A stretch of DNA of 64,000 nt from Rugosibacter aromaticivorans (GTDB lineage: Bacteria > Pseudomonadota > Gammaproteobacteria > Burkholderiales > Rhodocyclaceae), in contig NZ_CP010554.1 of NCBI RefSeq assembly GCF_000934545.1, positions 620,001 through 684,000 on the forward strand, in the 5' to 3' direction. Positions 1 to 64,000 of the stretch are shown piece after piece (position 1 is the first letter of the stretch; each line of letters opens with the position of its first letter). The notes under the pieces were generated by a model, which saw nothing but the letters and a program-made list of their open reading frames with translations, searched no databases and had not been told where the DNA came from. The position numbers were made by a program, and so were the translations under genes.

Positions 1-1
1 A

Positions 2-478
2 CTGGCAGTGGCCAAGTTACTCAAGGCGATCGCGCTTAACGAATCTCCACAGCTGATTATTCTGGGCAAACAGGCCATTGACGATGATGCCAACCAAACG
101 GGCCAGATGCTGGCAGCATTAATGGGCTGGTCGCAAGCAACATTCGCCTCAAAAGTGGTGGTGGATGCGGCTGCGGGCTCTGTGACCGTGACGCGTGAAG
201 TGGATGGTGGTTCAGAGACTCTGGCGCTGACTTTACCCGCCATTGTGACGACCGATTTGCGGCTGAACGAGCCGCGTTACGCCACCTTGCCCAACATCAT
301 GAAGGCGAAGAAAAAGCCGCTGGATGTCATCAAGCCCGAAGCATTGGGGATTGATGTCACCCCCCGGCTCACGACACTTAAAGTGACGGATCCGGCGCCA
401 CGATCGGCGGGTGTGAAGGTGGCGGATGTTGCTGAACTGATTAACAAACTCAAAAATGAAGCCAAGGTGATTGCATGA
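2..478 (+). CDS. etfB: Electron transfer flavoprotein subunit beta, 3' part
   Basis: Partial gene: the reading frame is already open at base 2 and only the last ~158 codons are present. EtfB pairs with EtfA to carry electrons from acyl-CoA dehydrogenases to the membrane quinone oxidoreductase. The visible part matches the C-terminal half of the family, with the typical GQxxxxLA stretch, the [20 protein letters not shown] segment (the conserved anchor/recognition-loop region) and an alanine- and lysine-rich end. It overlaps etfA by four bases (ATGA), so the two are translationally coupled. Assignment is firm because etfA, an acyl-CoA dehydrogenase and ETF:quinone oxidoreductase all follow within 6 kb. 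Confidence 0.95.
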
Positions 479-1419
479 GCATCCTCGTTATTGCTGAGCA
501 CGACAATCTGACGCTCAAAGGCGCGACACGTAATGCCATTGCAGCTGCCGCCAAAATCAACACAGTGTTGTCGACGGAAATTCATGTTCTGGTGGCAGGA
601 GTTGCGTGTGGCGATGTGGCGCAACAGGCGGCTGCCGTGGCGGGTGTTGCTAAAGTTATCGTGGCAGATGCCGCTCACTATGGCGATCAGACGGCTGAAA
701 ATCTGGCAGCGCTGATTGTTGCGCAAGCCGGTGGCCATACCCATATTCTGGCTGCTGCCACGAGTAACGGTAAAAACACTTTGCCGCGCGTAGCAGCCTT
801 GCTTGATGTGGCGCAAATTTCGGACATCATTGCAATAGTTGATGCTGACACGTTCGTGCGTCCGATTTATGCAGGGAACGCCCTGGCGACAGTGAAAAGC
901 GCCGACCCGGTAAAAGTGATTACCGTGCGCACGACGGGATTCGATGCGGTAGAGGCAAGCGGTGGCGCCGCGACCATTGAAGCCATTCAGGCCAGCCCTG
1001 ATCTTGGTCAGGCCAGGCTGGTTAGCCGTGAGCTAACCAAATCGGCGCGGCCGGAACTCGCCGCAGCGAAGATCATTGTCTCCGGTGGCCGCGGGTTGGG
1101 CAGTGGTGAAAACTATCACAAGGTGCTGGAACCTTTGGCTGACAAACTCGGTGCGGCGATGGGCGCTTCGCGCGCGGCGGTGGATGCAGGCTTTGTATCG
1201 AATGATTATCAGGTGGGACAGACAGGCAAAATTGTCGCGCCACAACTGTATATCGCCATCGGCATATCGGGCGCGATTCAGCATCTTGCCGGCATGAAAG
1301 ATTCCAAGGTCATCGTGGCCATTAACAAAGACCCGGATGCGCCGATTTTTCAAGTGGCCGATTATGGCCTGGTGGCAGATCTCTTTCAGGCTGTGCCGGA
1401 ATTGGTTGCCGCACTGTAA
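475..1419 (+). CDS. etfA: Electron transfer flavoprotein subunit alpha
   Basis: 314 residues, normal length. The N-terminal domain begins [10 protein letters not shown]; the C-terminal FAD domain carries [12 protein letters not shown] near residue 202, the SRAAVDAGF segment and the [20 protein letters not shown] motif that binds FAD. The protein works in the cytoplasm as a heterodimer with EtfB. The start ATG overlaps the etfB stop codon. The downstream acyl-CoA dehydrogenase follows after 41 bp and is probably co-transcribed. Confidence 0.97.
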
Positions 1420-1460
1420 TGCATTGTCATTTTACTTTCCCTTGCTGAGGTTTTGCCGAC

Positions 1461-3251
1461 ATGAGCGACTATAACGCCCCTTTAAAAGACATGCAGTTTG
1501 TGCTGACCGAATTGGCTGGCCTGGCACAGGTCAGTGCTTTGCCGGGGTATGCCGAAGCAACGCCCGACGTGATCGAAGCCATTCTGGAAGAATCCGGAAA
1601 ATTCACTCGGGATGTTCTGGCGCCGCTTAATTTCTCCGGTGATCAAGAGGGCGCGCAGTGGGCTGATAAAGTGGTCACCATGCCCCAAGGGTTTAAAGAG
1701 GCTTACGCCCAGTTTGTCGGGAACGGATGGAATGCGCTGTCTGGCAATCCGGAATTCGGTGGTCAGGGCTTGCCTAAAGTGGTTTCTGCGGTGGTGCAGG
1801 AGATGTGGCAGTCGGCCAATATGTCGTTCTCTTTGTGCCCGATGCTGACCATGGGCGGGATAGAGGCGCTTGAGCTGTATGGTAGCGAAGAACAAAAAGC
1901 GACCTACCTGCATCACATGGTTTCCGGCCGATGGACGGGCACCATGAATCTGACGGAATCTCAAGCAGGATCCGATCTGGCGGCAGTGCGTACGCGCGCG
2001 GTGCCACAGGGGGACGGCACCTACAAGCTGTTCGGGCAGAAGATATTTATCACCTATGGCGATCATGACATGGCCGAGAACACGATACATCTCGTGCTCG
2101 CCCGTACGCCCGATGCGCCCGCAGGGGTCAAAGGTATTTCGCTGTTTGTGGTGCCTAAATTTTTGGTGAATGCGGATGGCACGCCAGGCGCGCGTAACGA
2201 TGTCTATGCTGTTTCGATAGAGCATAAGCTCGGCATTCATGCCAGCCCAACGTGTGTGATGGCCTATGGCGACAATGGTGGTGCGGTTGGCACGTTAGTC
2301 GGCAAAGAAAACGACGGCCTCAAATACATGTTCGTGATGATGAATGCGGCGCGCTATGCCGTCGGGCTAGAAGGCCTGGCGCTTGGTGAACGTGCGTATC
2401 AGCAGGCACTCGGCTTCGCCCGTGAGCGAGTGCAGAGCCGCGCGATTGAAGGTTCAGTGAGTAGCGTGCCGATTATTCGCCACCCGGATATCCGGCGCAT
2501 GCTGTTGCTCATGCGCTCGCAAAATGAAGCCATGCGTGCGGTGGCGTATGTGGTGGCTGCTGCACTGGATTCAGCCATGCGGCATCCGGATGCCGATGAG
2601 CGCATTCGCCAACAGGCGTTTGTTGATTTAATGATCCCCGTGGTGAAAGCCTGGCTGACCGAGACGGGTAACGAGGTGACGTCACTCGGCGTGCAGATTC
2701 ATGGCGGCATGGGCTTTATTGAAGAGACGGGTGCCGCACAGCACTTTCGCGATGCGCGCATCACCACGATCTATGAAGGCACGACCGGTATTCAGGCGCT
2801 GGATCTCATCGGCCGCAAAGTCGCGCGCGATGGTGGTGCCGCGCTGAATGCCTTGCTCGGCCAAATGAAAGAAACGCAGGCGAGCGTGGCCAAGCAATCG
2901 GGCGCCAGCTTCAAGGCACTGGCAGCAGCACTGCATGACGGCATTGAGGCAGTGACCACGGCAGGCGACTACATTGTTACCAACTATGCCAAGGATGTGC
3001 GCGCAGTTGCTGTTGGTGCTGTTCCTTTCCTGCGTTTGCTCGGCATTGTTTCCGGCGGCTGGATGATGGCGCGTGCCGCACTTGCAGCGCAAGCAAAAAT
3101 TGTCTCAGGCGATACCGATTCTTTTTATCCTGCCAAAATCAACACCGCACATTTTTATGCCGATCACGTGATGGTGGCAACTATTGGCCTGGCCAAAGAA
3201 GTCGTGCAAGGCGGCGCTAGCGCATTAGCGTTGGACGACGCCCACTTTTAA
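1461..3251 (+). CDS. Acyl-CoA dehydrogenase, long (DmdC-like) subfamily
   Basis: 596 residues, the length of the long acyl-CoA dehydrogenases that carry an extra C-terminal domain. It starts SDYNAPLKDMQFVL, as in the group that includes 3-methylmercaptopropionyl-CoA dehydrogenase. Visible are the FAD/substrate region NLTESQAGSDLAAVRTRA, the IHGGMGFIEETG stretch and the catalytic glutamate in YEGTTGIQ (Glu439). It oxidises an acyl-CoA to the 2-enoyl-CoA and passes electrons to the EtfAB encoded just upstream. The exact acyl substrate cannot be read from the sequence; short-to-medium chain acyl-CoA or methylmercaptopropionyl-CoA are both possible. Dispersed repeat copy R1 begins 10 bp after the stop codon. 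Confidence 0.93.
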   Translation: MSDYNAPLKDMQFVLTELAGLAQVSALPGYAEATPDVIEAILEESGKFTRDVLAPLNFSGDQEGAQWADKVVTMPQGFKEAYAQFVGNGWNALSGNPEFGGQGLPKVVSAVVQEMWQSANMSFSLCPMLTMGGIEALELYGSEEQKATYLHHMVSGRWTGTMNLTESQAGSDLAAVRTRAVPQGDGTYKLFGQKIFITYGDHDMAENTIHLVLARTPDAPAGVKGISLFVVPKFLVNADGTPGARNDVYAVSIEHKLGIHASPTCVMAYGDNGGAVGTLVGKENDGLKYMFVMMNAARYAVGLEGLALGERAYQQALGFARERVQSRAIEGSVSSVPIIRHPDIRRMLLLMRSQNEAMRAVAYVVAAALDSAMRHPDADERIRQQAFVDLMIPVVKAWLTETGNEVTSLGVQIHGGMGFIEETGAAQHFRDARITTIYEGTTGIQALDLIGRKVARDGGAALNALLGQMKETQASVAKQSGASFKALAAALHDGIEAVTTAGDYIVTNYAKDVRAVAVGAVPFLRLLGIVSGGWMMARAALAAQAKIVSGDTDSFYPAKINTAHFYADHVMVATIGLAKEVVQGGASALALDDAHF

Positions 3252-3260
3252 TTTGGCTAT

Positions 3261-3313
3261 TGAAAAGTCGGCGCTGGCGATACGCCGCGAAGCAAGTCCT
3301 CTTGGGGGACGGT
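3261..3313 (+). repeat. Dispersed modular repeat, copy R1
   Basis: Intergenic copy. It has the GAAAAGTCGGCGCTGGCGAT core, then ACGCCGCGAAGC, then a GTCC...GGGGAC mini-hairpin. The core holds a CGGCG/CGCCG inverted repeat. It lacks the ~65-bp middle found in the long copies R10 and R12 but keeps both flanking modules. Confidence 0.8.
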
Positions 3314-3467
3314 GCTGATCATGTCGGTTAGACCATCGGTCTGTGGTGAGACTCAGCGGTTTTATGGGCGTCGTCAACTTGCTCCTTTGCTGCGCGTTAA
3401 GTCCAATGCGGGACACTAATCGCTTGTAGTTGTTGTCTTTTCAGCCTCACCCACCAGGAGAGAATCA

Positions 3468-4052
3468 ATGAATAAATTAGTCACGCTGCTAGTTGGCCTT
3501 GTTATGGCTACGTTTAATGTGTTTGCTGCGGTTAATGTCAATACCGCAACCCAGGAACAACTCGAGTCACTCAATGGCATTGGCCCAGCTAAAGCCAAAG
3601 CCATTATTGATTATCGCCAGAAAAACGGGGGTTTCAAAACGCTTGAAGATATTGATAAGGTGCCGGGAATTGGTGCCGGTATCATGGGTAAGATCAAAAA
3701 TGACGTGACGCTCACAGGTGAAACTACCGTGAAGGTAGCAGCCAAGCAAGAGCCACGGATAAGCAGCAAGAAAGCAGAGGCCACACGATCTGCACCTGCA
3801 CCAAAAGCTGAACCAGTGAAGGTGACCCCCACAGCAGCACCTGCGGTTAAGGCTGGAGAGCCAAAAGGCGATAGTAAAAACGCAGAGGTTAAAGCCGAAA
3901 AGAAAACTGCTGCCAGGACTGATAAAGAAGCGAAGAAGGCCGAACGAGAGGCTAAAAAAGCTGAAAAAGAAGCACTGAAAAGCGAAAAAAGTGGTGACGC
4001 CAAAGTGAGCAAGAAGGGCGCTAAAGCAGATAAGGCGGAAGAGAAGCAATAG
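3468..4052 (+). CDS. ComEA-like helix-hairpin-helix secreted protein with Lys/Ala-rich tail
   Basis: 194 residues. An N-terminal signal peptide (about residues 1-22, ending VFA) is followed by a ComEA-type double helix-hairpin-helix domain (about 23-80: VNVNTATQEQLESLNGIGPA, then DIDKVPGIGAGIMGKI). In ComEA this domain binds DNA in the periplasm during natural transformation. The rest, about residues 85-194, is a low-complexity Lys/Ala/Glu tail, longer and more basic than in ordinary ComEA. The start has a good ribosome site (AGGAGAGAA) ahead of the ATG. A role in DNA binding is well supported; a role in uptake is inference. Confidence 0.85.
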   Translation: MNKLVTLLVGLVMATFNVFAAVNVNTATQEQLESLNGIGPAKAKAIIDYRQKNGGFKTLEDIDKVPGIGAGIMGKIKNDVTLTGETTVKVAAKQEPRISSKKAEATRSAPAPKAEPVKVTPTAAPAVKAGEPKGDSKNAEVKAEKKTAARTDKEAKKAEREAKKAEKEALKSEKSGDAKVSKKGAKADKAEEKQ

Positions 4053-4078
4053 TCGCTCTGTTGCATTTTCAGCAGCCA

Positions 4079-4107
4079 TAAAAAACCCCGCTTCGGCGGG
4101 GTTCTTT
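4079..4107. terminator. Bidirectional intrinsic terminator
   Basis: Perfect 8-bp stem AACCCCGC / GCGGGGTT around a TTCG tetraloop, with an A-run before and TTCTTTAT after. It lies between the convergent comEA-like gene and the ETF:quinone oxidoreductase gene and can end transcription from both sides. Confidence 0.92.
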
Positions 4108-4120
4108 ATGGGGTGCGTGG

Positions 4121-5752
4121 CTACATCTGCTGATAAATCGGCCCTTCGCCTCCTTGCGGGGCAACCCAGTTGATGTTTTGCGTCGGGTCTTTGATGTCGC
4201 AGGTTTTGCAATGCACGCAATTTTGCGCGTTGATCTGCAAGTGCGGGTTGGCTCCGCTGGCATCGCGCACAATCTCATATACCCCCGCTGGACAGTAGCG
4301 CTGCTCGGGCGCATCGTAAAGCGCCAGATTGGTGTTGATCGGGACATCGGCATTTTTTAGTTGCAGATGACAGGGCTGATCTTCCTCGTGGTTGGTGTTG
4401 GAGAGAAAGACCGACGAGAGCCTGTCGAAAGTCAGCACGCCATCGGGCTTGGGGTAAATGATGGGCGCACAGTCAGCGGCCAGTTTGAGTTTGGTGTGAT
4501 CGCTCGTGTTGTGCAGTGTCCATGGTGCCTTGCCGCGCAGCAGCACCTGATCGATGCCGAACATGAGCGAACCGGTGATCAGACCCTTCGCCATCCACGG
4601 TTTGAAGTTGCGCGCCGTGTGCAGCTCGTCATACAGCCAGGAAGCGCGCAAGGCTTCAGGATAGGCGGTAAGCTCATCGTGCGCGCGGTTAGCGGCGAGT
4701 GCCACCGCAGCGGCTTGGGCGGCCAGCATGCCGCTCTTGATTGCGGCATGGCTGCCCTTGATGCGTGAGGCGACCAGCAGCCCGGCATCGTCGCCGATCA
4801 GTGCGCCACCGGGAAAGTCCAGTCGTGGCATGGATTGCAGGCCACCTGCCGCCAGCGCGCGCGCGCCATACGCAATGCGCTTGCCGCCTTCTAGCATGGC
4901 AGCAATATGCGGGTGGGTTTTCATGCGCTGCATTTCTTCAAAGGGCGAAAGATACGGATTGCTGTAACCCAGACCGACAACAAGACCGATGGCAACCTGG
5001 TTTTCTGCCAGGTGATAAATAAAACCGCCGCCATAGGTGTCTCTGGTAAGCGGCCAGCCAGCGGTGTGCATGACCAGGCCCTTTTCGTGCTGGCTGGCTG
5101 GCACTTCCCATAATTCCTTGATGCCCAATGCGTAAGTTTGCGGGTCAGATTTTGCGCGCAGATTGAAGCAGGCTTCAATTTCCTTGCCTAAATGCCCACG
5201 ACAACCTTCGGCGAACAGCGTGTATTTGGCGAGCAGTTCCATGCCCGGTTGGTAAGCCGCACTGTGTTCTCCTGTGCGCTTGACGCCCATATCGCCCGTC
5301 GCGACGCCGCGCACAGCACCGTGTTCGTCGTACAGCACTTCAGCACCGGCAAAGCCGGGAAAGAGATCAACGCCCAAGGCTTCCGCCTGCGTGGCCAGCC
5401 AGCGACACACCAGCCCCAGGCTGATGATGTAGTTGCCATGATTCTGAAAGCAGGATGGCAGCAGAAAATTGGGCACATCAACGCTGCCCTTGGGCGTGAG
5501 AAAGGTAAACCGATCACGGCTGACGGGGGTGTCCAGCGGCGCATCTTTTTCTTGCCAGTCGGGTATCAATTCGTTGAGCGCGCGCGGATCCATCACTGCG
5601 CCCGAGAGAATATGCGCACCGATTTCAGCGCCTTTCTCAATCAGGCAAACGCTGATACCCGGATTAATCTGTTTCAGTCGTATCGCTGCCGAGAGCCCTG
5701 CGGGGCCGCCCCCCACAATCAATACGTCAAATTCCATGGCTTCGCGCTGCAT
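4121..5752 (-). CDS. Electron transfer flavoprotein:ubiquinone oxidoreductase
   Basis: 543 residues, full length. The N-terminus has the FAD dinucleotide motif [19 protein letters not shown]. The C-terminus has the ferredoxin-like 4Fe-4S cysteines in [20 protein letters not shown]. This membrane-associated enzyme re-oxidises reduced EtfAB and passes electrons to quinone, closing the path from the acyl-CoA dehydrogenase. It is transcribed away from etfBA and ends at a shared terminator. The start ATG at 5752 gives [27 protein letters not shown] five codons later is an alternative. Confidence 0.96.
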
Positions 5753-5821
5753 GTGATTCCTTTCAAATACGAGGAAAACTTAATCGGCCGATTATAATCA
5801 ACCCTTAACTTAACTTGCTGA

Positions 5822-6265
5822 ATGCGTGTCATGAGTTCTGTTGCAATGCTTGGTCGTAAGCTGGTCTATCGCCATGAAATGCCACTGCGCTGGGGCGATC
5901 AGGACGCGATGAATCACATCAATAACACGCTGTACTTCCGCTATATGGAACAGGCGCGGGTCGAGTGGCTGGATGCGCTTTGCGCTGAGGAGCGGCGAGA
6001 AAAAAATCAGGGTGTCGTTCTGGTCAATGCAAGCTGCACCTTTCTGATTCCGCTGACATATCCGGGAGAAGTGTCGTGCGATATTTTCATCGGCCAGCCA
6101 GGGCGCAGCAGTTTGCCGACTTTTTATGAGTTACGCCGGCTGGATGATCATCGCCTGTATGCTGAAGGCGCAGCCAAGCTGGTGTGGATAGACAAGCTAA
6201 GCGGCAAGTCGATGCCGCTGCCAGATGCTCTGCGCCTGGCCTTTGCTGATGCACAGAAAACGTGA
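5822..6265 (+). CDS. Acyl-CoA thioesterase, hotdog fold (YbgC/4HBT type)
   Basis: 147 residues. The segment MPLRWGDQDAMNHINNTLYF is the 4-hydroxybenzoyl-CoA thioesterase signature, with the catalytic Asp in WGDQDAMNH. Such cytoplasmic enzymes hydrolyse acyl-CoAs. It lies 70 bp from the divergent ETF:quinone oxidoreductase gene and upstream of the CoA-transferase pair, so a role in acyl-CoA turnover fits. Starts at residues 4 or 9 are also possible. The substrate is unknown. Confidence 0.85.
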   Translation: MRVMSSVAMLGRKLVYRHEMPLRWGDQDAMNHINNTLYFRYMEQARVEWLDALCAEERREKNQGVVLVNASCTFLIPLTYPGEVSCDIFIGQPGRSSLPTFYELRRLDDHRLYAEGAAKLVWIDKLSGKSMPLPDALRLAFADAQKT

Positions 6266-6324
6266 CAACCGCAGCCGCGCTGACATTATTTAATGCGTGT
6301 GTTGATTCATCAATTTTGTAAGGG

Positions 6325-7038
6325 ATGTTCATGAATAAAATTTTTCCTTCTGCCACCGAAGCGCTCAAGGGCATTGTCAAGGACAACCAGCTATTGGCTG
6401 TCGGTGGGTTTGGCCTGTGCGGCATTCCCGAAGCGCTGATTGATGCCTTGCTGGCAAGTGGCGTCAAAGGGCTGACGGTGATTTCGAACAATGCCGGCAT
6501 CGATGGATTCGGCCTGGGCAAACTGCTTGAATCGCGCCAGATCAAAAAAATGATTGCCAGCTACGTCGGTGAAAACAAGGAGTTTGAGCGCCAGTATTTA
6601 TCCGGCGAGCTTGAAGTGGAACTCACGCCGCAAGGCACGCTGGCCGAGAAATTGCGCGCCGGTGGGGCAGGTATTCCGGCCTTTTTCACCAAGACGGGCG
6701 TGGGCACACTCGTGGCTGAAGGCAAGGAACTGCGGGATTTTGAAGGGGGCACCTATGTGCTGGAACGCAGCCTCGTGCCTGAGGTCTCTCTAGTCAAAGC
6801 ACACGTGGCGGATAAATCCGGCAATTTGCAGTTTCGTCTGACCGCGCGCAACTTCAATCCGGCCGTGGCAATGGCGGGCAAGGTATGCATAGTGGAAGTC
6901 GAGCATATCGTCGAGACAGGGGCGCTGGACCCGGATCAGATCCATTTGCCGGGAATTTATGTGCATCGCATCGTGCATAACCCGAATCCCGAAAAGCGCA
7001 TCGAAAAAATCACTCTCAGAGAAAAGGCGGAGCACTGA
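6325..7038 (+). CDS. scoA: 3-oxoacid CoA-transferase subunit A
   Basis: 237 residues. It contains the alpha-subunit motif [19 protein letters not shown] and the [15 protein letters not shown] stretch typical of succinyl-CoA:3-ketoacid CoA-transferase subunit A. With subunit B it transfers CoA between succinyl-CoA and 3-oxoacids such as acetoacetate. The next gene starts 2 bp after the stop codon, forming a tight two-gene operon. Confidence 0.93.
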
Positions 7039-7040
7039 TC

Positions 7041-7679
7041 ATGGCCTGGAACCACGACCAAATGGCGGCGCGCGCCGCGCAGGAATTGCAAGATGGCTTT
7101 TACGTCAATCTGGGCATTGGCTTGCCGACGCTGGTGGCCAACCATGTGCCCGGTCACATGGAAGTGTGGCTGCAAAGCGAGAATGGAATGCTCGGCATTG
7201 GCCCGTTTCCGACAGAAGATGAAGTGGATGCCGATCTGATCAATGCGGGAAAACAAACGGTGACGACCTTGCCTGGCTCATCCATTTTCGGCAGCGATGA
7301 GAGCTTTGCCATGATCCGTGGTGGCAAGGTGAACCTGAGCATACTCGGTGCCATGCAAGTGAGCGAACACGGCGATCTGGCGAACTGGATGATTCCCGGC
7401 AAGATGGTCAAGGGCATGGGCGGCGCGATGGATCTGGTGGCCGGTGTCAAGCGCGTGATCGTGCTGATGGAGCATGTCGCCAAAAAGAAAGATGGCAGCG
7501 AAGACCTGAAAATTCTGCCAGCCTGCACCTTGCCGTTGACAGGCAAGGCAGTCGTTGATCGCATCATCACCGATCTGGCGGTGATGGATGTCACTCCAAC
7601 AGGGCTGAAAGTGGTTGATCTGGCGCCCGGCGTGACGCTGGAACAGCTACAAGTCAAGACGGGGGTGAAGCTGCAATAG
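7041..7679 (+). CDS. scoB: 3-oxoacid CoA-transferase subunit B
   Basis: 212 residues. It carries the catalytic [10 protein letters not shown] motif, whose glutamate forms the enzyme-CoA thioester, and the [13 protein letters not shown] start typical of subunit B. Together with scoA and the upstream ETF and acyl-CoA dehydrogenase genes it points to use of fatty acids, ketone bodies or branched amino acids as carbon sources. Repeat copy R2 lies 55 bp downstream. Confidence 0.94.
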
Positions 7680-7733
7680 GTTTGTTTTAGGTCTGCTGGT
7701 ACAGATGGGAGTATGCGTCACTTCACTGCTCAC

Positions 7734-7763
7734 GAAAAGTCGGCGCTGGTGAGACGGCGATGA
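7734..7763 (+). repeat. Dispersed modular repeat, copy R2
   Basis: Intergenic short copy: GAAAAGTCGGCGCTGGTGAG followed by ACGGCGATGA. It lies between scoB and the convergent antitoxin-like gene. Here the second box is ACGGCG (a direct repeat of CGGCG) rather than the ACGCCG that forms a hairpin in R1. Confidence 0.8.
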
Positions 7764-7789
7764 CTGTGGGGCATCCACTAATCATCTTG

Positions 7790-8095
7790 TCAAACTCCTG
7801 AGCTATGCCGACGAAACTTGGGGTTGATTAGTATTTGCCCATTACCTTGTCTACTAAACTCAGCGCCAGCCAATCTGGTAATGGAGATGTCCATTCCATG
7901 GGCAGCCAGCGCTTCGGCGTTGCGTTCCACCCAGGTGCGATTCTCAAGTTCTTCGAGCATACGGGCAAGCAATTGCTCAGCTTGTGCTGAGAAATTAATC
8001 TGCTGTTTGTAAGGTTCAAGGCAATCCAGCAGGTTTTGATTGATCGACAACGATAGACGACCTTTCTTAGCGTTCGCGTCGTAACAGGTTTGCAT
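7790..8095 (-). CDS. CcdA/ribbon-helix-helix antitoxin-like protein, solitary
   Basis: 101 residues. An N-terminal ribbon-helix-helix-like part (GRLSLSINQNLLDCLEPYK) is followed by a helix with RTWVERNAEALAAHGMDI, which resembles the Trp-containing segment of CcdA-family antitoxins. The C-terminus (about residues 73-101) is unlike classic CcdA. No toxin gene is on either side: downstream is only the end of scoB, upstream a 156-bp gap before hslO. It may be an orphan antitoxin or a stand-alone regulator. The ribosome site is weak. Confidence 0.6.
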   Translation of the reverse strand: MQTCYDANAKKGRLSLSINQNLLDCLEPYKQQINFSAQAEQLLARMLEELENRTWVERNAEALAAHGMDISITRLAGAEFSRQGNGQILINPKFRRHSSGV

Positions 8096-8251
8096 GGCGA
8101 ATCAACTTATAAAGACTAGGATGCGCACAATCGTACGCATCTTTATGTCCGCGTCAAGTCAGTGAATGCTAATGGTCCACATATGTTTTACGAACGACCG
8201 CTAGTGAGGAAAGATACGACAGCCCTTGACAATAGGCGATAACCAGAGCCT

Positions 8252-9127
8252 TCAGTGCAGCACGCGCCCGGCAGGCGGAAACAGCTCGTCAATGATTTCC
8301 GGGCCGAAGCGGTATTCATGGCCGCAGATTTCATCCGCTACGGAAATCATTTCAGCATCGGCGAGGATGTCGGTCACTTCGTCACGGCCCATGGCAAGTA
8401 ACAAATTACGTATTTTCTCTTCATCACGCGGGCAATGCCAGGTGACCATGCGCGGTGGGTAAACACGGATATTTTCTGTGTTAAACAAGCGGGTGAGCAG
8501 TGTTTCCACCGACAGCGCTAACTCTGCTGGTTGCAGCGTGTTGGCGAGTTGCTCGATGCGATTCCAGCCGTCTGCATCGCGCCAATCAGCGTCAGGCAGT
8601 TTTTGTAAAAAGAGCCCGCAGGCTGTCTCAGCATCCGCCGCTAGCCACAGGCGGGAGGAAAGCTGTTCGGATTGCGTGAGGTAATGCTCGAAAATAGCGG
8701 CTATCGTTTCGCCGTCATTCGGCACCAGGCTTTGGTAGGGCTCGGCGTGGGCGGTTTGCAGCGTGAGCATGAGCTGGCCATCGCCGAGTAGCTCTTTGGC
8801 TGTAAAAGTCGGTGCTGGTGACACGGTGGCTTCTTGATTTGCAGGCTCTAAGGTAGTGCGCGCCATGCCACGCAGGCGTAATTGCTCATCGCAATCCATC
8901 ACCAATAATGACACGGGCCCTGTGCCCTGTAGCTGAAAGCGCACGCGGCCAGGTGTTTTCAGATTGCTGCCAATGATGGTGGTGACAGCGGCCAGCTCAC
9001 CCAGCAAATGGCGTGCCGCCGGGGCGTAATCGCGCACGGTACACAGCGAACGCCAGGCAGGCCCGAGTTGAACGAGGCTGCCGCGAATGTCGAGGTCTTC
9101 AAACAGAAAGCGATGAATGGTGTCCAT
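8252..9127 (-). CDS. hslO: Redox-regulated chaperone Hsp33, cysteine-poor variant
   Basis: 291 residues, normal length. The N-terminal chaperone domain is recognisable (IRGSLVQLGPAWRSL, LLVMDCDEQLRLRGMARTTL, ELLGDGQLMLTLQ). The C-terminal zinc domain should carry CxC and CxxC. Here the first pair reads Cys232-Pro-Arg234 and the second Asp265-Glu-Ile-Cys268, so only two of four ligands remain. I recall similar cysteine-poor forms in other betaproteobacteria, but cannot check. An in-frame repeat copy (R3) encodes residues ~100-108 in the linker before ELLGDGQL. The gene lies 6 bp after the Spx-like gene on the same strand and is probably co-transcribed with it. Confidence 0.9.
   Translation of the reverse strand: MDTIHRFLFEDLDIRGSLVQLGPAWRSLCTVRDYAPAARHLLGELAAVTTIIGSNLKTPGRVRFQLQGTGPVSLLVMDCDEQLRLRGMARTTLEPANQEATVSPAPTFTAKELLGDGQLMLTLQTAHAEPYQSLVPNDGETIAAIFEHYLTQSEQLSSRLWLAADAETACGLFLQKLPDADWRDADGWNRIEQLANTLQPAELALSVETLLTRLFNTENIRVYPPRMVTWHCPRDEEKIRNLLLAMGRDEVTDILADAEMISVADEICGHEYRFGPEIIDELFPPAGRVLH
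8803..8830 (+). repeat. Dispersed repeat copy R3, inside hslO
   Basis: TAAAAGTCGGTGCTGGTGAC plus ACGGTGGC, antisense to hslO. It is read in frame as VSPAPTF-type residues in the linker of Hsp33. It differs from the consensus at three or four positions, so it is either old or under coding constraint. Confidence 0.65.
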
Positions 9128-9133
9128 ACAGGT

Positions 9134-9481
9134 TTAGCGCACGAAGCTGTCAAACAGGGTGGGGTCGAAGCCGACCAGTAGCTGGCCTGCGTCATTTTCA
9201 ACCAGCGGACGGCGAATCACGCTGGGGTTTTCCAGCATCAGGGCGACGGCTTGCCCCTGCGTGGTGATGGCTTGTTGTTCTGGGGTGAGCTTGCGCCAGG
9301 TGGTGCCCTTGTTGTTGATGAGTGTTTGCCAGCCTAGCGTGCGGCACCAAAGCACGAGCTTTTCGCGCGGTGCGCCGAGTTTTTTGTAGTCATGGAATTC
9401 GTAACTGATGCTGTTGGCGGCACACCAGGCGAAGGCTTTTTTCATCGTGTCGCAATTCTTGATGCCGTAGATTTTGACCAT
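9134..9481 (-). CDS. Spx/MgsR-family protein (YffB, ArsC-like thioredoxin fold)
   Basis: 115 residues. The start MVKIYGIKNCDTMKK is the signature of the YffB/ArsC-like family, with a single N-terminal cysteine (Cys10). The later RRPLVENDAGQLLVGF matches the family's conserved RRP segment. Upstream in-frame starts exist, but the ATG at 9481 gives the family length. Members are small thiol-dependent proteins, often annotated as putative reductases; the cellular role is unclear. It heads a two-gene unit with hslO and is divergent from the exporter operon, with 78 bp between starts. Confidence 0.88.
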   Translation of the reverse strand: MVKIYGIKNCDTMKKAFAWCAANSISYEFHDYKKLGAPREKLVLWCRTLGWQTLINNKGTTWRKLTPEQQAITTQGQAVALMLENPSVIRRPLVENDAGQLLVGFDPTLFDSFVR

Positions 9482-9559
9482 GATTAAGCTCTTTGTGAGG
9501 AAAGTTCTGCAAGAAAATGCGCGGGGGCGGAATGATAGCAAATACGGCATAATCAGCGC

Positions 9560-10801
9560 ATGAAAATCCAACCTATTGTGCGCCGCATTCTGTTGGCGCT
9601 GCTTGTCATGCTGCTCATTGTTGCCGGTTTTTGGTGGGGCATGCGCCCTAAACCGATTCCCGTGGTTCTCAAAGCCGTTGATCGCGGCATGGTCGATGCC
9701 ACCGTGGTCAACACGCGCGCCGGAACCGTGGAAGCTTGCCTGCGCACGCGGCTGTCAGCCATTGTGGGTGGCCGTATTGAATATCTTGGCGTGAAAGAAG
9801 GTGACCGCGTCAAGAAAGGGCAGTTGTTGATGAAGCTCTGGAATGACGATCAAAAAGCGCAACAGTATCTGGCAGAAACACAGCGTGCTTTGTCTCTTCA
9901 ACGCGTGAATGAGCAATGTGTCACGGCAGCGAATGCCGAGCGCGAAGCAAAGCGACAAGCTCTGCTTCGCGCTAAAGGTTATGTGTCCATTGCCAAAGAA
10001 GACGCGGCAAGGACTGAAGCAGAAGCCCGAAAATCCGCCTGTGCCAGCGCGCGGGCCGATGTAACCCAGGCTGACGCGCGTGTGGCGGTGACGCGCACTG
10101 AACAGCAACGCACCGTGCTTGTCGCACCCTTTGATGGTACGGTGGCGAAGATTGTGGGTGAGCTGGGCGAATACTCCACTCCCTCGCCACCCGGCGTGCA
10201 AACGCCCCCGGCGATTGATCTGATTGATGACAGTTGCCTGTATGTCAAAGCGCCCATGGATGAAGTGGATGCGCCCAAAATTACTGCTGGCCTGCCCGTG
10301 CGTGTGACGCTCGATGCCTTGCCCAAACACCCGTTTGCCGGCCATGTGCGGCGTGTGGCGCCTTATGTGCTGGCTGTTGAAAAACAGGCGCGGACGGTGG
10401 ACGTGGAAGTGGATTTTGACGCACCGACCAAGGGGCTGCTGGTAGGTTACAGCGCGGATGTGGAAATTGTTCTGCAGCAACATAGCGATGTTTTGCGCGT
10501 GCCAACCACGGCGATCATGGAAGGTGGGAAAGTGTTGGTGTTGGCAGAGGGCAGTAACAAACTCGAAGCGCGCCAACTCAAAACAGGGCTTGCCAACTGG
10601 GAATACACCGAGGTGATCGACGGCTTGAAACTGGGCGAACGAGTGGTGACGTCGCTTGAGCGCGAAGGCGTAAAAGTCGGCGCTCGTGTGACGGCGGATA
10701 CGGCAACTGCCGGTACAACAGACGCCGCCGGTACAAAAAATACCGCAAACAGTGTGGCAAACCCTGCGACAAACGCTGCGACAAACGCTGCGGAAAAATA
10801 A
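9560..10801 (+). CDS. MacA-like periplasmic adaptor (HlyD family)
   Basis: 413 residues. An N-terminal membrane anchor (about residues 8-28, LLALLVMLLIVAGFWWG) is followed by the lipoyl/biotinyl half-motif GVKEGDRVKKGQLLMKL, a coiled-coil stretch (about 95-170), the second lipoyl part VAPFDGTVAKIVGELGEY, beta-barrel parts, and a low-complexity Thr/Ala/Asn tail (about 376-413). It should bridge the inner-membrane ABC permeases to an outer-membrane channel. Repeat copy R4 is in frame near residue 371 (VKVGARVT). The ATPase gene starts 14 bp after the stop codon. Confidence 0.9.
   Translation: MKIQPIVRRILLALLVMLLIVAGFWWGMRPKPIPVVLKAVDRGMVDATVVNTRAGTVEACLRTRLSAIVGGRIEYLGVKEGDRVKKGQLLMKLWNDDQKAQQYLAETQRALSLQRVNEQCVTAANAEREAKRQALLRAKGYVSIAKEDAARTEAEARKSACASARADVTQADARVAVTRTEQQRTVLVAPFDGTVAKIVGELGEYSTPSPPGVQTPPAIDLIDDSCLYVKAPMDEVDAPKITAGLPVRVTLDALPKHPFAGHVRRVAPYVLAVEKQARTVDVEVDFDAPTKGLLVGYSADVEIVLQQHSDVLRVPTTAIMEGGKVLVLAEGSNKLEARQLKTGLANWEYTEVIDGLKLGERVVTSLEREGVKVGARVTADTATAGTTDAAGTKNTANSVANPATNAATNAAEK
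10671..10697 (+). repeat. Dispersed repeat copy R4, inside the MacA-like gene
   Basis: TAAAAGTCGGCGCTCGTGTG then ACGGCGG, on the coding strand, read as VKVGARVTA. It falls where adaptor proteins of this family end their conserved part, just before the low-complexity tail. Confidence 0.65.
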
Positions 10802-10815
10802 GTGGCACTGATCAA

Positions 10816-11523
10816 ATGGCACTAATTGCTCTCGCCGGTATCGAGCGTGTTTTTCATCTGGGTGAAGCCGATGTGCATGCTCTGGCGCGCATCGATCTGA
10901 CGATTGCGGCAGGCGAATATGTAGCTGTGGTAGGTCCTTCGGGTTCAGGCAAGTCGACCTTGCTCAATTTGCTGGGCTTGCTCGATCAGCCCACGGCGGG
11001 CACTTATCACCTTGAAGGACGGGACGTCACCACGCTCTCACCCGATGAACAAGCAGCCGTGCGCAGCCGACGCATCGGGTTTGTGTTTCAGAGTTTTCAT
11101 CTCGTGCCACGCTTGACGGCCGCTGAAAATATTGCTTTGCCCATGATGCTGGACGGGATTCCCGCCGCCGTGCGTGAGCAGCGGGTGCGCCAGGCCTTGC
11201 GCGATGTTGGCCTGGAGAATCGCGCCAACCACCGGCCGGATGAGCTTTCCGGCGGCCAGCGCCAGCGTGTCGCCATTGCCCGCGCCACCATCATGCAGCC
11301 CGCGTTGCTGCTGGCGGATGAGCCCACGGGCAACCTTGATCGTGCCACGGGCGAGGAAGTGATTCATCTGCTGGAAGCCTTGAATGCGAAGGGCGTGACG
11401 CTGATCGTGGTGACGCACGATGCCGCGCTGGCTGCGCGTGCAGGGCGACAGATCATGATGGAAGATGGGCGAGTGAAATCGGATGTCTCTCGTGCAGCCT
11501 TGGCGAAATCGACTTCCGCTTGA
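10816..11523 (+). CDS. ABC transporter ATPase, MacB/LolD type
   Basis: 235 residues. Walker A is VGPSGSGKSTLLNLLG; the signature is LSGGQRQRVAIARA; Walker B is LLLADEPTGNLD; the H-loop is VVTHD. The EPTGNLD form and FQSFHLVPRLTAAENI are typical of MacB/LolD ATPases that power FtsX-like permeases. It energises the two permeases that follow. The product is likely exported from the periplasm or inner membrane; the substrate is unknown. Confidence 0.95.
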   Translation: MALIALAGIERVFHLGEADVHALARIDLTIAAGEYVAVVGPSGSGKSTLLNLLGLLDQPTAGTYHLEGRDVTTLSPDEQAAVRSRRIGFVFQSFHLVPRLTAAENIALPMMLDGIPAAVREQRVRQALRDVGLENRANHRPDELSGGQRQRVAIARATIMQPALLLADEPTGNLDRATGEEVIHLLEALNAKGVTLIVVTHDAALAARAGRQIMMEDGRVKSDVSRAALAKSTSA

Positions 11524-11559
11524 TCAACTCATCATCAACTCATCATCGACTAATCAGCC

Positions 11560-12768
11560 ATGCGGTACGCCGACATTTTGTGCTTTGCCCGTGATGCCGC
11601 GACAGCGTATCCGTTGCGCACGACGCTGTCGGTGCTGGCGATGGCCATTGGCGTGGCATCGGTGGTACTGCTCACGGCGCTGGGCGATGGCGCACGGCGT
11701 TATGTGGTGGGGCAGTTTTCATCGCTGGGCAGCAATCTGGTGATTGTCCTGCCGGGGCGTTCTGCCACCGGGGGCTTTAATCCGGCCAATGGCATCACCA
11801 CCACGCCGCGCGATTTAACCGTGGATGATGCCGCCGCTTTGTTGCGGGCACCCGCCGTGCAACGTGTGGCGCCGCTCGCTGTGGGTACATCAGAAATCAG
11901 TGCGGGCGGTCGTTTGCGCGAGGTTGTTGCCGCAGGCTCTACGGCGTCACTCATGGCGGTACGTAATTTTCAGTTGGCGCAGGGCCGTTTTTTACCGGAG
12001 GATGATTGGCGTAGCAGTGCGCCTGTCGCCGTGATCGGCATGACCGTCCGCAATGATATTTTCGGCAATCAGCCCGCCGTGGGTCAATTGATTCGCCTGG
12101 GCGACCGCCGCGTGCGGGTGATCGGCGTTTTAAAATCAACCGGCCAGGGTGTGGGCATGAATACCGATGAGCTGGTGATTGTGCCCGTGGCGTTAGCGCA
12201 GGCTTTATTTAATTCGAACACCCTGTTTCGCATCATGATCCAGGCGCGTGGTCGTGAGCAGATCGAGGCGGCCAAGGCGCAAGCCACGGCGATTATCAAG
12301 GCACGCCACGGCGGGGAAGAAGATGTTACCGTGATTACGCAGGATGCCGTATTGGCCACATTCGACAAGCTTCTCGGTGCGTTGACAGCGGCTGTTGCCG
12401 GCATTGCTGCCATCAGCTTGTTGGTGGCCGGCGTTCTGGTGATGAATGTCATGCTCGTGGCGGTGACGCAACGCCGAGCAGAGATTGGCTTGATCAAGGC
12501 GCTGGGCGCACGTGGCAGCACCATACAGCAGATATTTCTTGCCGAGGCGGCGATGTTGTCCCTGGCCGGTGCTGTGGCGGGATATTTGTTAGGGCAACTC
12601 GGGGCGCTGGTATTGCGCCAGTTGTTTCCTGTTTTTCCCGCGTATGCGCCAGGCTGGGCGGTGGCTGCGGCGCTCATGACGGCGCTTGTCACGGGTCTGC
12701 TGTTCGGCATTTTGCCTGCCCGCCGCGCGGCGCAGCTGGATCCTGTCGACGCACTCATGAGACATTGA
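11560..12768 (+). CDS. ABC transporter permease, MacB/FtsX type (first)
   Basis: 402 residues. One N-terminal membrane segment (about 21-43), a MacB-type periplasmic domain (about 45-270), then three C-terminal membrane segments with the FtsX motif QRRAEIGLIKALGARGSTIQQIF and a terminal ARRAAQLDPVDALMRH. It probably forms a heterodimer with the next protein, which starts one base after this stop codon and is related to it. The operon order is adaptor, ATPase, permease, permease; no outer-membrane TolC-like gene is adjacent. Confidence 0.92.
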   Translation: MRYADILCFARDAATAYPLRTTLSVLAMAIGVASVVLLTALGDGARRYVVGQFSSLGSNLVIVLPGRSATGGFNPANGITTTPRDLTVDDAAALLRAPAVQRVAPLAVGTSEISAGGRLREVVAAGSTASLMAVRNFQLAQGRFLPEDDWRSSAPVAVIGMTVRNDIFGNQPAVGQLIRLGDRRVRVIGVLKSTGQGVGMNTDELVIVPVALAQALFNSNTLFRIMIQARGREQIEAAKAQATAIIKARHGGEEDVTVITQDAVLATFDKLLGALTAAVAGIAAISLLVAGVLVMNVMLVAVTQRRAEIGLIKALGARGSTIQQIFLAEAAMLSLAGAVAGYLLGQLGALVLRQLFPVFPAYAPGWAVAAALMTALVTGLLFGILPARRAAQLDPVDALMRH

Positions 12769-12769
12769 T

Positions 12770-13972
12770 ATGCCGCTGACGGACGTCTTCAAGCTGGCTT
12801 TTCGCGCGGTCATTGCGCAACGGTTGCGCAGCTTTTTGACGCTGTTGGGTATTGCCATTGGCATTGCGGCGGTGATTTTATTGACCTCCATTGGCGAGGG
12901 GATTCATCGGTATGTATTGGGTGAATTTACCCAGTTCGGCACTAACGTGATTAGCGTGCACCCCGGCAAGGTCAAGACCGGGGGCGCTGCGCTAACGGGT
13001 TTGCCGAGCAGTGCCAAACCGCTGTCGCTGGAAGACGCGGAGGCGCTGATGCGCTTGCCGAATGTAGTCGCAGTAACACCCAGCGTGTTCGGCAATGCCG
13101 AGGCGAGTACTGCCGGGCGTTTGCGGCGTGTCACCGTGTATGGTGTCGGACCGGACATGCTGAAGGTGTTTAAAGGGCGTGTGCGCAGTGGCCGGTTTTT
13201 ACCGGTGGAAGACGCGAATAGCGCGCGTGCGTTGGGGGTGTTGGGTCCCAAGCTCAAGTATGAATTGTTCGGCGCTGACAATGCGCTCGGCGCACGGATA
13301 CGACTTGGTGGGCTGCAATTTCGCGTCATCGGGGTGATGGAATCCAAAGGGCAGTTTCTCGGCATGGATCTGGATGACACGGCATTTATTCCTGCGGCGC
13401 GCGCCATTGAATTGTTTAATCGCGAGAGCTTGAGCGAAATCGATGTGGCTGTTGCTGAAGGCGTGAGCTCAGTGAGCGTGATGACAGAGATTAAAAAGGT
13501 GATGCTGGCGCGTCATGGCCGTGAAGATTTCACTTTAATCAGTCAAGAAGAAATGCTCACCAGTCTGTCGAGTATTCTCGATGTGCTCACCATGGCGGTG
13601 GGTGCGCTCGGCGGCATTTCGTTGTTTGTCGGCGGGGTGGGCATCGTGACGATGATGACGATCTCGGTTACCGAGCGAACGGCGGAGATTGGCTTGTTAG
13701 TCGCCCTCGGTGCACGCAGGCGAACCATCCTCGGTCTTTTTCTGAGTGAAGCCGTGGCGCTTGCCGCCGTGGGCGGGGTGATCGGTTTGCTTTTGGGCGT
13801 GGGTATTGCGCAGATGATCCATCTGGCAGTGCCGGTGTTACCCGTGCATACCCCCCTTCTTTTCGTGCTGTTGGCAGAGGCTTTGGCGATCAGTATTGGT
13901 TTGGCGGCCGGGGTGCTGCCCGCGCGCCGCGCAGCGCAACTTAATCCAGTGGATGCGTTGCGTAGCGAGTAA
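12770..13972 (+). CDS. ABC transporter permease, MacB/FtsX type (second)
   Basis: 400 residues, same layout as the preceding permease: N-terminal helix (LRSFLTLLGIAIGIAAVILL), MacB-type periplasmic domain, and three C-terminal helices with TERTAEIGLLVALGARRRTI. Both end in the ARRAAQLxPVDAL motif, so the pair arose by duplication. It is the last gene of the exporter operon. A degenerate repeat-like stretch lies just after the stop codon. Confidence 0.92.
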   Translation: MPLTDVFKLAFRAVIAQRLRSFLTLLGIAIGIAAVILLTSIGEGIHRYVLGEFTQFGTNVISVHPGKVKTGGAALTGLPSSAKPLSLEDAEALMRLPNVVAVTPSVFGNAEASTAGRLRRVTVYGVGPDMLKVFKGRVRSGRFLPVEDANSARALGVLGPKLKYELFGADNALGARIRLGGLQFRVIGVMESKGQFLGMDLDDTAFIPAARAIELFNRESLSEIDVAVAEGVSSVSVMTEIKKVMLARHGREDFTLISQEEMLTSLSSILDVLTMAVGALGGISLFVGGVGIVTMMTISVTERTAEIGLLVALGARRRTILGLFLSEAVALAAVGGVIGLLLGVGIAQMIHLAVPVLPVHTPLLFVLLAEALAISIGLAAGVLPARRAAQLNPVDALRSE

Positions 13973-13981
13973 GCGGCGGCC

Positions 13982-14008
13982 CGGAAAGCCGGTGCTGATG
14001 AAGCCACT
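13982..14008 (+). repeat. Possible degenerate repeat copy
   Basis: GGAAAGCCGGTGCTGATGA resembles the repeat core with several mismatches, and sits at the usual place just after an operon end. It could be a decayed copy or chance. Confidence 0.3.
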
Positions 14009-14148
14009 GCGCTACAAGGCGGTCGAGCAAAAAACGCTCTCCTCGCCGTAGCGGATGGTGATACGGTAACCAGTTATTAATTAACCCTTGCCTCTGCGAT
14101 AATAGACGGCTGACCGCAATCTCTTTTTTCATTTTTCTTTCATTCATC

Positions 14149-15246
14149 ATGATGACCAGTCAATTGTTTACCCCGTTTTCTCTCCGTTCAGTCACGTTGT
14201 CCAATCGCATTGTGATTAGCCCAATGTGCCAATATTCAGCGGTGGATGGCAATGCTACCGATTGGCACACCATCCATTTGGGCCACCTGGCGATGTCCGG
14301 TGCCGGCATGTTGATTGTTGAAGCCACAGGTGTTGAACTGGCCGGGCGTATTTCAGCCGGGTGCCTCGCGCTGGGGTCTGACGAAAACGAGGCCGCGTTA
14401 GCGCAGGTCTTGAGCCATGTGCGCCATCATTCCTCTATGCCGCTGGCCATTCAACTCGGCCATGCCGGGCGCAAGGCTTCGAGCCAATTGCCCTGGCTTG
14501 GCGGCCGTTCTTTATCACCTGAAGCAGGCGGCTGGCCGACGGTTGCGCCATCTGCCGTGCCGTATCAAGAGGGCGGTCACGTACCGCAGGCGCTGGATGA
14601 TGCAGGTATTACTCGCATTACTGCGGCGTTTGTGGATGCCACACGGCGCGCCGCACGTTTGGGTTTTGATGCGGTTGAGCTGCACATGGCGCATGGCTAT
14701 CTGCTGCATCAGTTTCTCTCGCCGATTGCGAATCATCGGACGGATGCGTATGGCGGCAGCCTGGAAAATCGCTTGCGTTTGCCGCTTGAAGTGTTTGCTG
14801 CCGTGCGCGCTGTCTGGCCAGCTGAAAAACCGTTGGGCGTGCGCATCTCGGCGACCGATTGGGTGCCAGGGGGCTGGGATATTGAACAATCGGTGGTTTT
14901 TGCGCAGGCGTTAAAAAATCTGGGCTGCGACTGGGTCGATGCCTCTTCAGGCGGCCTGTCACCACAACAACAGATACCGGTGGCGCCGGGTTTTCAGGTG
15001 CCGTTTGCCGAGCGTATTCGCCGTGAAACGAGTGTTCCGACAATGGCCGTGGGCATGATTACCGAGCCGGCACAGGCGGAAGAAATTATTGCCAGGGGCG
15101 AAGCCGACATGGTGGCGCTGGCCCGCGGTTTTTTGTGGAATCCGCGTTGGCCGTGGCATGCTGCTGCTGTGCTGGGTGCTCAGGTGGATGCGCCCAAGCC
15201 CTATCATCGCAGCTTGCCAGCAGGCGCGCATCGGGTGTTTGGCTAG
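14149..15246 (+). CDS. Old Yellow Enzyme family NADH:flavin oxidoreductase (YqjM/NamA-like)
   Basis: 365 residues, a single FMN-binding TIM barrel. It begins LFTPFSLRSVTLSNRIVISP and has PMCQYSA (the Cys typical of the YqjM class), ATDWHTIHLGHLA, QLGHAGRKA, and the active-site block ELHMAHGYLLHQFLSPIANH followed by YGGSLENRLR. These enzymes reduce activated C=C bonds with NAD(P)H in the cytoplasm. It is a single gene with its own upstream gap; its physiological substrate is unknown. An MMTS start is used; the second Met is also possible. Confidence 0.93.
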   Translation: MMTSQLFTPFSLRSVTLSNRIVISPMCQYSAVDGNATDWHTIHLGHLAMSGAGMLIVEATGVELAGRISAGCLALGSDENEAALAQVLSHVRHHSSMPLAIQLGHAGRKASSQLPWLGGRSLSPEAGGWPTVAPSAVPYQEGGHVPQALDDAGITRITAAFVDATRRAARLGFDAVELHMAHGYLLHQFLSPIANHRTDAYGGSLENRLRLPLEVFAAVRAVWPAEKPLGVRISATDWVPGGWDIEQSVVFAQALKNLGCDWVDASSGGLSPQQQIPVAPGFQVPFAERIRRETSVPTMAVGMITEPAQAEEIIARGEADMVALARGFLWNPRWPWHAAAVLGAQVDAPKPYHRSLPAGAHRVFG

Positions 15247-15257
15247 ATTCTGCGATG

Positions 15258-15299
15258 GCGTGTAAGGGCTGGCGTAAAAGAGCCGCCGCCCTTACACAA
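15258..15299. terminator. Hairpin between convergent genes
   Basis: Perfect 10-bp arms GTGTAAGGGC and GCCCTTACAC separated by 18 bases that can pair further (GGC/GCC). It sits between the ends of the Old Yellow Enzyme gene and purM. There is no clear U-run, so efficiency is uncertain. Confidence 0.65.
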
Positions 15300-15305
15300 T
15301 CACTT

Positions 15306-16355
15306 TTACACAACGACGGTGGGTGCCTGGTCTGCTTTGCATGTTTCGATGTGACCAATGGCGAACACGGTTTCACCTGCTGCTGCCAGAAGTTGCATGG
15401 TCGCGCCCGCATCCGCTTCAGCAACGATCACGACCATGCCGATGCCGCAATTAAATACGCGGTGCATTTCAGCGGCGGCCACATTGCCTTCACGTTGCAA
15501 CCATTGAAACAGCGCCGGTTGCGGCCAGGTGCTTTGATCAATGATGGCGGTGACATTGTCTGGCAACACACGAGGAATATTTTCCGTGAGGCCGCCGCCC
15601 GTAATATGCGCCATGCCTTTCACACCTTGCCCGCCCAGCGTTTGTATCAGTGCCAGCAATGGTTTGACGTAAATGTGTGTTGGCGCCATGACGGCGTCCA
15701 TCAGTGGCACGCCGCCAATGTCCAGCGCCAGATCAGGTTTGGCGCGCTCAATGATTTTGCGAATCAGCGAATACCCATTCGAATGTGCGCCGGAAGACGC
15801 CAGCCCCAACACCACATCGCCCGGACGGATGGATTTGCCATCAATAATGTGCGATTTTTCCACCGCACCCACCGCAAAACCCGCGAGGTCATATTCACCC
15901 TCCGGATACATGCCGGGCATCTCCGCCGTTTCACCACCGATCAGCGCGCAGCCTGCCAGCGCGCACCCACGGGCAATCCCTTCAATCACTGTGGCAGCAG
16001 TGGCAACATCTAGATGGCCGCAGGCGAAGTAGTCGAGGAAAAACAGCGGTTCGGCCCCTTGCACCAGAATGTCATTGACACTCATGGCGACTAAATCTTG
16101 CCCGACGGTGTCATGCCGTTGCCACTGAAACGCCAGCTTGAGCTTGGTGCCGACGCCATCGGTGCCTGAAACCAGCACCGGCTCGCGATACTTTCTGGAT
16201 AGTTCAAACAGCGCCCCAAAGCCGCCAATGCCCGCCAGCACTTCGGGCCGCATCGTGCGTTTTGCCGCAGGTTTGATGCGTTCGACCAGCGCGTCACCCG
16301 CATCGATGTCGACGCCAGCGTCGCGGTAAGTCAGTGAGGAGGAGGTGATGGTCAA
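15306..16355 (-). CDS. purM: Phosphoribosylformylglycinamidine cyclo-ligase
   Basis: 349 residues, normal length. Landmarks are [75 protein letters not shown] and [15 protein letters not shown]. It makes AIM (aminoimidazole ribonucleotide) in purine synthesis. The start appears to be TTG at 16355 with AAGGAA upstream; no ATG fits the family N-terminus. It is divergent from the perM-like gene, with ~100 bp between, as in many betaproteobacteria. Confidence 0.96.
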
Positions 16356-16456
16356 AATGCTTTCCTTGAAATCGAGAGGTGGAGTGCAGCGGATGCGCGG
16401 ATGGGCGATAATCGCGGCTGAACAAAAATGATGCGAGCGCGCAAATTCTACCGGAA

Positions 16457-17536
16457 ATGACTTCTACGCAAGCCAACCGTCCATCGGTGGTGACTATGGT
16501 GCTTTGGTTTGGCGCCGGACTGACGCTACTTCTGCTGCTGTACCTTCTCTCGCCGATTCTTGCCCCCTTCGTGCTGGCGGGCATTCTGGCGTATGTCGCC
16601 AATCCGGTCGTTGATCGCTTGAGCTGCTACAGGTTGCCCCGCGTGTTGGCGGTGACTTTTGTGCTGCTTGGGCTGGGGCTGATCTTCGCCGGGCTGGCGT
16701 TCATTATTCTGCCGTTATTGATCGATGAACTCGGGCGACTGGCAGCGCGCGCACCTGCGGTGATAGAACAAATTAACCAGCGTCTGCTGCCCTGGGTGTC
16801 ACGCCATTTGGGCATATCGTTGCAGCTGGATGCCACGCATTTGAACAAGCTCCTGGCAGGCAACTGGGATGTGATTCAACCCGTACTTAGCCAGATATAC
16901 ACTTCGGTAAAAATCGGCGGCATGGCATTTTTTGGTGTCGTGATGAATGTGCTGTTAGTGCCGGTGGTGATGTTTTATCTATTACTTGACTGGCATGGGC
17001 TTCTTGGCCGGTTGGCGGCTTTTATCCCGCGCCGCTGGCAGAGCCGTTGCCAGAACATGGTGCGCGATATTGATGCGGTGTTGGCGCAATATCTGCGCGG
17101 ACAGATCCTCGTGATGATGCTCCTGGCGTTGTACTACAGCACCGCGCTCTGGCTTGCGGGTATTCCATCGGCACTCTCTGTGGGCCTGGTGACCGGGCTG
17201 CTTGTTTTTATTCCTTACCTGGGGTTTGCCACCGGATTCAGTCTGGCTTTACTGGTCGCTGCAATTCAGTTTGCGGGCGCTGCGCCCATCATTGCTGTGC
17301 TGATTATTTATGGCGTAGGCCAGTTGCTCGAAAGCTTTTTATTGACGCCGTATCTGGTCGGTGAACGCATTGGTTTGCATCCTCTGGCCGTTATTTTCGG
17401 GCTGCTGGCGTTTGGCCAGTTGTTTGGTTTTTTCGGCGTACTCCTGGCGCTGCCTTTGTCCGCCATACTCGCTGTGGCTTGGCGTGAGGTGCACACAGCT
17501 TACCTCGCTAGCCATTTTTATCAGCACGAATCGTGA
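16457..17536 (+). CDS. AI-2E family transporter (PerM-like permease)
   Basis: 359 residues with about eight hydrophobic segments: an N-terminal pair (about 18-80), a hydrophilic middle, then several helices from residue 150 on. The [13 protein letters not shown] and [20 protein letters not shown] segments are diagnostic for the AI-2E/UPF0118 family. It is an inner-membrane protein of unknown substrate. The hda gene starts 10 bp after the stop codon, a conserved arrangement. Confidence 0.92.
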
Positions 17537-17546
17537 GTCTTCGACC

Positions 17547-18239
17547 ATGACTTTGCAACAACAACTGTTGCTCGATCTTCAGCTGGATCAACCTCCGACG
17601 TTAGAGAATTTTGTCGCGGGTGCCAATGCCGAGTTGATCGCGCGCCTGCGTATCCTGACGGATCATCATCATTTCGACGCAGTGTATCTGTGGGGCCCGG
17701 CGGGTTGCGGCAAGAGCCATTTGCTCGCTGCCACAGCCAATGCTGCAGACGCCAAGCGTCCGGTCATTTTTTTGCCGGTTGAAAAAGTCGGCGCTGACGT
17801 GACGGTGGCCAGTGGCGGTTTGCTGGTGATAGACGAGATCCAGAAGCTGGATGAAGAGGGCCAGCGCGCTTTATTTCGACTCTTTAACACCGCCCGTTTT
17901 CTGGGTCTTGCCTTGTTGTTATCGGGCACAGAGCCGCCCATGCAGCTGGCATTGCGTGAAGACCTGCGCACGCGCATCGGCCAGATGTTGATCTATGAAA
18001 TCCATCGGCTGAGTGATGAAGAAAAAGCCGCTGCATTAGCGCATCATGCGCAATTGCGCGGCATGCTGATGGATCCCGGTGTTGTGCAGTATTTATTGCG
18101 CCACGGCCGTCGCGATCTGCCATCGCTGATGCATATGCTGGAAAGTCTTGACCGCATTTCGCTGGCACAGCATCGGCCGCTGACCGTACCGCTGGTGCGC
18201 GAGCTGATGCAAACCACGCTGGATACTGATTTGTCATGA
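17547..18239 (+). CDS. hda: DnaA regulatory inactivator Hda
   Basis: 230 residues from ATG 17547. It is a DnaA-like AAA+ protein without the DNA-binding domain: QQQLLLDLQLDQPPTLENFV at the N-terminus, Walker A LWGPAGCGKSHLL, Walker B LLVIDEIQ, and sensor II near the end (GRRDLPSLMHMLESLD). With the sliding clamp it stimulates ATP hydrolysis by DnaA and prevents over-initiation. Repeat copy R5 encodes KVGADVT at residues ~79-87, between the first strand pair and Walker B. It overlaps the next gene by four bases. Confidence 0.92.
   Translation: MTLQQQLLLDLQLDQPPTLENFVAGANAELIARLRILTDHHHFDAVYLWGPAGCGKSHLLAATANAADAKRPVIFLPVEKVGADVTVASGGLLVIDEIQKLDEEGQRALFRLFNTARFLGLALLLSGTEPPMQLALREDLRTRIGQMLIYEIHRLSDEEKAAALAHHAQLRGMLMDPGVVQYLLRHGRRDLPSLMHMLESLDRISLAQHRPLTVPLVRELMQTTLDTDLS
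17781..17808 (+). repeat. Dispersed repeat copy R5, inside hda
   Basis: GAAAAAGTCGGCGCTGACGT then GACGGTGG on the coding strand, read EKVGADVTV. The 14-base core AAAAGTCGGCGCTG matches the intergenic copies exactly, which is hard to explain by chance. Confidence 0.7.
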
Positions 18240-18913
18240 AATCGATGTTGAACCTCGCTTTATTTGACCTGGATAACACGCTGTTGGCAGGTGATTCTGA
18301 TTTTGAATGGGCGCAATTTTTGATTGCCAAAGGTGTGTTGGATGCCGAGCTGCACGCCGCCATGAATGAGGAATTTTTTCGCCAGTACAAAGACGGCACG
18401 CTGGATATTCATGCGTTCCTGGATTTTCAGCTCGCCCCCTTGGCGCGGCATACGCGGTGTGAGCTGGATGCCTGGCATGCAGAGTTCATGACCACGCGCA
18501 TTCGCCCGATCATCACGGCGGCCGCTCGGCAACGAGTGGCGCAACATGCCGCGAATGGCGATTTGCTGGCGATGGTCACAGCGACTAACAGTTTTGTCAC
18601 CGGCCCGATCTGCCGCGAGTTGGGTATTCCGCATCTGGTGGCAACGATTCCCGCGCAGGCTGAGGGCGTTTTTTCAGGCCAGCCGCGCGGTCTGCCTGCT
18701 TTTCGTGAAGGCAAGGTAGCCCGCGTGGAAGCCTGGCTTGAATCGATGGGATTATGGTGGGGCAGTTTTGCGCAGTCCTGGTTTTACAGTGATTCGCACA
18801 ATGATTTGCCCCTCTTAGAAAAAGTAACCCATCCGGTGGCTGTTGACGCCGATGACACTCTCATTAACATAGCCACCACGCGTGGCTGGCCGAGTATCAG
18901 CCTGCGTGATTAG
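18236..18913 (+). CDS. HAD-IB family phosphatase (SerB-like)
   Basis: 225 residues. The HAD motif I is LFDLDNTLLAGDS (nucleophile Asp11 and Asp13), motif II is VTATNSF, motif III/IV is FYSDSHNDLPLLEKV. The family covers phosphoserine phosphatase-like enzymes with a helical cap; the true substrate is not known. It overlaps hda by four bases and is commonly found next to hda in betaproteobacteria. Confidence 0.9.
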   Translation: MKSMLNLALFDLDNTLLAGDSDFEWAQFLIAKGVLDAELHAAMNEEFFRQYKDGTLDIHAFLDFQLAPLARHTRCELDAWHAEFMTTRIRPIITAAARQRVAQHAANGDLLAMVTATNSFVTGPICRELGIPHLVATIPAQAEGVFSGQPRGLPAFREGKVARVEAWLESMGLWWGSFAQSWFYSDSHNDLPLLEKVTHPVAVDADDTLINIATTRGWPSISLRD

Positions 18914-18952
18914 TGCCAAGGTGAATGGGCTACGTCTCCATGACTGACAAAC

Positions 18953-20584
18953 TCAGTTGATGCCTTGGCCCGCCAGATACTCTTCATACGTGCCGCGATA
19001 GTCGATGATGGTGCGGTCAGGCTTGATGTCGATGATGCGCGTGGCGAGCGAAGAGACAAACTCGCGGTCATGCGAGACAAAAATCAGCGTGCCGGCAAAT
19101 TTATCGAGTGCAGTGTTGAGCGATTCGATGGATTCCATGTCGAGGTGATTGGTCGGTTCATCCATCAGCAGCACGTTGTTTCTGAGCAGCATGAGTTTGC
19201 CTAGCAGCATGCGGACTTGCTCACCGCCAGACAGCACGTTGACGGATTTTTTTGCGTCGTCGCCAGAGAAAAGAAGCCGTCCGAGCGTGCCGCGAATCAG
19301 GGTTTCCACATCGCCACCATCGTAACCCCCGGCACGCACCCATTGGGCAATCCATTCGGTGAGGAGCGTGGTGGAAGAAAAGTCGCTCGCGTGATCTTGC
19401 GCGAACACACCGGGGCGGGCTTTTTCGGCCCACTTCACACGGCCGCCTTGCGGCGTCAAGCCGCCCAACGCCTCACCGGCCAACAGGCGCAACAGGGTCG
19501 TTTTGCCGACGCCGTTCTCGCCGATGATCGCGATCTTGTCGCCGGCCTCGATGCTCAGCGACAGCGATTTAATGATCGGCACCTTCGGTTCATAGCCAAA
19601 ACCCAGATTTTCGATTTCACACGCCAGACGATGCAGCTTTTCCTTTTCGTCGTAGTCGAAGCGTATCCACGGATACTGGCGCGAAGAGGGTTTGATGTCT
19701 TCCGGCCGGATCTTCTCGATCAGCTTCATGCGGCTGGTGGCTTGCCGCGCCTTGGATTTATTGGCTGAAAAGCGACGCACGAAATCCTGCAAATCAGAGA
19801 CGCGTTCTTTCGCCTTGGTGTTGGCCGACACCTGACGCTCGCGTGCGATGGTTGATGCTTCCATGAAATCATCATAGTTGCCGCCATAGACCTTGATCGT
19901 GCCGTAATCCAGATCGGCCATGTGGGTGCAGACCTGGTTCAGGAAATGACGATCATGCGAGATGATGATCATGGTGCTGCTGCGCTGGTTGAGAATATCT
20001 TCCAGCCAGCGGATGGTGTTGATGTCGAGGTTGTTGGTGGGTTCATCCAGCAGCAGGATGTCGGGATTGGCGAACAGCGCCTGCACCAGCAGCACGCGCA
20101 GCTTCCAGCCCGGTGCCACCTGGCTCATCGGACCGGTGTGCTGTTCGATGGGAATCCCTGCGCCGAGCAGCAATTCGCCTGCACGGGCTTCGGCCGTGTA
20201 GCCATCGTATTCGGCGAATTGCGCTTCGAGCCCGGCTGCACGCATGTAATCGTCTTCGGTCGCTTCAAGGTTGGCATAGATCGCATCGCGTTCTGCCATG
20301 CAGGCCCACATTTCTGTGTGTCCCATCATCACCACGTCGAGCACGCGCATATCTTCAAACGCGAATTGATCCTGCCGTAAATACGCCATGCGCTCACCTG
20401 GGTCGAGCGAGACATTCCCGGCGGAAGATTCCAGCACACCCGCCAGGATTTTCATGAACGTGGTTTTGCCGGAGCCGTTAGCACCGATGAGACCGTAACG
20501 GTTGCCGTCGCCAAATTTGACGGAGACATTTTCAAACAGGGGTTTGCTACCAAACTGGATGGTGATGTTGGATGCGACGAGCAT
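18953..20584 (-). CDS. ABC-F ATPase (YbiT-like translation factor)
   Basis: 543 residues with two ATP-binding cassettes and no membrane segments. Cassette 1: [14 protein letters not shown] and [12 protein letters not shown]; cassette 2: [29 protein letters not shown] and [12 protein letters not shown]. Between them is the charged linker (about 240-300). This matches the YbiT branch of ABC-F proteins, which act at the ribosome E site. The start ATG gives [20 protein letters not shown], as in the family. Convergent with the HAD gene, 39 bp apart. Confidence 0.94.
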
Positions 20585-20704
20585 GGGAGGGTGACCAAGG
20601 AAAGCGACTAGAAATGCGCCGCAACAATGCGGTGGGGTGCGTATTCTATCGCCCGGGCCTGCCGCTGGCGAATCAAACTACTCGGCGGCAGTAGAATGGC
20701 AGCC

Positions 20705-21310
20705 ATGCTGAACGTTTCCGGCCTTGCCTGTTCACGCGGAGAGCGACGCCTCTTTGCGGACGTCTCCTTTTCGCTCGCTGCGGGCGAGTGGTTGCATGTG
20801 CAGGGTGAAAATGGTGCTGGCAAAACCAGCCTGCTGCGGCTTTTGGTCGGCCTATCTCCAGCGGATGCGGGTGAAATTTACTGGCGCGGCGTTGCCGTGG
20901 CAGCGGGTGAATCTGATTTTCGCCGAGAGCTGGTGTATCTGGGGCACCATGCAGCGGTAAAAGATGAGCTGAACGCGCTGGAAAATCTTCAGTTTTCAGC
21001 CGCGTTAGATGGGATGCGTCTGGATGAGCAGGCTGCGCTGGCAGCGCTCAAGCGTCTTGGTTTGCGTGGGCGTGAGGCTTTGCCAGTACGGGTGTTGTCT
21101 GCGGGGCAAAAGCGGCGTGTGTTGCTTGCCCGCCTGTTAACTCGTCCGGCAGCTTTGTGGGTGCTGGATGAGGTTTTTAATGCGCTGGATAGCGGTGCGG
21201 TACAGTTGTTGGGTGTGCTCTTGGGGGAACACCTTGCCCGTGGCGGCCTGGCCGTGCTCACCAGTCACCAACTGCTGCCCTTGCCAGGCGGCCAGCGGTT
21301 GATTTTATGA
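20705..21310 (+). CDS. ccmA: Cytochrome c biogenesis ATP-binding protein CcmA
   Basis: 201 residues from ATG 20705 (MLNVSGLACSRGERRLF); an ATG three codons earlier (20696) and one further upstream are alternatives. Walker A GENGAGKTSLLRLL, signature LSAGQKRRVLLARLL and Walker B LWVLDEVFNALD are complete. CcmA is the ATPase of the CcmABCD complex that releases haem-loaded CcmE. It is the first gene of a nine-gene System I cytochrome c maturation operon whose genes mostly overlap by four bases. Confidence 0.94.
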   Translation: MLNVSGLACSRGERRLFADVSFSLAAGEWLHVQGENGAGKTSLLRLLVGLSPADAGEIYWRGVAVAAGESDFRRELVYLGHHAAVKDELNALENLQFSAALDGMRLDEQAALAALKRLGLRGREALPVRVLSAGQKRRVLLARLLTRPAALWVLDEVFNALDSGAVQLLGVLLGEHLARGGLAVLTSHQLLPLPGGQRLIL

Positions 21311-21972
21311 ATGCTTTTTTTGCCACCATGCGACGCGACGTGCTGCTCGCTCTGCGGCGCAAAAGCGAAGTGCTGACGGCCGTGTTTTTTTTCGTTATCG
21401 TGGTTAGCCTGTTCCCGCTCGGCATCGGCCCGGAACCAGCGCTGCTCAAGAAAATCGCGCCCGGTGTATTGTGGGTGACGGCCCTTTTGGCTACCTTGCT
21501 AGGTCTGCCCCGATTGTTTGCTTCTGATCATCTGGACGGCACGCTGGAGCAGATGGCGCTCTCGCCATCTCCCCTGGCACTGCTGATTGCTGGCAAAATA
21601 ACGGCCCACTGGCTGTTGTGCGGTTTGCCGCTGGTGCTCCTGGCGCCGGCGCTTGGGTTGCAGTTCGATCTGGATGTGCGGACCTTGGGCATTCTCAGTT
21701 TGTCACTGCTACTGGGTACGCCGTTGCTGTCGTTAATTGGCGCCATGGGTGCGGCGCTGACGCTGGGTGTGCGTGGCGGCGGTGTATTGCTCGCGCTGCT
21801 GGTTTTGCCCCTGTACATCCCGACGCTGATTTTTGGCGCCGGCGCGGTAGAAGCACAAAGTGCAGGTTTGGGTGTCGAGGGGCATCTGTCCCTGTTGGCA
21901 GCCTTGCTGGCGCTGGCGGTTTTTTTTGCGCCGTGGGCGACGACAGCAGCGTTGAGAATTGCGCTTGAGTGA
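21307..21972 (+). CDS. ccmB: Haem exporter subunit CcmB
   Basis: 221 residues, six predicted membrane segments. It starts FFATMRRDVLLALRRKSEVL and includes LFASDHLDGTLEQMALSP, both family hallmarks. It is the membrane partner of CcmA. The start overlaps the ccmA stop codon. After it comes the only sizable gap in the operon (41 bp), which holds repeat copy R6. Confidence 0.95.
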   Translation: MNAFFATMRRDVLLALRRKSEVLTAVFFFVIVVSLFPLGIGPEPALLKKIAPGVLWVTALLATLLGLPRLFASDHLDGTLEQMALSPSPLALLIAGKITAHWLLCGLPLVLLAPALGLQFDLDVRTLGILSLSLLLGTPLLSLIGAMGAALTLGVRGGGVLLALLVLPLYIPTLIFGAGAVEAQSAGLGVEGHLSLLAALLALAVFFAPWATTAALRIALE

Positions 21973-21991
21973 TTGCGATATGAACGTTTTA

Positions 21992-22016
21992 CCGTATCAC
22001 GAGCGCCGACTTTTTG
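21992..22016 (-). repeat. Dispersed repeat copy R6, between ccmB and ccmC
   Basis: On the minus strand it reads AAAAAGTCGGCGCTCGTGAT then ACGG. It fills most of the 41-bp gap inside the otherwise tightly packed ccm operon and touches the start of ccmC. Confidence 0.75.
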
Positions 22017-22757
22017 ATGAATATGAAAATAATTAACTGGTTTCGCTTCGCCAGCCCGCAGAGTTTTTATCCGCTGGCCGGACGGCTCATTCCGCTGTTC
22101 TGGGTGCTGGCCTTGCTCTTTGGCGCTGCGGGTCTGTGGGTGTCTTTTTTTGTCGCGCCCACCGATGCCCAGCAGGGCGAAGGCTATCGCATCATCTTCG
22201 TGCATGTTCCCGCCTCGTGGATGTCGATGATTATTTATCTGGCCATGGCGTTTTGGGCTGGTCTTGGCCTGGCGCTGAATACACGCCTGTCGAGCATGAT
22301 GGCGCAGGCCTTGGCACCGACAGGCGCACTCATGGCCGCGTTGAGCTTATGGACGGGCGCTTTCTGGGGCAAGCCGATGTGGGGCGCGTGGTGGGTGTGG
22401 GATGCGCGGCTGACGTCTGAATTGATCCTGTTTTTCCTTTACATCGGCTTTATTGCGCTGCAATCCGCGATTGACGATCCGCGCCGTGCCGACAAGGCGG
22501 GAGCGATACTTGCCCTGATCGGTGTGGTGAATGTGCCGATTATTTATTTTTCCGTGAAATGGTGGAACACGCTGCATCAGGGCTCAAGCATCAATCTCAC
22601 GCGCGCGCCCTCGATGGCGCACACCATGCTGTGGGGCCTGCTGTTGATGGCGCTGGCGTTCTGGATGTATTCCATTGCCGTGTCGCTGATGCGCTTGCGC
22701 GCCATCATGCTCGAGCGCGAACGGCATACCGAATGGGTGAAACATGCAATGGAATAG
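22014..22757 (+). CDS. ccmC: Haem-handling protein CcmC
   Basis: 247 residues, six membrane helices. The tryptophan-rich haem motif WGAWWVWDARLTSELILFF is present, with the HVPASWMSM and SIKWWNTLHQ-type histidine segments (HVPASWMS; VKWWNTLHQGSS). CcmC loads haem on CcmE in the inner membrane. The ribosome site may be altered by repeat R6, which ends at the start codon region. Confidence 0.96.
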   Translation: MMNMKIINWFRFASPQSFYPLAGRLIPLFWVLALLFGAAGLWVSFFVAPTDAQQGEGYRIIFVHVPASWMSMIIYLAMAFWAGLGLALNTRLSSMMAQALAPTGALMAALSLWTGAFWGKPMWGAWWVWDARLTSELILFFLYIGFIALQSAIDDPRRADKAGAILALIGVVNVPIIYFSVKWWNTLHQGSSINLTRAPSMAHTMLWGLLLMALAFWMYSIAVSLMRLRAIMLERERHTEWVKHAME

Positions 22758-22956
22758 CATTGGTGAATTTTTCGCCATGGGCGGTTACGCCTTGTATGTT
22801 TGGAGCAGCTTCGGCGCCTGTGCGTGGCTCATGGTGGCGGAACCTTTTCTGGTCAGACAGCGTCTGAATGACGTTCGCCGCGATCTGGCCCGCGAACGGC
22901 TGGCCGACAAACTGGATGGCAACCTGGATAGCACGCGCAATGAAACCCCGTCATAA
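22744..22956 (+). CDS. ccmD: Haem exporter accessory protein CcmD
   Basis: 70 residues. One membrane helix with the family pattern [20 protein letters not shown], followed by a basic cytoplasmic tail. It overlaps ccmC by 14 bases and ccmE by 17. CcmD joins CcmABC and helps release holo-CcmE. Confidence 0.92.
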
Positions 22957-23362
22957 ACGTATCGCCTTGATTGTTGGCGGCCTGGCGTCGCTCGCTGTGG
23001 CCGCTGTGTTTGTATTGAAGGCGCTGGACAGTAATATTGCGCTGTATGTCACGCCCTCGGATGTTTTTGCGGGAAAATCGCCGCAAGGCAAAGCCTTTCG
23101 CATGGGGGGGCTGGTCAAAAAAGAGTCCATCCAGCGCGAGGGCATGACCACGCGTTTCATCATCACCGACACCGCAAAAGAAATCCCCGTTTCCTATACC
23201 GGCATCCTGCCGGACTTGTTCCGCGATGGCAAGGGTGCCATTGTGCAAGGCCGGTTGGAGCAAGACGGACAGTTTGTTGCCAGTGAAGTACTGGCAAAAC
23301 ATGATGAAAATTACATGCCCCCTGAAGCCAAGCACGCCATTGAACAGGCACAGAAAAAATGA
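22940..23362 (+). CDS. ccmE: Periplasmic haem chaperone CcmE
   Basis: 140 residues from ATG 22940. N-terminal anchor (about 8-28), then the beta-barrel domain. The haem-binding His121 and Tyr125 are in [12 protein letters not shown]. It is the usual HxxxY form. Covalently bound haem is passed from CcmC to CcmF. It overlaps ccmF by four bases. Confidence 0.96.
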
Positions 23363-25329
23363 CTCCTGAACTCGGACACTTTGCACTTATCCTTGCCCTC
23401 ATCGTTGCTCTGTTGCAGGGCGTGTTGCCGCTGACTGGCGCACAACGTGGTGTACGGCAGTCGGCACAATGGATTGCACTGGCGCGTCCTGCTGCACAGA
23501 CGCACTTTCTGCTGCTCGCGTTTTCATTCGCCTGTCTGGCACAAAGTTTTTTGACCAGTGACTTTTCTGTCGCTTATGTTGCCCAAAATTCAAATACCCA
23601 GCTGCCGGCGATTTACCGATTTGCCGCTGTCTGGGGTGGCCATGAAGGCTCGCTGCTGCTCTGGGTGTTGATGCTTTCCGGCTGGGGTGCGGCGGTTTCG
23701 GTGACTTCCCGCCAGTTGCCCGAGGTCATGGTGGCGCGCGTGCTTGCTGTGCTGGGCCTGGTCAGCGTCGGCATGCTGGCCTTTATCCTGTTTACTTCCA
23801 ATCCTTTCGCACGTCTGCTGCCCGCCGTTGCCGAAGGGCGCGACCTGAACCCCTTGCTGCAAGACCCCGGTCTCGTGTTTCATCCGCCGATGCTGTACAT
23901 GGGCTATGTCGGTTTTTCGGTCGCTTTTGCCTTTGCCATTGCCGCCTTGATTTCCGGACGACTGGATGCCGCTTGGGCACGCTGGTCGCGGCCATGGACG
24001 ACAGCGGCCTGGGGTTTTCTCACCATCGGTATCGCCATGGGCAGCTGGTGGGCTTACAACGAGCTGGGCTGGGGCGGCTGGTGGTTCTGGGATCCGGTGG
24101 AAAATGCCTCTTTCATGCCCTGGCTCGCGGGCACGGCGCTGATTCACTCGCTGGCCATTACTGAAAAGCGTGGTGCTTTCAAAAACTGGACAGTGCTGCT
24201 GGCCATCGCCGCATTTTCGCTTTCGCTGCTGGGCACCTTTCTCGTCCGCTCCGGTGTGCTGACTTCCGTGCATGCCTTCGCCTCCGATCCGAGTCGGGGA
24301 GTGTTCATCCTGATCTTGCTGGCCGTGGTCATCGGCTCTTCGCTGACGTTGTTTGCCTGGCGTGCGCCCAAAGTGAGTGCGGGCGGTGCCTTTGCCCTTG
24401 TCTCGCGTGAAACCATGCTGCTGATCAACAACGTGTTGCTGGTGGTTGCCGCCGGCAGTGTGCTGCTCGGCACGTTGTATCCCTTGCTGATCGATGCGCT
24501 GGGACTGGGCAAGCTGTCGGTCGGCCCGCCGTATTTCAATACTGTTTTTGTGCCGGTCATGGTGCCGCTGCTGCTGCTGATTGCCGTGGGCCCTCTGGCG
24601 CGCTGGAAACATGCCGATGTGCGCGACATGGCGCGTCGCCTGCGCCTGAGCTTTGTTCTTGCGCTGCTGGCGGGCGCCATTCTGCCGCGTCTGATGGGTG
24701 TCTGGACGCCGATGACTGCACTGGGTTCGCTGCTCGCCGTGTGGATTGCGTCGAGCACGGTTTTTCAGATCATTGAACGCCTCAAGATCGGCGGAGGCAA
24801 TGCGCCCGCATCTTTCTGGGGCATGCATCTCGCGCACTTCGGCATTGCCGTCTTCGTCATAGGCGTGACGCTGGTGGGTGGCTATCAGGAAGAAAAAGAT
24901 GTGCGCATGCAGACCGGCGATACCGTCAGCGTGGGCGGTTATCAGTTGCGCCTGCTCGGCATTCGTGCCGCACGGGGGCCCAACTATGAGGCCAGTGTCG
25001 GTGAAGTTGAATTATCGAAAAAGGGCCGCGTGCTGAAGACACTGCATCCGGAAAAACGCCACTACTTCTCCTCGCAGATGCCGATGACGGAAGCCGCGAT
25101 TGACGCCGGATTGACGCGCGATATTTATGTGTCGCTGGGCGAGCCGCTGGATCAGCAGAAAGATGAGCAGGGCGCCTGGAGTGTGCGCGTTTACTTCAAG
25201 CCCTTTGTCGACTGGATCTGGGGCGGGTGTCTCTTGATGGCCGCAGGTGGTTTTCTTGCCTTGCTTGACCGTCGTTATCGCCTGCGCGTCAAGGCGGCCG
25301 CAGCGCTGCCCGGTGGCGTGTCAGCATGA
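23359..25329 (+). CDS. ccmF: Haem lyase subunit CcmF
   Basis: 656 residues with about fourteen membrane segments. The haem motif [18 protein letters not shown] lies near residue 234, and [17 protein letters not shown] near 175. The protein ligates haem to apocytochrome c together with CcmH/CcmI. It overlaps ccmG by four bases. A 415-codon open frame on the opposite strand is a by-product of GC-rich coding and is not a gene. Confidence 0.97.
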
Positions 25330-25850
25330 AACGTTTCCTGCTGCCGCTGGCGGCATTCGCCGTGCTGGTCGGTTTTCTGGCGATTGGTCTGACGCATGAT
25401 CCGCGTGATGTGCCTTCGCCGTTGATCGGCAAACCGGCCCCGGCCTTCACCCTGCCGCAGTTGCACGATGTGGGCAAAAGTTTTTCTGCCGCCGACATGA
25501 AGGGCCGCGTCTGGTTGCTCAATGTCTGGGCCTCGTGGTGCGTTTCCTGCCGCGAGGAGCATCCGGTACTGGTGGACTTTGCCAAAACCAACCGTGTACC
25601 GGTCATCGGCCTGGATTACAAGGATCAAGTGGCAGACGCCAAACAGTGGCTAGAAAAACTGGGCAACCCTTACACAGTCGTTGCCGTCGATGCCGATGGC
25701 CGCGCAGGCATCGACTATGGCGTGTATGGTGTGCCGGAAACCTATGTTATTGACAAGCAGGGCATCATCCGCATGAAGCACACCGGCCCGATTACGCCCG
25801 AATCGCTGGCGCGAAAAATTCTTCCTCTCGTGGCGGAGTTGTCGCGATGA
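25326..25850 (+). CDS. ccmG: Thiol:disulfide interchange protein CcmG/DsbE
   Basis: 174 residues. An N-terminal anchor is followed by a thioredoxin fold with the active site WASWCVSCREEHP (Cys72, Cys75) and the family's GVYGVPETYVIDKQG. It reduces the CXXCH cysteines of apocytochrome c in the periplasm. It overlaps ccmH by four bases. Confidence 0.96.
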   Translation: MKRFLLPLAAFAVLVGFLAIGLTHDPRDVPSPLIGKPAPAFTLPQLHDVGKSFSAADMKGRVWLLNVWASWCVSCREEHPVLVDFAKTNRVPVIGLDYKDQVADAKQWLEKLGNPYTVVAVDADGRAGIDYGVYGVPETYVIDKQGIIRMKHTGPITPESLARKILPLVAELSR

Positions 25851-26311
25851 AACGCTGGATTACATTCATATCTACTCTGCTGCTAGCTACTAATCTGGTC
25901 TTCGCCGGAGAAGCCGCGCCACTGGCTGGCGACGAAGCCGTGGAAAAACGCATGGTGGCGATCAGCGAAGAACTCCGCTGCCTCGTCTGCCAGAATGAAT
26001 CGCTGGCGGCATCGCAGGCTGATCTGGCGAATGATCTGCGGCGCGAGATACGTAAAATGATTGCCGAGGGAAAGACTGATCAGGAAATTCTCGACTTCAT
26101 GGTCGCCCGTTATGGCGATTTTGTCCGCTACCGACCGCCTGTCAAACCTACGACCTGGGTGCTGTGGGGCGGGCCGTTTGTTTTGCTGGTAGGCGGCCTG
26201 GGTGCGCTGGTGTTTTTTTTGCGCCGACGTAACCGCGTGGTGGCAGCGCCCGTCCTTTCCGAAGAACAACGTCGCCGTGCGGCGGCTCTGCTGGATCAAT
26301 CCGAGACATGA
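25847..26311 (+). CDS. ccmH: Cytochrome c maturation protein CcmH
   Basis: 154 residues. Signal peptide (about 1-20), the LRCLVCQNESLAASQADLA motif (Cys45, Cys48), and a membrane helix near residue 105-130. It is the short CcmH (CcmL-type) that reduces apocytochrome. It overlaps ccmI by four bases. Confidence 0.95.
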   Translation: MKRWITFISTLLLATNLVFAGEAAPLAGDEAVEKRMVAISEELRCLVCQNESLAASQADLANDLRREIRKMIAEGKTDQEILDFMVARYGDFVRYRPPVKPTTWVLWGGPFVLLVGGLGALVFFLRRRNRVVAAPVLSEEQRRRAAALLDQSET

Positions 26312-27600
26312 CGACTTTCTTTTTTGCGGCAGCGGCGTTGACGCTCGCCGCTCTGGTGTTACTGCTGCGCCCGTGGTGGCGCACCAAAAACGGGAAAAAT
26401 GCTAAACATCACCGTACCACCGGCGCCAGCGCGGTGCGTCCCTCCGGGAACTTTTCAGCGGCGCTGAACACGACCATTCACCGTGATCGCCTTGGTGAAC
26501 TGGAGCGTGACCATGCCAACGGCTTGATTTCGGCTGTCGATTACGCCGAAGCGCGTGAGGAACTGCAACACCAGTTGCTTGACGATACGCTCGTTGCCGA
26601 AGCCGGCACCGCAACTGTCAGCGCAGGCCGGCGTTGGGATGGATGGATGCTGGCGGTACTGCTGCCTGCGGCAGCGATAGGTCTGTATGTCCTGCTAGGT
26701 AATCCTGACGCACTGCTTTCCAGTGCTGAGCGCAACGCGCAGGCTGCGGCCACGGTGAATGGCATGATCAGCCGGCTTGAGCAAAAAATGGCTCAGGAGC
26801 CCGGTAACACCCAAGGCTGGGTGATTCTCGCGCGTGCTTACAAAGTCATGGGCCGCTGGGACGACGCCGAGCGTGCCTTTACCCACGCTGCCCCCATCGT
26901 GGAGAAAAATGCTACGCTGCTCGCCGAGTTCGCCGATGTGCTGCTACAAAAAACCGACAGTTTTGCCGGTCGTCCGCATGAATCGATCGCGCAGGCCTTG
27001 CGGCTAGAACCCAGTAACGGCAAAGCCTTGCTTCTGGCTGGCGCCGAGGCGTTTGCCGGAAAAAGCTATGCCGCAGCAGCCAGCTATTGGGAGCGACTGC
27101 TAAAACAGCTCGATCCCGCGTCCGATGAGGCGCGCATGGTCGCATCTGGCATTGCCAGGGCGCGTGAGATGGGTGGTGAAAAGGTCTTGAGTCCGTCACT
27201 GGACGGTGCTGGTAAGACGCCGCCGGTATCAAAAGCAACGGACGCCGCGCTGACGGCCAGCGCCGTCAGCGGTCGCGTCGAGTTAAGCCCGGCCCTGCGC
27301 GCGCAAACCACCCCTGACGAAACAGTGTTCATTTTTGCCCGTGCCGTCAATGGCTCGCGCATGCCGCTTGCCGTGCAGCGCGTGCGCGTGGCCGATCTGC
27401 CCTTTGATTTCAAGCTCGACGACAGTCAGGCCATGTCACCGGAAAATAAAATCTCATCCGCGCAGACCTTGCGCATTGAAGTACGCGTCTCAAAGTCCGG
27501 TCAGGCTATACCCGCCAGCGGCGATTTGACCGGTAGCGGCGCGGCGGTGAAGCCGGGAACAAAAGGCATCCACGTGGTCATCAATCAGGTGGTGAAATAA
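26308..27600 (+). CDS. ccmI: Cytochrome c biogenesis protein CcmI (TPR)
   Basis: 430 residues. An N-terminal helix, a cytoplasmic loop, a second helix (about 113-131), then TPR-like repeats (about 150-290) and a periplasmic beta domain (about 325-430) ending GIHVVINQVVK. It presents apocytochrome to CcmFH. The loop after the first helix contains an extra ~18 residues (TTGASAVRPSGNFSAAL region) coded by repeat copy R7; family members usually go directly from the basic stretch to LNxxIxRDxLxELE. It closes the operon. Confidence 0.93.
   Translation: MTTFFFAAAALTLAALVLLLRPWWRTKNGKNAKHHRTTGASAVRPSGNFSAALNTTIHRDRLGELERDHANGLISAVDYAEAREELQHQLLDDTLVAEAGTATVSAGRRWDGWMLAVLLPAAAIGLYVLLGNPDALLSSAERNAQAAATVNGMISRLEQKMAQEPGNTQGWVILARAYKVMGRWDDAERAFTHAAPIVEKNATLLAEFADVLLQKTDSFAGRPHESIAQALRLEPSNGKALLLAGAEAFAGKSYAAAASYWERLLKQLDPASDEARMVASGIARAREMGGEKVLSPSLDGAGKTPPVSKATDAALTASAVSGRVELSPALRAQTTPDETVFIFARAVNGSRMPLAVQRVRVADLPFDFKLDDSQAMSPENKISSAQTLRIEVRVSKSGQAIPASGDLTGSGAAVKPGTKGIHVVINQVVK
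26408..26458 (-). repeat. Dispersed repeat copy R7 (hairpin form), inside ccmI
   Basis: On the minus strand: CTGAAAAGTTCCCGGAGGGA, CGCACCGCGCTGGCG, then CCGGTGGTACGGTGATG. The CCCGGAGGG insert after the GAAAAGT box makes it the same sub-type as R9 in hemW; the two align over about 50 bp. Confidence 0.75.
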
Positions 27601-27842
27601 AAAAGTATCCGCGTTCCATGCTTGATGCATTGTTTTGCGAAGCGACAAGGGCCATGAATCGCCGGACTGTCATTAGCTGACGGTCTCACATCGGCCCCAA
27701 GCGGACGGTTACAACTTGCCATGCTCCCCGAAAGAAACTAGCATATCAGCCTCATGGGGGTTATGCAGCCTCCCCGTCTCAAGACGCCGGCGTCCAAGGT
27801 CTGCTCAAATCTTTGTGGCTCTATGCCCAATGAGGTGAGTTT
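27601..27842. other. Gap between the ccm operon and chrA
   Basis: About 240 bp with no recognisable gene. It should hold the chrA promoter. A GAGGTGAG ribosome site sits just before the chrA ATG. No terminator hairpin with a U-run is evident after ccmI. Confidence 0.5.
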
Positions 27843-29195
27843 ATGGACGCGAAAAACATCAATACTTCTGATTCGGCGCCGACACCCGTTTCACTATCTG
27901 TCGCCTTTATCTACTGGCTCAAGCTCGGCTTTATAAGTTTCGGCGGACCCGCCGGTCAGATCGCCATCATGCATCATGACCTTGTGGAAAAGAAACGCTG
28001 GATTTCAGAAAAGCGTTTCCTTCATGCCCTGAACTATTGCATGGTGCTACCCGGCCCTGAAGCACAACAACTGGCCACCTACATCGGCTGGCTGATGCAT
28101 CGCACTTGGGGCGGCATCATCGCTGGCGGGTTGTTCGTGCTGCCTTCGTTTTTTATTCTGGTGGGACTGGCCTGGGTTTCCATAGCCTATGGCTCGGTTC
28201 CTGCCATTGCCGGGCTGTTGTATGGCATCAAGCCTGCGGTGGTTGCCATCGTGCTGTTCGCGGCTTTTCGTATTGGGTCGCGAGTGTTGAAAAATAACGT
28301 CCTGTGGTCAATTTCGGCCTTCGCATTTGTCGCCATTTTCGCCCTCAAGCTTCCGTTTCCAGTCATCGTGCTCGCCGCCGGGGTAATTGGGTATTTCGGT
28401 GGACGCCTCTCGCCTGATCACTTTAACGCAGGGGGCGGACACGGTAAGGCAGACAAGCATTTCGGCCCTAGCTTGATTGATGACGATACGCCCACGCCGG
28501 ACCACGCTTTGTTCAGTTGGATCAGGCTGGCAAAAGTTGCCGCCATCGGGGTTGGCTCATGGCTGGCTGTCATGGCTGTGCTGGTTGCAAGCTTTGGCTG
28601 GCAAAGTACCTTCACTCAGATGGGCTGGTTCTTTACCAGGGCTGCATTGTTGACTTTTGGTGGCGCGTATGCGGTGCTGCCTTACGTCTATCAAGGCGCC
28701 GTAGAGCATTATCAATGGATGACCCCTACGCAGATGATTGATGGGCTGGCTCTGGGTGAAACCACACCCGGCCCGCTCATCATGGTGGTTACCTTTGTCG
28801 GTTTTGTCGGTGGGTGGGTCAAGCAGATCTTTGGTGGCGATGCTGTCTTTGCTTCGGCTTTCATAGCCGCTGCGGTGGCCACCTTCTTTACCTTCCTGCC
28901 AAGCTTCGTCTTTATCTTCATGGGTGGCCCGTTTATCGAAACCACCCATGGCAACCTGAAACTGACGGCGCCATTGACCGCCATCACGGCCGCCGTGGTG
29001 GGGGTCATCGTCAATCTGGCATTGTTCTTTGCCTATCACGTGTTCTGGCCGACGGGTCTTGGCAACGCCGTAGACTGGCCATCCATCGTGCTTGCCATGA
29101 CTGCCACGGTAGCCATCTTTCGGTTCAAGGTTGGGGTGATACCTGTCATCCTAGCCAGCGGTGTTCTAGGCATGGGATGGAAGTTGCTCGCTTGA
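27843..29195 (+). CDS. chrA: Chromate efflux transporter ChrA (two-domain)
   Basis: 450 residues, the long CHR form with two homologous halves. The first half has FISFGGPAGQIAIMH and PGPEAQQLATYIGW; the second has TFGGAYAVLPYVYQ and GLALGETTPGPLIMVVTFVG. It exports chromate from the cytoplasm, coupled to the membrane potential. A ChrB-domain gene follows after 25 bp, supporting the assignment. The pair interrupts what is often a nodI-nodJ-thiS-thiG run in relatives, so it may have been acquired. Confidence 0.94.
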   Translation: MDAKNINTSDSAPTPVSLSVAFIYWLKLGFISFGGPAGQIAIMHHDLVEKKRWISEKRFLHALNYCMVLPGPEAQQLATYIGWLMHRTWGGIIAGGLFVLPSFFILVGLAWVSIAYGSVPAIAGLLYGIKPAVVAIVLFAAFRIGSRVLKNNVLWSISAFAFVAIFALKLPFPVIVLAAGVIGYFGGRLSPDHFNAGGGHGKADKHFGPSLIDDDTPTPDHALFSWIRLAKVAAIGVGSWLAVMAVLVASFGWQSTFTQMGWFFTRAALLTFGGAYAVLPYVYQGAVEHYQWMTPTQMIDGLALGETTPGPLIMVVTFVGFVGGWVKQIFGGDAVFASAFIAAAVATFFTFLPSFVFIFMGGPFIETTHGNLKLTAPLTAITAAVVGVIVNLALFFAYHVFWPTGLGNAVDWPSIVLAMTATVAIFRFKVGVIPVILASGVLGMGWKLLA

Positions 29196-29220
29196 GCATC
29201 CGTACAAGGAGAAATAAATC

Positions 29221-29673
29221 ATGAAATGGGTTACGCGTGAACGTCCAAAGATGGACCGCATCGCCTGTCCTTGGTTGATTGCACGGTTTATCGACACGGA
29301 ACCGGAACTTCACTATGTGCCAAGTGGCGATGTGCTGAAAGTGGCGCAGGAAACTGGAGCGATTCCATACGATATTCCCGGCGTCGAGTTCTCCCATGTG
29401 GGTGAGTTGTGCAGTTTCGATGCTTTCCTGAAGAAATACAATCTCAACGACCCCGCTTTGCAGCAGCTTGCCGAGATTGTCAGGGGCGCAGATACATCAA
29501 GGCTCGAACTCACGCCACAGTCGGCCGGGCTTTATGCGATTTCTCTGGGGCTGTCTCACACCTTCCAGGATGATCACGAAATGCTGCAGCATGGGCTGGT
29601 GATCCATGACGCACTCTATGCATGGTGCAAGGATTGCCAGAAGGAAGCACATAACTGGCCCCCGGCTAAGTGA
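29221..29673 (+). CDS. Chromate resistance protein, ChrB C-terminal domain
   Basis: 150 residues. It matches only the C-terminal half of ChrB: KWVTRERPKMDRIACPWLIARFID, GELCSFDAFLKKYNL and a late Cys pair WCKDCQKEA. The N-terminal regulatory domain of full ChrB is absent, so this is unlikely to be a DNA-binding sensor by itself. It has an AAGGAG ribosome site 25 bp after chrA and is co-transcribed. Confidence 0.9.
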   Translation: MKWVTRERPKMDRIACPWLIARFIDTEPELHYVPSGDVLKVAQETGAIPYDIPGVEFSHVGELCSFDAFLKKYNLNDPALQQLAEIVRGADTSRLELTPQSAGLYAISLGLSHTFQDDHEMLQHGLVIHDALYAWCKDCQKEAHNWPPAK

Positions 29674-29969
29674 TTGTGGCAGCGTAACGCCCCCGTCGAT
29701 AGCCGTCTTTCCCAGAGTGATCATGATAGCGTAACTGCTCGGTGGGCTTGGTGCGTTGCGGCACGTCGCCCCAATATCGATCACGAAAATTGGATGCCAA
29801 ATAAAAAAATAGCGGCGAAATGGCAGGAAGAGGATGGCAGGAAGAGGACTTTGGCCAGTATCAACGAAAGGCGGTTACGATAGCGGTCTGCCGTACCATC
29901 AGCGCCGACTTTTTTGTTGCCGTCAAAAGTGCAGAGGCGTTGTCAGCATCATCCAAAGGATAGATTAAC
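29674..29969. other. Gap between the chr pair and the NodJ-like gene
   Basis: 296 bp without a recognisable gene. It holds repeat copy R8 near the end and a short purine-rich direct repeat (GGCAGGAAGAGGA twice, about 29821-29848). I could not find any remnant of a NodI-type ATPase here. Confidence 0.5.
29891..29914 (-). repeat. Dispersed repeat copy R8
   Basis: Minus strand: AAAAAAGTCGGCGCTGATGG then TACGGC. It lies 55 bp before the GTG start of the NodJ-like gene. Confidence 0.72.
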
Positions 29970-30767
29970 GTGAATCACTCCCCAGCTTTAAATCACGGTG
30001 TGTTGCCGCAGCTATCAAAGCGTACGTTGGCCGTGTGGCGGCGTAATTTTCTGGTCTGGAAAAAAATGGCGATTCCTTCCTTGCTGGGCAATCTCGCGGA
30101 CCCGATGATTTATCTGTTTGGGTTGGGTTATGGATTGGGCAGCTTGTTGCCGCAAGTGGCGGGGGTGCCTTACATTGCGTTTCTGGCCAGCGGTACGGTG
30201 TGCGCTTCCACCATGAATGCGGCGTCGTTTGAGGCGTTGTATTCGGCTTTTTCACGCATGCAGATGCAACGCACATGGGAGGCTATTTTGTATGCGCCGG
30301 TGGCGCTGGACGATGTGCTGGCGGGCGAATGGTTATGGGCGGCGGCCAAGGCCACGCTTTCGGGCAGCGCGATTCTGCTGGTGGTCTCATTACTCGGTTT
30401 TGTGGCCTCGCCGCTGGCATTGTGGGCGTTGCCGGTGATCTTTCTGACGGGCCTGACATTTTCTGCGCTGGGCTTGATCATCACTGCGTTGGCACCATCC
30501 TATGATTTTTTCATGTATTACTTCACGCTGTTTTTGACGCCGATGGTTTTGCTGTGCGGGGTGTTCTTTCCGCAGGAGCAGCTGCCCTTCTTGGTGCAGT
30601 CAGTGGCGGCGTGGCTGCCGCTCACGCATGCGGTGGCGCTGGTGCGGCCGCTCTTGTTTGGTCAGGTGCCGTCGCACATTGCGTTGCATGTCGGCGCGTT
30701 GCTGATTATCACGGGCGGGGCATTCTGGATTGCATTACGGCTGACGCAACGACGTTTGCTGAAGTAA
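29970..30767 (+). CDS. ABC-2 type permease, NodJ family, without its ATPase
   Basis: 265 residues, six membrane segments. The WRRNFLVWKKMAIPSLLGNLADP start, FGLGYGLGSLLP, FLASGTVCASTMNAASFEALY and the CGVFFPQEQLP segment mark it as NodJ-like. The start is GTG with an AAAGGA site 9 bp ahead. In relatives the ATPase (NodI-like) precedes it; here chrA/chrB stand there instead and no ATPase gene is in this part of the window. It may use an ATPase coded elsewhere or be non-functional. ThiS follows 9 bp later. Confidence 0.88.
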   Translation: MNHSPALNHGVLPQLSKRTLAVWRRNFLVWKKMAIPSLLGNLADPMIYLFGLGYGLGSLLPQVAGVPYIAFLASGTVCASTMNAASFEALYSAFSRMQMQRTWEAILYAPVALDDVLAGEWLWAAAKATLSGSAILLVVSLLGFVASPLALWALPVIFLTGLTFSALGLIITALAPSYDFFMYYFTLFLTPMVLLCGVFFPQEQLPFLVQSVAAWLPLTHAVALVRPLLFGQVPSHIALHVGALLIITGGAFWIALRLTQRRLLK

Positions 30768-30776
30768 AATTGCATC

Positions 30777-30977
30777 ATGGAACTTATCATTAACGGCGAA
30801 GCCTTGACGCTGTCGGCACCGTTGTCGGTAGCAGCGTTGCTGGATTCGCGCAACCTCACCGGCAAACGCGTTGCGGTGGAAAGAAATGGCGAGATTGTGC
30901 CCAAAAGCCGCCATGCGGAAACCCTGCTGACCACCGGCGATCGCATCGAAATCGTTGTCGCCGTCGGCGGCGGCTAG
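30777..30977 (+). CDS. thiS: Sulfur carrier protein ThiS
   Basis: 66 residues, beta-grasp fold, ending IVVAVGGG with the C-terminal Gly-Gly that is thiocarboxylated. The N-terminus MELIINGEALTLSAPLSVAALL is typical. It supplies sulfur to ThiG for the thiazole of thiamine. The gene is followed by thiG after 27 bp. Confidence 0.95.
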   Translation: MELIINGEALTLSAPLSVAALLDSRNLTGKRVAVERNGEIVPKSRHAETLLTTGDRIEIVVAVGGG

Positions 30978-31004
30978 CTAACAAATACAGGAGTTAATCG
31001 TTCC

Positions 31005-31841
31005 ATGAATCAAGCGTTAAACCAGCTCAGCACCACGGTGGCGGCCCCCGCGGTGGCGGATCTTTTGGTGATCGCCGGTCGGGCGTATGGCTCGCGGTTA
31101 CTCGTGGGCACAGGCAAATACAAGGATTTTGCGCAAACGCGCGCAGCGATTGATGCCTCTGGGGCCGAGATTGTCACAGTGGCGATTCGGCGCACCAATA
31201 TCGGCCAGGAGCCGGGTCAGCCGTCTTTGCTGGACGTATTGCCCCCTGAGCAATTCACCATTTTGCCGAACACCGCAGGGTGCTTTACGGCGGATGATGC
31301 TGTGCGCACGTTGCGCCTGGCGCGTGAACTGCTGGACGGCCACGCACTGGTGAAGCTCGAAGTGCTGGGAGACGCGCAGACTTTATTCCCCAACATGCCT
31401 GAAACCCTGAAGGCAGCAGACATTTTGGTCAAGGAGGGCTTTCAGGTGATGGTGTATTGCGCGGATGACCCGATCCAGGCGCGCATGCTAGAGGACATCG
31501 GTTGTGTGGCAATCATGCCGCTGGCTTCACTTATTGGTTCCGGCATGGGTATTCTTAACCCGTGGAATCTGCAACTCATCATCAACCAAGCCAAAGTGCC
31601 GGTGCTGGTGGATGCCGGCGTGGGCACGGCCTCGGATGCCGCTATCGCAATGGAGCTCGGCTGTGATGGCGTGTTAATGAACACCGCGATTGCCGCAGCA
31701 GAAGACCCGGTACGCATGGCAGGTGCGATGAAAAAAGCCGTTGAAGCAGGTCGAGAGGCTTGGCTGGCAGGACGCATGCCCAAGAAGTTTTATTCGGCAG
31801 TGCCCAGTTCGCCCAGCGGTGGATTGATCGGCGCAACGTGA
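31005..31841 (+). CDS. thiG: Thiazole synthase ThiG
   Basis: 278 residues, TIM barrel. [58 protein letters not shown] and [33 protein letters not shown] segments (here split over the C-terminal half) are all present. It makes the thiazole phosphate of thiamine with ThiS. An AGGAG site precedes the ATG. The next gene overlaps the stop codon (GTGA). Confidence 0.96.
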
Positions 31842-32746
31842 AATGCTGGCTGGTTGTTGGGTGGCTGCTGTTGCCCTCAGTGCTTTGCGCCCAGGAAACG
31901 GCAGAAGCCGAGCCCGAATCCGAGCCAATAGCGCGTGCCATTGCGTATCCAAAAGATGTTCCAGCGCTTGCCGCCAGCGATCAGGGTCAAATTCAAACAC
32001 CAGACACGCCATTCGCCGCGCCGCCTGTAGAACCACCCCGCGCGTTACCTTTGAGTCCGCATGAGGCAGCAGCATCGCCATCTCCTGTGCCTTCTACTGC
32101 CCCGGCTCCCGCTGAATTGAAGGCGTTACCAGGACGCACCGGATATGCTTTTGATCAGCCAGAAATTCTCGTGCGGCAGCGGTTATTTGGCTTGGCGCAT
32201 GGGGTCTCGTTACTTGCAGCAGCCTGTGTGGATTTACCTGAACAATCTGCCGCCATCCAAAAATCATTCGTTGCTTGGCATGCTCAGCAGGCCGCAGCCA
32301 TTGATCAGGTGGTGCATGATCTGGCCAAGTATTATTTTGGCCCACAGGCGGCTGTTGCTCAATGGCAAGATTTAACCCGGGCACTCAACCTGAAGGACTA
32401 CATTGATCAATCGCTGGGGCAGTTTGAATTAAGCGTGGCCTGCGCCAGTTTGACGCAAGCCATCACCGGGCCGCGTTACGATCTTGCGGCGTTGTTGCAG
32501 GTGGAGCCGCTGATCGCGATGAAAACTATTGCGGGCGAGGTAGTTCCCGCCAGTGCGACAGCCGCACAGCCAGCGCAGGCAACCAATGCAATCAATGCAA
32601 CCAGCGTAACCAGCACAACAAACGATGCGCCCGCACCTGCCGCTGTGCCAGCAACCAATCTTGTGCCCTCCGCTGCGACAGAACCCATCGCAACACCCGC
32701 ACCCACAGAAGCGCCCTCTCTACCTGATGAACCCCGCGCCCCCTGA
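31838..32746 (+). CDS. Hypothetical secreted protein, Ala/Pro/Thr-rich
   Basis: 302 residues if read from the GTG at 31838 that overlaps the thiG stop. A signal peptide ([17 protein letters not shown], about 1-20) is followed by a Glu/Pro/Ala-rich stretch, a structured part at about 90-215 with three Cys-containing or aromatic helices ([40 protein letters not shown]), and a low-complexity Asn/Ala/Thr/Pro tail. It overlaps trmB by 20 bases. I do not recognise the family. The operon position between thiG and trmB suggests a conserved but unstudied periplasmic protein. Confidence 0.7.
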
Positions 32747-33449
32747 TCTCACAGAATCTACCGAAGAGACACCGGACCGCCATATTCGTAGCTTTGTGTT
32801 GCGGCAGGGGCGGGTTTCTGCTGCGCAACGTCGCTTTCACGAAGAAGGCATGCCGCGCTGGGGTATCCCATATCAGCAAACTCTGCTGGATTGGACAACA
32901 GTGTTTGGTCCTTTGCGTTGTGCAGCGCCAAAAATTCTTGAAATCGGTTGCGGCATGGGCGAGACCACCGCTGCTATCGCCGCATCGCAACCAGAAAATG
33001 ATTATCTTGGTATCGAGGTGCATACTCCGGGCGTAGGCAGCCTGCTCAAGGAAATTGCAACGCGTGGGCTAACTAACCTGCATGTGATTCAGCATGACGC
33101 CGTTGAGGTGGTACGCGATATGATTGCGCCGCAAAGCCTTTTCGGCATCCACGTTTTTTTTCCCGATCCGTGGCCCAAAAAACGCCAGCAAAAACGGCGA
33201 CTGATTCAGCCCGCGTTTGTTCATGCGCTTGCCCAACGGTTGGCACCCAATGGCTATATCCACTGTGCAACCGATTGGCAGGACTATGCTGAACAAATGT
33301 TAGCCGTGCTAACGGCCGAGCCATTACTGAACAATATCGCCAGCGATTACGCCCCACGCCCCAGCTACCGGCCGCAAACAAAATTTGAGACACGCGGTCT
33401 GCGTCTGGGCCATGGCGTATGGGACGTTATCTTTCGCCGCACAGCGTAA
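32727..33449 (+). CDS. trmB: tRNA (guanine-N7-)-methyltransferase
   Basis: 240 residues from ATG 32727. The SAM motif is [51 protein letters not shown] and [10 protein letters not shown] are diagnostic. It methylates G46 of tRNA variable loops. It overlaps the upstream secreted-protein gene. Confidence 0.96.
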
Positions 33450-33472
33450 GCATTTGCGTGAGGTGCTGCCGC

Positions 33473-33844
33473 TCAGTGCGCTGCCGCTGGTGCGAGGCAA
33501 TCACTTGCCTGGGCTTGGGCACCGAGCGCTTTGAGCTTGTCGGCTTTTTGTGCATCATCGAGCGCGCCATTCAAAAACACGGTATCGGATTCCATGGCAA
33601 AGCGCTGGCACTGTGGGCTGCCGAGTAGTTGCGTGCGAAATTCATAGGCGCGGCTGACGTCATTCACGACGGGCGGTGCAAGCGGCGCTCGTCGCGGCGG
33701 AAACTTCGGCATGACGATGAGCGGAATGGAAGGTATGGATGGTACGGCCGTATTCGATGTGGCCGCTTTCACCTCCGCTGGTACAACAGAAAACGCGGCG
33801 CCTGTCAGCGACAAAATGACAGCGCATGTTTTATGATTCAGCAT
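33473..33844 (-). CDS. Hypothetical secreted protein
   Basis: 123 residues from ATG 33844, which has an AAGGAG site. Signal peptide (about 1-26, ending VKA), a Pro-rich segment (PSIPSIPLIVMPKFPPRRAP) and a C-terminal half with two cysteines (LLGSPQCQRF and ASDCLAP) that may form a disulfide. No family recognised. It is convergent with trmB. Confidence 0.65.
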   Translation of the reverse strand: MLNHKTCAVILSLTGAAFSVVPAEVKAATSNTAVPSIPSIPLIVMPKFPPRRAPLAPPVVNDVSRAYEFRTQLLGSPQCQRFAMESDTVFLNGALDDAQKADKLKALGAQAQASDCLAPAAAH

Positions 33845-33928
33845 CAAGGGCTCCTTTTGGTTAAAGAGATTGCAGCGCAGCTTTTCCGTGTTCGAGTGCC
33901 GCGATGTGTATGAGTTCAACGGGGTCGT

Positions 33929-34231
33929 TCAACGGGGCTTATCCCCTTGCAAGGTCACGCGATGCAACAGTCGCGTGTCTCCATGATAATCATGGATCGG
34001 GTGGTGTAGTACGCAGCGGTTGTCCCAGCGCGCAGTGGAACCCACGGCCCAGGAAAAGCGGCAGGTGAATTCTGCTCGGGTCTGATGAGCAAACAGAAAA
34101 TCAATCAGCGGTTTTTGCAAGTCAATTCCTTCGACGAGCGCGCCAACGGTGTCGACGAGAGGTTTGTACCGAGAAATGCGTGAAGTCAGGCATGCGGTGA
34201 TATGCGGAAAACTGGCGTGTAACCGCCGCAT
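33929..34231 (-). pseudogene. TauD/TfdA-type dioxygenase with internal deletion
   Basis: The frame joins two ends of a TauD/TfdA 2-oxoglutarate dioxygenase. Near the start is TVGALVEGIDLQKPL, matching the N-terminal GAxxxGxDLxxPL motif. This runs straight into the C-terminal IDFLFAHQTRAEFTCRFSW, WDNRCVLHHPIHDYHG and LHRVTLQGDKPR. The ~200 residues normally between them, with the first His-x-Asp iron ligands, are missing. It should be inactive. The 5' end lies just upstream of the divergent corA gene. Confidence 0.75.
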
Positions 34232-34397
34232 CTTAACCCTTTGACAGGCGTTGTGATGAGCCATGCCACGCAAACAGGGTGGGAAAGATGTTGATACTCC
34301 CGTTTCTGTCCTGACTGAAAAATTGCAAAAATTGGCAGGTGCCTTTCACCCCGCATCTCATCTGACGGGATGGCGGGGCAAACTCATGGAGCTGCGT

Positions 34398-35363
34398 ATG
34401 CTGATTAACTGTGTTGCTTACCGCGAAGGCAAAAAACTCGCTGAGTTGGATATTGAAGCGATTAGCGATTATCTGCAACAGCCTGATTGCTTTGTTTGGG
34501 TTGCTTTGCGCGATGCGACGCCTGCCGAGCTGGAAAAAATGCGCGAGGAGTTCGACCTGCATCCGCTAGCCATCGAGGATGCAAACCACGGCCACCAGCG
34601 ACCGAAGATCGAGGAATACGGCGAGACACTGTTCGCCGTGGTTCATACGCTGGAACAAGTGCAAGAGGAAATCGTCGTCGGTGAAGTGGATATCTTTGTC
34701 GGCCGCAATTTCATTCTTTCGGTGCGCAACCGTAGCAGCCATCCGCTGCTCGGTGTGCGCGCGCGCTGCGAACGTGAGCCGGAGATGCTTAAACAAGGCG
34801 CGGGCTTTGTGCTCTATGCCCTGATGGATGCTGTGGTGGATCGTTATTTCCCACTCATCGACAGCGTCGAGTCGGAACTCGAAGCCATTGAGGAACATAT
34901 TTTTGATAAGGGCGCGGCGCGTTCAAATATCGAACGTCTCTATGAAGTCAAGCGCCACACGGTGACGCTCAAGCATGCGGTGACACCACTGATGGAAGCT
35001 GTAGGCAAGCTGACCAGTGGCCGCGTGCCGCCAGTTTGCGCGGGGAGCCGAGATTATTTTCGTGATGTGTATGATCATCTGGTGCGCATTAACGCCAGCC
35101 TCGATGGCATTCGCGACACCATCGGTACGGCGATCCAAGTGAGTTTGTCATCCGTGGCCATTGATCAAAGCGATGTGGCCAAGCGCCTCGCCGCCTGGGC
35201 CGGTATTTTTGCCGTGGCCACCGCATTTGCCGGCATCTGGGGCATGAACTTCAAGGCCATGCCGGAGCTGCAATGGGATTATGGCTATCCGGCGGCCCTG
35301 GTGGTGATCGCCACTGCCTGCGGTGTGTTGTTTCACCGCTTCCGCCGCATGGGCTGGCTATGA
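34398..35363 (+). CDS. corA: Magnesium/cobalt transporter CorA
   Basis: 321 residues from ATG 34398 (MLINCVAYREGKKLAELDIE), which has GGAG six bases ahead and matches the family start; an upstream ATG at 34263 would add 45 residues. A long cytoplasmic domain ends in two membrane helices, the first closed by the GMN signature (WGMNFKAMPEL). The LAIEDANHGHQRPKIEEYG segment is typical of this CorA branch. It imports Mg2+. Confidence 0.94.
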   Translation: MLINCVAYREGKKLAELDIEAISDYLQQPDCFVWVALRDATPAELEKMREEFDLHPLAIEDANHGHQRPKIEEYGETLFAVVHTLEQVQEEIVVGEVDIFVGRNFILSVRNRSSHPLLGVRARCEREPEMLKQGAGFVLYALMDAVVDRYFPLIDSVESELEAIEEHIFDKGAARSNIERLYEVKRHTVTLKHAVTPLMEAVGKLTSGRVPPVCAGSRDYFRDVYDHLVRINASLDGIRDTIGTAIQVSLSSVAIDQSDVAKRLAAWAGIFAVATAFAGIWGMNFKAMPELQWDYGYPAALVVIATACGVLFHRFRRMGWL

Positions 35364-35389
35364 CAGCTGCTTTCCGCGCAAACGAAAAA

Positions 35390-36661
35390 TCAGTCAGCCA
35401 GAAATCGCGCCAGTAGCTGATTAAGAAAGCGCTGCCCCTGCCGTGTCGGCCGCAGTGTGTCTTCAACCATTTCCAGCAGCCCTTCGCGCCGCGCCACCAG
35501 CGCCGAGTTTTCGATGGTGGCCAGGGCTAAGCCGGTGCGTTCGGTGAACAGGCGCAGCGGGAAACCGGCGGTCAAACGTAGCGCATTCATCATGAATTCA
35601 CCGGGCAGATCGGTCGCGCTAATCGTTTGCCGTGTGCTGATGAAGTCGTTAAGGTGATGCTTTGGTTGGCTCTTTGCCGCACCCTGCATATACGCGCGCG
35701 GGTGGCGGTGACGCGCTTCGCGCCAGATTTCCATATGATTGGACAGCTTGGAATGGGCACCCGCGCCGATGCCAAGATAATCGCCAAACGCCCAGTAGTT
35801 GAGGTTGTGGCGGCATTGTTCCCCGGCTTTGGCAAAGGCCGAGGTTTCGTAGTGGATGAAATTTTCCACAGCAAGTTTTGCCTCGATCATTTCCTGCATG
35901 TCGGCGGCGATGTCGTCATCGGGCAGCGGCGGCGGCGTGTGGTGAAACGGCGTGTTCGGTTCCAGCGTCAGGTGATAGGCCGAGAGGTGGCTTGCGCCGC
36001 TGGCAATCGCTGTGTCGATGTCGTGCTCGGCCTCATTGAGGTTTTGCTGCGGCAGCGCGTACATGAGATCGATGTTCACGCGGGCGAAATGCGTCAGCGC
36101 CAGATCAATCGCCTGCCGCGCTTCGCGGCTGTCGTGGATGCGGCCGAGTGCCTTGAGCTTGTCATCGGCAAAACTTTGAATGCCCAGCGACAGCCGATTG
36201 ACGCCGGCCTCGCGGAAGGCTTTGAACTTTTCGGCGTCCACCGTGCCAGGATTGGCTTCGAGGGTAATTTCGGCATCCGGCTGCAACGGCACGCGCATGC
36301 GGATGGCGGCCAGCAAGGCATCGGCCGTTTCCGCGCGCATCAGGCTGGGCGTGCCGCCGCCGATGAACACACTCATTACCGGTCGGTTCCAGATGTGCGG
36401 TAGCGCCGCTTCAAGGTCGGCAATCAGCGCTGCGAGGTAAGCGGCTTCGTCAATGTCCGCTTTGGCTTCGTGCGAGTTGAAGTCGCAGTAGGGGCATTTT
36501 TTGACGCACCACGGCCAGTGCACATAGAGGGCCAGCGGCGGCGGTGCGGCAAGGCCTGAGGTTGCCGCTGCGCTGCCGTCTGAAAAAGTTCCCGAAGGGA
36601 CGTGCCGCGCTGGCGCTGACGAGACGGCAGTGATCGGAATGATGCGGCTATCACGCGGCAT
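35390..36661 (-). CDS. hemW: Haem chaperone/radical SAM protein HemW
   Basis: 423 residues, longer than the usual ~380-400. The radical SAM cluster motif is WPWCVKKCPYCDF (Cys52, Cys56, Cys59), followed by VFIGGGTPSLM, ITLEANPGTVDAEK and NRLSLGIQSFADDKLKALGR. It was long annotated as oxygen-independent coproporphyrinogen oxidase. The extra N-terminal ~25 residues (AVSSAPARHVPSGTFSDGSA) are coded by repeat copy R9, sitting between an MxxxxIIPI start and the PPPLALYVHWPWC core. The start overlaps the rdgB end by 11 bases. Confidence 0.93.
   Translation of the reverse strand: MPRDSRIIPITAVSSAPARHVPSGTFSDGSAAATSGLAAPPPLALYVHWPWCVKKCPYCDFNSHEAKADIDEAAYLAALIADLEAALPHIWNRPVMSVFIGGGTPSLMRAETADALLAAIRMRVPLQPDAEITLEANPGTVDAEKFKAFREAGVNRLSLGIQSFADDKLKALGRIHDSREARQAIDLALTHFARVNIDLMYALPQQNLNEAEHDIDTAIASGASHLSAYHLTLEPNTPFHHTPPPLPDDDIAADMQEMIEAKLAVENFIHYETSAFAKAGEQCRHNLNYWAFGDYLGIGAGAHSKLSNHMEIWREARHRHPRAYMQGAAKSQPKHHLNDFISTRQTISATDLPGEFMMNALRLTAGFPLRLFTERTGLALATIENSALVARREGLLEMVEDTLRPTRQGQRFLNQLLARFLAD
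36581..36632 (+). repeat. Dispersed repeat copy R9 (hairpin form), inside hemW
   Basis: TGAAAAAGTTCCCGAAGGGA, CGTGCCGCGCTGGCGC, then TGACGAGACGGCAGTG, antisense to hemW. The CCCGAAGGG hairpin insert is shared with R7 in ccmI. It codes for much of an N-terminal extension of HemW. Confidence 0.75.
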
Positions 36662-37241
36662 GTTTCAGCTTGCCGATTAGTTGCCGGAGCGCCTGGCCGC
36701 GATGCGAGCGGCGGTTTTTTTCTTCCGCCGAAAGCTCGGCGGCGGTGCACCCGAGATCAGGAATCAAAAAATGCGGGTCATAACCAAACCCGCCTTTGCC
36801 ACGCGCAGTGGTGATGATCTCGCCATGCCATTCGCCTTCGCCGATCAGCGGTTGCGGGTCATCCGCATGGCGCACCAGCACCAGAACGGCTACATAATGC
36901 GCGCGCTTATCCGCGATACTTTCCAGCGCCGCAACCAGTTTTTGATTGTTGCGCTGATCATCTTTCGGCTTGCCCGCATAGCGTGCCGAATGCACGCCGG
37001 GCGCGCCCCCCAGCGCGGGCACGACCAGCCCCGAATCATCCGCCAGCGCGGGCAGGCCGGTAAGGCGCGCGGCGTGACGCGCCTTGGTCAGCGCATTTTC
37101 GATGAACGTGGCATGCGGCTCGTCCGCCTCTGGGACGGCGAAATCGGCTTGAGGCACAAGTTGAAAATTCAGCGGCGCGAGTAACTCGGCGAACTCGCGC
37201 AACTTGCCGGGATTATTCGAGGCGAGCACTAGTTTTTGCAT
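36651..37241 (-). CDS. rdgB: dITP/XTP pyrophosphatase (RdgB/HAM1)
   Basis: 196 residues. It starts LVLASNNPGKLREFAELL and contains ENALTKARHAARLTGLPALADDSGLVV, GVHSARYAG, and GKGGFGYDPHFL, the family's substrate motifs. It removes non-canonical purine nucleotides. It overlaps hemW, forming an rdgB-hemW unit. Confidence 0.96.
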   Translation of the reverse strand: MQKLVLASNNPGKLREFAELLAPLNFQLVPQADFAVPEADEPHATFIENALTKARHAARLTGLPALADDSGLVVPALGGAPGVHSARYAGKPKDDQRNNQKLVAALESIADKRAHYVAVLVLVRHADDPQPLIGEGEWHGEIITTARGKGGFGYDPHFLIPDLGCTAAELSAEEKNRRSHRGQALRQLIGKLKHAA

Positions 37242-37278
37242 GATAAGTTATGGATGGCTGTACAGCCTGTCCATGCAT

Positions 37279-37310
37279 GAACAAACGGCAGAGTAGTCCG
37301 CCGTTTGTTC
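37279..37310. terminator. Hairpin downstream of the small secreted-protein gene
   Basis: Perfect 11-bp arms GAACAAACGGC and GCCGTTTGTTC around a 10-base loop. It sits between the end of the 56-residue gene and rdgB. It lacks a strong U-run. Confidence 0.6.
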
Positions 37311-37327
37311 GGGTGTTACAACCAGAC

Positions 37328-37498
37328 TTACTTTGCTTCGGTTTCAGTAGCAGGGGCCGTCTCAGTGGTAGCAGCTTCAGTGGTAGTCGCTTCAGTCGTT
37401 GCAGCAGGCGCGGTAGCAGTATCTTCTTTCTCTGCTTCGCCGGCAAAAACAGCAGTGGCAAGTAAACCAACCAATAAAGCAGCAAGCAATTTTTTCAT
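37328..37498 (-). CDS. Small secreted Thr/Glu/Ala-rich protein
   Basis: 56 residues from ATG 37498 with a strong GGAGG site. Signal peptide MKKLLAALLVGLLATAVFAG, then an acidic, Thr/Ala/Glu repetitive tail. No cysteine or known domain. The strong ribosome site and clean signal peptide argue it is real. Function unknown. Confidence 0.7.
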   Translation of the reverse strand: MKKLLAALLVGLLATAVFAGEAEKEDTATAPAATTEATTTEAATTETAPATETEAK

Positions 37499-37685
37499 AA
37501 TAAATCCTCCGGTTAGATAGTTAGGATGTCTTATCTGACACCGTGAATTAATCACCACCTACAGTGTCGCGATAATTATATAGCGTAGCCTTTCTCTGTC
37601 CATTTATTTGCTCTGCACCTGGTCAGCAGTCATCTGCCTTGTGTTTTGCGGGTGTTAACTGAAAGGCTTGCCGCAAGTATCCGGC

Positions 37686-38444
37686 CTATTTTGTAGTGAA
37701 TGAACGAATCCCCAACGCCGTATATTGCACTTGGATAATACTGTTGATGCCTTGCGTCGCAAGCGCTAGCAGCGCATCCAACTCGGTCCGCGAAAACGGT
37801 GCGCCCTCTGCCGTGCCCTGCACTTCAATCAGGCCGCCGCTGGCGGCCATCACTACATTCATGTCGGTGTCGCACGCCGAGTCCTCGGCATAGTCGAGAT
37901 CGAGCCGGGGCTGCCCGGCGACGATGCCGACCGACACGGCGGCAACCAGTTCGCGCAGCGGGCTGGTTGCCAGTTTACCGCTGGCCACCAGTGTGGCGAG
38001 GGCGTCGTGCAGGGCCACGCAGGCGCCGGTGATGGCGGCGCAGCGTGTGCCGCCGTCGGCTTGCAACACGTCGCAATCCAGCGTGATCTGACGCTCACCC
38101 AGCGCGGACAGATCGGTCACCGCGCGCAGGCTGCGGCCGATGAGTCGCTGGATTTCCTGCGTGCGTCCGGACTGTTTGCCCTTTGCCGCTTCGCGCGTAC
38201 TGCGGGTATGTGTCGATCGCGGCAGCATGCCGTATTCGGCCGTGATCCAGCCGGAACCTTTGCCACGCAAAAATGACGGCACGGATTCTTCCACGCTGGC
38301 GGTGCATAACACTTTGGTTAAACCGAATTCAATCAACACGCTGCCTTCGGCATGGCAGGTGTAGTGGCGGCTGATTTTCAATGCGCGCAGTTGATCGGGC
38401 TTACGCTCGGTGCGCGTGATGATTGGGTTTACCGATTGATTCAT
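37686..38444 (-). CDS. rph: Ribonuclease PH
   Basis: 252 residues. Landmarks: [74 protein letters not shown] and [19 protein letters not shown], with the phosphate-binding GTRCA. It trims tRNA 3' ends phosphorolytically. It lies between the kinase gene and rdgB, on the same strand. Confidence 0.97.
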
Positions 38445-38471
38445 GGCAACTTTCTGTCAGAGTTAAAGGTG

Positions 38472-39398
38472 TCAGGGTTGAAGATGATGGCGCAATTTTC
38501 TCAGCCACGCCGACCAGCCGGAGTCACCCGCCTTGGCCAGTGTTTCCCGTAAAGCGTGGGCATTTTGTGGCCGCAGCGCGGGGGCAAGGCGCAGGCATTC
38601 ATCAATGGCGATGAGCAGGCGCGGTGAATACAGGTCGCTGAAGCGCTGCCGCGCCGGATGCAGATAATCATCTTTTAGCCGTTCGTCGGCTGCGGGCGGC
38701 GCAGTTTTAGCAAGGGCAGCATACATGCAGGCACCAATGGCATAAATATCCGTCCATGGCCCCAAGGTATAGTTGCCGTGATATTGCTCAGGCGCAGCAA
38801 AACCGGGGGTATACATGGCGCGCGGCAAAGGAGGGCCGATATCTACGGCAAAGCGCGAAGCGCCAAAATCCAGCACGACCGGGGTATGGTCACAGCGCAG
38901 CCAGATATTGGCAGGTTTCAGATCGAGATGTAACAGCCCGCAACTGTGCACCTCGCTCATGCCATGCAATAAGTTGGTAAACACGTTCAATACAAATGCT
39001 TCACTGATAGGCCCGCGCTGCGCGCGAATGTGGTCTTGCAGGGTGCGCCCGCGCTCTAAAGGCATCACCATATAGGCGGTGCCGTTGGCACGAAAAAAGT
39101 TCAGCACACGGATGACATTGGTGTGACTTAACCCGCTGAGCACGCGTGCCTCCTCAAAGAAGTAAGCGAGCCCGCGCTGAAATTCAGCTTGATGTTCCGG
39201 CGGAATCTGCAACTGAGCTTCGCCTGCAGCGCGTAGTGCGAGTGTTTGCGGAATATATTCCTTGATCGCCAGCGGTTGCTGGTTAGCGTCATAGGCAAGA
39301 TAGATGATGGAAAACCCGCCGCATGAAATTTGGCGCTCGATACGATAACTTTCCAGCATCGAGTCGGCAGGCAACGGGTGATTGATGGGGGGGGGCAT
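38472..39398 (-). CDS. Serine/threonine protein kinase, bacterial type
   Basis: 308 residues, a kinase domain without membrane helix. Glycine loop ISCGGFSIIYLAY (25-37), catalytic Lys46 in LAIKEY, HLDLKPAN (157-164; Leu in place of Arg, a non-RD kinase) and DFG (177-179). In relatives this gene is followed by a PP2C-type phosphatase before rph; none is present here. The codons after the start ATG are three CCC (a nine-C run), which could slip; the Met at residue 14 (MLESYRIERQ) is a possible start that avoids the run. Divergent from yicC. Confidence 0.9.
   Translation of the reverse strand: MPPPINHPLPADSMLESYRIERQISCGGFSIIYLAYDANQQPLAIKEYIPQTLALRAAGEAQLQIPPEHQAEFQRGLAYFFEEARVLSGLSHTNVIRVLNFFRANGTAYMVMPLERGRTLQDHIRAQRGPISEAFVLNVFTNLLHGMSEVHSCGLLHLDLKPANIWLRCDHTPVVLDFGASRFAVDIGPPLPRAMYTPGFAAPEQYHGNYTLGPWTDIYAIGACMYAALAKTAPPAADERLKDDYLHPARQRFSDLYSPRLLIAIDECLRLAPALRPQNAHALRETLAKAGDSGWSAWLRKLRHHLQP
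39387..39395 (-). repeat. Nine-C homopolymer right after the kinase start codon
   Basis: On the coding strand the start codon is followed by CCCCCCCCC. A gain or loss of one C would put the ATG out of frame with the kinase. It is the longest G/C homopolymer I see in the window. Confidence 0.9.
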
Positions 39399-39503
39399 AG
39401 GTAGATAGTTATACTGTGGTGGTTCTCGCTTTTCAGCAGTCTGCTGTATACCACAGCCTGCGCACGAGGCCGATTTTTTTCAATCTTCGAGAGTTTGATA
39501 CCC

Positions 39504-40379
39504 ATGATACACAGCATGACCGGCTATGCCGCTGCCAGCCAAGACCTTGGTGATGCAGTACTGAATCTTGAAATCAAAAGCGTGAATTCCCGGTATCTTG
39601 ATATCAGTTTTCGTTTAAGTGAGGAACTGCGCTTTCTGGAAATGCCGCTGCGCGAAAAAATTACCGAACGCATCGGCCGCGGCAAGCTTGAATGCCGCGC
39701 CTATCTCATGGCGCAGCCGGGGCAGGGCGGTGTTGTGCGTGAACGCACACCGAATGTGGCGCTGCTCGCCGAGCTGGGCCGCATGGAGGCTACCGTGCGT
39801 CAAGCCTTGCCGCAGGCACAGGCATTGACTGTCGCCGAAGTGTTGCGCTGGCCCGGGGTACTCGCGGATGACACGGTAGCGCCTGATCAATTGCAAAGCG
39901 TTGCGCTGGCACTTTTTGCCACATTGTTGGATGAGTTTGTCGCCAGCCGCGAACGTGAAGGGGCCAAGCTGGCCGACGTGCTGCAAGAGCGTATCACACG
40001 GATGCGCGGGCAGATGCGCGCCGCCGAGCCGCTGCTGCCGGCGGCCATTGCCGCCTACCGCGAGCGCCTGTCGGCCAAATTGCGCGAAGCGGTGGCGAAT
40101 CTGGATGAAGATCGCATTCGCCAGGAAGTGGGTGTTTTTGCTGCCAAGATCGATGTAGCAGAAGAAATTGCGCGCCTGGTGACGCATCTTGATGAAGTGG
40201 AGCGCGTGCTGAAAAAAGGCGGTGCGGTGGGCAAGCGGCTGGATTTTCTGACCCAGGAACTCAACCGCGAGGCCAATACCCTGGCCTCGAAATCCGTGTC
40301 GGGCCAAGTCACGGCGATTGCGCTGGAATTAAAATTGCTGATCGAGCAAATGCGCGAGCAAGTACAGAATCTGGAATAA
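39504..40379 (+). CDS. yicC: YicC family endoribonuclease-like protein
   Basis: 291 residues from ATG 39504 (MIHSMTGYAAASQ); an upstream TTG at 39495 is less likely. SMTGYA at the N-terminus, IKSVNSRYLDISFRL, GRGKLECR and the C-terminal FLTQELNREANTLASKS block are family hallmarks. YicC proteins have been linked to RNA decay and stationary-phase survival. In relatives gmk follows directly; here a 4.7-kb accessory block lies between. Confidence 0.93.
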   Translation: MIHSMTGYAAASQDLGDAVLNLEIKSVNSRYLDISFRLSEELRFLEMPLREKITERIGRGKLECRAYLMAQPGQGGVVRERTPNVALLAELGRMEATVRQALPQAQALTVAEVLRWPGVLADDTVAPDQLQSVALALFATLLDEFVASREREGAKLADVLQERITRMRGQMRAAEPLLPAAIAAYRERLSAKLREAVANLDEDRIRQEVGVFAAKIDVAEEIARLVTHLDEVERVLKKGGAVGKRLDFLTQELNREANTLASKSVSGQVTAIALELKLLIEQMREQVQNLE

Positions 40380-40404
40380 GTTTAAAAATCAAAAGGAGAT
40401 AAGC

Positions 40405-41751
40405 ATGCCTGAAGACCGCAAAATTCGTTTAGGCGCCTTTATGCGCCCGGTGACGATTCACACCGCCGCATGGCGTTATCCCGGAGCCTTTCCTGACGCC
40501 AACTTTAACTTGGCGCATCTCAAGCGATTTATCCAAACACTTGAGCGCGGACGGTTCGACATGTTTTTCATGGCCGATCATCTGGCGGTACTCAATATGC
40601 CGATGGATGCCTTAAAGCGCAGTGCCACGGTGACTTCATTCGATCCACTCACTTTACTGCCCGCGCTGGCGATGGTGACAGAACACATTGGCCTGGTGGC
40701 TACTGCGTCAACAACGTATAACGAGCCGTATCATGTGGCACGCAAGTTTGCTTCACTTGATCACTTAAGCAACGGCCGCGCTGGCTGGAATGTGGTGACA
40801 TCCAGCAACCCCAAAGAAGCGCTGAATTTCAGCCGTGAAGAGCATATGGAGCACGATGAGCGCTACGTGCGGGCGCGCGAGTTTTACGATGTCGTCACCG
40901 GCTTGTGGGATAGCTGGGCAGACGATGCCTTTATCCGCGATGTGACCAGCGGTGTTTATTTCGATCCCGAAAAGCTGCATGTGCTGGACCACAAGGGCAA
41001 ATATTTTTCCGTGCGCGGCCCGCTGAATGTGGCGCGTCCGATTCAAGGCTGGCCGGTGATCGTGCAGGCCGGGCAATCCGAAGCGGGCCGTCAGCTCGCG
41101 GCGGAAACGGCAGAGGTGGTATTTTCAGGCTTGAGCAAAAAAGAAGTGGCACAACAGTATTACACCGATGTCAAGGCGAGAATGCTGGCCGTGGGCCGCG
41201 ACCCGGGGCAGATGAAAATTCTCCCCGGCGCATTTGTCGTGGTGGGGGATACGGCCGAAGAAGCGCGTGCTAAAAAACGCCATCTTGATAGCCTGGTATA
41301 TCCCGAGAGTGGCTTTGCCTCTCTGGCGGGGCAACTGGGCTGTGATATTTCGGGTTTCGATCTGGATAAACCCTTGCCGGAGGATCTGCCACCGTCCAAC
41401 GCCAGCCACACGGCGCGGCAAAAACTGGTCGCCATGAGCCGGGATGAGGGCTTCACCGTGCGTGAGCTGGCGCAATATATCGGCGGCGCATTTGGCACCC
41501 TGGAAATGATCGGCACCCCGGCGATGATTGCCGATCAGATTGAAGACTGGTTCACTTCCAAAGCCTGTGATGGCTTCAATATCATGTTCCCCTATCTACC
41601 CGAGGGGCTGGATGACTTTGTCGATAAGGTGGTGCCTGAATTGCAACGGCGCGGGCTGTTCCGCCGCGAGTACGAAGGCAAGACCCTGCGCGAAAATCTT
41701 GGGTTACAGCGACCGGAGAATCGGTTTTTCCCTTCGAAAAAATCGGCATAG
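40405..41751 (+). CDS. Flavin-dependent monooxygenase, NtaA/SnaA/DszA (LLM) family
   Basis: 448 residues. The luciferase-like fold is marked by LGAFMRPVTIHTAAWRYPGA, ERGRFDMFFMADHLAV, TYNEPYHVARKFASLDHLS, GRAGWNVVTSS and WPVIVQAGQSEAGRQLAAE. Relatives oxidise nitrilotriacetate, dibenzothiophene sulfone or dimethyl sulfide with FMNH2 from a partner reductase; no reductase is adjacent. It starts 25 bp after yicC with an AAGGAG site. The substrate is unknown. Confidence 0.92.
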   Translation: MPEDRKIRLGAFMRPVTIHTAAWRYPGAFPDANFNLAHLKRFIQTLERGRFDMFFMADHLAVLNMPMDALKRSATVTSFDPLTLLPALAMVTEHIGLVATASTTYNEPYHVARKFASLDHLSNGRAGWNVVTSSNPKEALNFSREEHMEHDERYVRAREFYDVVTGLWDSWADDAFIRDVTSGVYFDPEKLHVLDHKGKYFSVRGPLNVARPIQGWPVIVQAGQSEAGRQLAAETAEVVFSGLSKKEVAQQYYTDVKARMLAVGRDPGQMKILPGAFVVVGDTAEEARAKKRHLDSLVYPESGFASLAGQLGCDISGFDLDKPLPEDLPPSNASHTARQKLVAMSRDEGFTVRELAQYIGGAFGTLEMIGTPAMIADQIEDWFTSKACDGFNIMFPYLPEGLDDFVDKVVPELQRRGLFRREYEGKTLRENLGLQRPENRFFPSKKSA

Positions 41752-41800
41752 TTTGCCGCTGGCTTGTTTCGCCACGATTTCTTTCATCGCGCTTTTTCAC

Positions 41801-41907
41801 CGTCCCCCAAGGGGACTTTCCAGGGACGGCTCTGCCCAACAGCGGGTTCAAACATTCCCTGCGGTCAGATTCAAAGCTTCGCGGCGTATCGCCAGCGCCG
41901 ACTTTTC
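41801..41907 (-). repeat. Long repeat copy R10
   Basis: Minus strand: core GAAAAGTCGGCGCTGGCGAT, ACGCCGCGAAGC, then a ~65-bp tail (starting TTTGAATCTGACCGCAGGGA, ending CAGAGCCGTCCCTGG) and a GTCCCC-TTG-GGGAC mini-hairpin. It is nearly identical over ~95 bp to R12, 7.9 kb away in the opposite orientation. Confidence 0.85.
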
Positions 41908-41949
41908 AGCGCTGGCATTTTATTTTTCGACCATGGCTGTTCAGGTAAA

Positions 41950-42656
41950 TCAGGCTGAGGCTGCGCATACCTCTGAGGCTACGCACACCTGATTACGTCC
42001 TCCGTGTTTTGCGGCATACAAGGCTTTATCCGCGCGTTCGATAAACGATGTGCCCGCTTCATCAGGGACGTAGCGCGCCACGCCCAGCGAGATCGTGACC
42101 TTGGCAGTTACTTCTTCGCTACCACCTTTTTTAATTCGTTCCCTTCAATGGTACGGAAGGGATTTTCTGCCAAGGCGTGTACGCCTTCCAGTAAGGTGTT
42201 TGGCAGTAGCACAACAAATTCTTCGCCGCCATAGCGCGCCGCGGTGTCACGTCCTTTGACATTATCCATGAGCACCTGCGCTACCGCGCGAATCACTTTG
42301 TCGCCAAACAAATGGCCATAGGTGTCATTGATTTTTTTGAAGTGATCAATGTCACACATTAACAAACACGGCTGAGCGGCGGGGTCGTGTGTGTCCTCAG
42401 TATTCAGCGAATCAAGACAGGCGTCCAGTGCTTGGTCAAACCCACGGCGGTTGGTTCGCCCTGTGAGGGCATCAAGCAAAGAAGCGTCGCGTGCGCGGGT
42501 GACCTCTTCACGCAGCGACTCAATTTCGCGTTGGCTTTTCGCTAACTTGGCTTTGAGTGAATTCGTTGAGGCCTGCATAGTCTGGGTGCCGACGATCAAG
42601 GCTTTGATATCGATTGTGGCGCCCGGCAGGGCACTATTTTTTTCGATATCCATCAA
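41950..42656 (-). pseudogene. GGDEF diguanylate cyclase, frameshifted
   Basis: A coiled-coil start (SLKAKLAKSQREIESLREEV) leads into a GGDEF domain with DALTGRTNRRGFD, CDIDHFKKINDTYGH and an intact RYGGEEF active site. At a run of six T on the plus strand (42127-42132; six A in the coding strand) the frame is lost: the read frame ends NELKKVVAKK. With one more A the expected KKGGSEEVTAKVTISLGVA and FIERADKALYAAKHGGRNQV follow, ending at 41950. The N-terminal ~100 residues seen in relatives are also absent upstream. So the gene is truncated at both ends of function, unless the run is a sequencing error or a slippage site. Confidence 0.82.
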
Positions 42657-42833
42657 GGTTTGGCCAAAGTGGTCTGCTTCTTTGGCAACCTCGCCGGTTG
42701 AGACAGTAATCCAGCCGATGATGCGCCAGACAGGTCCTTTGTCAGCGGTGAGGTGAATGAGTTCGCCACGTTTGAATGTGTGGGTTTGGCGATCAATGCG
42801 CGGGTGTGAATGGAGCGGTATGGCATTGTTCCT

Positions 42834-43286
42834 TCAATACGCTGTGGCTGATTTTGCGGCGGCCTTGACCGTTACGGATGTGCGCTTTTTATTGCTGTCC
42901 TCAATGATCAGCGTGAGCGGCACACTGTCACCGGCCTTCACCTGCTGATGCAGGCCAAACAGCATGACGTGATAGCCGCCGGGTTTGAGTTCCAGGCTTT
43001 TGTCGGCGGTTAGCGGCAGGCTAGGCACGGCGCGCATTTTCATGATGTCGTTTTCCACCAGCATTTCGTGAATTTCGACGTGATCGGCAACCGGCGATGT
43101 CATACCGACAAGGCGCGCAGCGGTGGTCGAGGTGATGGTCATGAATGCCCCGGTTACTTTTTGCAATGGCACGGTGGGGCGTATCCAGGCGTTCTGTACG
43201 CTTATTTTGGCATGTTCGGCATATTCGGCATGGGCCGAGAAGGTCAGTAGGACAAAGAGAATGCTGGTTTGAATAAGGCGAGACAT
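42834..43286 (-). CDS. Periplasmic copper chaperone PCu(A)C
   Basis: 150 residues. Signal peptide ending SAHA, then the cupredoxin-like PCu(A)C domain. The Cu(I) motif is seen as HEMLVENDIMKM and YHVMLFGL (His-Met pairs). These proteins deliver copper to cytochrome oxidase CuA sites or handle excess copper. It is last in a three-gene minus-strand group with an outer-membrane protein and a DUF2946 protein. Confidence 0.93.
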   Translation of the reverse strand: MSRLIQTSILFVLLTFSAHAEYAEHAKISVQNAWIRPTVPLQKVTGAFMTITSTTAARLVGMTSPVADHVEIHEMLVENDIMKMRAVPSLPLTADKSLELKPGGYHVMLFGLHQQVKAGDSVPLTLIIEDSNKKRTSVTVKAAAKSATAY

Positions 43287-43319
43287 GAGGTTTGCTCCTT
43301 TACGTTGAATGGGAAAAAA

Positions 43320-44339
43320 TCAAAAACGGTGATTGACGCCCAGCGCCAGCGACCAGGGTGCAGTGAGCTGGCCCGAGCCAGGAATGGCCGGGTCGGTATT
43401 GGCGTATTGCCGCAGGGCAACTTGCAGGAAGCCATAGACGCGGGTTTGCGAGGTCACTGCAATGGACAGGCCAGGGCTGAGATGGATCGAATAGCCGCCG
43501 GAAGCAGGGTTGGCATTGGCGCCGGTATCGCGGCCGCGATATTGCGTATTAAGCTGCAGCAAGGCGCTGGTGGTGCTGGAGAGCGTGCGGCTCAGGCCGA
43601 GATTCAGGTTGAGCGTTTTACCGGGCCGGTACGCATCGCGGGTGTCAATCGCCGCCTGCGCTTCGCCGCTGAAGAACCAGTTCCAGCCACTGCCAGGTGT
43701 ACCGTTGTAGTGATAGGCGCCAAGAATCAGATCGGTGCTGCCAGTACCCGGCTGGGATGAGCGTTCCAGCTTGTAGGGTGTGGTTGGGTCGGCCGGATCG
43801 GACGGCGACATGGTTTTGTTGATGGCGCCGGTGGGCAGCTTGAGGCCGAAGCGAAGTCCGCTGCCGGAAAATGGACTGCCGCTGTCGAGCTTGTACTTGC
43901 CAACCACGCGGATATCGCCCAGTTGGCTGAACTTGGCTTGCTGGTCAACGGAGGTGCCGGTGATTGAGTCGAGGGTATGCGTGTGGTCGCGGATCATCAG
44001 CGGGAGGCCGATAGCAATGTTCCAGCGCGGGTTGATCGCATACTCGAAGTCGGCGCTGAGCACCTGGTTGATGGTACGCTTGTTTTCGAGCTCATCACCG
44101 CTGGCGCTGGGCGCTTCTGCATTGATCCTGCTTGACCCGGCGCGCAGTCGGTCGGCTTTGGCCCAGGAGTAGTGCAGATCAAGGCTTAAGCCTTCGTTGT
44201 GGGTCAGCCCCTGGGCATCCCAGTGGTTGTCAATCGAGCAAAACGCCGAGCCGCAGGAGGCGTGTGCGCTGATGGCGGTGAGGGTGATGAATGCGCAAAG
44301 CAGCCAGCGCTGCGTAGTGGCAGTGATGTTGAAATGCAT
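43320..44339 (-). CDS. Outer-membrane beta-barrel protein, copper-group
   Basis: 339 residues. Signal peptide (about 1-27, ending AHA), a short Cys pair (CGSAFCSID), then alternating beta-strands ending in Phe (LALGVNHRF), as in outer-membrane barrels. It sits between DUF2946 and PCu(A)C genes. Similar proteins in copper-related clusters are of unknown function; metal or small-molecule passage is a guess. An AGGAG-like site precedes the ATG. Confidence 0.75.
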   Translation of the reverse strand: MHFNITATTQRWLLCAFITLTAISAHASCGSAFCSIDNHWDAQGLTHNEGLSLDLHYSWAKADRLRAGSSRINAEAPSASGDELENKRTINQVLSADFEYAINPRWNIAIGLPLMIRDHTHTLDSITGTSVDQQAKFSQLGDIRVVGKYKLDSGSPFSGSGLRFGLKLPTGAINKTMSPSDPADPTTPYKLERSSQPGTGSTDLILGAYHYNGTPGSGWNWFFSGEAQAAIDTRDAYRPGKTLNLNLGLSRTLSSTTSALLQLNTQYRGRDTGANANPASGGYSIHLSPGLSIAVTSQTRVYGFLQVALRQYANTDPAIPGSGQLTAPWSLALGVNHRF

Positions 44340-44518
44340 TTGGAATGCTCCTTTTGAATCTGTCTCTGGATTTGAATCCGTTTTTGGACGACTGCAACTG
44401 CTTACGCACGCTGAGTGCGCATGAGCAGGAAATATGCAGTGAACTTGCTGAATGGCGGCAAGGATGCTCAGGGCGTTAACGCCTTGGAGCCGAGCCGGAC
44501 TTCAGCGTGCAGGAGAGA

Positions 44519-44950
44519 TCAGGTGCGCGCGGGCGGGCCGCGCGGGGGATGCGCCGTCCAGGCAAAGGATGCGGGACGGGCTGAGATAAACGCAGAAAGC
44601 GATGCGTGAAAAGTCGGCGCTGGTGATACGGCGAGCGTTGTGTTGGCAAACAACAGTGCACCGCTGGCGACGCACAATTTGCAGCAATCGTGCGTGTTGC
44701 TGCTATCTGATGGTGATTGCTTGTCGCCCGCTACGCCACTCCGTGTCGCCTGGGCATTGCTGACGCCCAGCACAGTGCAAATCTCGGCGAAAAACTTTCC
44801 ATCACTGTCTGACTTGCCTTGATGCGATCCCATCAAACCCATGCTGGCCAAGCTTTGCATGAGCACGGCAAAGACGCCCAGCACGAGGAACAGCCGGGCA
44901 TGGTGCACGGCTGCGCGATGAAGGAACGAATAGTAGCGGGACGTGAACAT
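44519..44950 (-). CDS. DUF2946 family protein
   Basis: 143 residues. An N-terminal membrane segment (about 18-40), then FAEICTVLGV and the Cys-rich NTHDCCKLCVASGALL, and a C-terminal WTAHPPRGPPA: the DUF2946 pattern, often found next to copper genes. Cys-Cys-x-x-Cys could bind metal. Repeat copy R11 is in frame at residues ~106-115 (VSPAPTF), before the terminal motif. First gene of the group. Confidence 0.8.
   Translation of the reverse strand: MFTSRYYSFLHRAAVHHARLFLVLGVFAVLMQSLASMGLMGSHQGKSDSDGKFFAEICTVLGVSNAQATRSGVAGDKQSPSDSSNTHDCCKLCVASGALLFANTTLAVSPAPTFHASLSAFISARPASFAWTAHPPRGPPART
44608..44634 (+). repeat. Dispersed repeat copy R11, inside the DUF2946 gene
   Basis: GAAAAGTCGGCGCTGGTGAT then ACGGCGA, antisense to the gene. 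It is a perfect consensus copy inside a coding sequence, in the same reading phase as R3 in hslO (both give SPAPTF). Confidence 0.78.
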
Positions 44951-45019
44951 GGCGTGTAACTTCCGGCGTGATTCTAACTGGCCCTGGTATTTATTGCTGC
45001 GTGATTTTGATGATTGTCA

Positions 45020-45047
45020 AATTGAGCGCTATTTTATATAGCGTCAA
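45020..45047. promoter_or_regulatory. Inverted repeat between DUF2946 and gmk
   Basis: TTGA-g-CGCTAT-tttat-ATAGCG-TCAA, an almost perfect palindrome in an AT-rich divergent region. It overlaps a plausible -10 (TATATA). It may be an operator for the copper-related group or for gmk. Confidence 0.5.
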
Positions 45048-45109
45048 AGTTGGGCAAGGTGCGTTATCCTTCCCACTTTAATTTGCAACATTTCTTGTCT
45101 TTGATAGCC

Positions 45110-45727
45110 ATGACGATTGGTACTTTGTTCATCATTGCAGCACCTTCTGGCGCGGGCAAGACCACGCTGGTTAACCGCCTGCTGGCTAACGATGCGCAAG
45201 TGCGGCGTTCAATTTCCTATACCACCCGCGCGCCGCGTCCGGGTGAAGTGAATGGGGGTGATTATCACTTCGTTGATCTGCCGCAGTTTATGGCGATGCG
45301 CAGTCGGGGCGAGTTTGTCGAGTCGGCCGAAGTGCATGGCAACTATTACGGCACGTCGCGCGCATGGTTAGAGGCACAAATGACGTCAGGCATGGATATG
45401 TTGCTGGAGATTGACTGGCAAGGCGCACAACAAATACAGCGGGAGTTTACCGAAGCGGTGGGTATTTTTATTTTGCCGCCGAGCATGGATGAGTTAAAAC
45501 GCAGGCTGCAACAACGGGCAACTGATAGCCCAGAAGTTATCGCGCGTCGCCTGGCTGCAGCGCGCGATGAAATGAGGCATGTGACCGAGTTTGATTTTGC
45601 TATAATCAACAGAGACTTGGATGTGGCACTGGGCGAGCTGACTGCCGCCGTGCGCGCCTCCCGCCTGCGAGTCAAGCGTCAGCTGGCTCGTCATCCCGAT
45701 GTATTCCGCTTTTTTGAACAGGACTAA
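45110..45727 (+). CDS. gmk: Guanylate kinase
   Basis: 205 residues from ATG 45110. P-loop APSGAGKT (11-18), [21 protein letters not shown], and the GxYYGTS segment [12 protein letters not shown]. It makes GDP from GMP. Followed 5 bp later by rpoZ and then spoT, the common gmk-rpoZ-spoT order that links GMP metabolism with (p)ppGpp. Confidence 0.97.
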
Positions 45728-45732
45728 ACCCC

Positions 45733-45942
45733 ATGGCTCGTGTCACCATTGACGATTGCATCAAGAGAATCCCTAACCGCTTTGATCTCACGCTGGTCGC
45801 GGCGTATCGCGCGCGTCAGCTGGCCATGGGCAGCACGCCGCAAGTTGAAGCGGATAACGATAAATGCGCGGTGATCGCCCTTCGCGAAATTGCCGCTGGC
45901 AAAGTGGGGGTCGATATTCTGGCCCGCCCGCAAACCACATAA
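45733..45942 (+). CDS. rpoZ: RNA polymerase omega subunit
   Basis: 69 residues, normal for the family. [33 protein letters not shown] and [18 protein letters not shown] are diagnostic. Omega assists RNA polymerase assembly and the ppGpp response. Confidence 0.97.
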
Positions 45943-45973
45943 CTTATCGGTGCATGGGGTGAGTGTGTCCGCC

Positions 45974-48220
45974 ATGACCCCACCCCTCATGCCGTCTGCG
46001 CTGGCCGACAAGTCGATTAATCCAGGCCACCCGCCAAAGCCAGATAACCCGGATAACCATTTCCCGGCATCGCCAGCGCCAGCCAGCTTTTCTGTCAGCC
46101 TGTCGGATCTCAACGCGCGTCTTGCTACCTATTTGAGCCCTGAGGATATGGTGCGCGTGGGCGAGGCCTATCTGTTTTCTCAAGCAGCGCATAGCGGCCA
46201 GATGCGTGTCAGTGGCGATCCTTACATTTCTCACCCGCTGGCAGTCGCTGCCGGATTAGCCGATTGGCATTTGGATGTGCAGGCGCTGAGTGCCGCGTTG
46301 CTGCACGACGTGATGGAAGACACCGACATCACCAAAGAGCAGCTGACCGAACGGTTTGGCAAAGGCGTGGCCGATCTGGTTGATGGTGTTTCCAAGATTG
46401 ATCGCATCGAGCATCAAAGCTTTGAAGAGGCGCAGGCCGATAATTTTCGCAAGATGCTGCTGGCGATGGCGCGCGATGTCCGAGTGATCCTCATCAAGCT
46501 GGCTGATCGGCGACATAACATGCAGACGCTGGGCTCCATGCGGCCAGATAAACGTCGGCGGATTGCCAGAGAAACGCTGGATATTTACGCCCCCATCGCC
46601 AACCGGCTGGGCCTGAATGCCTTGTATCGCGAGTTGCAAGAGCTCGCCTTTTGCCATGGACAGCCCATGCGTTATCGGGTGCTGGAAAAAGCCGTCAAGA
46701 AGGCGCGGGGCAATCGGCGCGAGGTGGTCAATAAAATTCTTGAAGCGATACGCACGACCCTGCCCAGCGCTGGGCTGGATGCTGAAGTCATGGGCCGTGA
46801 AAAGCATCTGTATGGCATTTATCGCAAAATGCGTGAAAAGCAGTTGAGCTTTTCTCAAGTGCTGGATATTTATGGCTTTCGCATTGTGGTGAAGAATCGT
46901 TCGAGTTGTTATCTCGCGCTGGGGGCATTGCATGCGCTTTATCCGCCGGTGCCGGGCAAGTTTAAAGACTACATTGCTATTCCCAAAGCCAACGGCTATC
47001 AGTCGTTACACACCACATTAATCGGCCCGTTTGGCACACCCGTTGAAATTCAGATTCGCACGGCTGAAATGCACAATGTGGCCGAATCGGGCGTGGCTTC
47101 ACACTGGCTGTATAAAGAAGATCACAAGATCAGCCAGTTGCAGCAGAAAACCCACCAATGGTTGCAATCGCTGATTGAGCTGCAGTCTGATTCGGGTACG
47201 GCGTCGGAATTTCTTGAGCACGTCAAAGTTGATCTCTTCCCTAGCGAAGTGTATGTGTTCAGCCCGAAGGGAAAAATTTTCGCTTTGCCGCGTGGCGCCA
47301 CAGCCGTTGATTTTGCTTACGCTGTGCATACAGACATTGGCGACCGTTGCGTAGCGTGTCGCATCAATTTTGAAACTTCCCCGCTGCGCACAGAACTGAA
47401 AAATGGTGATCGGGTGGAAATTATCACGGCACCGCATGCGGCACCGAATCCGGCCTGGCTTAGCTATGTGAAGAGCGCCCGGGCACGGTTCAGGATCCGT
47501 CACTTTTTGAAGACCCAACAAAACGAGGAATCTGTGGCGCTGGGTGAACGGTTGCTTGCGCACGCGCTGCATGAGATGGGGGTGTCACCCGCCAAAATTT
47601 TGCCCGCAGCGTGGGACCGCTTCAAAAAGGAATCAGGCGTGCGCTCAAAACGTGCCGTGCTCTCGGATATCGGCTTGGGCAAGCGCTTGCCCGCGATTGT
47701 GGCGCGCCGCCTGGCCGAAGGGCTGGATGTGCCAGCGACGAATTTGACCGCGAACCCCCCACGTGCGCGCCAGGCGATTTTGATTCGCGGCACAGAAGGT
47801 ATCGCCGTGCAACTGGGCAAGTGTTGCCGGCCGATTCCCGGTGACCCGATTGTCGGTTTGATTCGCAAAGAACAGGGGCTAGTCGTGCATACGCATGATT
47901 GCCCTGTGTTGGCAAAGCTCAGAAGCGAGCGCGGCAATTGGGTGGATGTTGCCTGGGATGTATTGCCGGACCATCTGTTTGATGTCACCATCCGCGTGAT
48001 TGTTAAAAATGCGCGTGGCTTGCTGGCACGGCTGGCGAAAGGAATTGCCGATAGCAATGCCAATATCATTGATGTCAGCGTGGAAGATGATCGCGACTCC
48101 ACCATGCTGTATTTCACTGTGCAGGTGACTGATCGCGTTCACCTCGCGCGTATCCTGCGTGCCCTGCGGCGTGTGCCCGAGGTGCTGCGTCTGGCGCGCT
48201 ACATTAATCCAAAAAACTAG
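45974..48220 (+). CDS. spoT: Bifunctional (p)ppGpp synthetase/hydrolase
   Basis: 748 residues from ATG 45974. HD hydrolase domain with ISHPLAVA and LLHDVMEDTDIT (His111, Asp112), synthetase domain with YGFRIVVKN and KDYIAIPKANGYQSLHTT, a TGS domain (VYVFSPKGKIFALPRGATAVDFAYAVH, about 425-485) and a C-terminal ACT domain. Intact HD residues support the SpoT/Rel bifunctional form. The start region is loosely defined; the first ~40 residues are Pro-rich. Confidence 0.94.
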   Translation: MTPPLMPSALADKSINPGHPPKPDNPDNHFPASPAPASFSVSLSDLNARLATYLSPEDMVRVGEAYLFSQAAHSGQMRVSGDPYISHPLAVAAGLADWHLDVQALSAALLHDVMEDTDITKEQLTERFGKGVADLVDGVSKIDRIEHQSFEEAQADNFRKMLLAMARDVRVILIKLADRRHNMQTLGSMRPDKRRRIARETLDIYAPIANRLGLNALYRELQELAFCHGQPMRYRVLEKAVKKARGNRREVVNKILEAIRTTLPSAGLDAEVMGREKHLYGIYRKMREKQLSFSQVLDIYGFRIVVKNRSSCYLALGALHALYPPVPGKFKDYIAIPKANGYQSLHTTLIGPFGTPVEIQIRTAEMHNVAESGVASHWLYKEDHKISQLQQKTHQWLQSLIELQSDSGTASEFLEHVKVDLFPSEVYVFSPKGKIFALPRGATAVDFAYAVHTDIGDRCVACRINFETSPLRTELKNGDRVEIITAPHAAPNPAWLSYVKSARARFRIRHFLKTQQNEESVALGERLLAHALHEMGVSPAKILPAAWDRFKKESGVRSKRAVLSDIGLGKRLPAIVARRLAEGLDVPATNLTANPPRARQAILIRGTEGIAVQLGKCCRPIPGDPIVGLIRKEQGLVVHTHDCPVLAKLRSERGNWVDVAWDVLPDHLFDVTIRVIVKNARGLLARLAKGIADSNANIIDVSVEDDRDSTMLYFTVQVTDRVHLARILRALRRVPEVLRLARYINPKN

Positions 48221-48233
48221 AAGGGAACCCCTG

Positions 48234-48422
48234 ATGGCTCAGTACGAATCTGAATTTACCCAATTTATGCGTGACTGGATGGCAGCACACCCGGAGCAAG
48301 CCGCTGAACAACAAGCTGGGCGCGCGCTTTGGTGGGATAAGGCGCCTCGGCCGTTAGAGACCATCGCGCATGACGCTGCAGCCAGGGTAGCGGTTAAGCC
48401 GTATTACTATGACATCAACTGA
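48234..48422 (+). CDS. DUF3460 family protein
   Basis: 62 residues. YESEFTQFMRDWMAAHPE, RALWWDKAP and the terminal KPYYYDIN match the DUF3460 family, a small protein found after spoT in betaproteobacteria. Function unknown. An AAGGGAA site lies 10 bp upstream. Confidence 0.88.
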   Translation: MAQYESEFTQFMRDWMAAHPEQAAEQQAGRALWWDKAPRPLETIAHDAAARVAVKPYYYDIN

Positions 48423-48434
48423 GCCAGCATCAAT

Positions 48435-49631
48435 TCAGCCACCGGGCGATTCATCGGGTGCCGGACTGATACGGCGTGTGAGCAGACCGATTAGTGCCAC
48501 CCCTGCAAACGCGGCACCGACATAAAACGTCATGGCCGGGCCAAATGCGGCCCATACGCCCCCGGCTATCACGCTAGCGGCCAGCAGCGCCAGGCCACTC
48601 GCCAGATTGAACACACCAAAAGCCGTGCCGCGTAAATCTGCCGGTGCCGCATCGGCAACCAGTGCAGAGAGCAGACCCTGTGTTGCGCCCATGTGCAGGC
48701 CCCACAGCGCGGCGCCCAGACCTATCAGCCAGATGTTGCTCGTCAGCGCCAGCACGAGGTCGGACACGATCAGAAAGAAAATGCCCAAGGCCAGCAAATG
48801 GCGTCGGCCGCCATTGTCGGACAGCCTGCCGAAAGGGTAAGCACTCACGGCATAAACGATATTCATCACGACTAGCATCAGCGGTACCCAGGTCACCGCC
48901 AGCCCGACATTTTCGGCGCGCAGCAGAAGAAAAGCCTCGGAAAAACGGGCGCAGGTCAGCACCGCCGCAAACGCCACCAGCCACCAGAAGCGGGGGGCAA
49001 GCCGATGCAGGTTTTCGCGGCGAAGCGGCGAGCGCAACTGCGCTGCCGGGCGCGTTGACTCCGGCTCCTCAACGCCAAAAATAATCAGCAGCACGCAGAT
49101 AAACGCTGGTACCACCGCCACCCAGAAGACCAGACGAAAGTTATCCTGCGTCGCTACCATCAGCGCCATCGCCAGCAGCGGCCCGGCAAAACCGCCCACG
49201 GTATCCATTGCCTGACGCAAGCCATATGCCGCGCCGCGATTTTCCGGCAGCGTGATGTCGGCGATCAGCGCATCGCGCGGCGCACCACGTATGCCCTTGC
49301 CGACGCGGTCGATAAACCGTGCGGTAAGCACCGCGCCTATGCCATTGGCCAGCGGAAACAGCGGCTTGGTCAGCGCCGCCAGCCCATAGCCCAGCAACAC
49401 CAGCGGCTTTCTGCGGCCCATCCAGTCTGAAATCACCCCCGAAAATATCTTGACGATGGAAGCTGTCGCTTCGGCTATGCCCTCGATAAAGCCAACCGAC
49501 AAGGCGCTCGCCCCCAGTACGGTGACCAGAAACACTGGCAGCAGGCTGTGGATCATCTCCGAAGAAAGGTCCATGAACAGGCTCACCAGCCCGAGCGCAA
49601 CGATACTGCTGGGCAGCTTTGAGCGATTCAT
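48435..49631 (-). CDS. MFS transporter
   Basis: 398 residues from ATG 49631 (MNRSKLPSSIVALGLVSLFM), about twelve membrane segments. FIEGIAEATASIVKIFSGVISDWMGRRKPL and RFIDRVGKGIRGAPRDALIAD are typical of a drug/metabolite exporter branch. A longer open frame upstream is made of repeat R12 and is not part of the protein. Substrate unknown. Convergent with the DUF3460 gene. Confidence 0.87.
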   Translation of the reverse strand: MNRSKLPSSIVALGLVSLFMDLSSEMIHSLLPVFLVTVLGASALSVGFIEGIAEATASIVKIFSGVISDWMGRRKPLVLLGYGLAALTKPLFPLANGIGAVLTARFIDRVGKGIRGAPRDALIADITLPENRGAAYGLRQAMDTVGGFAGPLLAMALMVATQDNFRLVFWVAVVPAFICVLLIIFGVEEPESTRPAAQLRSPLRRENLHRLAPRFWWLVAFAAVLTCARFSEAFLLLRAENVGLAVTWVPLMLVVMNIVYAVSAYPFGRLSDNGGRRHLLALGIFFLIVSDLVLALTSNIWLIGLGAALWGLHMGATQGLLSALVADAAPADLRGTAFGVFNLASGLALLAASVIAGGVWAAFGPAMTFYVGAAFAGVALIGLLTRRISPAPDESPGG

Positions 49632-49718
49632 GGCGGTACTCCCTGAGATGGAAACGCGATGCACAACGATACACTGTGATTGATTGCGCAGCATGGAATC
49701 ACATGGGCAAACGTCAGC

Positions 49719-49852
49719 GAAAAGTCGGCACCCCGAGGTACCCCCTGCGGGGCGTGTCGGTGATACGCCGCGAAGCTTTGAATCTGACCGCAGGGAATGT
49801 TTGAACCCGCTGTTGGGCAGAGCCGTCTCTGGAAGGCCCTCTTTGGGGATGG
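49719..49852 (+). repeat. Long repeat copy R12 with internal insert
   Basis: GAAAAGTCGGC, then a ~26-bp GC-rich insert (ACCCCGAGGTACCCCCTGCG plus GGGCGT) that can fold on itself, then GTCGGTGATACGCCGCGAAGC and the ~65-bp tail shared with R10. The tail's end hairpin has decayed (CCCTCTTTGGGGATGG). It lies upstream of the MFS gene. Confidence 0.85.
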
Positions 49853-49876
49853 CGTACGAGACACAGGGCACGCAGC

Positions 49877-50221
49877 CTACTGGTCTTCTTCCCAGTGGAA
49901 CGTGTGCATTACCCGATGCACGACCGGCGTGAGCACGATGCCGGCGATGACCAAAAATAACAAGCCCGCATAGAGCGCATACAGGCCGGCAAACAATTTG
50001 CCCCCATCTGTGTGGGGCGCGTCGACAGGCCCCATGCCACCCATGAGCATGGCAGCATTCAAAAAGGCATCCCGCCAGGGAAGATGCTCGAAATACATGT
50101 AGCCCGCCATGCCGAGCAAGAGAGAGAACAGCAACAGGGCAAGCGCAACTGCTGCGTGGCGAAGCACTCGCCGCGCAAATTGCCTGCGGGGAAGGGGTGG
50201 GTGGGCCTTTGATTCGTACAT
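49877..50221 (-). CDS. Two-helix membrane protein, K+-channel-like pore without filter
   Basis: 114 residues from ATG 50221. Two membrane helices (about 20-41 and 81-103) flank a loop AFLNAAMLMGGMGPVDAPHT then GGKLFAGLYALYAG, the layout of Ion_trans_2 two-helix channels. The potassium filter TVGYG is replaced by MGGMGP. The protein ends HRVMHTFHWEEDQ. I recall similar small proteobacterial proteins; their function is unknown. Confidence 0.7.
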   Translation of the reverse strand: MYESKAHPPLPRRQFARRVLRHAAVALALLLFSLLLGMAGYMYFEHLPWRDAFLNAAMLMGGMGPVDAPHTDGGKLFAGLYALYAGLLFLVIAGIVLTPVVHRVMHTFHWEEDQ

Positions 50222-50373
50222 GAGCGTTCGGTTGATCAGCGTGAAATGGCTATGATTATGCCGCATGCTCAAGCGAAACTTACACGCAGGGAAACATGCG
50301 TACGGTGGGGTGGTAGCGTCATCTGCTTTATCGCCTTGTTCCTTGCGTAAAAAACTTTTTTGGTGAGGTGAGT

Positions 50374-50560
50374 GTGCCGCAAGAAAACTGACACCGAGTA
50401 GAGTCCCCCATTCACTTCTACCGGCAGTTGAATTGACAATTCCAACGTGTATTTCGGTAATTTCTTTGACCTTTGACAATTGCGAGTCCAACATCACTTC
50501 CTGAAATCTGCTTAGTACCGCACGACTCTCATCACCGCGTTCTGGAAACAGGCTGCTCTT
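50374..50560 (-). pseudogene. Decayed 3' end of a histidine kinase
   Basis: Reads KVKEITEIHVGIVNSTAG then GTLLGVSFLAAHS, which lines up with VKEIAEIHGGSVSATEGRDG and GVLFSVSFPAASP at the end of the kinase coded at 58721-60121. The DNA also aligns (GTGTATTTCGGTAATTTCTT versus GTGTATTTCGGCAATTTCTT). Upstream parts are frameshifted. It is what remains of a related TctE/QseC-type kinase next to czcA. The rest of 50222-50373 shows nothing recognisable. Confidence 0.72.
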
Positions 50561-50587
50561 TTCCGATGTCACGATACGATGTGATTC

Positions 50588-53500
50588 TCAATAATCCAGA
50601 GTATTTCGTTCCTTTCCAAAACGCCCAAACAGGACGGGTAGCAGCAGGAGCGTGAACAGTGTGGCGCTGACGATGCCGCCAACGATGACGACGGCAAAAG
50701 GACGTTGTGTTTCCGATCCAATACCATGTGAGAGCGCTGCCGGCATCAGGCCGATCCCTGCCATCAAGGCGGTCATGATAATAGGCCGCAGGCGACTCAC
50801 GGCACCATCGGAAATCGCATCGTTAAGCGAAGCGCCACGGCGCAGAAGGTCAAGCACCTGTTCGACCATGATGACACCATTCTGTACGGAGATTCCTGCC
50901 ACAGCGATGAATCCAACCGCTGCCGACACCGAGAGGTGCAGGCCGGAAAGTGCCAGTCCGCAAAAGCCGCCGATTAGCGTAAACGGCACCATGGCCAATA
51001 CCAGTGCCGCAGGTCGCATACTACGGAAGGTCCAGAACAACAGCAGGAAAATCAGCCCCAGCGAAATGGGCACGATGATCTTGAGCCGCTTCATGGCACG
51101 TTGCTGGTTTTCGAACTGTCCTCCCCAAGTGATACTGTAACCAGGCGGCAGCACGATCTTTGCGGCTACTTTAGCTTGAGCCTCGGTAACAAAGGAGCCC
51201 TGGTCGCGTCCCATTAGATTGAGTTTTACGATGACATTGCGTCTCCCCGCTTCGCGCGAAATGCGCGCGGCACCCTGGCGCACGTCGATACGGGCAATTT
51301 CAGCCAGAGGAATCGTCCCGCCACCAGGCAGAGCGACTGCCAGTCCGCCAACATCATCTACCGCATCGCGGAACTGCTCAGCGAGCCGCACGGTAATGTC
51401 GAAGCGGCGGTCGCCTTCGTAGAATCCACCAACAGTAACGCCGCCCAGCGCAGTTTGCACGGCCATATTGGCATCGCTGACATTAACGCCCAGCCGCGAC
51501 AGCGTGGTGCGATTCAGATGAATATCGATTTCACTTTGTCCGCCCACTTTCAACGCTTCAACATCGGTAGCACCATGGATGCTGCTGAGTAGTTCGGCTA
51601 TCTGTTCGCCTTTGTCCTCCAGCACCGTGAGGTCAGGCCCGAATACCTTGACGGCGATTTCGCCCTTCGCGCCTGAAAGCGATTCTTCAACGTTGTCCTG
51701 AATCACTTGCGAGAAGTTGGTGGGAACACCAGGAATCGTGTGAATCCGCTTCTCCATGTCGGATATCAGTTCCTCCTTATCGCCGAATCGCCATCCCATG
51801 CGGGGTTTCAAGTCAGCGAGGATCTCAACGCTGTTGGTACCCTTTGGGTCAGTGCCGTCGTCGGGCCGGCCGATTTGCGAGATAACAGTTTGCACTTCCG
51901 GATAGCTGCGCAGGATATCGCGGACGCGCCGCTCGACGTTGTGCGTTGTTTCCAGCGCCGTCGATGGTGGAAGGGTCAGTGTGAGCCAGATATTGCCTTC
52001 ATCCAGCTTAGGCAGGAACTCGGTACCCAACAGCGGCGACAGCAGTAGAGTCAGTATCAGTAGTGCTGCGCTACCCGCGATGACTTCTCGACTTCTTTTC
52101 TGAGACAAAGCCAAGATGCGACGATATTTTTCTTGTAAACGATGCATCCAGGGGCTGTGCTTTTCGCCCATGTCTTCACGCTTCATGGCGAACGACAACA
52201 GCGCAGGAACTAGCGACAAAGTAAGGATCAGTCCTCCCAGCAATGCGAAAGAAAGCGTCAGCGCGACGGGCGTGAAAATTTTCCCCTCGACCCGCTGGAA
52301 TGTAAAGATTGGCAGGAAGGCCAGGATGATGATGGACTTGGAAAATAGAATCGGATGACCAAGCTCCATGACGGTTTGCTGCAATGTGTGCATGCGCCAC
52401 GGCAGTCCTGCATGTTGCGGATTGTTTTCCGAATGCTCGAGTGCTAGTCGAACCATCAGTGCTTCGGTGAGGACTACCGCAGAATCGATAATGATGCCGA
52501 AGTCGACAGCACCAAGCGACATCAGGTTGGCGGACACTCCAAGTGCATGCATGCAGATGAAAGCGAACAGCAGTGACAACGGAATGATCGAGGCCACAAT
52601 CAAGGCGCTACGCCAGTTTCGCAGGAACACGACCAGAATGACAGAAACCAGCAAGGCGCCGACGAGCAGATTTTCGACTACTGTGCTGACGGTACGCTGT
52701 ATCAGGTGACTACGTTCGTAAATCGGCTTCAACTTCACGCCTTTCGGTAGTTTGGCGTTTATCTCGTCGATGGTCTTTCTGACCTGATTCACTACCTTTG
52801 TCGCATTTTCACCCTTGGTCATCTGCACGATGCCTTCGATGACGCTGTCATGCTCGTTGTAGGTGACGATACCGGAGCGAGGGCGCTCGCCGGTCACGAC
52901 GTTCGCGATGTCGCGTACCAACACGGTGCGGCCATTGCGGCTGGCGATAGCGACATCGCCTATGTCCTCGATGTTCTGAAACAGTCCTAACGAACGAACC
53001 ACTAATCCTTCATCGCCACGGCGGACAATGCCGGCGCCAGTATTCGCACTGGCGTTGGAGAGTGCTTGTGTTACCTGATCGATAGTGACGGCATAACGCC
53101 GCAGTCGTTCCGGATCGACTCGGACCTGGTACTCCTTAATTGCACCGCCGAAGCTGACGACATCTGCGACACCAGGCACCATGCGCAAGTTCGGGCGTAC
53201 CACCCAATCTTGCAGCGCGCGTATTTCTGTATCCGGCATAGCAGCCGGTACATCGATCACATACCGGTAGATTTCACCGACGGCCGTTGACAGTGGCGCC
53301 AGTCCCGGTTGCACCCCGGGTGGCAGAGTGACGTTGCCAAGTTTTTCCAACACTTGTTGGCGCGCGAAATAGTCGTCGGTATTATCGGCGAAAGTGAGGG
53401 TGATAACCGACAGCCCATTCATGGAAACCGAACGCAACTGTGTAAGCTGCGGTGTTCCGCTCATTTCGCGTTCGATCGGCAATGTGACTGCACGTTCAAT

Positions 53501-53680
53501 TTCTTCAGGTGCCTGGCCGGGCATCAGGGTGACGATCTGCACTTGGACATCCTGTACATCGGGAAAGGCTTCAATCGGCAATTCGCTGATGGCGTAGCCG
53601 CCCGCAATGACGATTACGGCAGTTGCCAGCAGTACGAAGATCCGTTGCTGGAGAACGAAGGTGATCAACGGCGGCAACAT
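50588..53680 (-). CDS. czcA: Heavy-metal efflux RND pump, CzcA type
   Basis: 1030 residues, full length, twelve helices and two periplasmic loops. The helix-4 proton-relay signature is DFGIIIDSAVV (Asp393, Asp399), the CzcA/CnrA/NccA form for divalent ions (Zn, Co, Cd, Ni) rather than the CusA form for Cu/Ag. Other landmarks are SELPIEAFPDVQDVQVQIVT at the start and GGDxSxEAGRR-like RISREAGRRNVIVK later. It is last in the operon C-B-A, 3 bp after the czcB-like stop. Confidence 0.94.
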   Translation of the reverse strand: MLPPLITFVLQQRIFVLLATAVIVIAGGYAISELPIEAFPDVQDVQVQIVTLMPGQAPEEIERAVTLPIEREMSGTPQLTQLRSVSMNGLSVITLTFADNTDDYFARQQVLEKLGNVTLPPGVQPGLAPLSTAVGEIYRYVIDVPAAMPDTEIRALQDWVVRPNLRMVPGVADVVSFGGAIKEYQVRVDPERLRRYAVTIDQVTQALSNASANTGAGIVRRGDEGLVVRSLGLFQNIEDIGDVAIASRNGRTVLVRDIANVVTGERPRSGIVTYNEHDSVIEGIVQMTKGENATKVVNQVRKTIDEINAKLPKGVKLKPIYERSHLIQRTVSTVVENLLVGALLVSVILVVFLRNWRSALIVASIIPLSLLFAFICMHALGVSANLMSLGAVDFGIIIDSAVVLTEALMVRLALEHSENNPQHAGLPWRMHTLQQTVMELGHPILFSKSIIILAFLPIFTFQRVEGKIFTPVALTLSFALLGGLILTLSLVPALLSFAMKREDMGEKHSPWMHRLQEKYRRILALSQKRSREVIAGSAALLILTLLLSPLLGTEFLPKLDEGNIWLTLTLPPSTALETTHNVERRVRDILRSYPEVQTVISQIGRPDDGTDPKGTNSVEILADLKPRMGWRFGDKEELISDMEKRIHTIPGVPTNFSQVIQDNVEESLSGAKGEIAVKVFGPDLTVLEDKGEQIAELLSSIHGATDVEALKVGGQSEIDIHLNRTTLSRLGVNVSDANMAVQTALGGVTVGGFYEGDRRFDITVRLAEQFRDAVDDVGGLAVALPGGGTIPLAEIARIDVRQGAARISREAGRRNVIVKLNLMGRDQGSFVTEAQAKVAAKIVLPPGYSITWGGQFENQQRAMKRLKIIVPISLGLIFLLLFWTFRSMRPAALVLAMVPFTLIGGFCGLALSGLHLSVSAAVGFIAVAGISVQNGVIMVEQVLDLLRRGASLNDAISDGAVSRLRPIIMTALMAGIGLMPAALSHGIGSETQRPFAVVIVGGIVSATLFTLLLLPVLFGRFGKERNTLDY

Positions 53681-53683
53681 CGG

Positions 53684-54829
53684 CTATTCGCCTCCGGCGA
53701 GTTCAGAAGCTAACAGTAGTGCGCCGGATTGAACGATTTTTTCCGTGGCGGTGATGCCAGCTGAGAGATACACGAAGTCGCGGTCCTGCAACGCAGCTTC
53801 GACACGCCGTTTCTCGAACTCCCCTGTCGCGCGCTCGACGAATACGAAATGGGTGACCCCTTGCGTGATGATGGCGGCGGAAGGCACGCGCAGCACCTTT
53901 GGCGAGTCTGCTGCCAATAAACGTACCCGCACGAACATCTCAGGCCGAAGTCGCCCATCGGGATTGGCTACCGATACGCGCACCGCAACACGTCGGGTGG
54001 CGGGATCGAGCGTGGGCGCCACGCGCTCGATAATAGCTGGGAATGACACGTTATTCCAGGTTTGTGCTTCGAGCGCGACCACCTGTCCGGGTTTGACCTT
54101 GTCGATCAGGTGCTCTGGCAAATCAATCATAGCCCACAATCGTTCGGGGTCGCTGACTACAAACAGCGGCGCTGCGTTCCCCGGGCCAACTTCAGCACCG
54201 GGATTGGCGTTGCGTTCCGTCACGATACCGCTAATCGGTGCGACAAGCGAGAACGTTTCACCCTTTGCACCGTATGAGACATGCAGATTGGCCAATCGCA
54301 GTTGTGCTCGTTCGTATTCGGCACGCGCCTGCTGCCAGTCGGCCTCGGCATCTTCGAGGCCCTTGTGTGCCAATACTTCACCTTCATACAGCGTCTTGTT
54401 GCGGTGAAAGGCATTTTCCTTGCGCTGTAAATCAGCCTTGGCTTTCTGTGCATCGGCCAGCGCGCTGCCGAGATCCGGCGAATCGAGAATCAACAAGGGT
54501 TGCCCCTTGTTCACGCGGTCGCCGATATCGACAGGCATCGACACGATGCGCCCCGCAAGAGGAGAACTCACTCTTGCGGTAACACTTTCATCATAGGCAA
54601 GTCTTGCATTCAGCGGCTCAGACAGCGGTAAGGGTGCTACAACAGGAATGTCGCTGTGAATCTCGGCTAACTGGGGTGATCCAGGGGGATAACGCAGGAC
54701 GCCCTCTTTGTGTGTAAAAGCAGGCGCTGTAGTTGGCGTCGATTGATGCGTTTTCAGAAGGTTCCATCCGCCCGCTCCGGCTATGGCCACAGCTGTCAAT
54801 ATGATTAATAGGTTACGGTGAACTATCAT
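53684..54829 (-). CDS. czcB: Metal-efflux RND adaptor, CzcB type
   Basis: 381 residues from ATG 54829, overlapping the outer-membrane gene's stop by four bases. An N-terminal anchor, barrel-sandwich part (ARVSSPLAGRIVSMPVDIGD and VNKGQPLLILDSPDL), coiled coil (about 130-180) and the VAPISGIVTERNANPGAEVG lipoyl half. No His-rich metal-binding N-terminus. The open frame upstream of this ATG is a shadow inside the C gene. Confidence 0.92.
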   Translation of the reverse strand: MIVHRNLLIILTAVAIAGAGGWNLLKTHQSTPTTAPAFTHKEGVLRYPPGSPQLAEIHSDIPVVAPLPLSEPLNARLAYDESVTARVSSPLAGRIVSMPVDIGDRVNKGQPLLILDSPDLGSALADAQKAKADLQRKENAFHRNKTLYEGEVLAHKGLEDAEADWQQARAEYERAQLRLANLHVSYGAKGETFSLVAPISGIVTERNANPGAEVGPGNAAPLFVVSDPERLWAMIDLPEHLIDKVKPGQVVALEAQTWNNVSFPAIIERVAPTLDPATRRVAVRVSVANPDGRLRPEMFVRVRLLAADSPKVLRVPSAAIITQGVTHFVFVERATGEFEKRRVEAALQDRDFVYLSAGITATEKIVQSGALLLASELAGGE

Positions 54830-56139
54830 TTTTTCTGCGTCTCCTGCATGGCAGAGCCGACCGTGTCGGCGAGTTCGATACGCCAAGCATAGAGCGCCTT
54901 GGCGTAGGCATCCTGAGTAGCCACCGTATCCTGTTCGGCGGCCTTCAGTGTGCGGCGTGCGTCGAGCAGATCGCCAATGTTCATCGCACCATGCTCGAAT
55001 GAAAATTCTGCAGCATCGGCTGCGTGTCGCGCTTCGGGGAGAAGTTCTTCGCTGAAACGTCGAGCGCGGCGGCCAAGTGTGTCGACATCGATATTGCGGT
55101 TCACCAGGTCGGTGCGGGCAGCGATCTCTACCTTGCGCAAGGTTTCTAGCGCGGCGGTGTAATCCGTCTCGGCCTTGGCGATATCGCCTCGATAGTCGTT
55201 GCCAAAGAGCAACGGTATGCTGATCGAAAGACCGTAAAGCGGACTGTGCGTAGGCTGCGAATTTAGCGGGTTGTGTTCCACCTGCCCGCCGACCGTGACG
55301 TCGCGACTTTTCTGTGCGCGGGCGAGGTCGCGAGCAGCGAGTGCAGCCTCGACACGTGCGCGTGCGGCCGCAACATCGGGCCGTCGCGCGAGCAGGGCAT
55401 CGAGATCGAATTCGGCGGATGCCTCTCTTCCGGTGTGCGAAGGCCAACTACCCTCCGCACGTAACTTCGAGACTTGCTTGCGCATATCCAGCAATGCTGC
55501 CAGCAAGGTTTGCGCTTGCCGTAAATCGCCTTGGGCCTGGTCGGCATCGGCTTCCGCTCTCGCGGCGTCGGTATGGGCACGCGCCACGTCAATGCGCGCC
55601 AGGTCACCTGCAGCGAGCCGCGTTTCTGCGACTTTTGCTGAGCGGCGCGCAAAGTGTGCACTTTCCACCGCCAGCGCTGCACGCTGTTGCGCCGCGAGCA
55701 GATCATAAAATGCGGCTGCCACGGCGATACGCTGCTGACGCAAGGTATCGGCAAGATCACTCTGGGCGGCGGCGAGATTTGCAGTAGCAGCATGAGTGCG
55801 CAACTCGCGTTTATCGCCACGTTCGAATACCTGGCTCAGGCTGAGAATACTGTCGACGCGTTTATCGCCGAGATGCCCACTACCGATACCATCGTGTGAA
55901 TCGATGGCGGCGGTACTCAAACTCAGTATGGGGTTGGGTCTGGTATTGGCAGATTGAACGCCAGCTTCTGCATTAGCGACGGTAGCGTGCCTGATCGCAA
56001 TATCCGGATTGTTGGACAGTAACTGCTGTTCAGCAGAATCTAGAGTTAGCGAAATGGTTTCGGTATCTAGCTCTTTCGCAATCGTGTCGGTAACGATGCA
56101 GCATAGAGCAAGGATCAAGAATAGGTGGCGAGACAACAT
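54826..56139 (-). CDS. czcC: Metal-efflux outer-membrane channel, CzcC (TolC family)
   Basis: 437 residues. Signal peptide, then the two TolC-like halves with long coiled coils: AEQQLLSNNPDIAIRHATVA, and NPILSLSTAAIDSHDGIG in the first, the DALLARRPDVAAARARVEAA and SIPLLFGNDYRGDIAKAETD stretches in the second. First gene of the czcCBA-like operon; a 268-bp regulatory region precedes it. Confidence 0.92.
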   Translation of the reverse strand: MLSRHLFLILALCCIVTDTIAKELDTETISLTLDSAEQQLLSNNPDIAIRHATVANAEAGVQSANTRPNPILSLSTAAIDSHDGIGSGHLGDKRVDSILSLSQVFERGDKRELRTHAATANLAAAQSDLADTLRQQRIAVAAAFYDLLAAQQRAALAVESAHFARRSAKVAETRLAAGDLARIDVARAHTDAARAEADADQAQGDLRQAQTLLAALLDMRKQVSKLRAEGSWPSHTGREASAEFDLDALLARRPDVAAARARVEAALAARDLARAQKSRDVTVGGQVEHNPLNSQPTHSPLYGLSISIPLLFGNDYRGDIAKAETDYTAALETLRKVEIAARTDLVNRNIDVDTLGRRARRFSEELLPEARHAADAAEFSFEHGAMNIGDLLDARRTLKAAEQDTVATQDAYAKALYAWRIELADTVGSAMQETQKK

Positions 56140-56182
56140 TCTGTTGAAAATTCTGTTGGATGGCGGCTAAGAAAGGTGACGA

Positions 56183-56217
56183 AATGTCAGCACGACATTG
56201 TTGCCATCAAATGTCAA
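56183..56217 (-). promoter_or_regulatory. Operator/promoter of the czcCBA-like operon
   Basis: AATGTC-agcac-GACATT, a perfect palindrome 44-60 bp ahead of the czcC start. Beside it on the coding strand is TTGACA (56212-56217), a good -35 box that also repeats part of the GACATT motif. A likely binding site for the neighbouring CzcR-like regulator. Confidence 0.55.
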
Positions 56218-56281
56218 ATGAGTTGCAAAAACTTAGGCTCGATCTGAGCGTTACCCATTTTGGATGGGCGAATATCAGCAA

Positions 56282-56296
56282 GCAATGCGACATTGC
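56282..56296. promoter_or_regulatory. Second palindrome upstream of czcC
   Basis: GCAAT-gcgac-ATTGC, related to the AATGTC palindrome 85 bp away (both contain GACATT). It may be a distal operator. Confidence 0.35.
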
Positions 56297-56332
56297 CGAT
56301 GGGGGCTGTTGAATCCATATTACAGAATCAAG

Positions 56333-56372
56333 CCTTTCCGTAATCTTTCCTGAAGATTACCAATTGGAAAGG
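56333..56372. terminator. Hairpin after the CzcS-like kinase gene
   Basis: CCTTTCC and GTAATCTT pair with AAGATTAC and GGAAAGG around TCCTG, with a 5-base bulge (CAATT). It is the strongest stem in this gap and may end the regulator operon; it has no clear U-run, so a regulatory role is also possible. Confidence 0.5.
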
Positions 56373-56374
56373 TT

Positions 56375-56400
56375 TGAAAAGTCGGCGCTACGACAACGCC
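56375..56400 (+). repeat. Dispersed repeat copy R13
   Basis: TGAAAAGTCGGCGCTACGAC then AACGCC. It abuts both the hairpin at 56333-56372 and the stop codon of the kinase gene. The second box is degenerate. Confidence 0.7.
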
Positions 56401-56407
56401 TCTGTTG

Positions 56408-57778
56408 TTAATGGCTGGCGACTTCTGCAGGCAAAAGTGTGATGCGGGCTATCAGACCCCGCACACCATTTTCAAGCATTAGCTTTCCGGCATGCAACGT
56501 GGCGATTGCCGAAACGATGGAAAGTCCGAGGCCGTTTCCTGGAAGGCTGCGACTCGGGTCGACCCGATAAAACCGTTCGGTTACCCTTGGCAACTCCTCT
56601 GTAGGAATTCCGGGTCCATCGTCACGCACTACAAGAGAAACGGAATGGGCATCCGCTATGGTGCTGACTTCTACCGTAGCACCCGCTCCGGCGTACTTGA
56701 TTGCATTGTCGATCAGGCTGGCAACTGCACTTGCCAAAAGATTGCGGTCGCCATAGGCAAATACAGCATCCTTAAGCGACGCTTTGAGTATTACCTGGCG
56801 ACCTTCGGCTGTCGCGTCGTACAAATCGACCATGTCGAGCACAATGCGATTGAGATCGACCGGCTCGAAAAGCTTCGCGCGCATGCCCGATTCTGCTTCG
56901 GCGATCTGGAGCAATTTCTCGAAAACAAGAATCAAGTCATCGATCCCTTCGATTGCTGCATACGCCGCAGCGGAGAGAGCTTCTACGGTCATGTCATGAC
57001 GCAGCGCATCGTCCAGTTTGCTGCGAATCCGGCTCAGCGGCGTTCTCAAATCATGGGCAATCGCGTTCGACACGTGTCGTGTGCTATCCATTAAATGTTC
57101 GATTCGATCCAGCATAAGATTGATATCAAGACTGAGTAACCCGAATTCGTCATTGCTCAAAATCGGGATTCGCCGCGTCAGGTCACCGGCCTCAATTTCA
57201 AGGGCGGTTCGGCGAATTTCGCCGATGCGGGTCTCAATCTGATGCCGAAAGAACCACGCGCCGGCAATGGTCAGTAGCAGCGATATCGAAGCCCCCGCAG
57301 CCAGGGCTCGCCACACAAGTATCCGAATAGATTTTTGCTCACTCAAATCACGGCCAACAAACAATAGCTCGCCATTTGGCAATCGGCTTATCAGTAACCG
57401 GGCCGAGACGGCCTTGCCGTCGCGCACGACATCTCGTGTGACCAGTTGCCCCAGTGGTGTATTTGTCGAAGGCCATGTCGAAAGATTGCCGGCGAGGTGA
57501 CGCCCAGCCGGCGATAGCACAAGGAATATTTCCTTGTCGCTATCGATGCGGTCAGACAATTGACGGTTGATTTCAGTGGACAAGTCTTCGCCGCGACTTG
57601 CCTGAAATGCACCGGTTAAATTTTGCGAAATCGAAATGATTTTGGCATCGATATTTTGACCGAGTATCCCTATGGTTCCAAAGTAAAAGACAGTCGATAC
57701 GAGGATGATAGAAACGGTAACCAATACACCGTAACCCAACATCAGCCTTGTGGCGAGCGACGTATGAAATCTATACAT
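56408..57778 (-). CDS. czcS: Histidine kinase, CzcS/CusS type
   Basis: 456 residues from ATG 57778, overlapping the regulator's end by 8 bases. Two membrane helices (about 15-38 and 158-177), a periplasmic sensor, HAMP, H-box AIAHDLRTPLSR (His242), and ATP motifs DNAIKYAGAG, RDDGPGIPTEELPRV and GNGLGLSIVSAIA. Its place before the czcC-like gene suggests it senses metals and controls the pump. Confidence 0.92.
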   Translation of the reverse strand: MYRFHTSLATRLMLGYGVLVTVSIILVSTVFYFGTIGILGQNIDAKIISISQNLTGAFQASRGEDLSTEINRQLSDRIDSDKEIFLVLSPAGRHLAGNLSTWPSTNTPLGQLVTRDVVRDGKAVSARLLISRLPNGELLFVGRDLSEQKSIRILVWRALAAGASISLLLTIAGAWFFRHQIETRIGEIRRTALEIEAGDLTRRIPILSNDEFGLLSLDINLMLDRIEHLMDSTRHVSNAIAHDLRTPLSRIRSKLDDALRHDMTVEALSAAAYAAIEGIDDLILVFEKLLQIAEAESGMRAKLFEPVDLNRIVLDMVDLYDATAEGRQVILKASLKDAVFAYGDRNLLASAVASLIDNAIKYAGAGATVEVSTIADAHSVSLVVRDDGPGIPTEELPRVTERFYRVDPSRSLPGNGLGLSIVSAIATLHAGKLMLENGVRGLIARITLLPAEVASH

Positions 57779-58466
57779 TCGAGGCAATTTCGTATGGGGC
57801 CAGCCGATAACCGGCTCCGCGTACCGTATGGATGAGCGTTGTCGCAAAGCCCTTGTCTATCTTATTGCGCAGTCGGCTGATCTGAACGTCAATGACGTTT
57901 GTCTGCGGATCGAAATGGTAGTCCCATACAGCTTCAAGCAACATGGTTCTGGTTACCACCTGTCCTTGATGGCGCATCAGGTATTCGAGCAGGCGAAATT
58001 CGCGCGGTTGCAGCACGATTAAACGTGAATTACGCGTAACTCGCATCGATCGCAAGTCGAGCACAAGATCCGCGACCTGGAGCTGGATTGCGTCGTGACC
58101 TGTGCTGGCTCGACGTAATATTACTTCGATCCGCGCAAGCAGCTCAGAAAAGGCAAACGGCTTGGAGAGATAATCGTCGGCGCCGATACGCAATCCCGAT
58201 ACGCGTTCGTCGATATTTGTCAGCGCACTGACAATTATCACCGGTGTTTTTTTGCCCAGATCGCGCAGCTTGGCAATGATAAACAAACCATCGACCTGTC
58301 CAGGCAGCAACCGATCAAGAATAACAATATCCCAGTGCTCGCTGGTTGCATAATGCAAACCGTCGAGCCCATTTCCACAAGACGTGACTGCGTAGCCGGC
58401 TTCTCTCAGGCCCTTGCAGATATAGCTGGAAGTATCGACGTCATCCTCGATAACGAGACAGCGCAA
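57771..58466 (-). CDS. czcR: Response regulator, OmpR family (CzcR-like)
   Basis: 231 residues from a TTG start at 58466, placed 6 bases after AAGGAG; this gives MRCLVIEDD, as in the family. The nearby ATG is out of frame. Receiver domain with Glu7, Asp8/Asp9 and phosphorylation site Asp51 (VILDRLLPG), Lys in SKPFAFSELLARI, and a C-terminal winged helix (MRHQGQVVTRTMLLEAVW, VIDVQISRLRNKID). Overlaps the kinase gene. Confidence 0.92.
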   Translation of the reverse strand: MRCLVIEDDVDTSSYICKGLREAGYAVTSCGNGLDGLHYATSEHWDIVILDRLLPGQVDGLFIIAKLRDLGKKTPVIIVSALTNIDERVSGLRIGADDYLSKPFAFSELLARIEVILRRASTGHDAIQLQVADLVLDLRSMRVTRNSRLIVLQPREFRLLEYLMRHQGQVVTRTMLLEAVWDYHFDPQTNVIDVQISRLRNKIDKGFATTLIHTVRGAGYRLAPYEIASNV

Positions 58467-58563
58467 TTCATTCTCCTTTTTATTGTGGACACAAGGGTTA
58501 ACTCTGACATTTTCTCTTGTAGGGCAATACAATCCACTCTCGCTTGACACGGAATTTCACCTT

Positions 58564-58632
58564 CTACGCAGAGATTTTTCCATTAGCATTGCCGAGCATC
58601 ATCAGCGTCAAGGAGGGATCATCGATTACCAT
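58564..58632 (-). other. 22-codon open frame resembling a receiver N-terminus
   Basis: ATG to TAG reading MVIDDPSLTLMMLGNANG. The VIDDxSLTLMM pattern is like the start of a response-regulator receiver. It lies between the two two-component systems and may be a relic or chance. Confidence 0.25.
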
Positions 58633-58720
58633 GATGTTGATGCCTTATTGACCTGCGCTACAATGTTCAAGGCCTTGCATTTTCTTTGTCCATAAAAATC
58701 TGGATTGCGCAAACGTTAAT

Positions 58721-60121
58721 TTAAAAAGCTGGGCTCGCTGCAGGAAAACTCACGCTGAATAGCACCCCACGCCCATCCCTGCCTTCGGTTGCGCTGACGC
58801 TTCCCCCGTGTATTTCGGCAATTTCTTTGACGATTGCGAGCCCCAGGCCACTGCCTTCTGCTCTGCCATCGATACCTCTATGAAACCGTTCGAAAACATG
58901 TTCACGCGCTTCCGCGGGTATCCCTGGCCCGTTATCTTCAACGCTCAGCGTGCGGTCTTGCGTCACGCTTACGGTCACTTGGCTGCCACGAGGACAGTAG
59001 CGCAATGCATTGTCCAAAAGATTGTCCAATAGTTCCTTGATTCGCATCGGATCACCTGTGATGACACAAGGAAAGTTGTCACCCTCAAACCCCAGGTCGA
59101 TCCTCTGGTTCTTGGCTGGTTCGATCCATTCCATCGTAATCTGCCGTGCAAGCATAGCGAGATCAAGCGTTTTCATATGCAAAGACTGCCACGCACTTGG
59201 ATCATTGCGAGCGAGTGAAAGTAACTGGCTGATTGCATGATTGAGGTTCGCGGATACTTTTTTAACCTGGTCAAGTGCATGGCGCGTTTGGGGTGGATTA
59301 TCTTGCACTCGCGCAAAGTCAATTTGTGCCGATAATCCAGCCAGCGGGGTGCGCAGTCGATGGGCGGTATCTGCAGTAAAGCGTTTTTGAGCCTCAAGCA
59401 TTGCCTGTAACCGCTCTAGTAAGCGATTAATTTCTTGCAAAAGGGGCTTTACCTCACTGGGCACTTCGCTCACATCCAGGGGCTGCATGTCATTGTGAGA
59501 TCTTCTTGCAACAGCAATTCGCAGTGATTCTAGCGGTGCCAGTCCTTGCCTGATGCCTATGACAACCAACAAGGAGGCAAGGAAAATAATAATTGTTTGC
59601 GGTACTACAAAGCCGGTGAGAATATCTCCGGCGAGCATTTCTCGCTTGTTATCTGTCTCACCAAGCAAAATACGCCAGGAGTGAGGCTCTCCCGTCAATT
59701 CAATATGCAGGTTTTTAAAAACTGTCCGCACTGGCCTCCCCTCGACAACAGTATCGTAGAAGATGGGGTTTTCCCCAATAGTGGCCTTGGCATCCAGTGG
59801 CGGTAGCGGCAATTTGCCGTCACCTGCGATTAAATGGCCCTGCTCATCAAGTAGGCTGAAAAAATTCTTGTCGTACTGATCTGTCAACAGGATGTCCTGC
59901 ATCTCCTTCATCGAGTGAAGGAGATCGATGCGCCCATTATTATTGAGTGATGTGCGTACAAGTTGATCGATGTCATTAGCAGACTCAATCAGAGCGCGGT
60001 CATAGGCATCTTCCGAATAGCTTAGTGCACGCTGATAGACAAATAATGTCCCCACGCTGAACAAGGTCAGCATGGGAATCAGCAGCCATATCAGCAAAAT
60101 CCGGCGTAGCGATCTAGTCAC
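58721..60121 (-). CDS. Histidine kinase, QseC/TctE type
   Basis: 466 residues. Helices at about 8-29 and 171-190 enclose a periplasmic 2CSK_N-like sensor. H-box DTAHRLRTPLAGL (His254), DNLLDNALRYCP, VEDNGPGIPAEARE and GSGLGLAIVKEIAEIHGG complete the kinase. It overlaps its regulator by 8 bases. Base composition is more AT-rich than the neighbours, so it may be acquired. A decayed related 3' end lies at 50374-50560. The signal is unknown. Confidence 0.92.
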   Translation of the reverse strand: MTRSLRRILLIWLLIPMLTLFSVGTLFVYQRALSYSEDAYDRALIESANDIDQLVRTSLNNNGRIDLLHSMKEMQDILLTDQYDKNFFSLLDEQGHLIAGDGKLPLPPLDAKATIGENPIFYDTVVEGRPVRTVFKNLHIELTGEPHSWRILLGETDNKREMLAGDILTGFVVPQTIIIFLASLLVVIGIRQGLAPLESLRIAVARRSHNDMQPLDVSEVPSEVKPLLQEINRLLERLQAMLEAQKRFTADTAHRLRTPLAGLSAQIDFARVQDNPPQTRHALDQVKKVSANLNHAISQLLSLARNDPSAWQSLHMKTLDLAMLARQITMEWIEPAKNQRIDLGFEGDNFPCVITGDPMRIKELLDNLLDNALRYCPRGSQVTVSVTQDRTLSVEDNGPGIPAEAREHVFERFHRGIDGRAEGSGLGLAIVKEIAEIHGGSVSATEGRDGRGVLFSVSFPAASPAF

Positions 60122-60785
60122 TTTGTTTTTCCAGCATGTAGCCTAAACCGCGCACAGTGATGATATTCACTCCTAACGGATGTAGTTTTTTGCGTAAACG
60201 GTGAATATAGACTTCAATCGCATTGCTGCTCAGCGCTTCATCCCAACTGCACAATTTTTCCACGAGTTGCTCATTGGAAACGATTTTTCCAATTTTTAGC
60301 AGCATGGCTTCCAGAATGCCTAGCTCCCGTGCCGGGCAAATCATCGGTTTGCCATCAACCATTACCAAACGCTCGGACATGTCATAGACAAGTGGCCCAT
60401 AGGTAATGATGTTCGTTAGCAGCGATTGGACACGACGTATATGGGCACGTATTCTCGCGAGCAGCTCAGGCATGTCGAATGGCTTGAGGACGTAATCATC
60501 GGCGCCAAGATCCAATCCTTTGACGCGATCATCGACTGAATCGCGCGCAGTAACGATGAGTACTGGCAGATTGGACTGGCGGGTGCGTAAACGGCGCAAA
60601 ACCTCGAAGCCATCAAGTTGGGGTAAGCCGAGATCAAGCAGGACAAGATCATAGATCTGGTCGCCCAGTGCGAGATCGGCATCCTTCCCGTTGCGTGCCC
60701 AATCCACAGCATAACCTGTCTGTTGCAGGACACGCTGCATGGCATCGCCAAGGATGCTGTCATCTTCTACAAGCAGGAGTCGCAT
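60114..60785 (-). CDS. Response regulator, OmpR family (QseB/TctD-like)
   Basis: 223 residues. MRLLLVEDDSILGDAMQRVL, phosphorylation site Asp51 (LVLLDLGLPQ), LGADDYVLKPFDMPELLARI and winged helix with NAIEVYIHRLRKKLHPLGV. Start ATG at 60785. It and the kinase form a QseBC-like pair; GTAAG/CTTAC repeats in the divergent region upstream are likely its sites. Confidence 0.94.
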   Translation of the reverse strand: MRLLLVEDDSILGDAMQRVLQQTGYAVDWARNGKDADLALGDQIYDLVLLDLGLPQLDGFEVLRRLRTRQSNLPVLIVTARDSVDDRVKGLDLGADDYVLKPFDMPELLARIRAHIRRVQSLLTNIITYGPLVYDMSERLVMVDGKPMICPARELGILEAMLLKIGKIVSNEQLVEKLCSWDEALSSNAIEVYIHRLRKKLHPLGVNIITVRGLGYMLEKQSD

Positions 60786-60892
60786 ACGCTATTGACGTGC
60801 GGTGGGTGACAGCAACAGAGAGGGGGATGTGATCGTCATCAAGTGCATTTTTCCGGTGAATGTTCAAGCGAATAGAGCGTGAGTGAATACAG

Positions 60893-60944
60893 TGTAAGCG
60901 GCTTTTCTTACAGTGACCTTTCACGGGCGTAAGGTGGTTGTAAG
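60893..60944. promoter_or_regulatory. GTAAG repeats in the divergent regulator/phosphatase region
   Basis: TGTAAG (60893) and CTTACA (60907) form an inverted pair; GTAAG at 60929 and 60940 form a direct repeat exactly 11 bp apart, one helical turn. Direct repeats at this spacing are typical OmpR/PmrA/QseB-family sites. Confidence 0.5.
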
Positions 60945-60993
60945 AACGCCAGGGTTAACCTGCCAGCTGATTATTAAAAGGAGGGAGCGGCGT

Positions 60994-61662
60994 ATGCTTT
61001 TTATTGTCGATTTTGATGGCACCTTATCCCTGCGTGATACGGTAGATGCGATGCTGGAACGTTTTGCCGATCCGGAATGGAAGACCGTGGAGCAGGAATG
61101 GCTTGATGGCCGCATCACCGCCGTACAGTGCATGCAGAAGCAATTACGCATGGTCAAATCCAACCATGTTTCGCTGGAAAAGTTTTTCCGTGAAATCCAG
61201 CTTGATGCCAGCTTTCTATCGTTCTACAAGCATGTCAGCCAGTTTTCTAAAGTAGCGATCGTCAGCGATGGTCTCGGCCATGCGATCAGAGTCGCCATGA
61301 AAAATGCCGCGCTCCCTGAGCTGCCTGTGTATGCCAACAAGCTGCACTTCGTGTCCGACGGCATCGATATTTCCTGGCCACATATGAATCCGACGTGCTG
61401 TGCCGGCAACGGTGTTTGCAAATGCGCTGTCGCGAACGATCTTTCCGGTGGCAGCCAACGCGTCATTCTCGTTGGCGATGGCAAGTCAGATGCCTGCCTG
61501 GCTAAAACAGCCGATGTGGTGTTTGCCAAGGGATCGTTGATGACATTTTGTAAAGAGAATGCGATACCGCATATTAAATTCAGGACCTTTGCCGATGTGT
61601 TGTCCGAGATCAGGACTTGGCCGCAAGAAACTCCGCAGCGCAGTGTCGGGCTGGCTTCTTAA
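60994..61662 (+). CDS. HAD-IB phosphatase, MtnX-like
   Basis: 222 residues from ATG 60994, with an AAGGAGGGAG site. HAD motif I LFIVDFDGTLSLRDTVD (Asp6, Asp8), motif II IVSDGLG, motif IV VGDGKSDACLAKTADVVFAK. Extra cysteines (PTCCAGNGVCKC) lie at about 134-145. MtnX-like enzymes act on phosphorylated sugars of the methionine salvage path, but here no other mtn genes are present; next is an aminotransferase. Substrate unknown. Confidence 0.88.
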   Translation: MLFIVDFDGTLSLRDTVDAMLERFADPEWKTVEQEWLDGRITAVQCMQKQLRMVKSNHVSLEKFFREIQLDASFLSFYKHVSQFSKVAIVSDGLGHAIRVAMKNAALPELPVYANKLHFVSDGIDISWPHMNPTCCAGNGVCKCAVANDLSGGSQRVILVGDGKSDACLAKTADVVFAKGSLMTFCKENAIPHIKFRTFADVLSEIRTWPQETPQRSVGLAS

Positions 61663-61691
61663 TCCACAGATTTGCATCGATATCACTAAAT

Positions 61692-63065
61692 ATGAATCAG
61701 AAAATTATCGAAATTCTTGACAAAAACAATAAGTATTGTTCGCATGGTGACACGGTCAACTACGCTGACCCACCGAAAGTCTTTGAAGACTGCGAAGGCA
61801 GCTTTCTGTTCGACGAAAACAATACCCCGTATCTGGATTGGCAGATGTGGTATTCGGCAGTGAACTTCGGCTACAAAAACAAGCGCCTCAGTGATGTGTT
61901 GCACAAACAGATTGATAAGTTGCCACAGCTCGCCAGCCAATATCTGCATAAAGAAAAAGTCGATCTGGCCGAGATTATCTGCAAGTACATGGAAGACAAA
62001 CATGGCGTAAAAGGCCGCGTACACTTTAATGTTGGTGGTGCGCAGGCGGTGGAAGATTCGCTCAAGGTAGTGCGCAACCATACGGGGAAAACCCATCAGT
62101 TTGCCTTCATGGGTGGTTATCATGGCCGCACACTGGGCGCTTCTGCGATTACCTCCAGCTATCGCTACCGTCGTCGTTTCGGCAATTTTGCCGACCGTGC
62201 GCATTTCGTGCCATATCCCTACTGTTTCCGCTGCCCATATGACATGAAGGTGGAAACCTGCGATACCTATTGCCATAAAGAATTCGAGAAGCTGTTTGAC
62301 ACGGAATATCAATCAGTCTGGGACGAGAAAGCCCAGCAATGCGAGTTTGGTGCGTTTTATATCGAGCCGATGCAAGGCACCGGCGGCTACATCATCCCGC
62401 CCGATGGTTACATGGCCAAGTTGCAGGCAAGTCTCAAGAAGCGCAATGTGTTGCTGGTTGCCGATGAAATCCAGATGGGTGTTTACCGCACGGGCAAGCT
62501 ATGGTCGTGGGAAAACTTCGGCATTGTTCCCGATATCTTCGTATTCGGTAAAGCCATCACCAACGGCCTTAATCCACTGTCAGGTATCTGGGCGCGTGAA
62601 GAGCTCATTTCCCCGGAGAAATTCCCGCCAGGTTCTACGCACTCAACCTTCGCATCCAACCCACTGGGTACTTCCGTCGCACTGGAAGTCATGAAGATGA
62701 CGCAGGCAGAAGACTTTGAACCACATGTTCGCGCGCGTGGCGCCTACTTCCTCAAGAAAATTCAGGAGTTAAAAACACGCTGGAAGGTGGTTGGTGATGT
62801 GAGTGGTCTGGGTCTTGCCCTGCGTATCGAACTATGTGAGAAAGACGGCTTCACCGCGAGCCGTGCATTGGCTGATCGCATGTTCAACGAAGGCCTGAAG
62901 GGCGACCTGTTAGTCAAGGACAAGAAGTATGGTTTGGTGCTGGATATCGGCGGCTACGAGAAGAACGTTATCACCCTGGCCCCTTCGCTGTTGATCACTG
63001 AAGAAGAAATCGACCTTGGCATTCACCTCTTTGAAATGCTGTTACGGCGCTGCGGTGCTGAATAA
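61692..63065 (+). CDS. Class III (PLP-dependent) aminotransferase
   Basis: 457 residues from ATG 61692. MGGYHGRTLGASAIT, LLVADEIQMGVYRTGKLWSW and the PLP lysine in FGKAITNGLNPLSG (Lys287), then STFASNPLGTSVALEV. A Cys-rich stretch (YCFRCPYDMKVETCDTYCHK) is present. The amino donor/acceptor is unknown. It starts 29 bp after the HAD gene and is followed 9 bp later by a hydrolase gene, so the three form one operon. Confidence 0.92.
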   Translation: MNQKIIEILDKNNKYCSHGDTVNYADPPKVFEDCEGSFLFDENNTPYLDWQMWYSAVNFGYKNKRLSDVLHKQIDKLPQLASQYLHKEKVDLAEIICKYMEDKHGVKGRVHFNVGGAQAVEDSLKVVRNHTGKTHQFAFMGGYHGRTLGASAITSSYRYRRRFGNFADRAHFVPYPYCFRCPYDMKVETCDTYCHKEFEKLFDTEYQSVWDEKAQQCEFGAFYIEPMQGTGGYIIPPDGYMAKLQASLKKRNVLLVADEIQMGVYRTGKLWSWENFGIVPDIFVFGKAITNGLNPLSGIWAREELISPEKFPPGSTHSTFASNPLGTSVALEVMKMTQAEDFEPHVRARGAYFLKKIQELKTRWKVVGDVSGLGLALRIELCEKDGFTASRALADRMFNEGLKGDLLVKDKKYGLVLDIGGYEKNVITLAPSLLITEEEIDLGIHLFEMLLRRCGAE

Positions 63066-63074
63066 GGGCGCAGA

Positions 63075-63926
63075 ATGAGTCTTACCATCGAAAATTGCCT
63101 GGGTAATACTGGCTACTATTACGACCAGGCGGGTGACGATGCGGTTCTGCTGATTCACGGCTTGACTGGCACGCCGGCGGAAATGAAGCCGATTGCCACA
63201 CGACTTGCAAAACAAGGATTCAGCGTCATGTGTCCGGCTTTGGCAGGGCATTGCGGCAGTGTGGCGAATCTCAAAAAATCCCACTGGCAGGATTGGTATG
63301 GTGGCATCAGGGAGTCTTTTGATGCGCTCCGGGAAAAGCATGCGCGCGTGTATGTTTCCGGGTTGTCGATGGGCGCGCTGATGGCGTTGCTGCTAGCCAA
63401 AGAGAAAGGTGAGCGGGTGAGCGGGCTCTGCCTGCTGTCCACTACTTTTTTCTATGATGGCTGGAACATCCCGCATCTCAAGCGCAAGCTGTTGTTGCCC
63501 ATTGTTTTGCATAGCCCGCTCAAATACTTCATGTACTGGAATGAGACACCACCGTATGGCATCAAGTGTGAGCGGACTCGTGCCATGGTGCATGCGGTGC
63601 TGCAAAAGCGTGATTCGAAGGCAGCAGAAAAAGTCGGCATTTTTCGCACCCCGGCTGTGACGATATTCGAAAGTAACCGGCTGATCAACGCCACCAAGAA
63701 AGCCTTGCATCACGTTCAATCGCCCACGCTGATCGTTCATTCCACTGAAGACGATACCGCCAGCCTGAATAATGCGCACTATGTGGCAAAGCGGATTGCC
63801 TCAAAAAAAATAGAGAAATTTTTTGTGGATGATACGTATCACGTGCTGACCTTGGACAAACGCCGGGCTGACGTTGCCAACCGCATGGCTGGGTTTTTCA
63901 AACAATGCACCGCCAATCCAGCTTAG
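63075..63926 (+). CDS. Alpha/beta hydrolase (esterase/monoacylglycerol lipase-like)
   Basis: 283 residues. LLIHGLTGTPAEMKPIA (oxyanion region HGLTG), nucleophile in VSGLSMGAL (Ser98), acidic residue in VHSTEDDTAS and the His in DDTYHVLTLDKRR. This resembles bacterial carboxylesterase/monoglyceride lipases. Its place after an aminotransferase suggests it trims or releases an acylated intermediate, which is inference. Confidence 0.9.
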   Translation: MSLTIENCLGNTGYYYDQAGDDAVLLIHGLTGTPAEMKPIATRLAKQGFSVMCPALAGHCGSVANLKKSHWQDWYGGIRESFDALREKHARVYVSGLSMGALMALLLAKEKGERVSGLCLLSTTFFYDGWNIPHLKRKLLLPIVLHSPLKYFMYWNETPPYGIKCERTRAMVHAVLQKRDSKAAEKVGIFRTPAVTIFESNRLINATKKALHHVQSPTLIVHSTEDDTASLNNAHYVAKRIASKKIEKFFVDDTYHVLTLDKRRADVANRMAGFFKQCTANPA

Positions 63927-63932
63927 GGCCTG

Positions 63933-64000
63933 ATGCAGGAAAATCCACACAACCTGATTGAACCCGCCGCGTTAATTCGGCATTTTTTCCAACATCCGCC
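63933..64000 (+). CDS. Start of a next gene, cut by the window end
   Basis: ATG at 63933, 6 bp after the hydrolase stop codon, opens a frame beginning MQENPHNLIEPAALIRHFF that runs off the end. It is probably the fourth gene of the HAD-aminotransferase-hydrolase operon. Too short to identify. Confidence 0.55.
   Translation, partial: MQENPHNLIEPAALIRHFFQHP

Follow-up and report, generated by a model that had tools for sequence, protein, structure and literature searches.

A 25-bp word, AAAAGTCGGCGCTGGYRRnACGSCR, is the unit of a repeat family dispersed through the genome of Rugosibacter aromaticivorans, and it is probably a DNA uptake sequence (DUS), a self-identity tag of the genera around Rugosibacter and Sulfuritalea. 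We put the probability of this reading at roughly 0.6; abundance, occurrence on both strands, gene-compatible placement, dialects between genera and absence from conjugative stretches are hallmarks of the DUS and USS systems. The limits of the word are sharp, with no conservation in the flanks, and its frame is two boxes at a fixed distance around a variable middle.

In the 2.93-Mb genome, the 14-base core with up to one mismatch occurs 399 times (195 forward, 204 reverse), versus 4 times for the reversed pattern. A sequence-only reading of the window (the whole 64,000-nucleotide stretch of DNA that was analysed) had proposed a dispersed family, with a copy roughly every 5 kb in either orientation, and had called for such a genome-wide search; hundreds of copies and both orientations are indeed found. 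A position-weight matrix (PWM) with a threshold of >12 bits gives 91 sites in a sampled 464 kb, or about one per 5 kb, and none in the reversed sequence, while at >10 bits the counts are 93 and 2. A few of the 91 sites are right halves of split words, such as that at 27198, and the matrix count extrapolates to ~575 words genome-wide. The information content of the word is ~33 bits. It is also the most over-represented word on both strands, as the top 16 among the commonest 11-mers in 400 kb are all fragments of it. Within the window, a 20-mer core taken from the sequence-only reading has one exact match and eight at ≤3 mismatches (expected 0.02), and its 14-mer has 13 matches at ≤2 mismatches (expected 0.80). 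The window copies are not identical to one another.

The idea of a hairpin-centred repeat element as the unit was not borne out. No conserved hairpin is seen in the 25-bp word, since column 22, which needs a C for pairing, is G in 76% and C in 21% of words, breaking the potential stem. Nor does a repeat element as the unit fit a word that lies in many genes without length change, is kept between species of a genus, appears as dialects elsewhere and is absent from two conjugative stretches. A conserved RNA or hairpin was likewise rejected, as the stem is broken in that 76% and an Rfam search gave nothing at the words (one unrelated match).

Word copies and split forms in the window

All 13 positions listed by the sequence-only reading hold a member of the family, ten as 25-bp words and three in split or composite form. 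Intergenic words lie at 3263..3287 (+, PWM 40.9 bits; same site in the relatives G006 and G004), 7735..7759 (+, 42.5 bits), 21990..22014 (-, 35.3 bits; word also in G004 and G007) and 29889..29913 (-, 35.6 bits). The full consensus is found at 44609..44633 (+, 43.2 bits) and is identical in G004. The word at 10672..10696 (+, 34.3 bits) is close to the 3' end of a HlyD-type gene (Pfam HlyD), with a word at the matching site in G004 and G007. Three other words lie within genes. The one at 8804..8828 (+, 36.8 bits) is in the Hsp33 gene (8252-9127, minus strand; Pfam HSP33), and its G004 orthologue carries a 36-bp insert following AAAAGTC. That at 17783..17807 (+, 32.2 bits) encodes VEKVGADVTVA in hda (Pfam Hda_lid); it is contiguous in G007 and 36 bp longer in G006 and G004. 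The third, at 35487..35511 (-, 31.6 bits), had not been listed before; it lies in a radical-SAM/HemN-type gene (by Pfam), and a word is also present at this site in G004, G006 and G007. At 56377..56401 (+) there is a degenerate, weak word of 15 bits with a poor right box.

A minority of words are interrupted directly after AAAAGT by small inserts, which differ between species. A CcmH/CycH-type gene holds two of them, a 21-bp insert form at 26412..26455 (-; repeat pair I2) and an 18-bp insert form with an open frame at 27180..27222 (+), the latter missing from the earlier list and represented by a contiguous word in G006 and G004. Another 21-bp insert form, at 36584..36629 (+), is at the 5' end of the open reading frame 35390-36661 (-); this site is split in G006 and holds a contiguous word in G004. 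The copy listed at 41801 belongs to a ~108-bp element (41800..41907, -; repeat pair I1), whose word is at the other end (41882-41906, -) and which carries a CCCC-TT-GGGG hairpin opposite the word. The composite at 49720..49852 (+) consists of a split word (49720-49770) followed by a tail shared with 41800-41893 (pair I1, 93%), and in G004 and G006 a plain word lies between the same flanks. Genome-wide, the ~108-bp element has at least 46 full or partial matches (40 of 371 candidates scored).

Among 402 non-identical right-half sites in the sampled DNA, 355 are contiguous words, 15 have an insert that moves AAAAGT upstream, and 32 lack AAAAGT within 110 bp. The modular build described earlier holds for a minority; what had been taken for modules are the words that carry a small insert directly behind AAAAGT. 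We read these inserts as mini-elements or duplications exploiting word sites, a second layer on the word itself.

Placement, conservation and absence of the word

The 91 sites are distributed as 57 within called genes, 31 between genes and 3 at edges, with 51 on the leading and 40 on the lagging strand. Spacing is more even than chance (CV 0.65 versus 0.89 simulated, P 0.0012). Coding words occupy five of the six reading frames, and among the 32 in the gene's own direction none is in the frame whose consensus holds TGA. The peptides encoded by the words align gap-free to solved homologues in all three enzymes tried (TrmD, acyl-CoA carboxylase alpha subunit and CysN). Coding words occupy indel-prone places: word-free homologues show a gap in 14 and none in 21 of 35 cleaned comparisons (44 less 2 with misaligned words, 5 with split words and 2 duplicates), compared with a gap in 37 of 725 control segments.

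Within a genus, identity is 0.896 in word columns versus 0.785 in flanks (47 pairs, reciprocal pairs counted). Between genera, where flanks are ≤77% identical, only 6 of 14 loci retain the word. Dialects in related genera keep one frame, AAAAGTC-N12-ACGGCG, and were found in 10 sampled genomes from 9 genera; the dialect densities rest on stretches of which half were picked from lists of matches. The word is absent from most relatives searched. The two-box pattern is scarce or absent even in some species of word-rich genera (G184, G027, G111 and G188), and the g24 genome G031 has 14 two-box matches genome-wide and no sites in the 80 kb examined.

Two long stretches of the R. aromaticivorans chromosome, both selected from gaps in the genome-wide core list, contain no word. 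One spans 942,921-1,066,137 (123 kb) and holds conjugation genes and an integrase, and the other, at 532,811-607,703 (75 kb), holds conjugation genes. A third gap is a ribosomal operon, where another cause is likely. Exact matches to the pattern were found in 49 stretches of viral contigs, where word density beyond the ascertained copy is 0.87 per 10 kb, compared with 1.45 in chromosomal loci chosen likewise. Phage origin was dropped as a candidate, since the viral stretches are too mixed with host DNA for use.

Probable DNA uptake and the alternatives

If the word is an uptake sequence, a minor pilin of the type IV pilus, akin to ComP, PilE or FimT, would recognise it in free DNA at the cell surface, and DNA with the word would be drawn into the cell, cross the ComEC channel and recombine. 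Alleles carrying the word, taken up preferentially, would spread by such a molecular drive, and words would therefore build up on both strands wherever the sequence is permissive, whether inside genes or outside them. They would then be kept in place, drifting to dialects between genera, and would be missing from newly arrived conjugative DNA. The genome encodes ComEC and a ComP_DUS-family pilin, whose gene lies at 2792738-2792983. ComEC was found in all 24 genomes searched (15 word-bearing, 9 word-poor), and the pilin family is present in 53 of 61 relatives regardless of word count, so that it was rejected as the discriminating receptor. No gene so far tracks the word, because both ComEC and this pilin family also occur in word-poor relatives. 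Several observations count against the uptake reading: compared with classical DUS the word is longer and less frequent, its two-box pattern is scarce or absent in some species of word-rich genera, coding words tend to lie where indels are common, only 6 of 14 loci stay word-bearing between genera, and the split words and ~108-bp element look like a mobile repeat.

These last features are what would be expected if the word were a very small, perhaps formerly mobile, repeat (REP/REPIN, MITE or cyanobacterial-type small dispersed repeat) that was copied around, with the hairpin modules as longer relatives. The inserts at one same point, the many matches to the ~108-bp element, the indel-rich coding places and the loss of the word at some of the loci compared between genera all suit such an origin, as does a Y1_Tnp (RAYT-type) gene in this genome. 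However, inserting 25 bp would throw a gene out of frame, whereas most words lie in called genes, and both the 21 ungapped word-free homologues and the three solved ones align without gaps. Copies would also be expected in the conjugative stretches, where there are none. Of 17 genomes with the word, 8 yielded no Y1_Tnp; incomplete drafts account for several of the 8, but G104 (one contig) and G006 and G027 (100% complete) are also among them. In R. aromaticivorans itself, the intact copy (L183) has no contiguous word in the surrounding 3.3 kb and a split word ~1.1 kb away, and a truncated copy (L184) has a word within ~0.1 kb. Spread by a RAYT/IS200-type transposase was not found to be a general cause, and we regard a mobile-repeat origin as unlikely.

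Even spacing, in-place conservation, dialects and absence from newly acquired DNA would equally be expected of a site for a chromosome-wide protein, such as a nucleoid organiser or a segregation or recombination factor, under selection for even coverage and with recognition diverged between genera. The fixed two-box frame with its variable middle would suit a dimeric or two-domain binder, but ~33 bits is far above what ~575 sites in 5.9 million positions need, and inserts of ≥18 bp in split words at orthologous places would break a fixed-spacing site. KOPS and Chi are biased with respect to the replication strand; the word has no such bias, and a strand-polarised site of that type was rejected. 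A chromosome-wide binding site thus seems quite improbable. That the word is a chance product of codon and amino-acid composition and common protein motifs (KVGAGDT-like) is already refuted. Some copies in genes do encode glycine-rich loops, but the reversed controls (4 against 399, 0 against 91), the 31 intergenic copies, the use of five frames and the absence of the word from most relatives exclude it.

An uptake sequence in these bacteria would be a further lineage, unrelated to the known ones and with several dialects, and so an independent case on the origin of uptake specificity. It would bear on self-recognition versus molecular drive, and on which pilin residues read which word. Natural transformation would be predicted in environmental bacteria, Rugosibacter and Sulfuritalea among them, and the word could be used to mark out imported DNA in these genomes. 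More tentatively, the system may be an independently evolved two-box 25-bp uptake specificity with genus dialects, whose words are targets of miniature inserts that split them at a single point and keep the frame within genes, that is, self-recognition tags with their own parasites.

Comparison with known systems

No named element with this consensus was found, as the sequence-only reading had supposed. A literature search for the core sequence gave no match, and none was found for uptake sequences in Rhodocyclales or Rhodocyclaceae; titles retrieved for DNA uptake sequence and Azoarcus concern Neisseria, islands and Haemophilus. The general DUS literature found covers Neisseriaceae, Pasteurellaceae and general works.

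BOX, ERIC and Correia repeats, Rickettsia palindromic elements and cyanobacterial small dispersed repeats are inserting elements. The present family resembles them in being modular, with internal inserts at one point and in-frame copies in genes, but differs in that its basic unit leaves the length of the genes that contain it unchanged and varies as dialects between genera. REP/REPIN elements, associated with a RAYT transposase, are short repeats in hundreds of copies with hairpins. Short repeats in hundreds of copies, with hairpins in some, are also seen here, but most words have no hairpin, many are in genes, and Y1_Tnp was not found in nearly half of the word-bearing genomes searched.

The USS of Pasteurellaceae are the same kind of signal, with a different word and in another class of bacteria. 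The minor pilin ComN/PpdA is predicted as their receptor (PMC12616744). In Neisseriaceae, DUS are recognised by ComP and form dialects between genera around a shared core, with about 1900 copies reported in N. meningitidis (PMC3630211). They are described as conserved despite their permissive locations and as missing from genes of recent acquisition (PMC2397512), and they have served for finding ICEs (PMC7371117), among them ICENmu, which seemingly uses DUS as an insertion hotspot (PMC3630211, PMC2397512, PMC7371117). The word of Rugosibacter differs from these DUS in sequence, in its length (25 bp versus 10-12) and two boxes at a fixed distance, in its lower extrapolated copy number, and in the minority of copies split by inserts; its uptake and receptor are putative. 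Like the DUS as described there, it is short, recurs many times on either strand and occurs both within genes and between them, with dialects around a shared core and with conservation despite permissive placement, and it is absent from recently acquired DNA, represented here by two stretches.

Abundance and placement of the word

The 25-bp word is far too frequent to be a chance pattern. In the window, its 20-mer core matches eight times at up to three mismatches (0.02 expected) and the 14-mer AAAAGTCGGCGCTG 13 times at up to two (0.80 expected). The whole genome (2,934,611 bases, one contig, with the window at 620001-684000) holds 195 + 204 copies of the 14-mer with at most one mismatch, 399 against 3 + 1, or four, for the backwards pattern. 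Scored with a position-weight matrix, 464 kb (the window and 20 further 20-kb stretches at even steps) contain 91 sites of more than 12 bits and the reversed sequence none, so both the over-representation of the core and the density of about one copy per 5 kb seen in the sequence-only reading hold genome-wide. The conserved columns number 25, with at most 0.15 bit of flanking information on either side, and the consensus, AAAAGTCGGCGCTGGYRRnACGSCR, carries 32.8 bits. The hairpin proposed earlier fails, since it needs C at column 22, where 76% of the words have G and 21% C; the word is therefore not a conserved stem-loop. An Rfam search of the window gave no match at the words; its sole match at gathering score is a chrB-b RNA (RF03086, 27755-27804, 47.8 bits).

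The gene calls come from a simple codon-usage caller, whose called coding fraction of 0.73 is surely an underestimate; by these, 57 of the 91 words lie within genes, 31 are intergenic and three span a gene edge. Genic words run in both directions and occupy five of six frames, the vacant one being that with TGA in the consensus (0 of 32 same-direction genic words). For 28 intergenic words a gene was called to either side, and in 11 of these cases the two genes converge. Neither replication strand is favoured, with 51 words on the leading and 40 on the lagging strand as assigned by GC skew. Spacing is evener than random (CV 0.65 vs 0.89 in 5000 simulations, P 0.0012), with five spacings below 1 kb where 14.6 are simulated (P 0.0004).

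Dialects, machinery and word-free stretches

Among 61 relatives, the 14-mer (at most one mismatch) has 178-630 copies in 12, including all nine own-genus genomes, and 0-19 in the other 49. Within this frame, four more genera use different words. The dialect of genome G018 is nAAAGTCAGTCnSnSSRRSACGGCG, that of G024 and G077 contains AAAAGTCGAC, and that of G027 has the 3' end ACGGCA. The exact two-box pattern AAAAGTC-N12-ACGGCG has at least 14 copies in 23 of 199 family genomes (nine genera) and 0-6 in 176, the latter including word-poor members of word-bearing genera (G184, G027, G111, G188, G115); with the pattern reversed, counts are 0-3. Outside the family, none of 386 genomes has more than five copies (399 order genomes searched). 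G236 and G283, of families f35 and f38, have five exact words each, four of those in G283 with AAAAGTCAG; these are read as imported DNA or bin contamination. Refined for each genome, density is 1.7-2.9 sites per 10 kb in ten genomes of nine genera, biased upward in G016, G024, G070, G077 and G078, whose stretches came wholly or partly from match lists, and free of such selection in G000 (R. aromaticivorans itself), G009, G018, G027 and G156. The reversed control gives 0-1 sites, except in G024 (4 vs 16); an eleventh genome, G031, is noise (6 vs 3). The exact 22-mer in named records falls mostly in Rugosibacter MAGs, then in Sulfuritalea and unnamed Rhodocyclaceae. We infer that the family of these counts, f1, is the GTDB Rhodocyclaceae; NCBI taxonomy places Rugosibacter in Sterolibacteriaceae.

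ComEC is found in all 24 genomes tried, of which 15 are word-bearing and nine word-poor; among 14 control genomes, 10 have it. The ComP_DUS pilin family is found in 53 of 61, including R. aromaticivorans. Neither tracks the word across these genomes. Their presence permits a reading as a DNA uptake sequence (DUS/USS), being compatible with it and no proof. Y1_Tnp was not found in eight of 17 word-bearing genomes. One Y1_Tnp gene (L183:1138-1869, minus strand) overlaps an opposite-strand open frame in which some 29 residues are repeated (L183:1033-1869), perhaps the gene's own repeat pair and unrelated to the word.

Scans within each fetched piece found no word on either strand of two stretches, 942,921-1,066,137 and 532,811-607,703, which were chosen from plus-strand gaps in the genome-wide 14-mer list. 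Together they span about 198 kb, where about 39 words are expected at average density, and their GC content is unremarkable (0.515-0.574 in wholly word-free pieces). Pfam scans of a subset of genes (ten proteins per search) identify an integrase at 946.4 kb, a TrwB/TraG-type coupling protein, TrbI, TraC, TraU and TraN in the former, and TrbI, a TrbE-type ATPase and a TraG-type coupling protein in the latter, which lies near tRNA-Gly and tRNA-Cys (535.7-535.9 kb). By gene content, both look like integrative conjugative elements (ICEs). The region 946,431-1,065,000 (pieces L309-L314 and L158) also encodes GmrSD, a DNA methylase, a nuclease, SAVED- and ThiF-domain proteins, HipA and Fic; it is a probable ICE with F-type transfer genes and looks defence-rich. 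A further long word-free stretch carries ribosomal protein, rpoA, secY and EF-Tu genes, and constraint is the likely cause of the absence there; the fourth is L170. PMC2397512 likewise describes recently acquired genes without DUS, and PMC7371117 the use of DUS for finding ICEs.

Conservation, coding words and split words

Syntenic stretches were compared among five species that share one genus. Over 47 orthologous pairs, which derive from 28 words and include reciprocal pairs, identity is 0.896 at the 18 informative word columns vs 0.785 in the flanks, and 55% of words are identical in at least 17 of the 18 vs 22% of shifted controls. Between more distant genomes, whose flanks share no more than 77% identity, 14 loci chosen because the word is present were compared. 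The word is in both genomes at six (at one of these, three genomes have it in identical form), missing on one side at six, and in split forms at two.

The word-encoded peptides KVGAGDTVK of TrmD, LKVGAGETL of the acyl-CoA carboxylase alpha subunit and QPEKSALVTRQ of CysN align gap-free with solved homologues of other organisms, in three of three proteins tried, picked as recognisable. Judged from these alignments, the word is evidently not a simple insertion, because 25 bases do not make whole codons and yet the peptides align gap-free. Of 44 word sites in all the sequence fetched that have a homologue scored word-free, 21 are gap-free and 23 gapped (control segments, 37 of 725 gapped). Inspection of the gapped rows revealed two misaligned words, five split words and two duplicates of one site. 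With these nine set aside, gaps remain in 14 of 35 comparisons, a set that includes some mutual orthologues. Words therefore often arise without length change, and they sit in loops and linkers whose length also varies. PMC2397512 likewise reports DUS at permissive places.

At some orthologous places, a word that is contiguous in one species has an insert directly after AAAAGT or AAAAGTC in another. The hda word (window 17783) is contiguous in R. aromaticivorans and carries 36 extra bp in genomes G006 and G004; the Hsp33 word (8804), contiguous here as well, carries 36 extra bp in G004. At 27180, R. aromaticivorans has the split form, and both G006 and G004 have the contiguous word. At 36584 the word is split here and in G006, and G004 has it contiguous. 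Among non-identical sites in L001-L238 and the window, 355 right halves (the part 3' of the insertion point) are contiguous; for 15 an AAAAGT lies elsewhere in the 110 bp upstream (about one such case expected by chance), and for 32 there is none, so the modular build first proposed survives for a minority of copies. Measured from the nearest AAAAGT, 13 of the 15 inserts are of 18, 21, 24, 27, 42 or 87 bp, every one divisible by three; the other two measure 11 from the nearest, or 57 and 36 if the following AAAAGT is used. Coding constraint may explain these multiples of three, because 14 of the 17 split forms examined combine an open frame with a positive codon score, and three do not. In L129:3400-3520 (Rugosibacter WOZP), compared with L014 and L213, a KWPND-motif gene, presumably a biotin ligase, has a split word and a tail-like in-frame extension that adds dozens of residues ahead of the motif. 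The element of about 108 bp at window 41800-41907 (minus strand), with a word at one end and a hairpin at the other, is related to these forms. At least 46 sites in the genome match it wholly or in part, often by the word alone; this is a lower bound, with 40 of 371 candidates scored.

Alternatives and known systems

The testable genome-level features of a DUS/USS are present, with caveats. It is unlikely that the word is a mobile repeat, which would account for the split words and leave unexplained the gap-free coding words, the dialects and the empty conjugative stretches. A site for a chromosome-organising protein would also account for the even spacing, the conservation and the absence from imported DNA; it leaves the split words and the excess of information unexplained, and we consider it quite improbable. 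With the word as a candidate uptake sequence, the split inserts and the 108-bp element are read as an additional layer, one that makes use of word sites. PMC7371117 describes an ICE family, ICENmu, that seemingly has DUS as its insertion hotspot.

One inverted pair of words has 57 bp between them (L022; L154:8400-8457); no other two words of the 464-kb sample lie less than 150 bp apart. G024 has inverted pairs that overlap. These pairs resemble DUS terminators.
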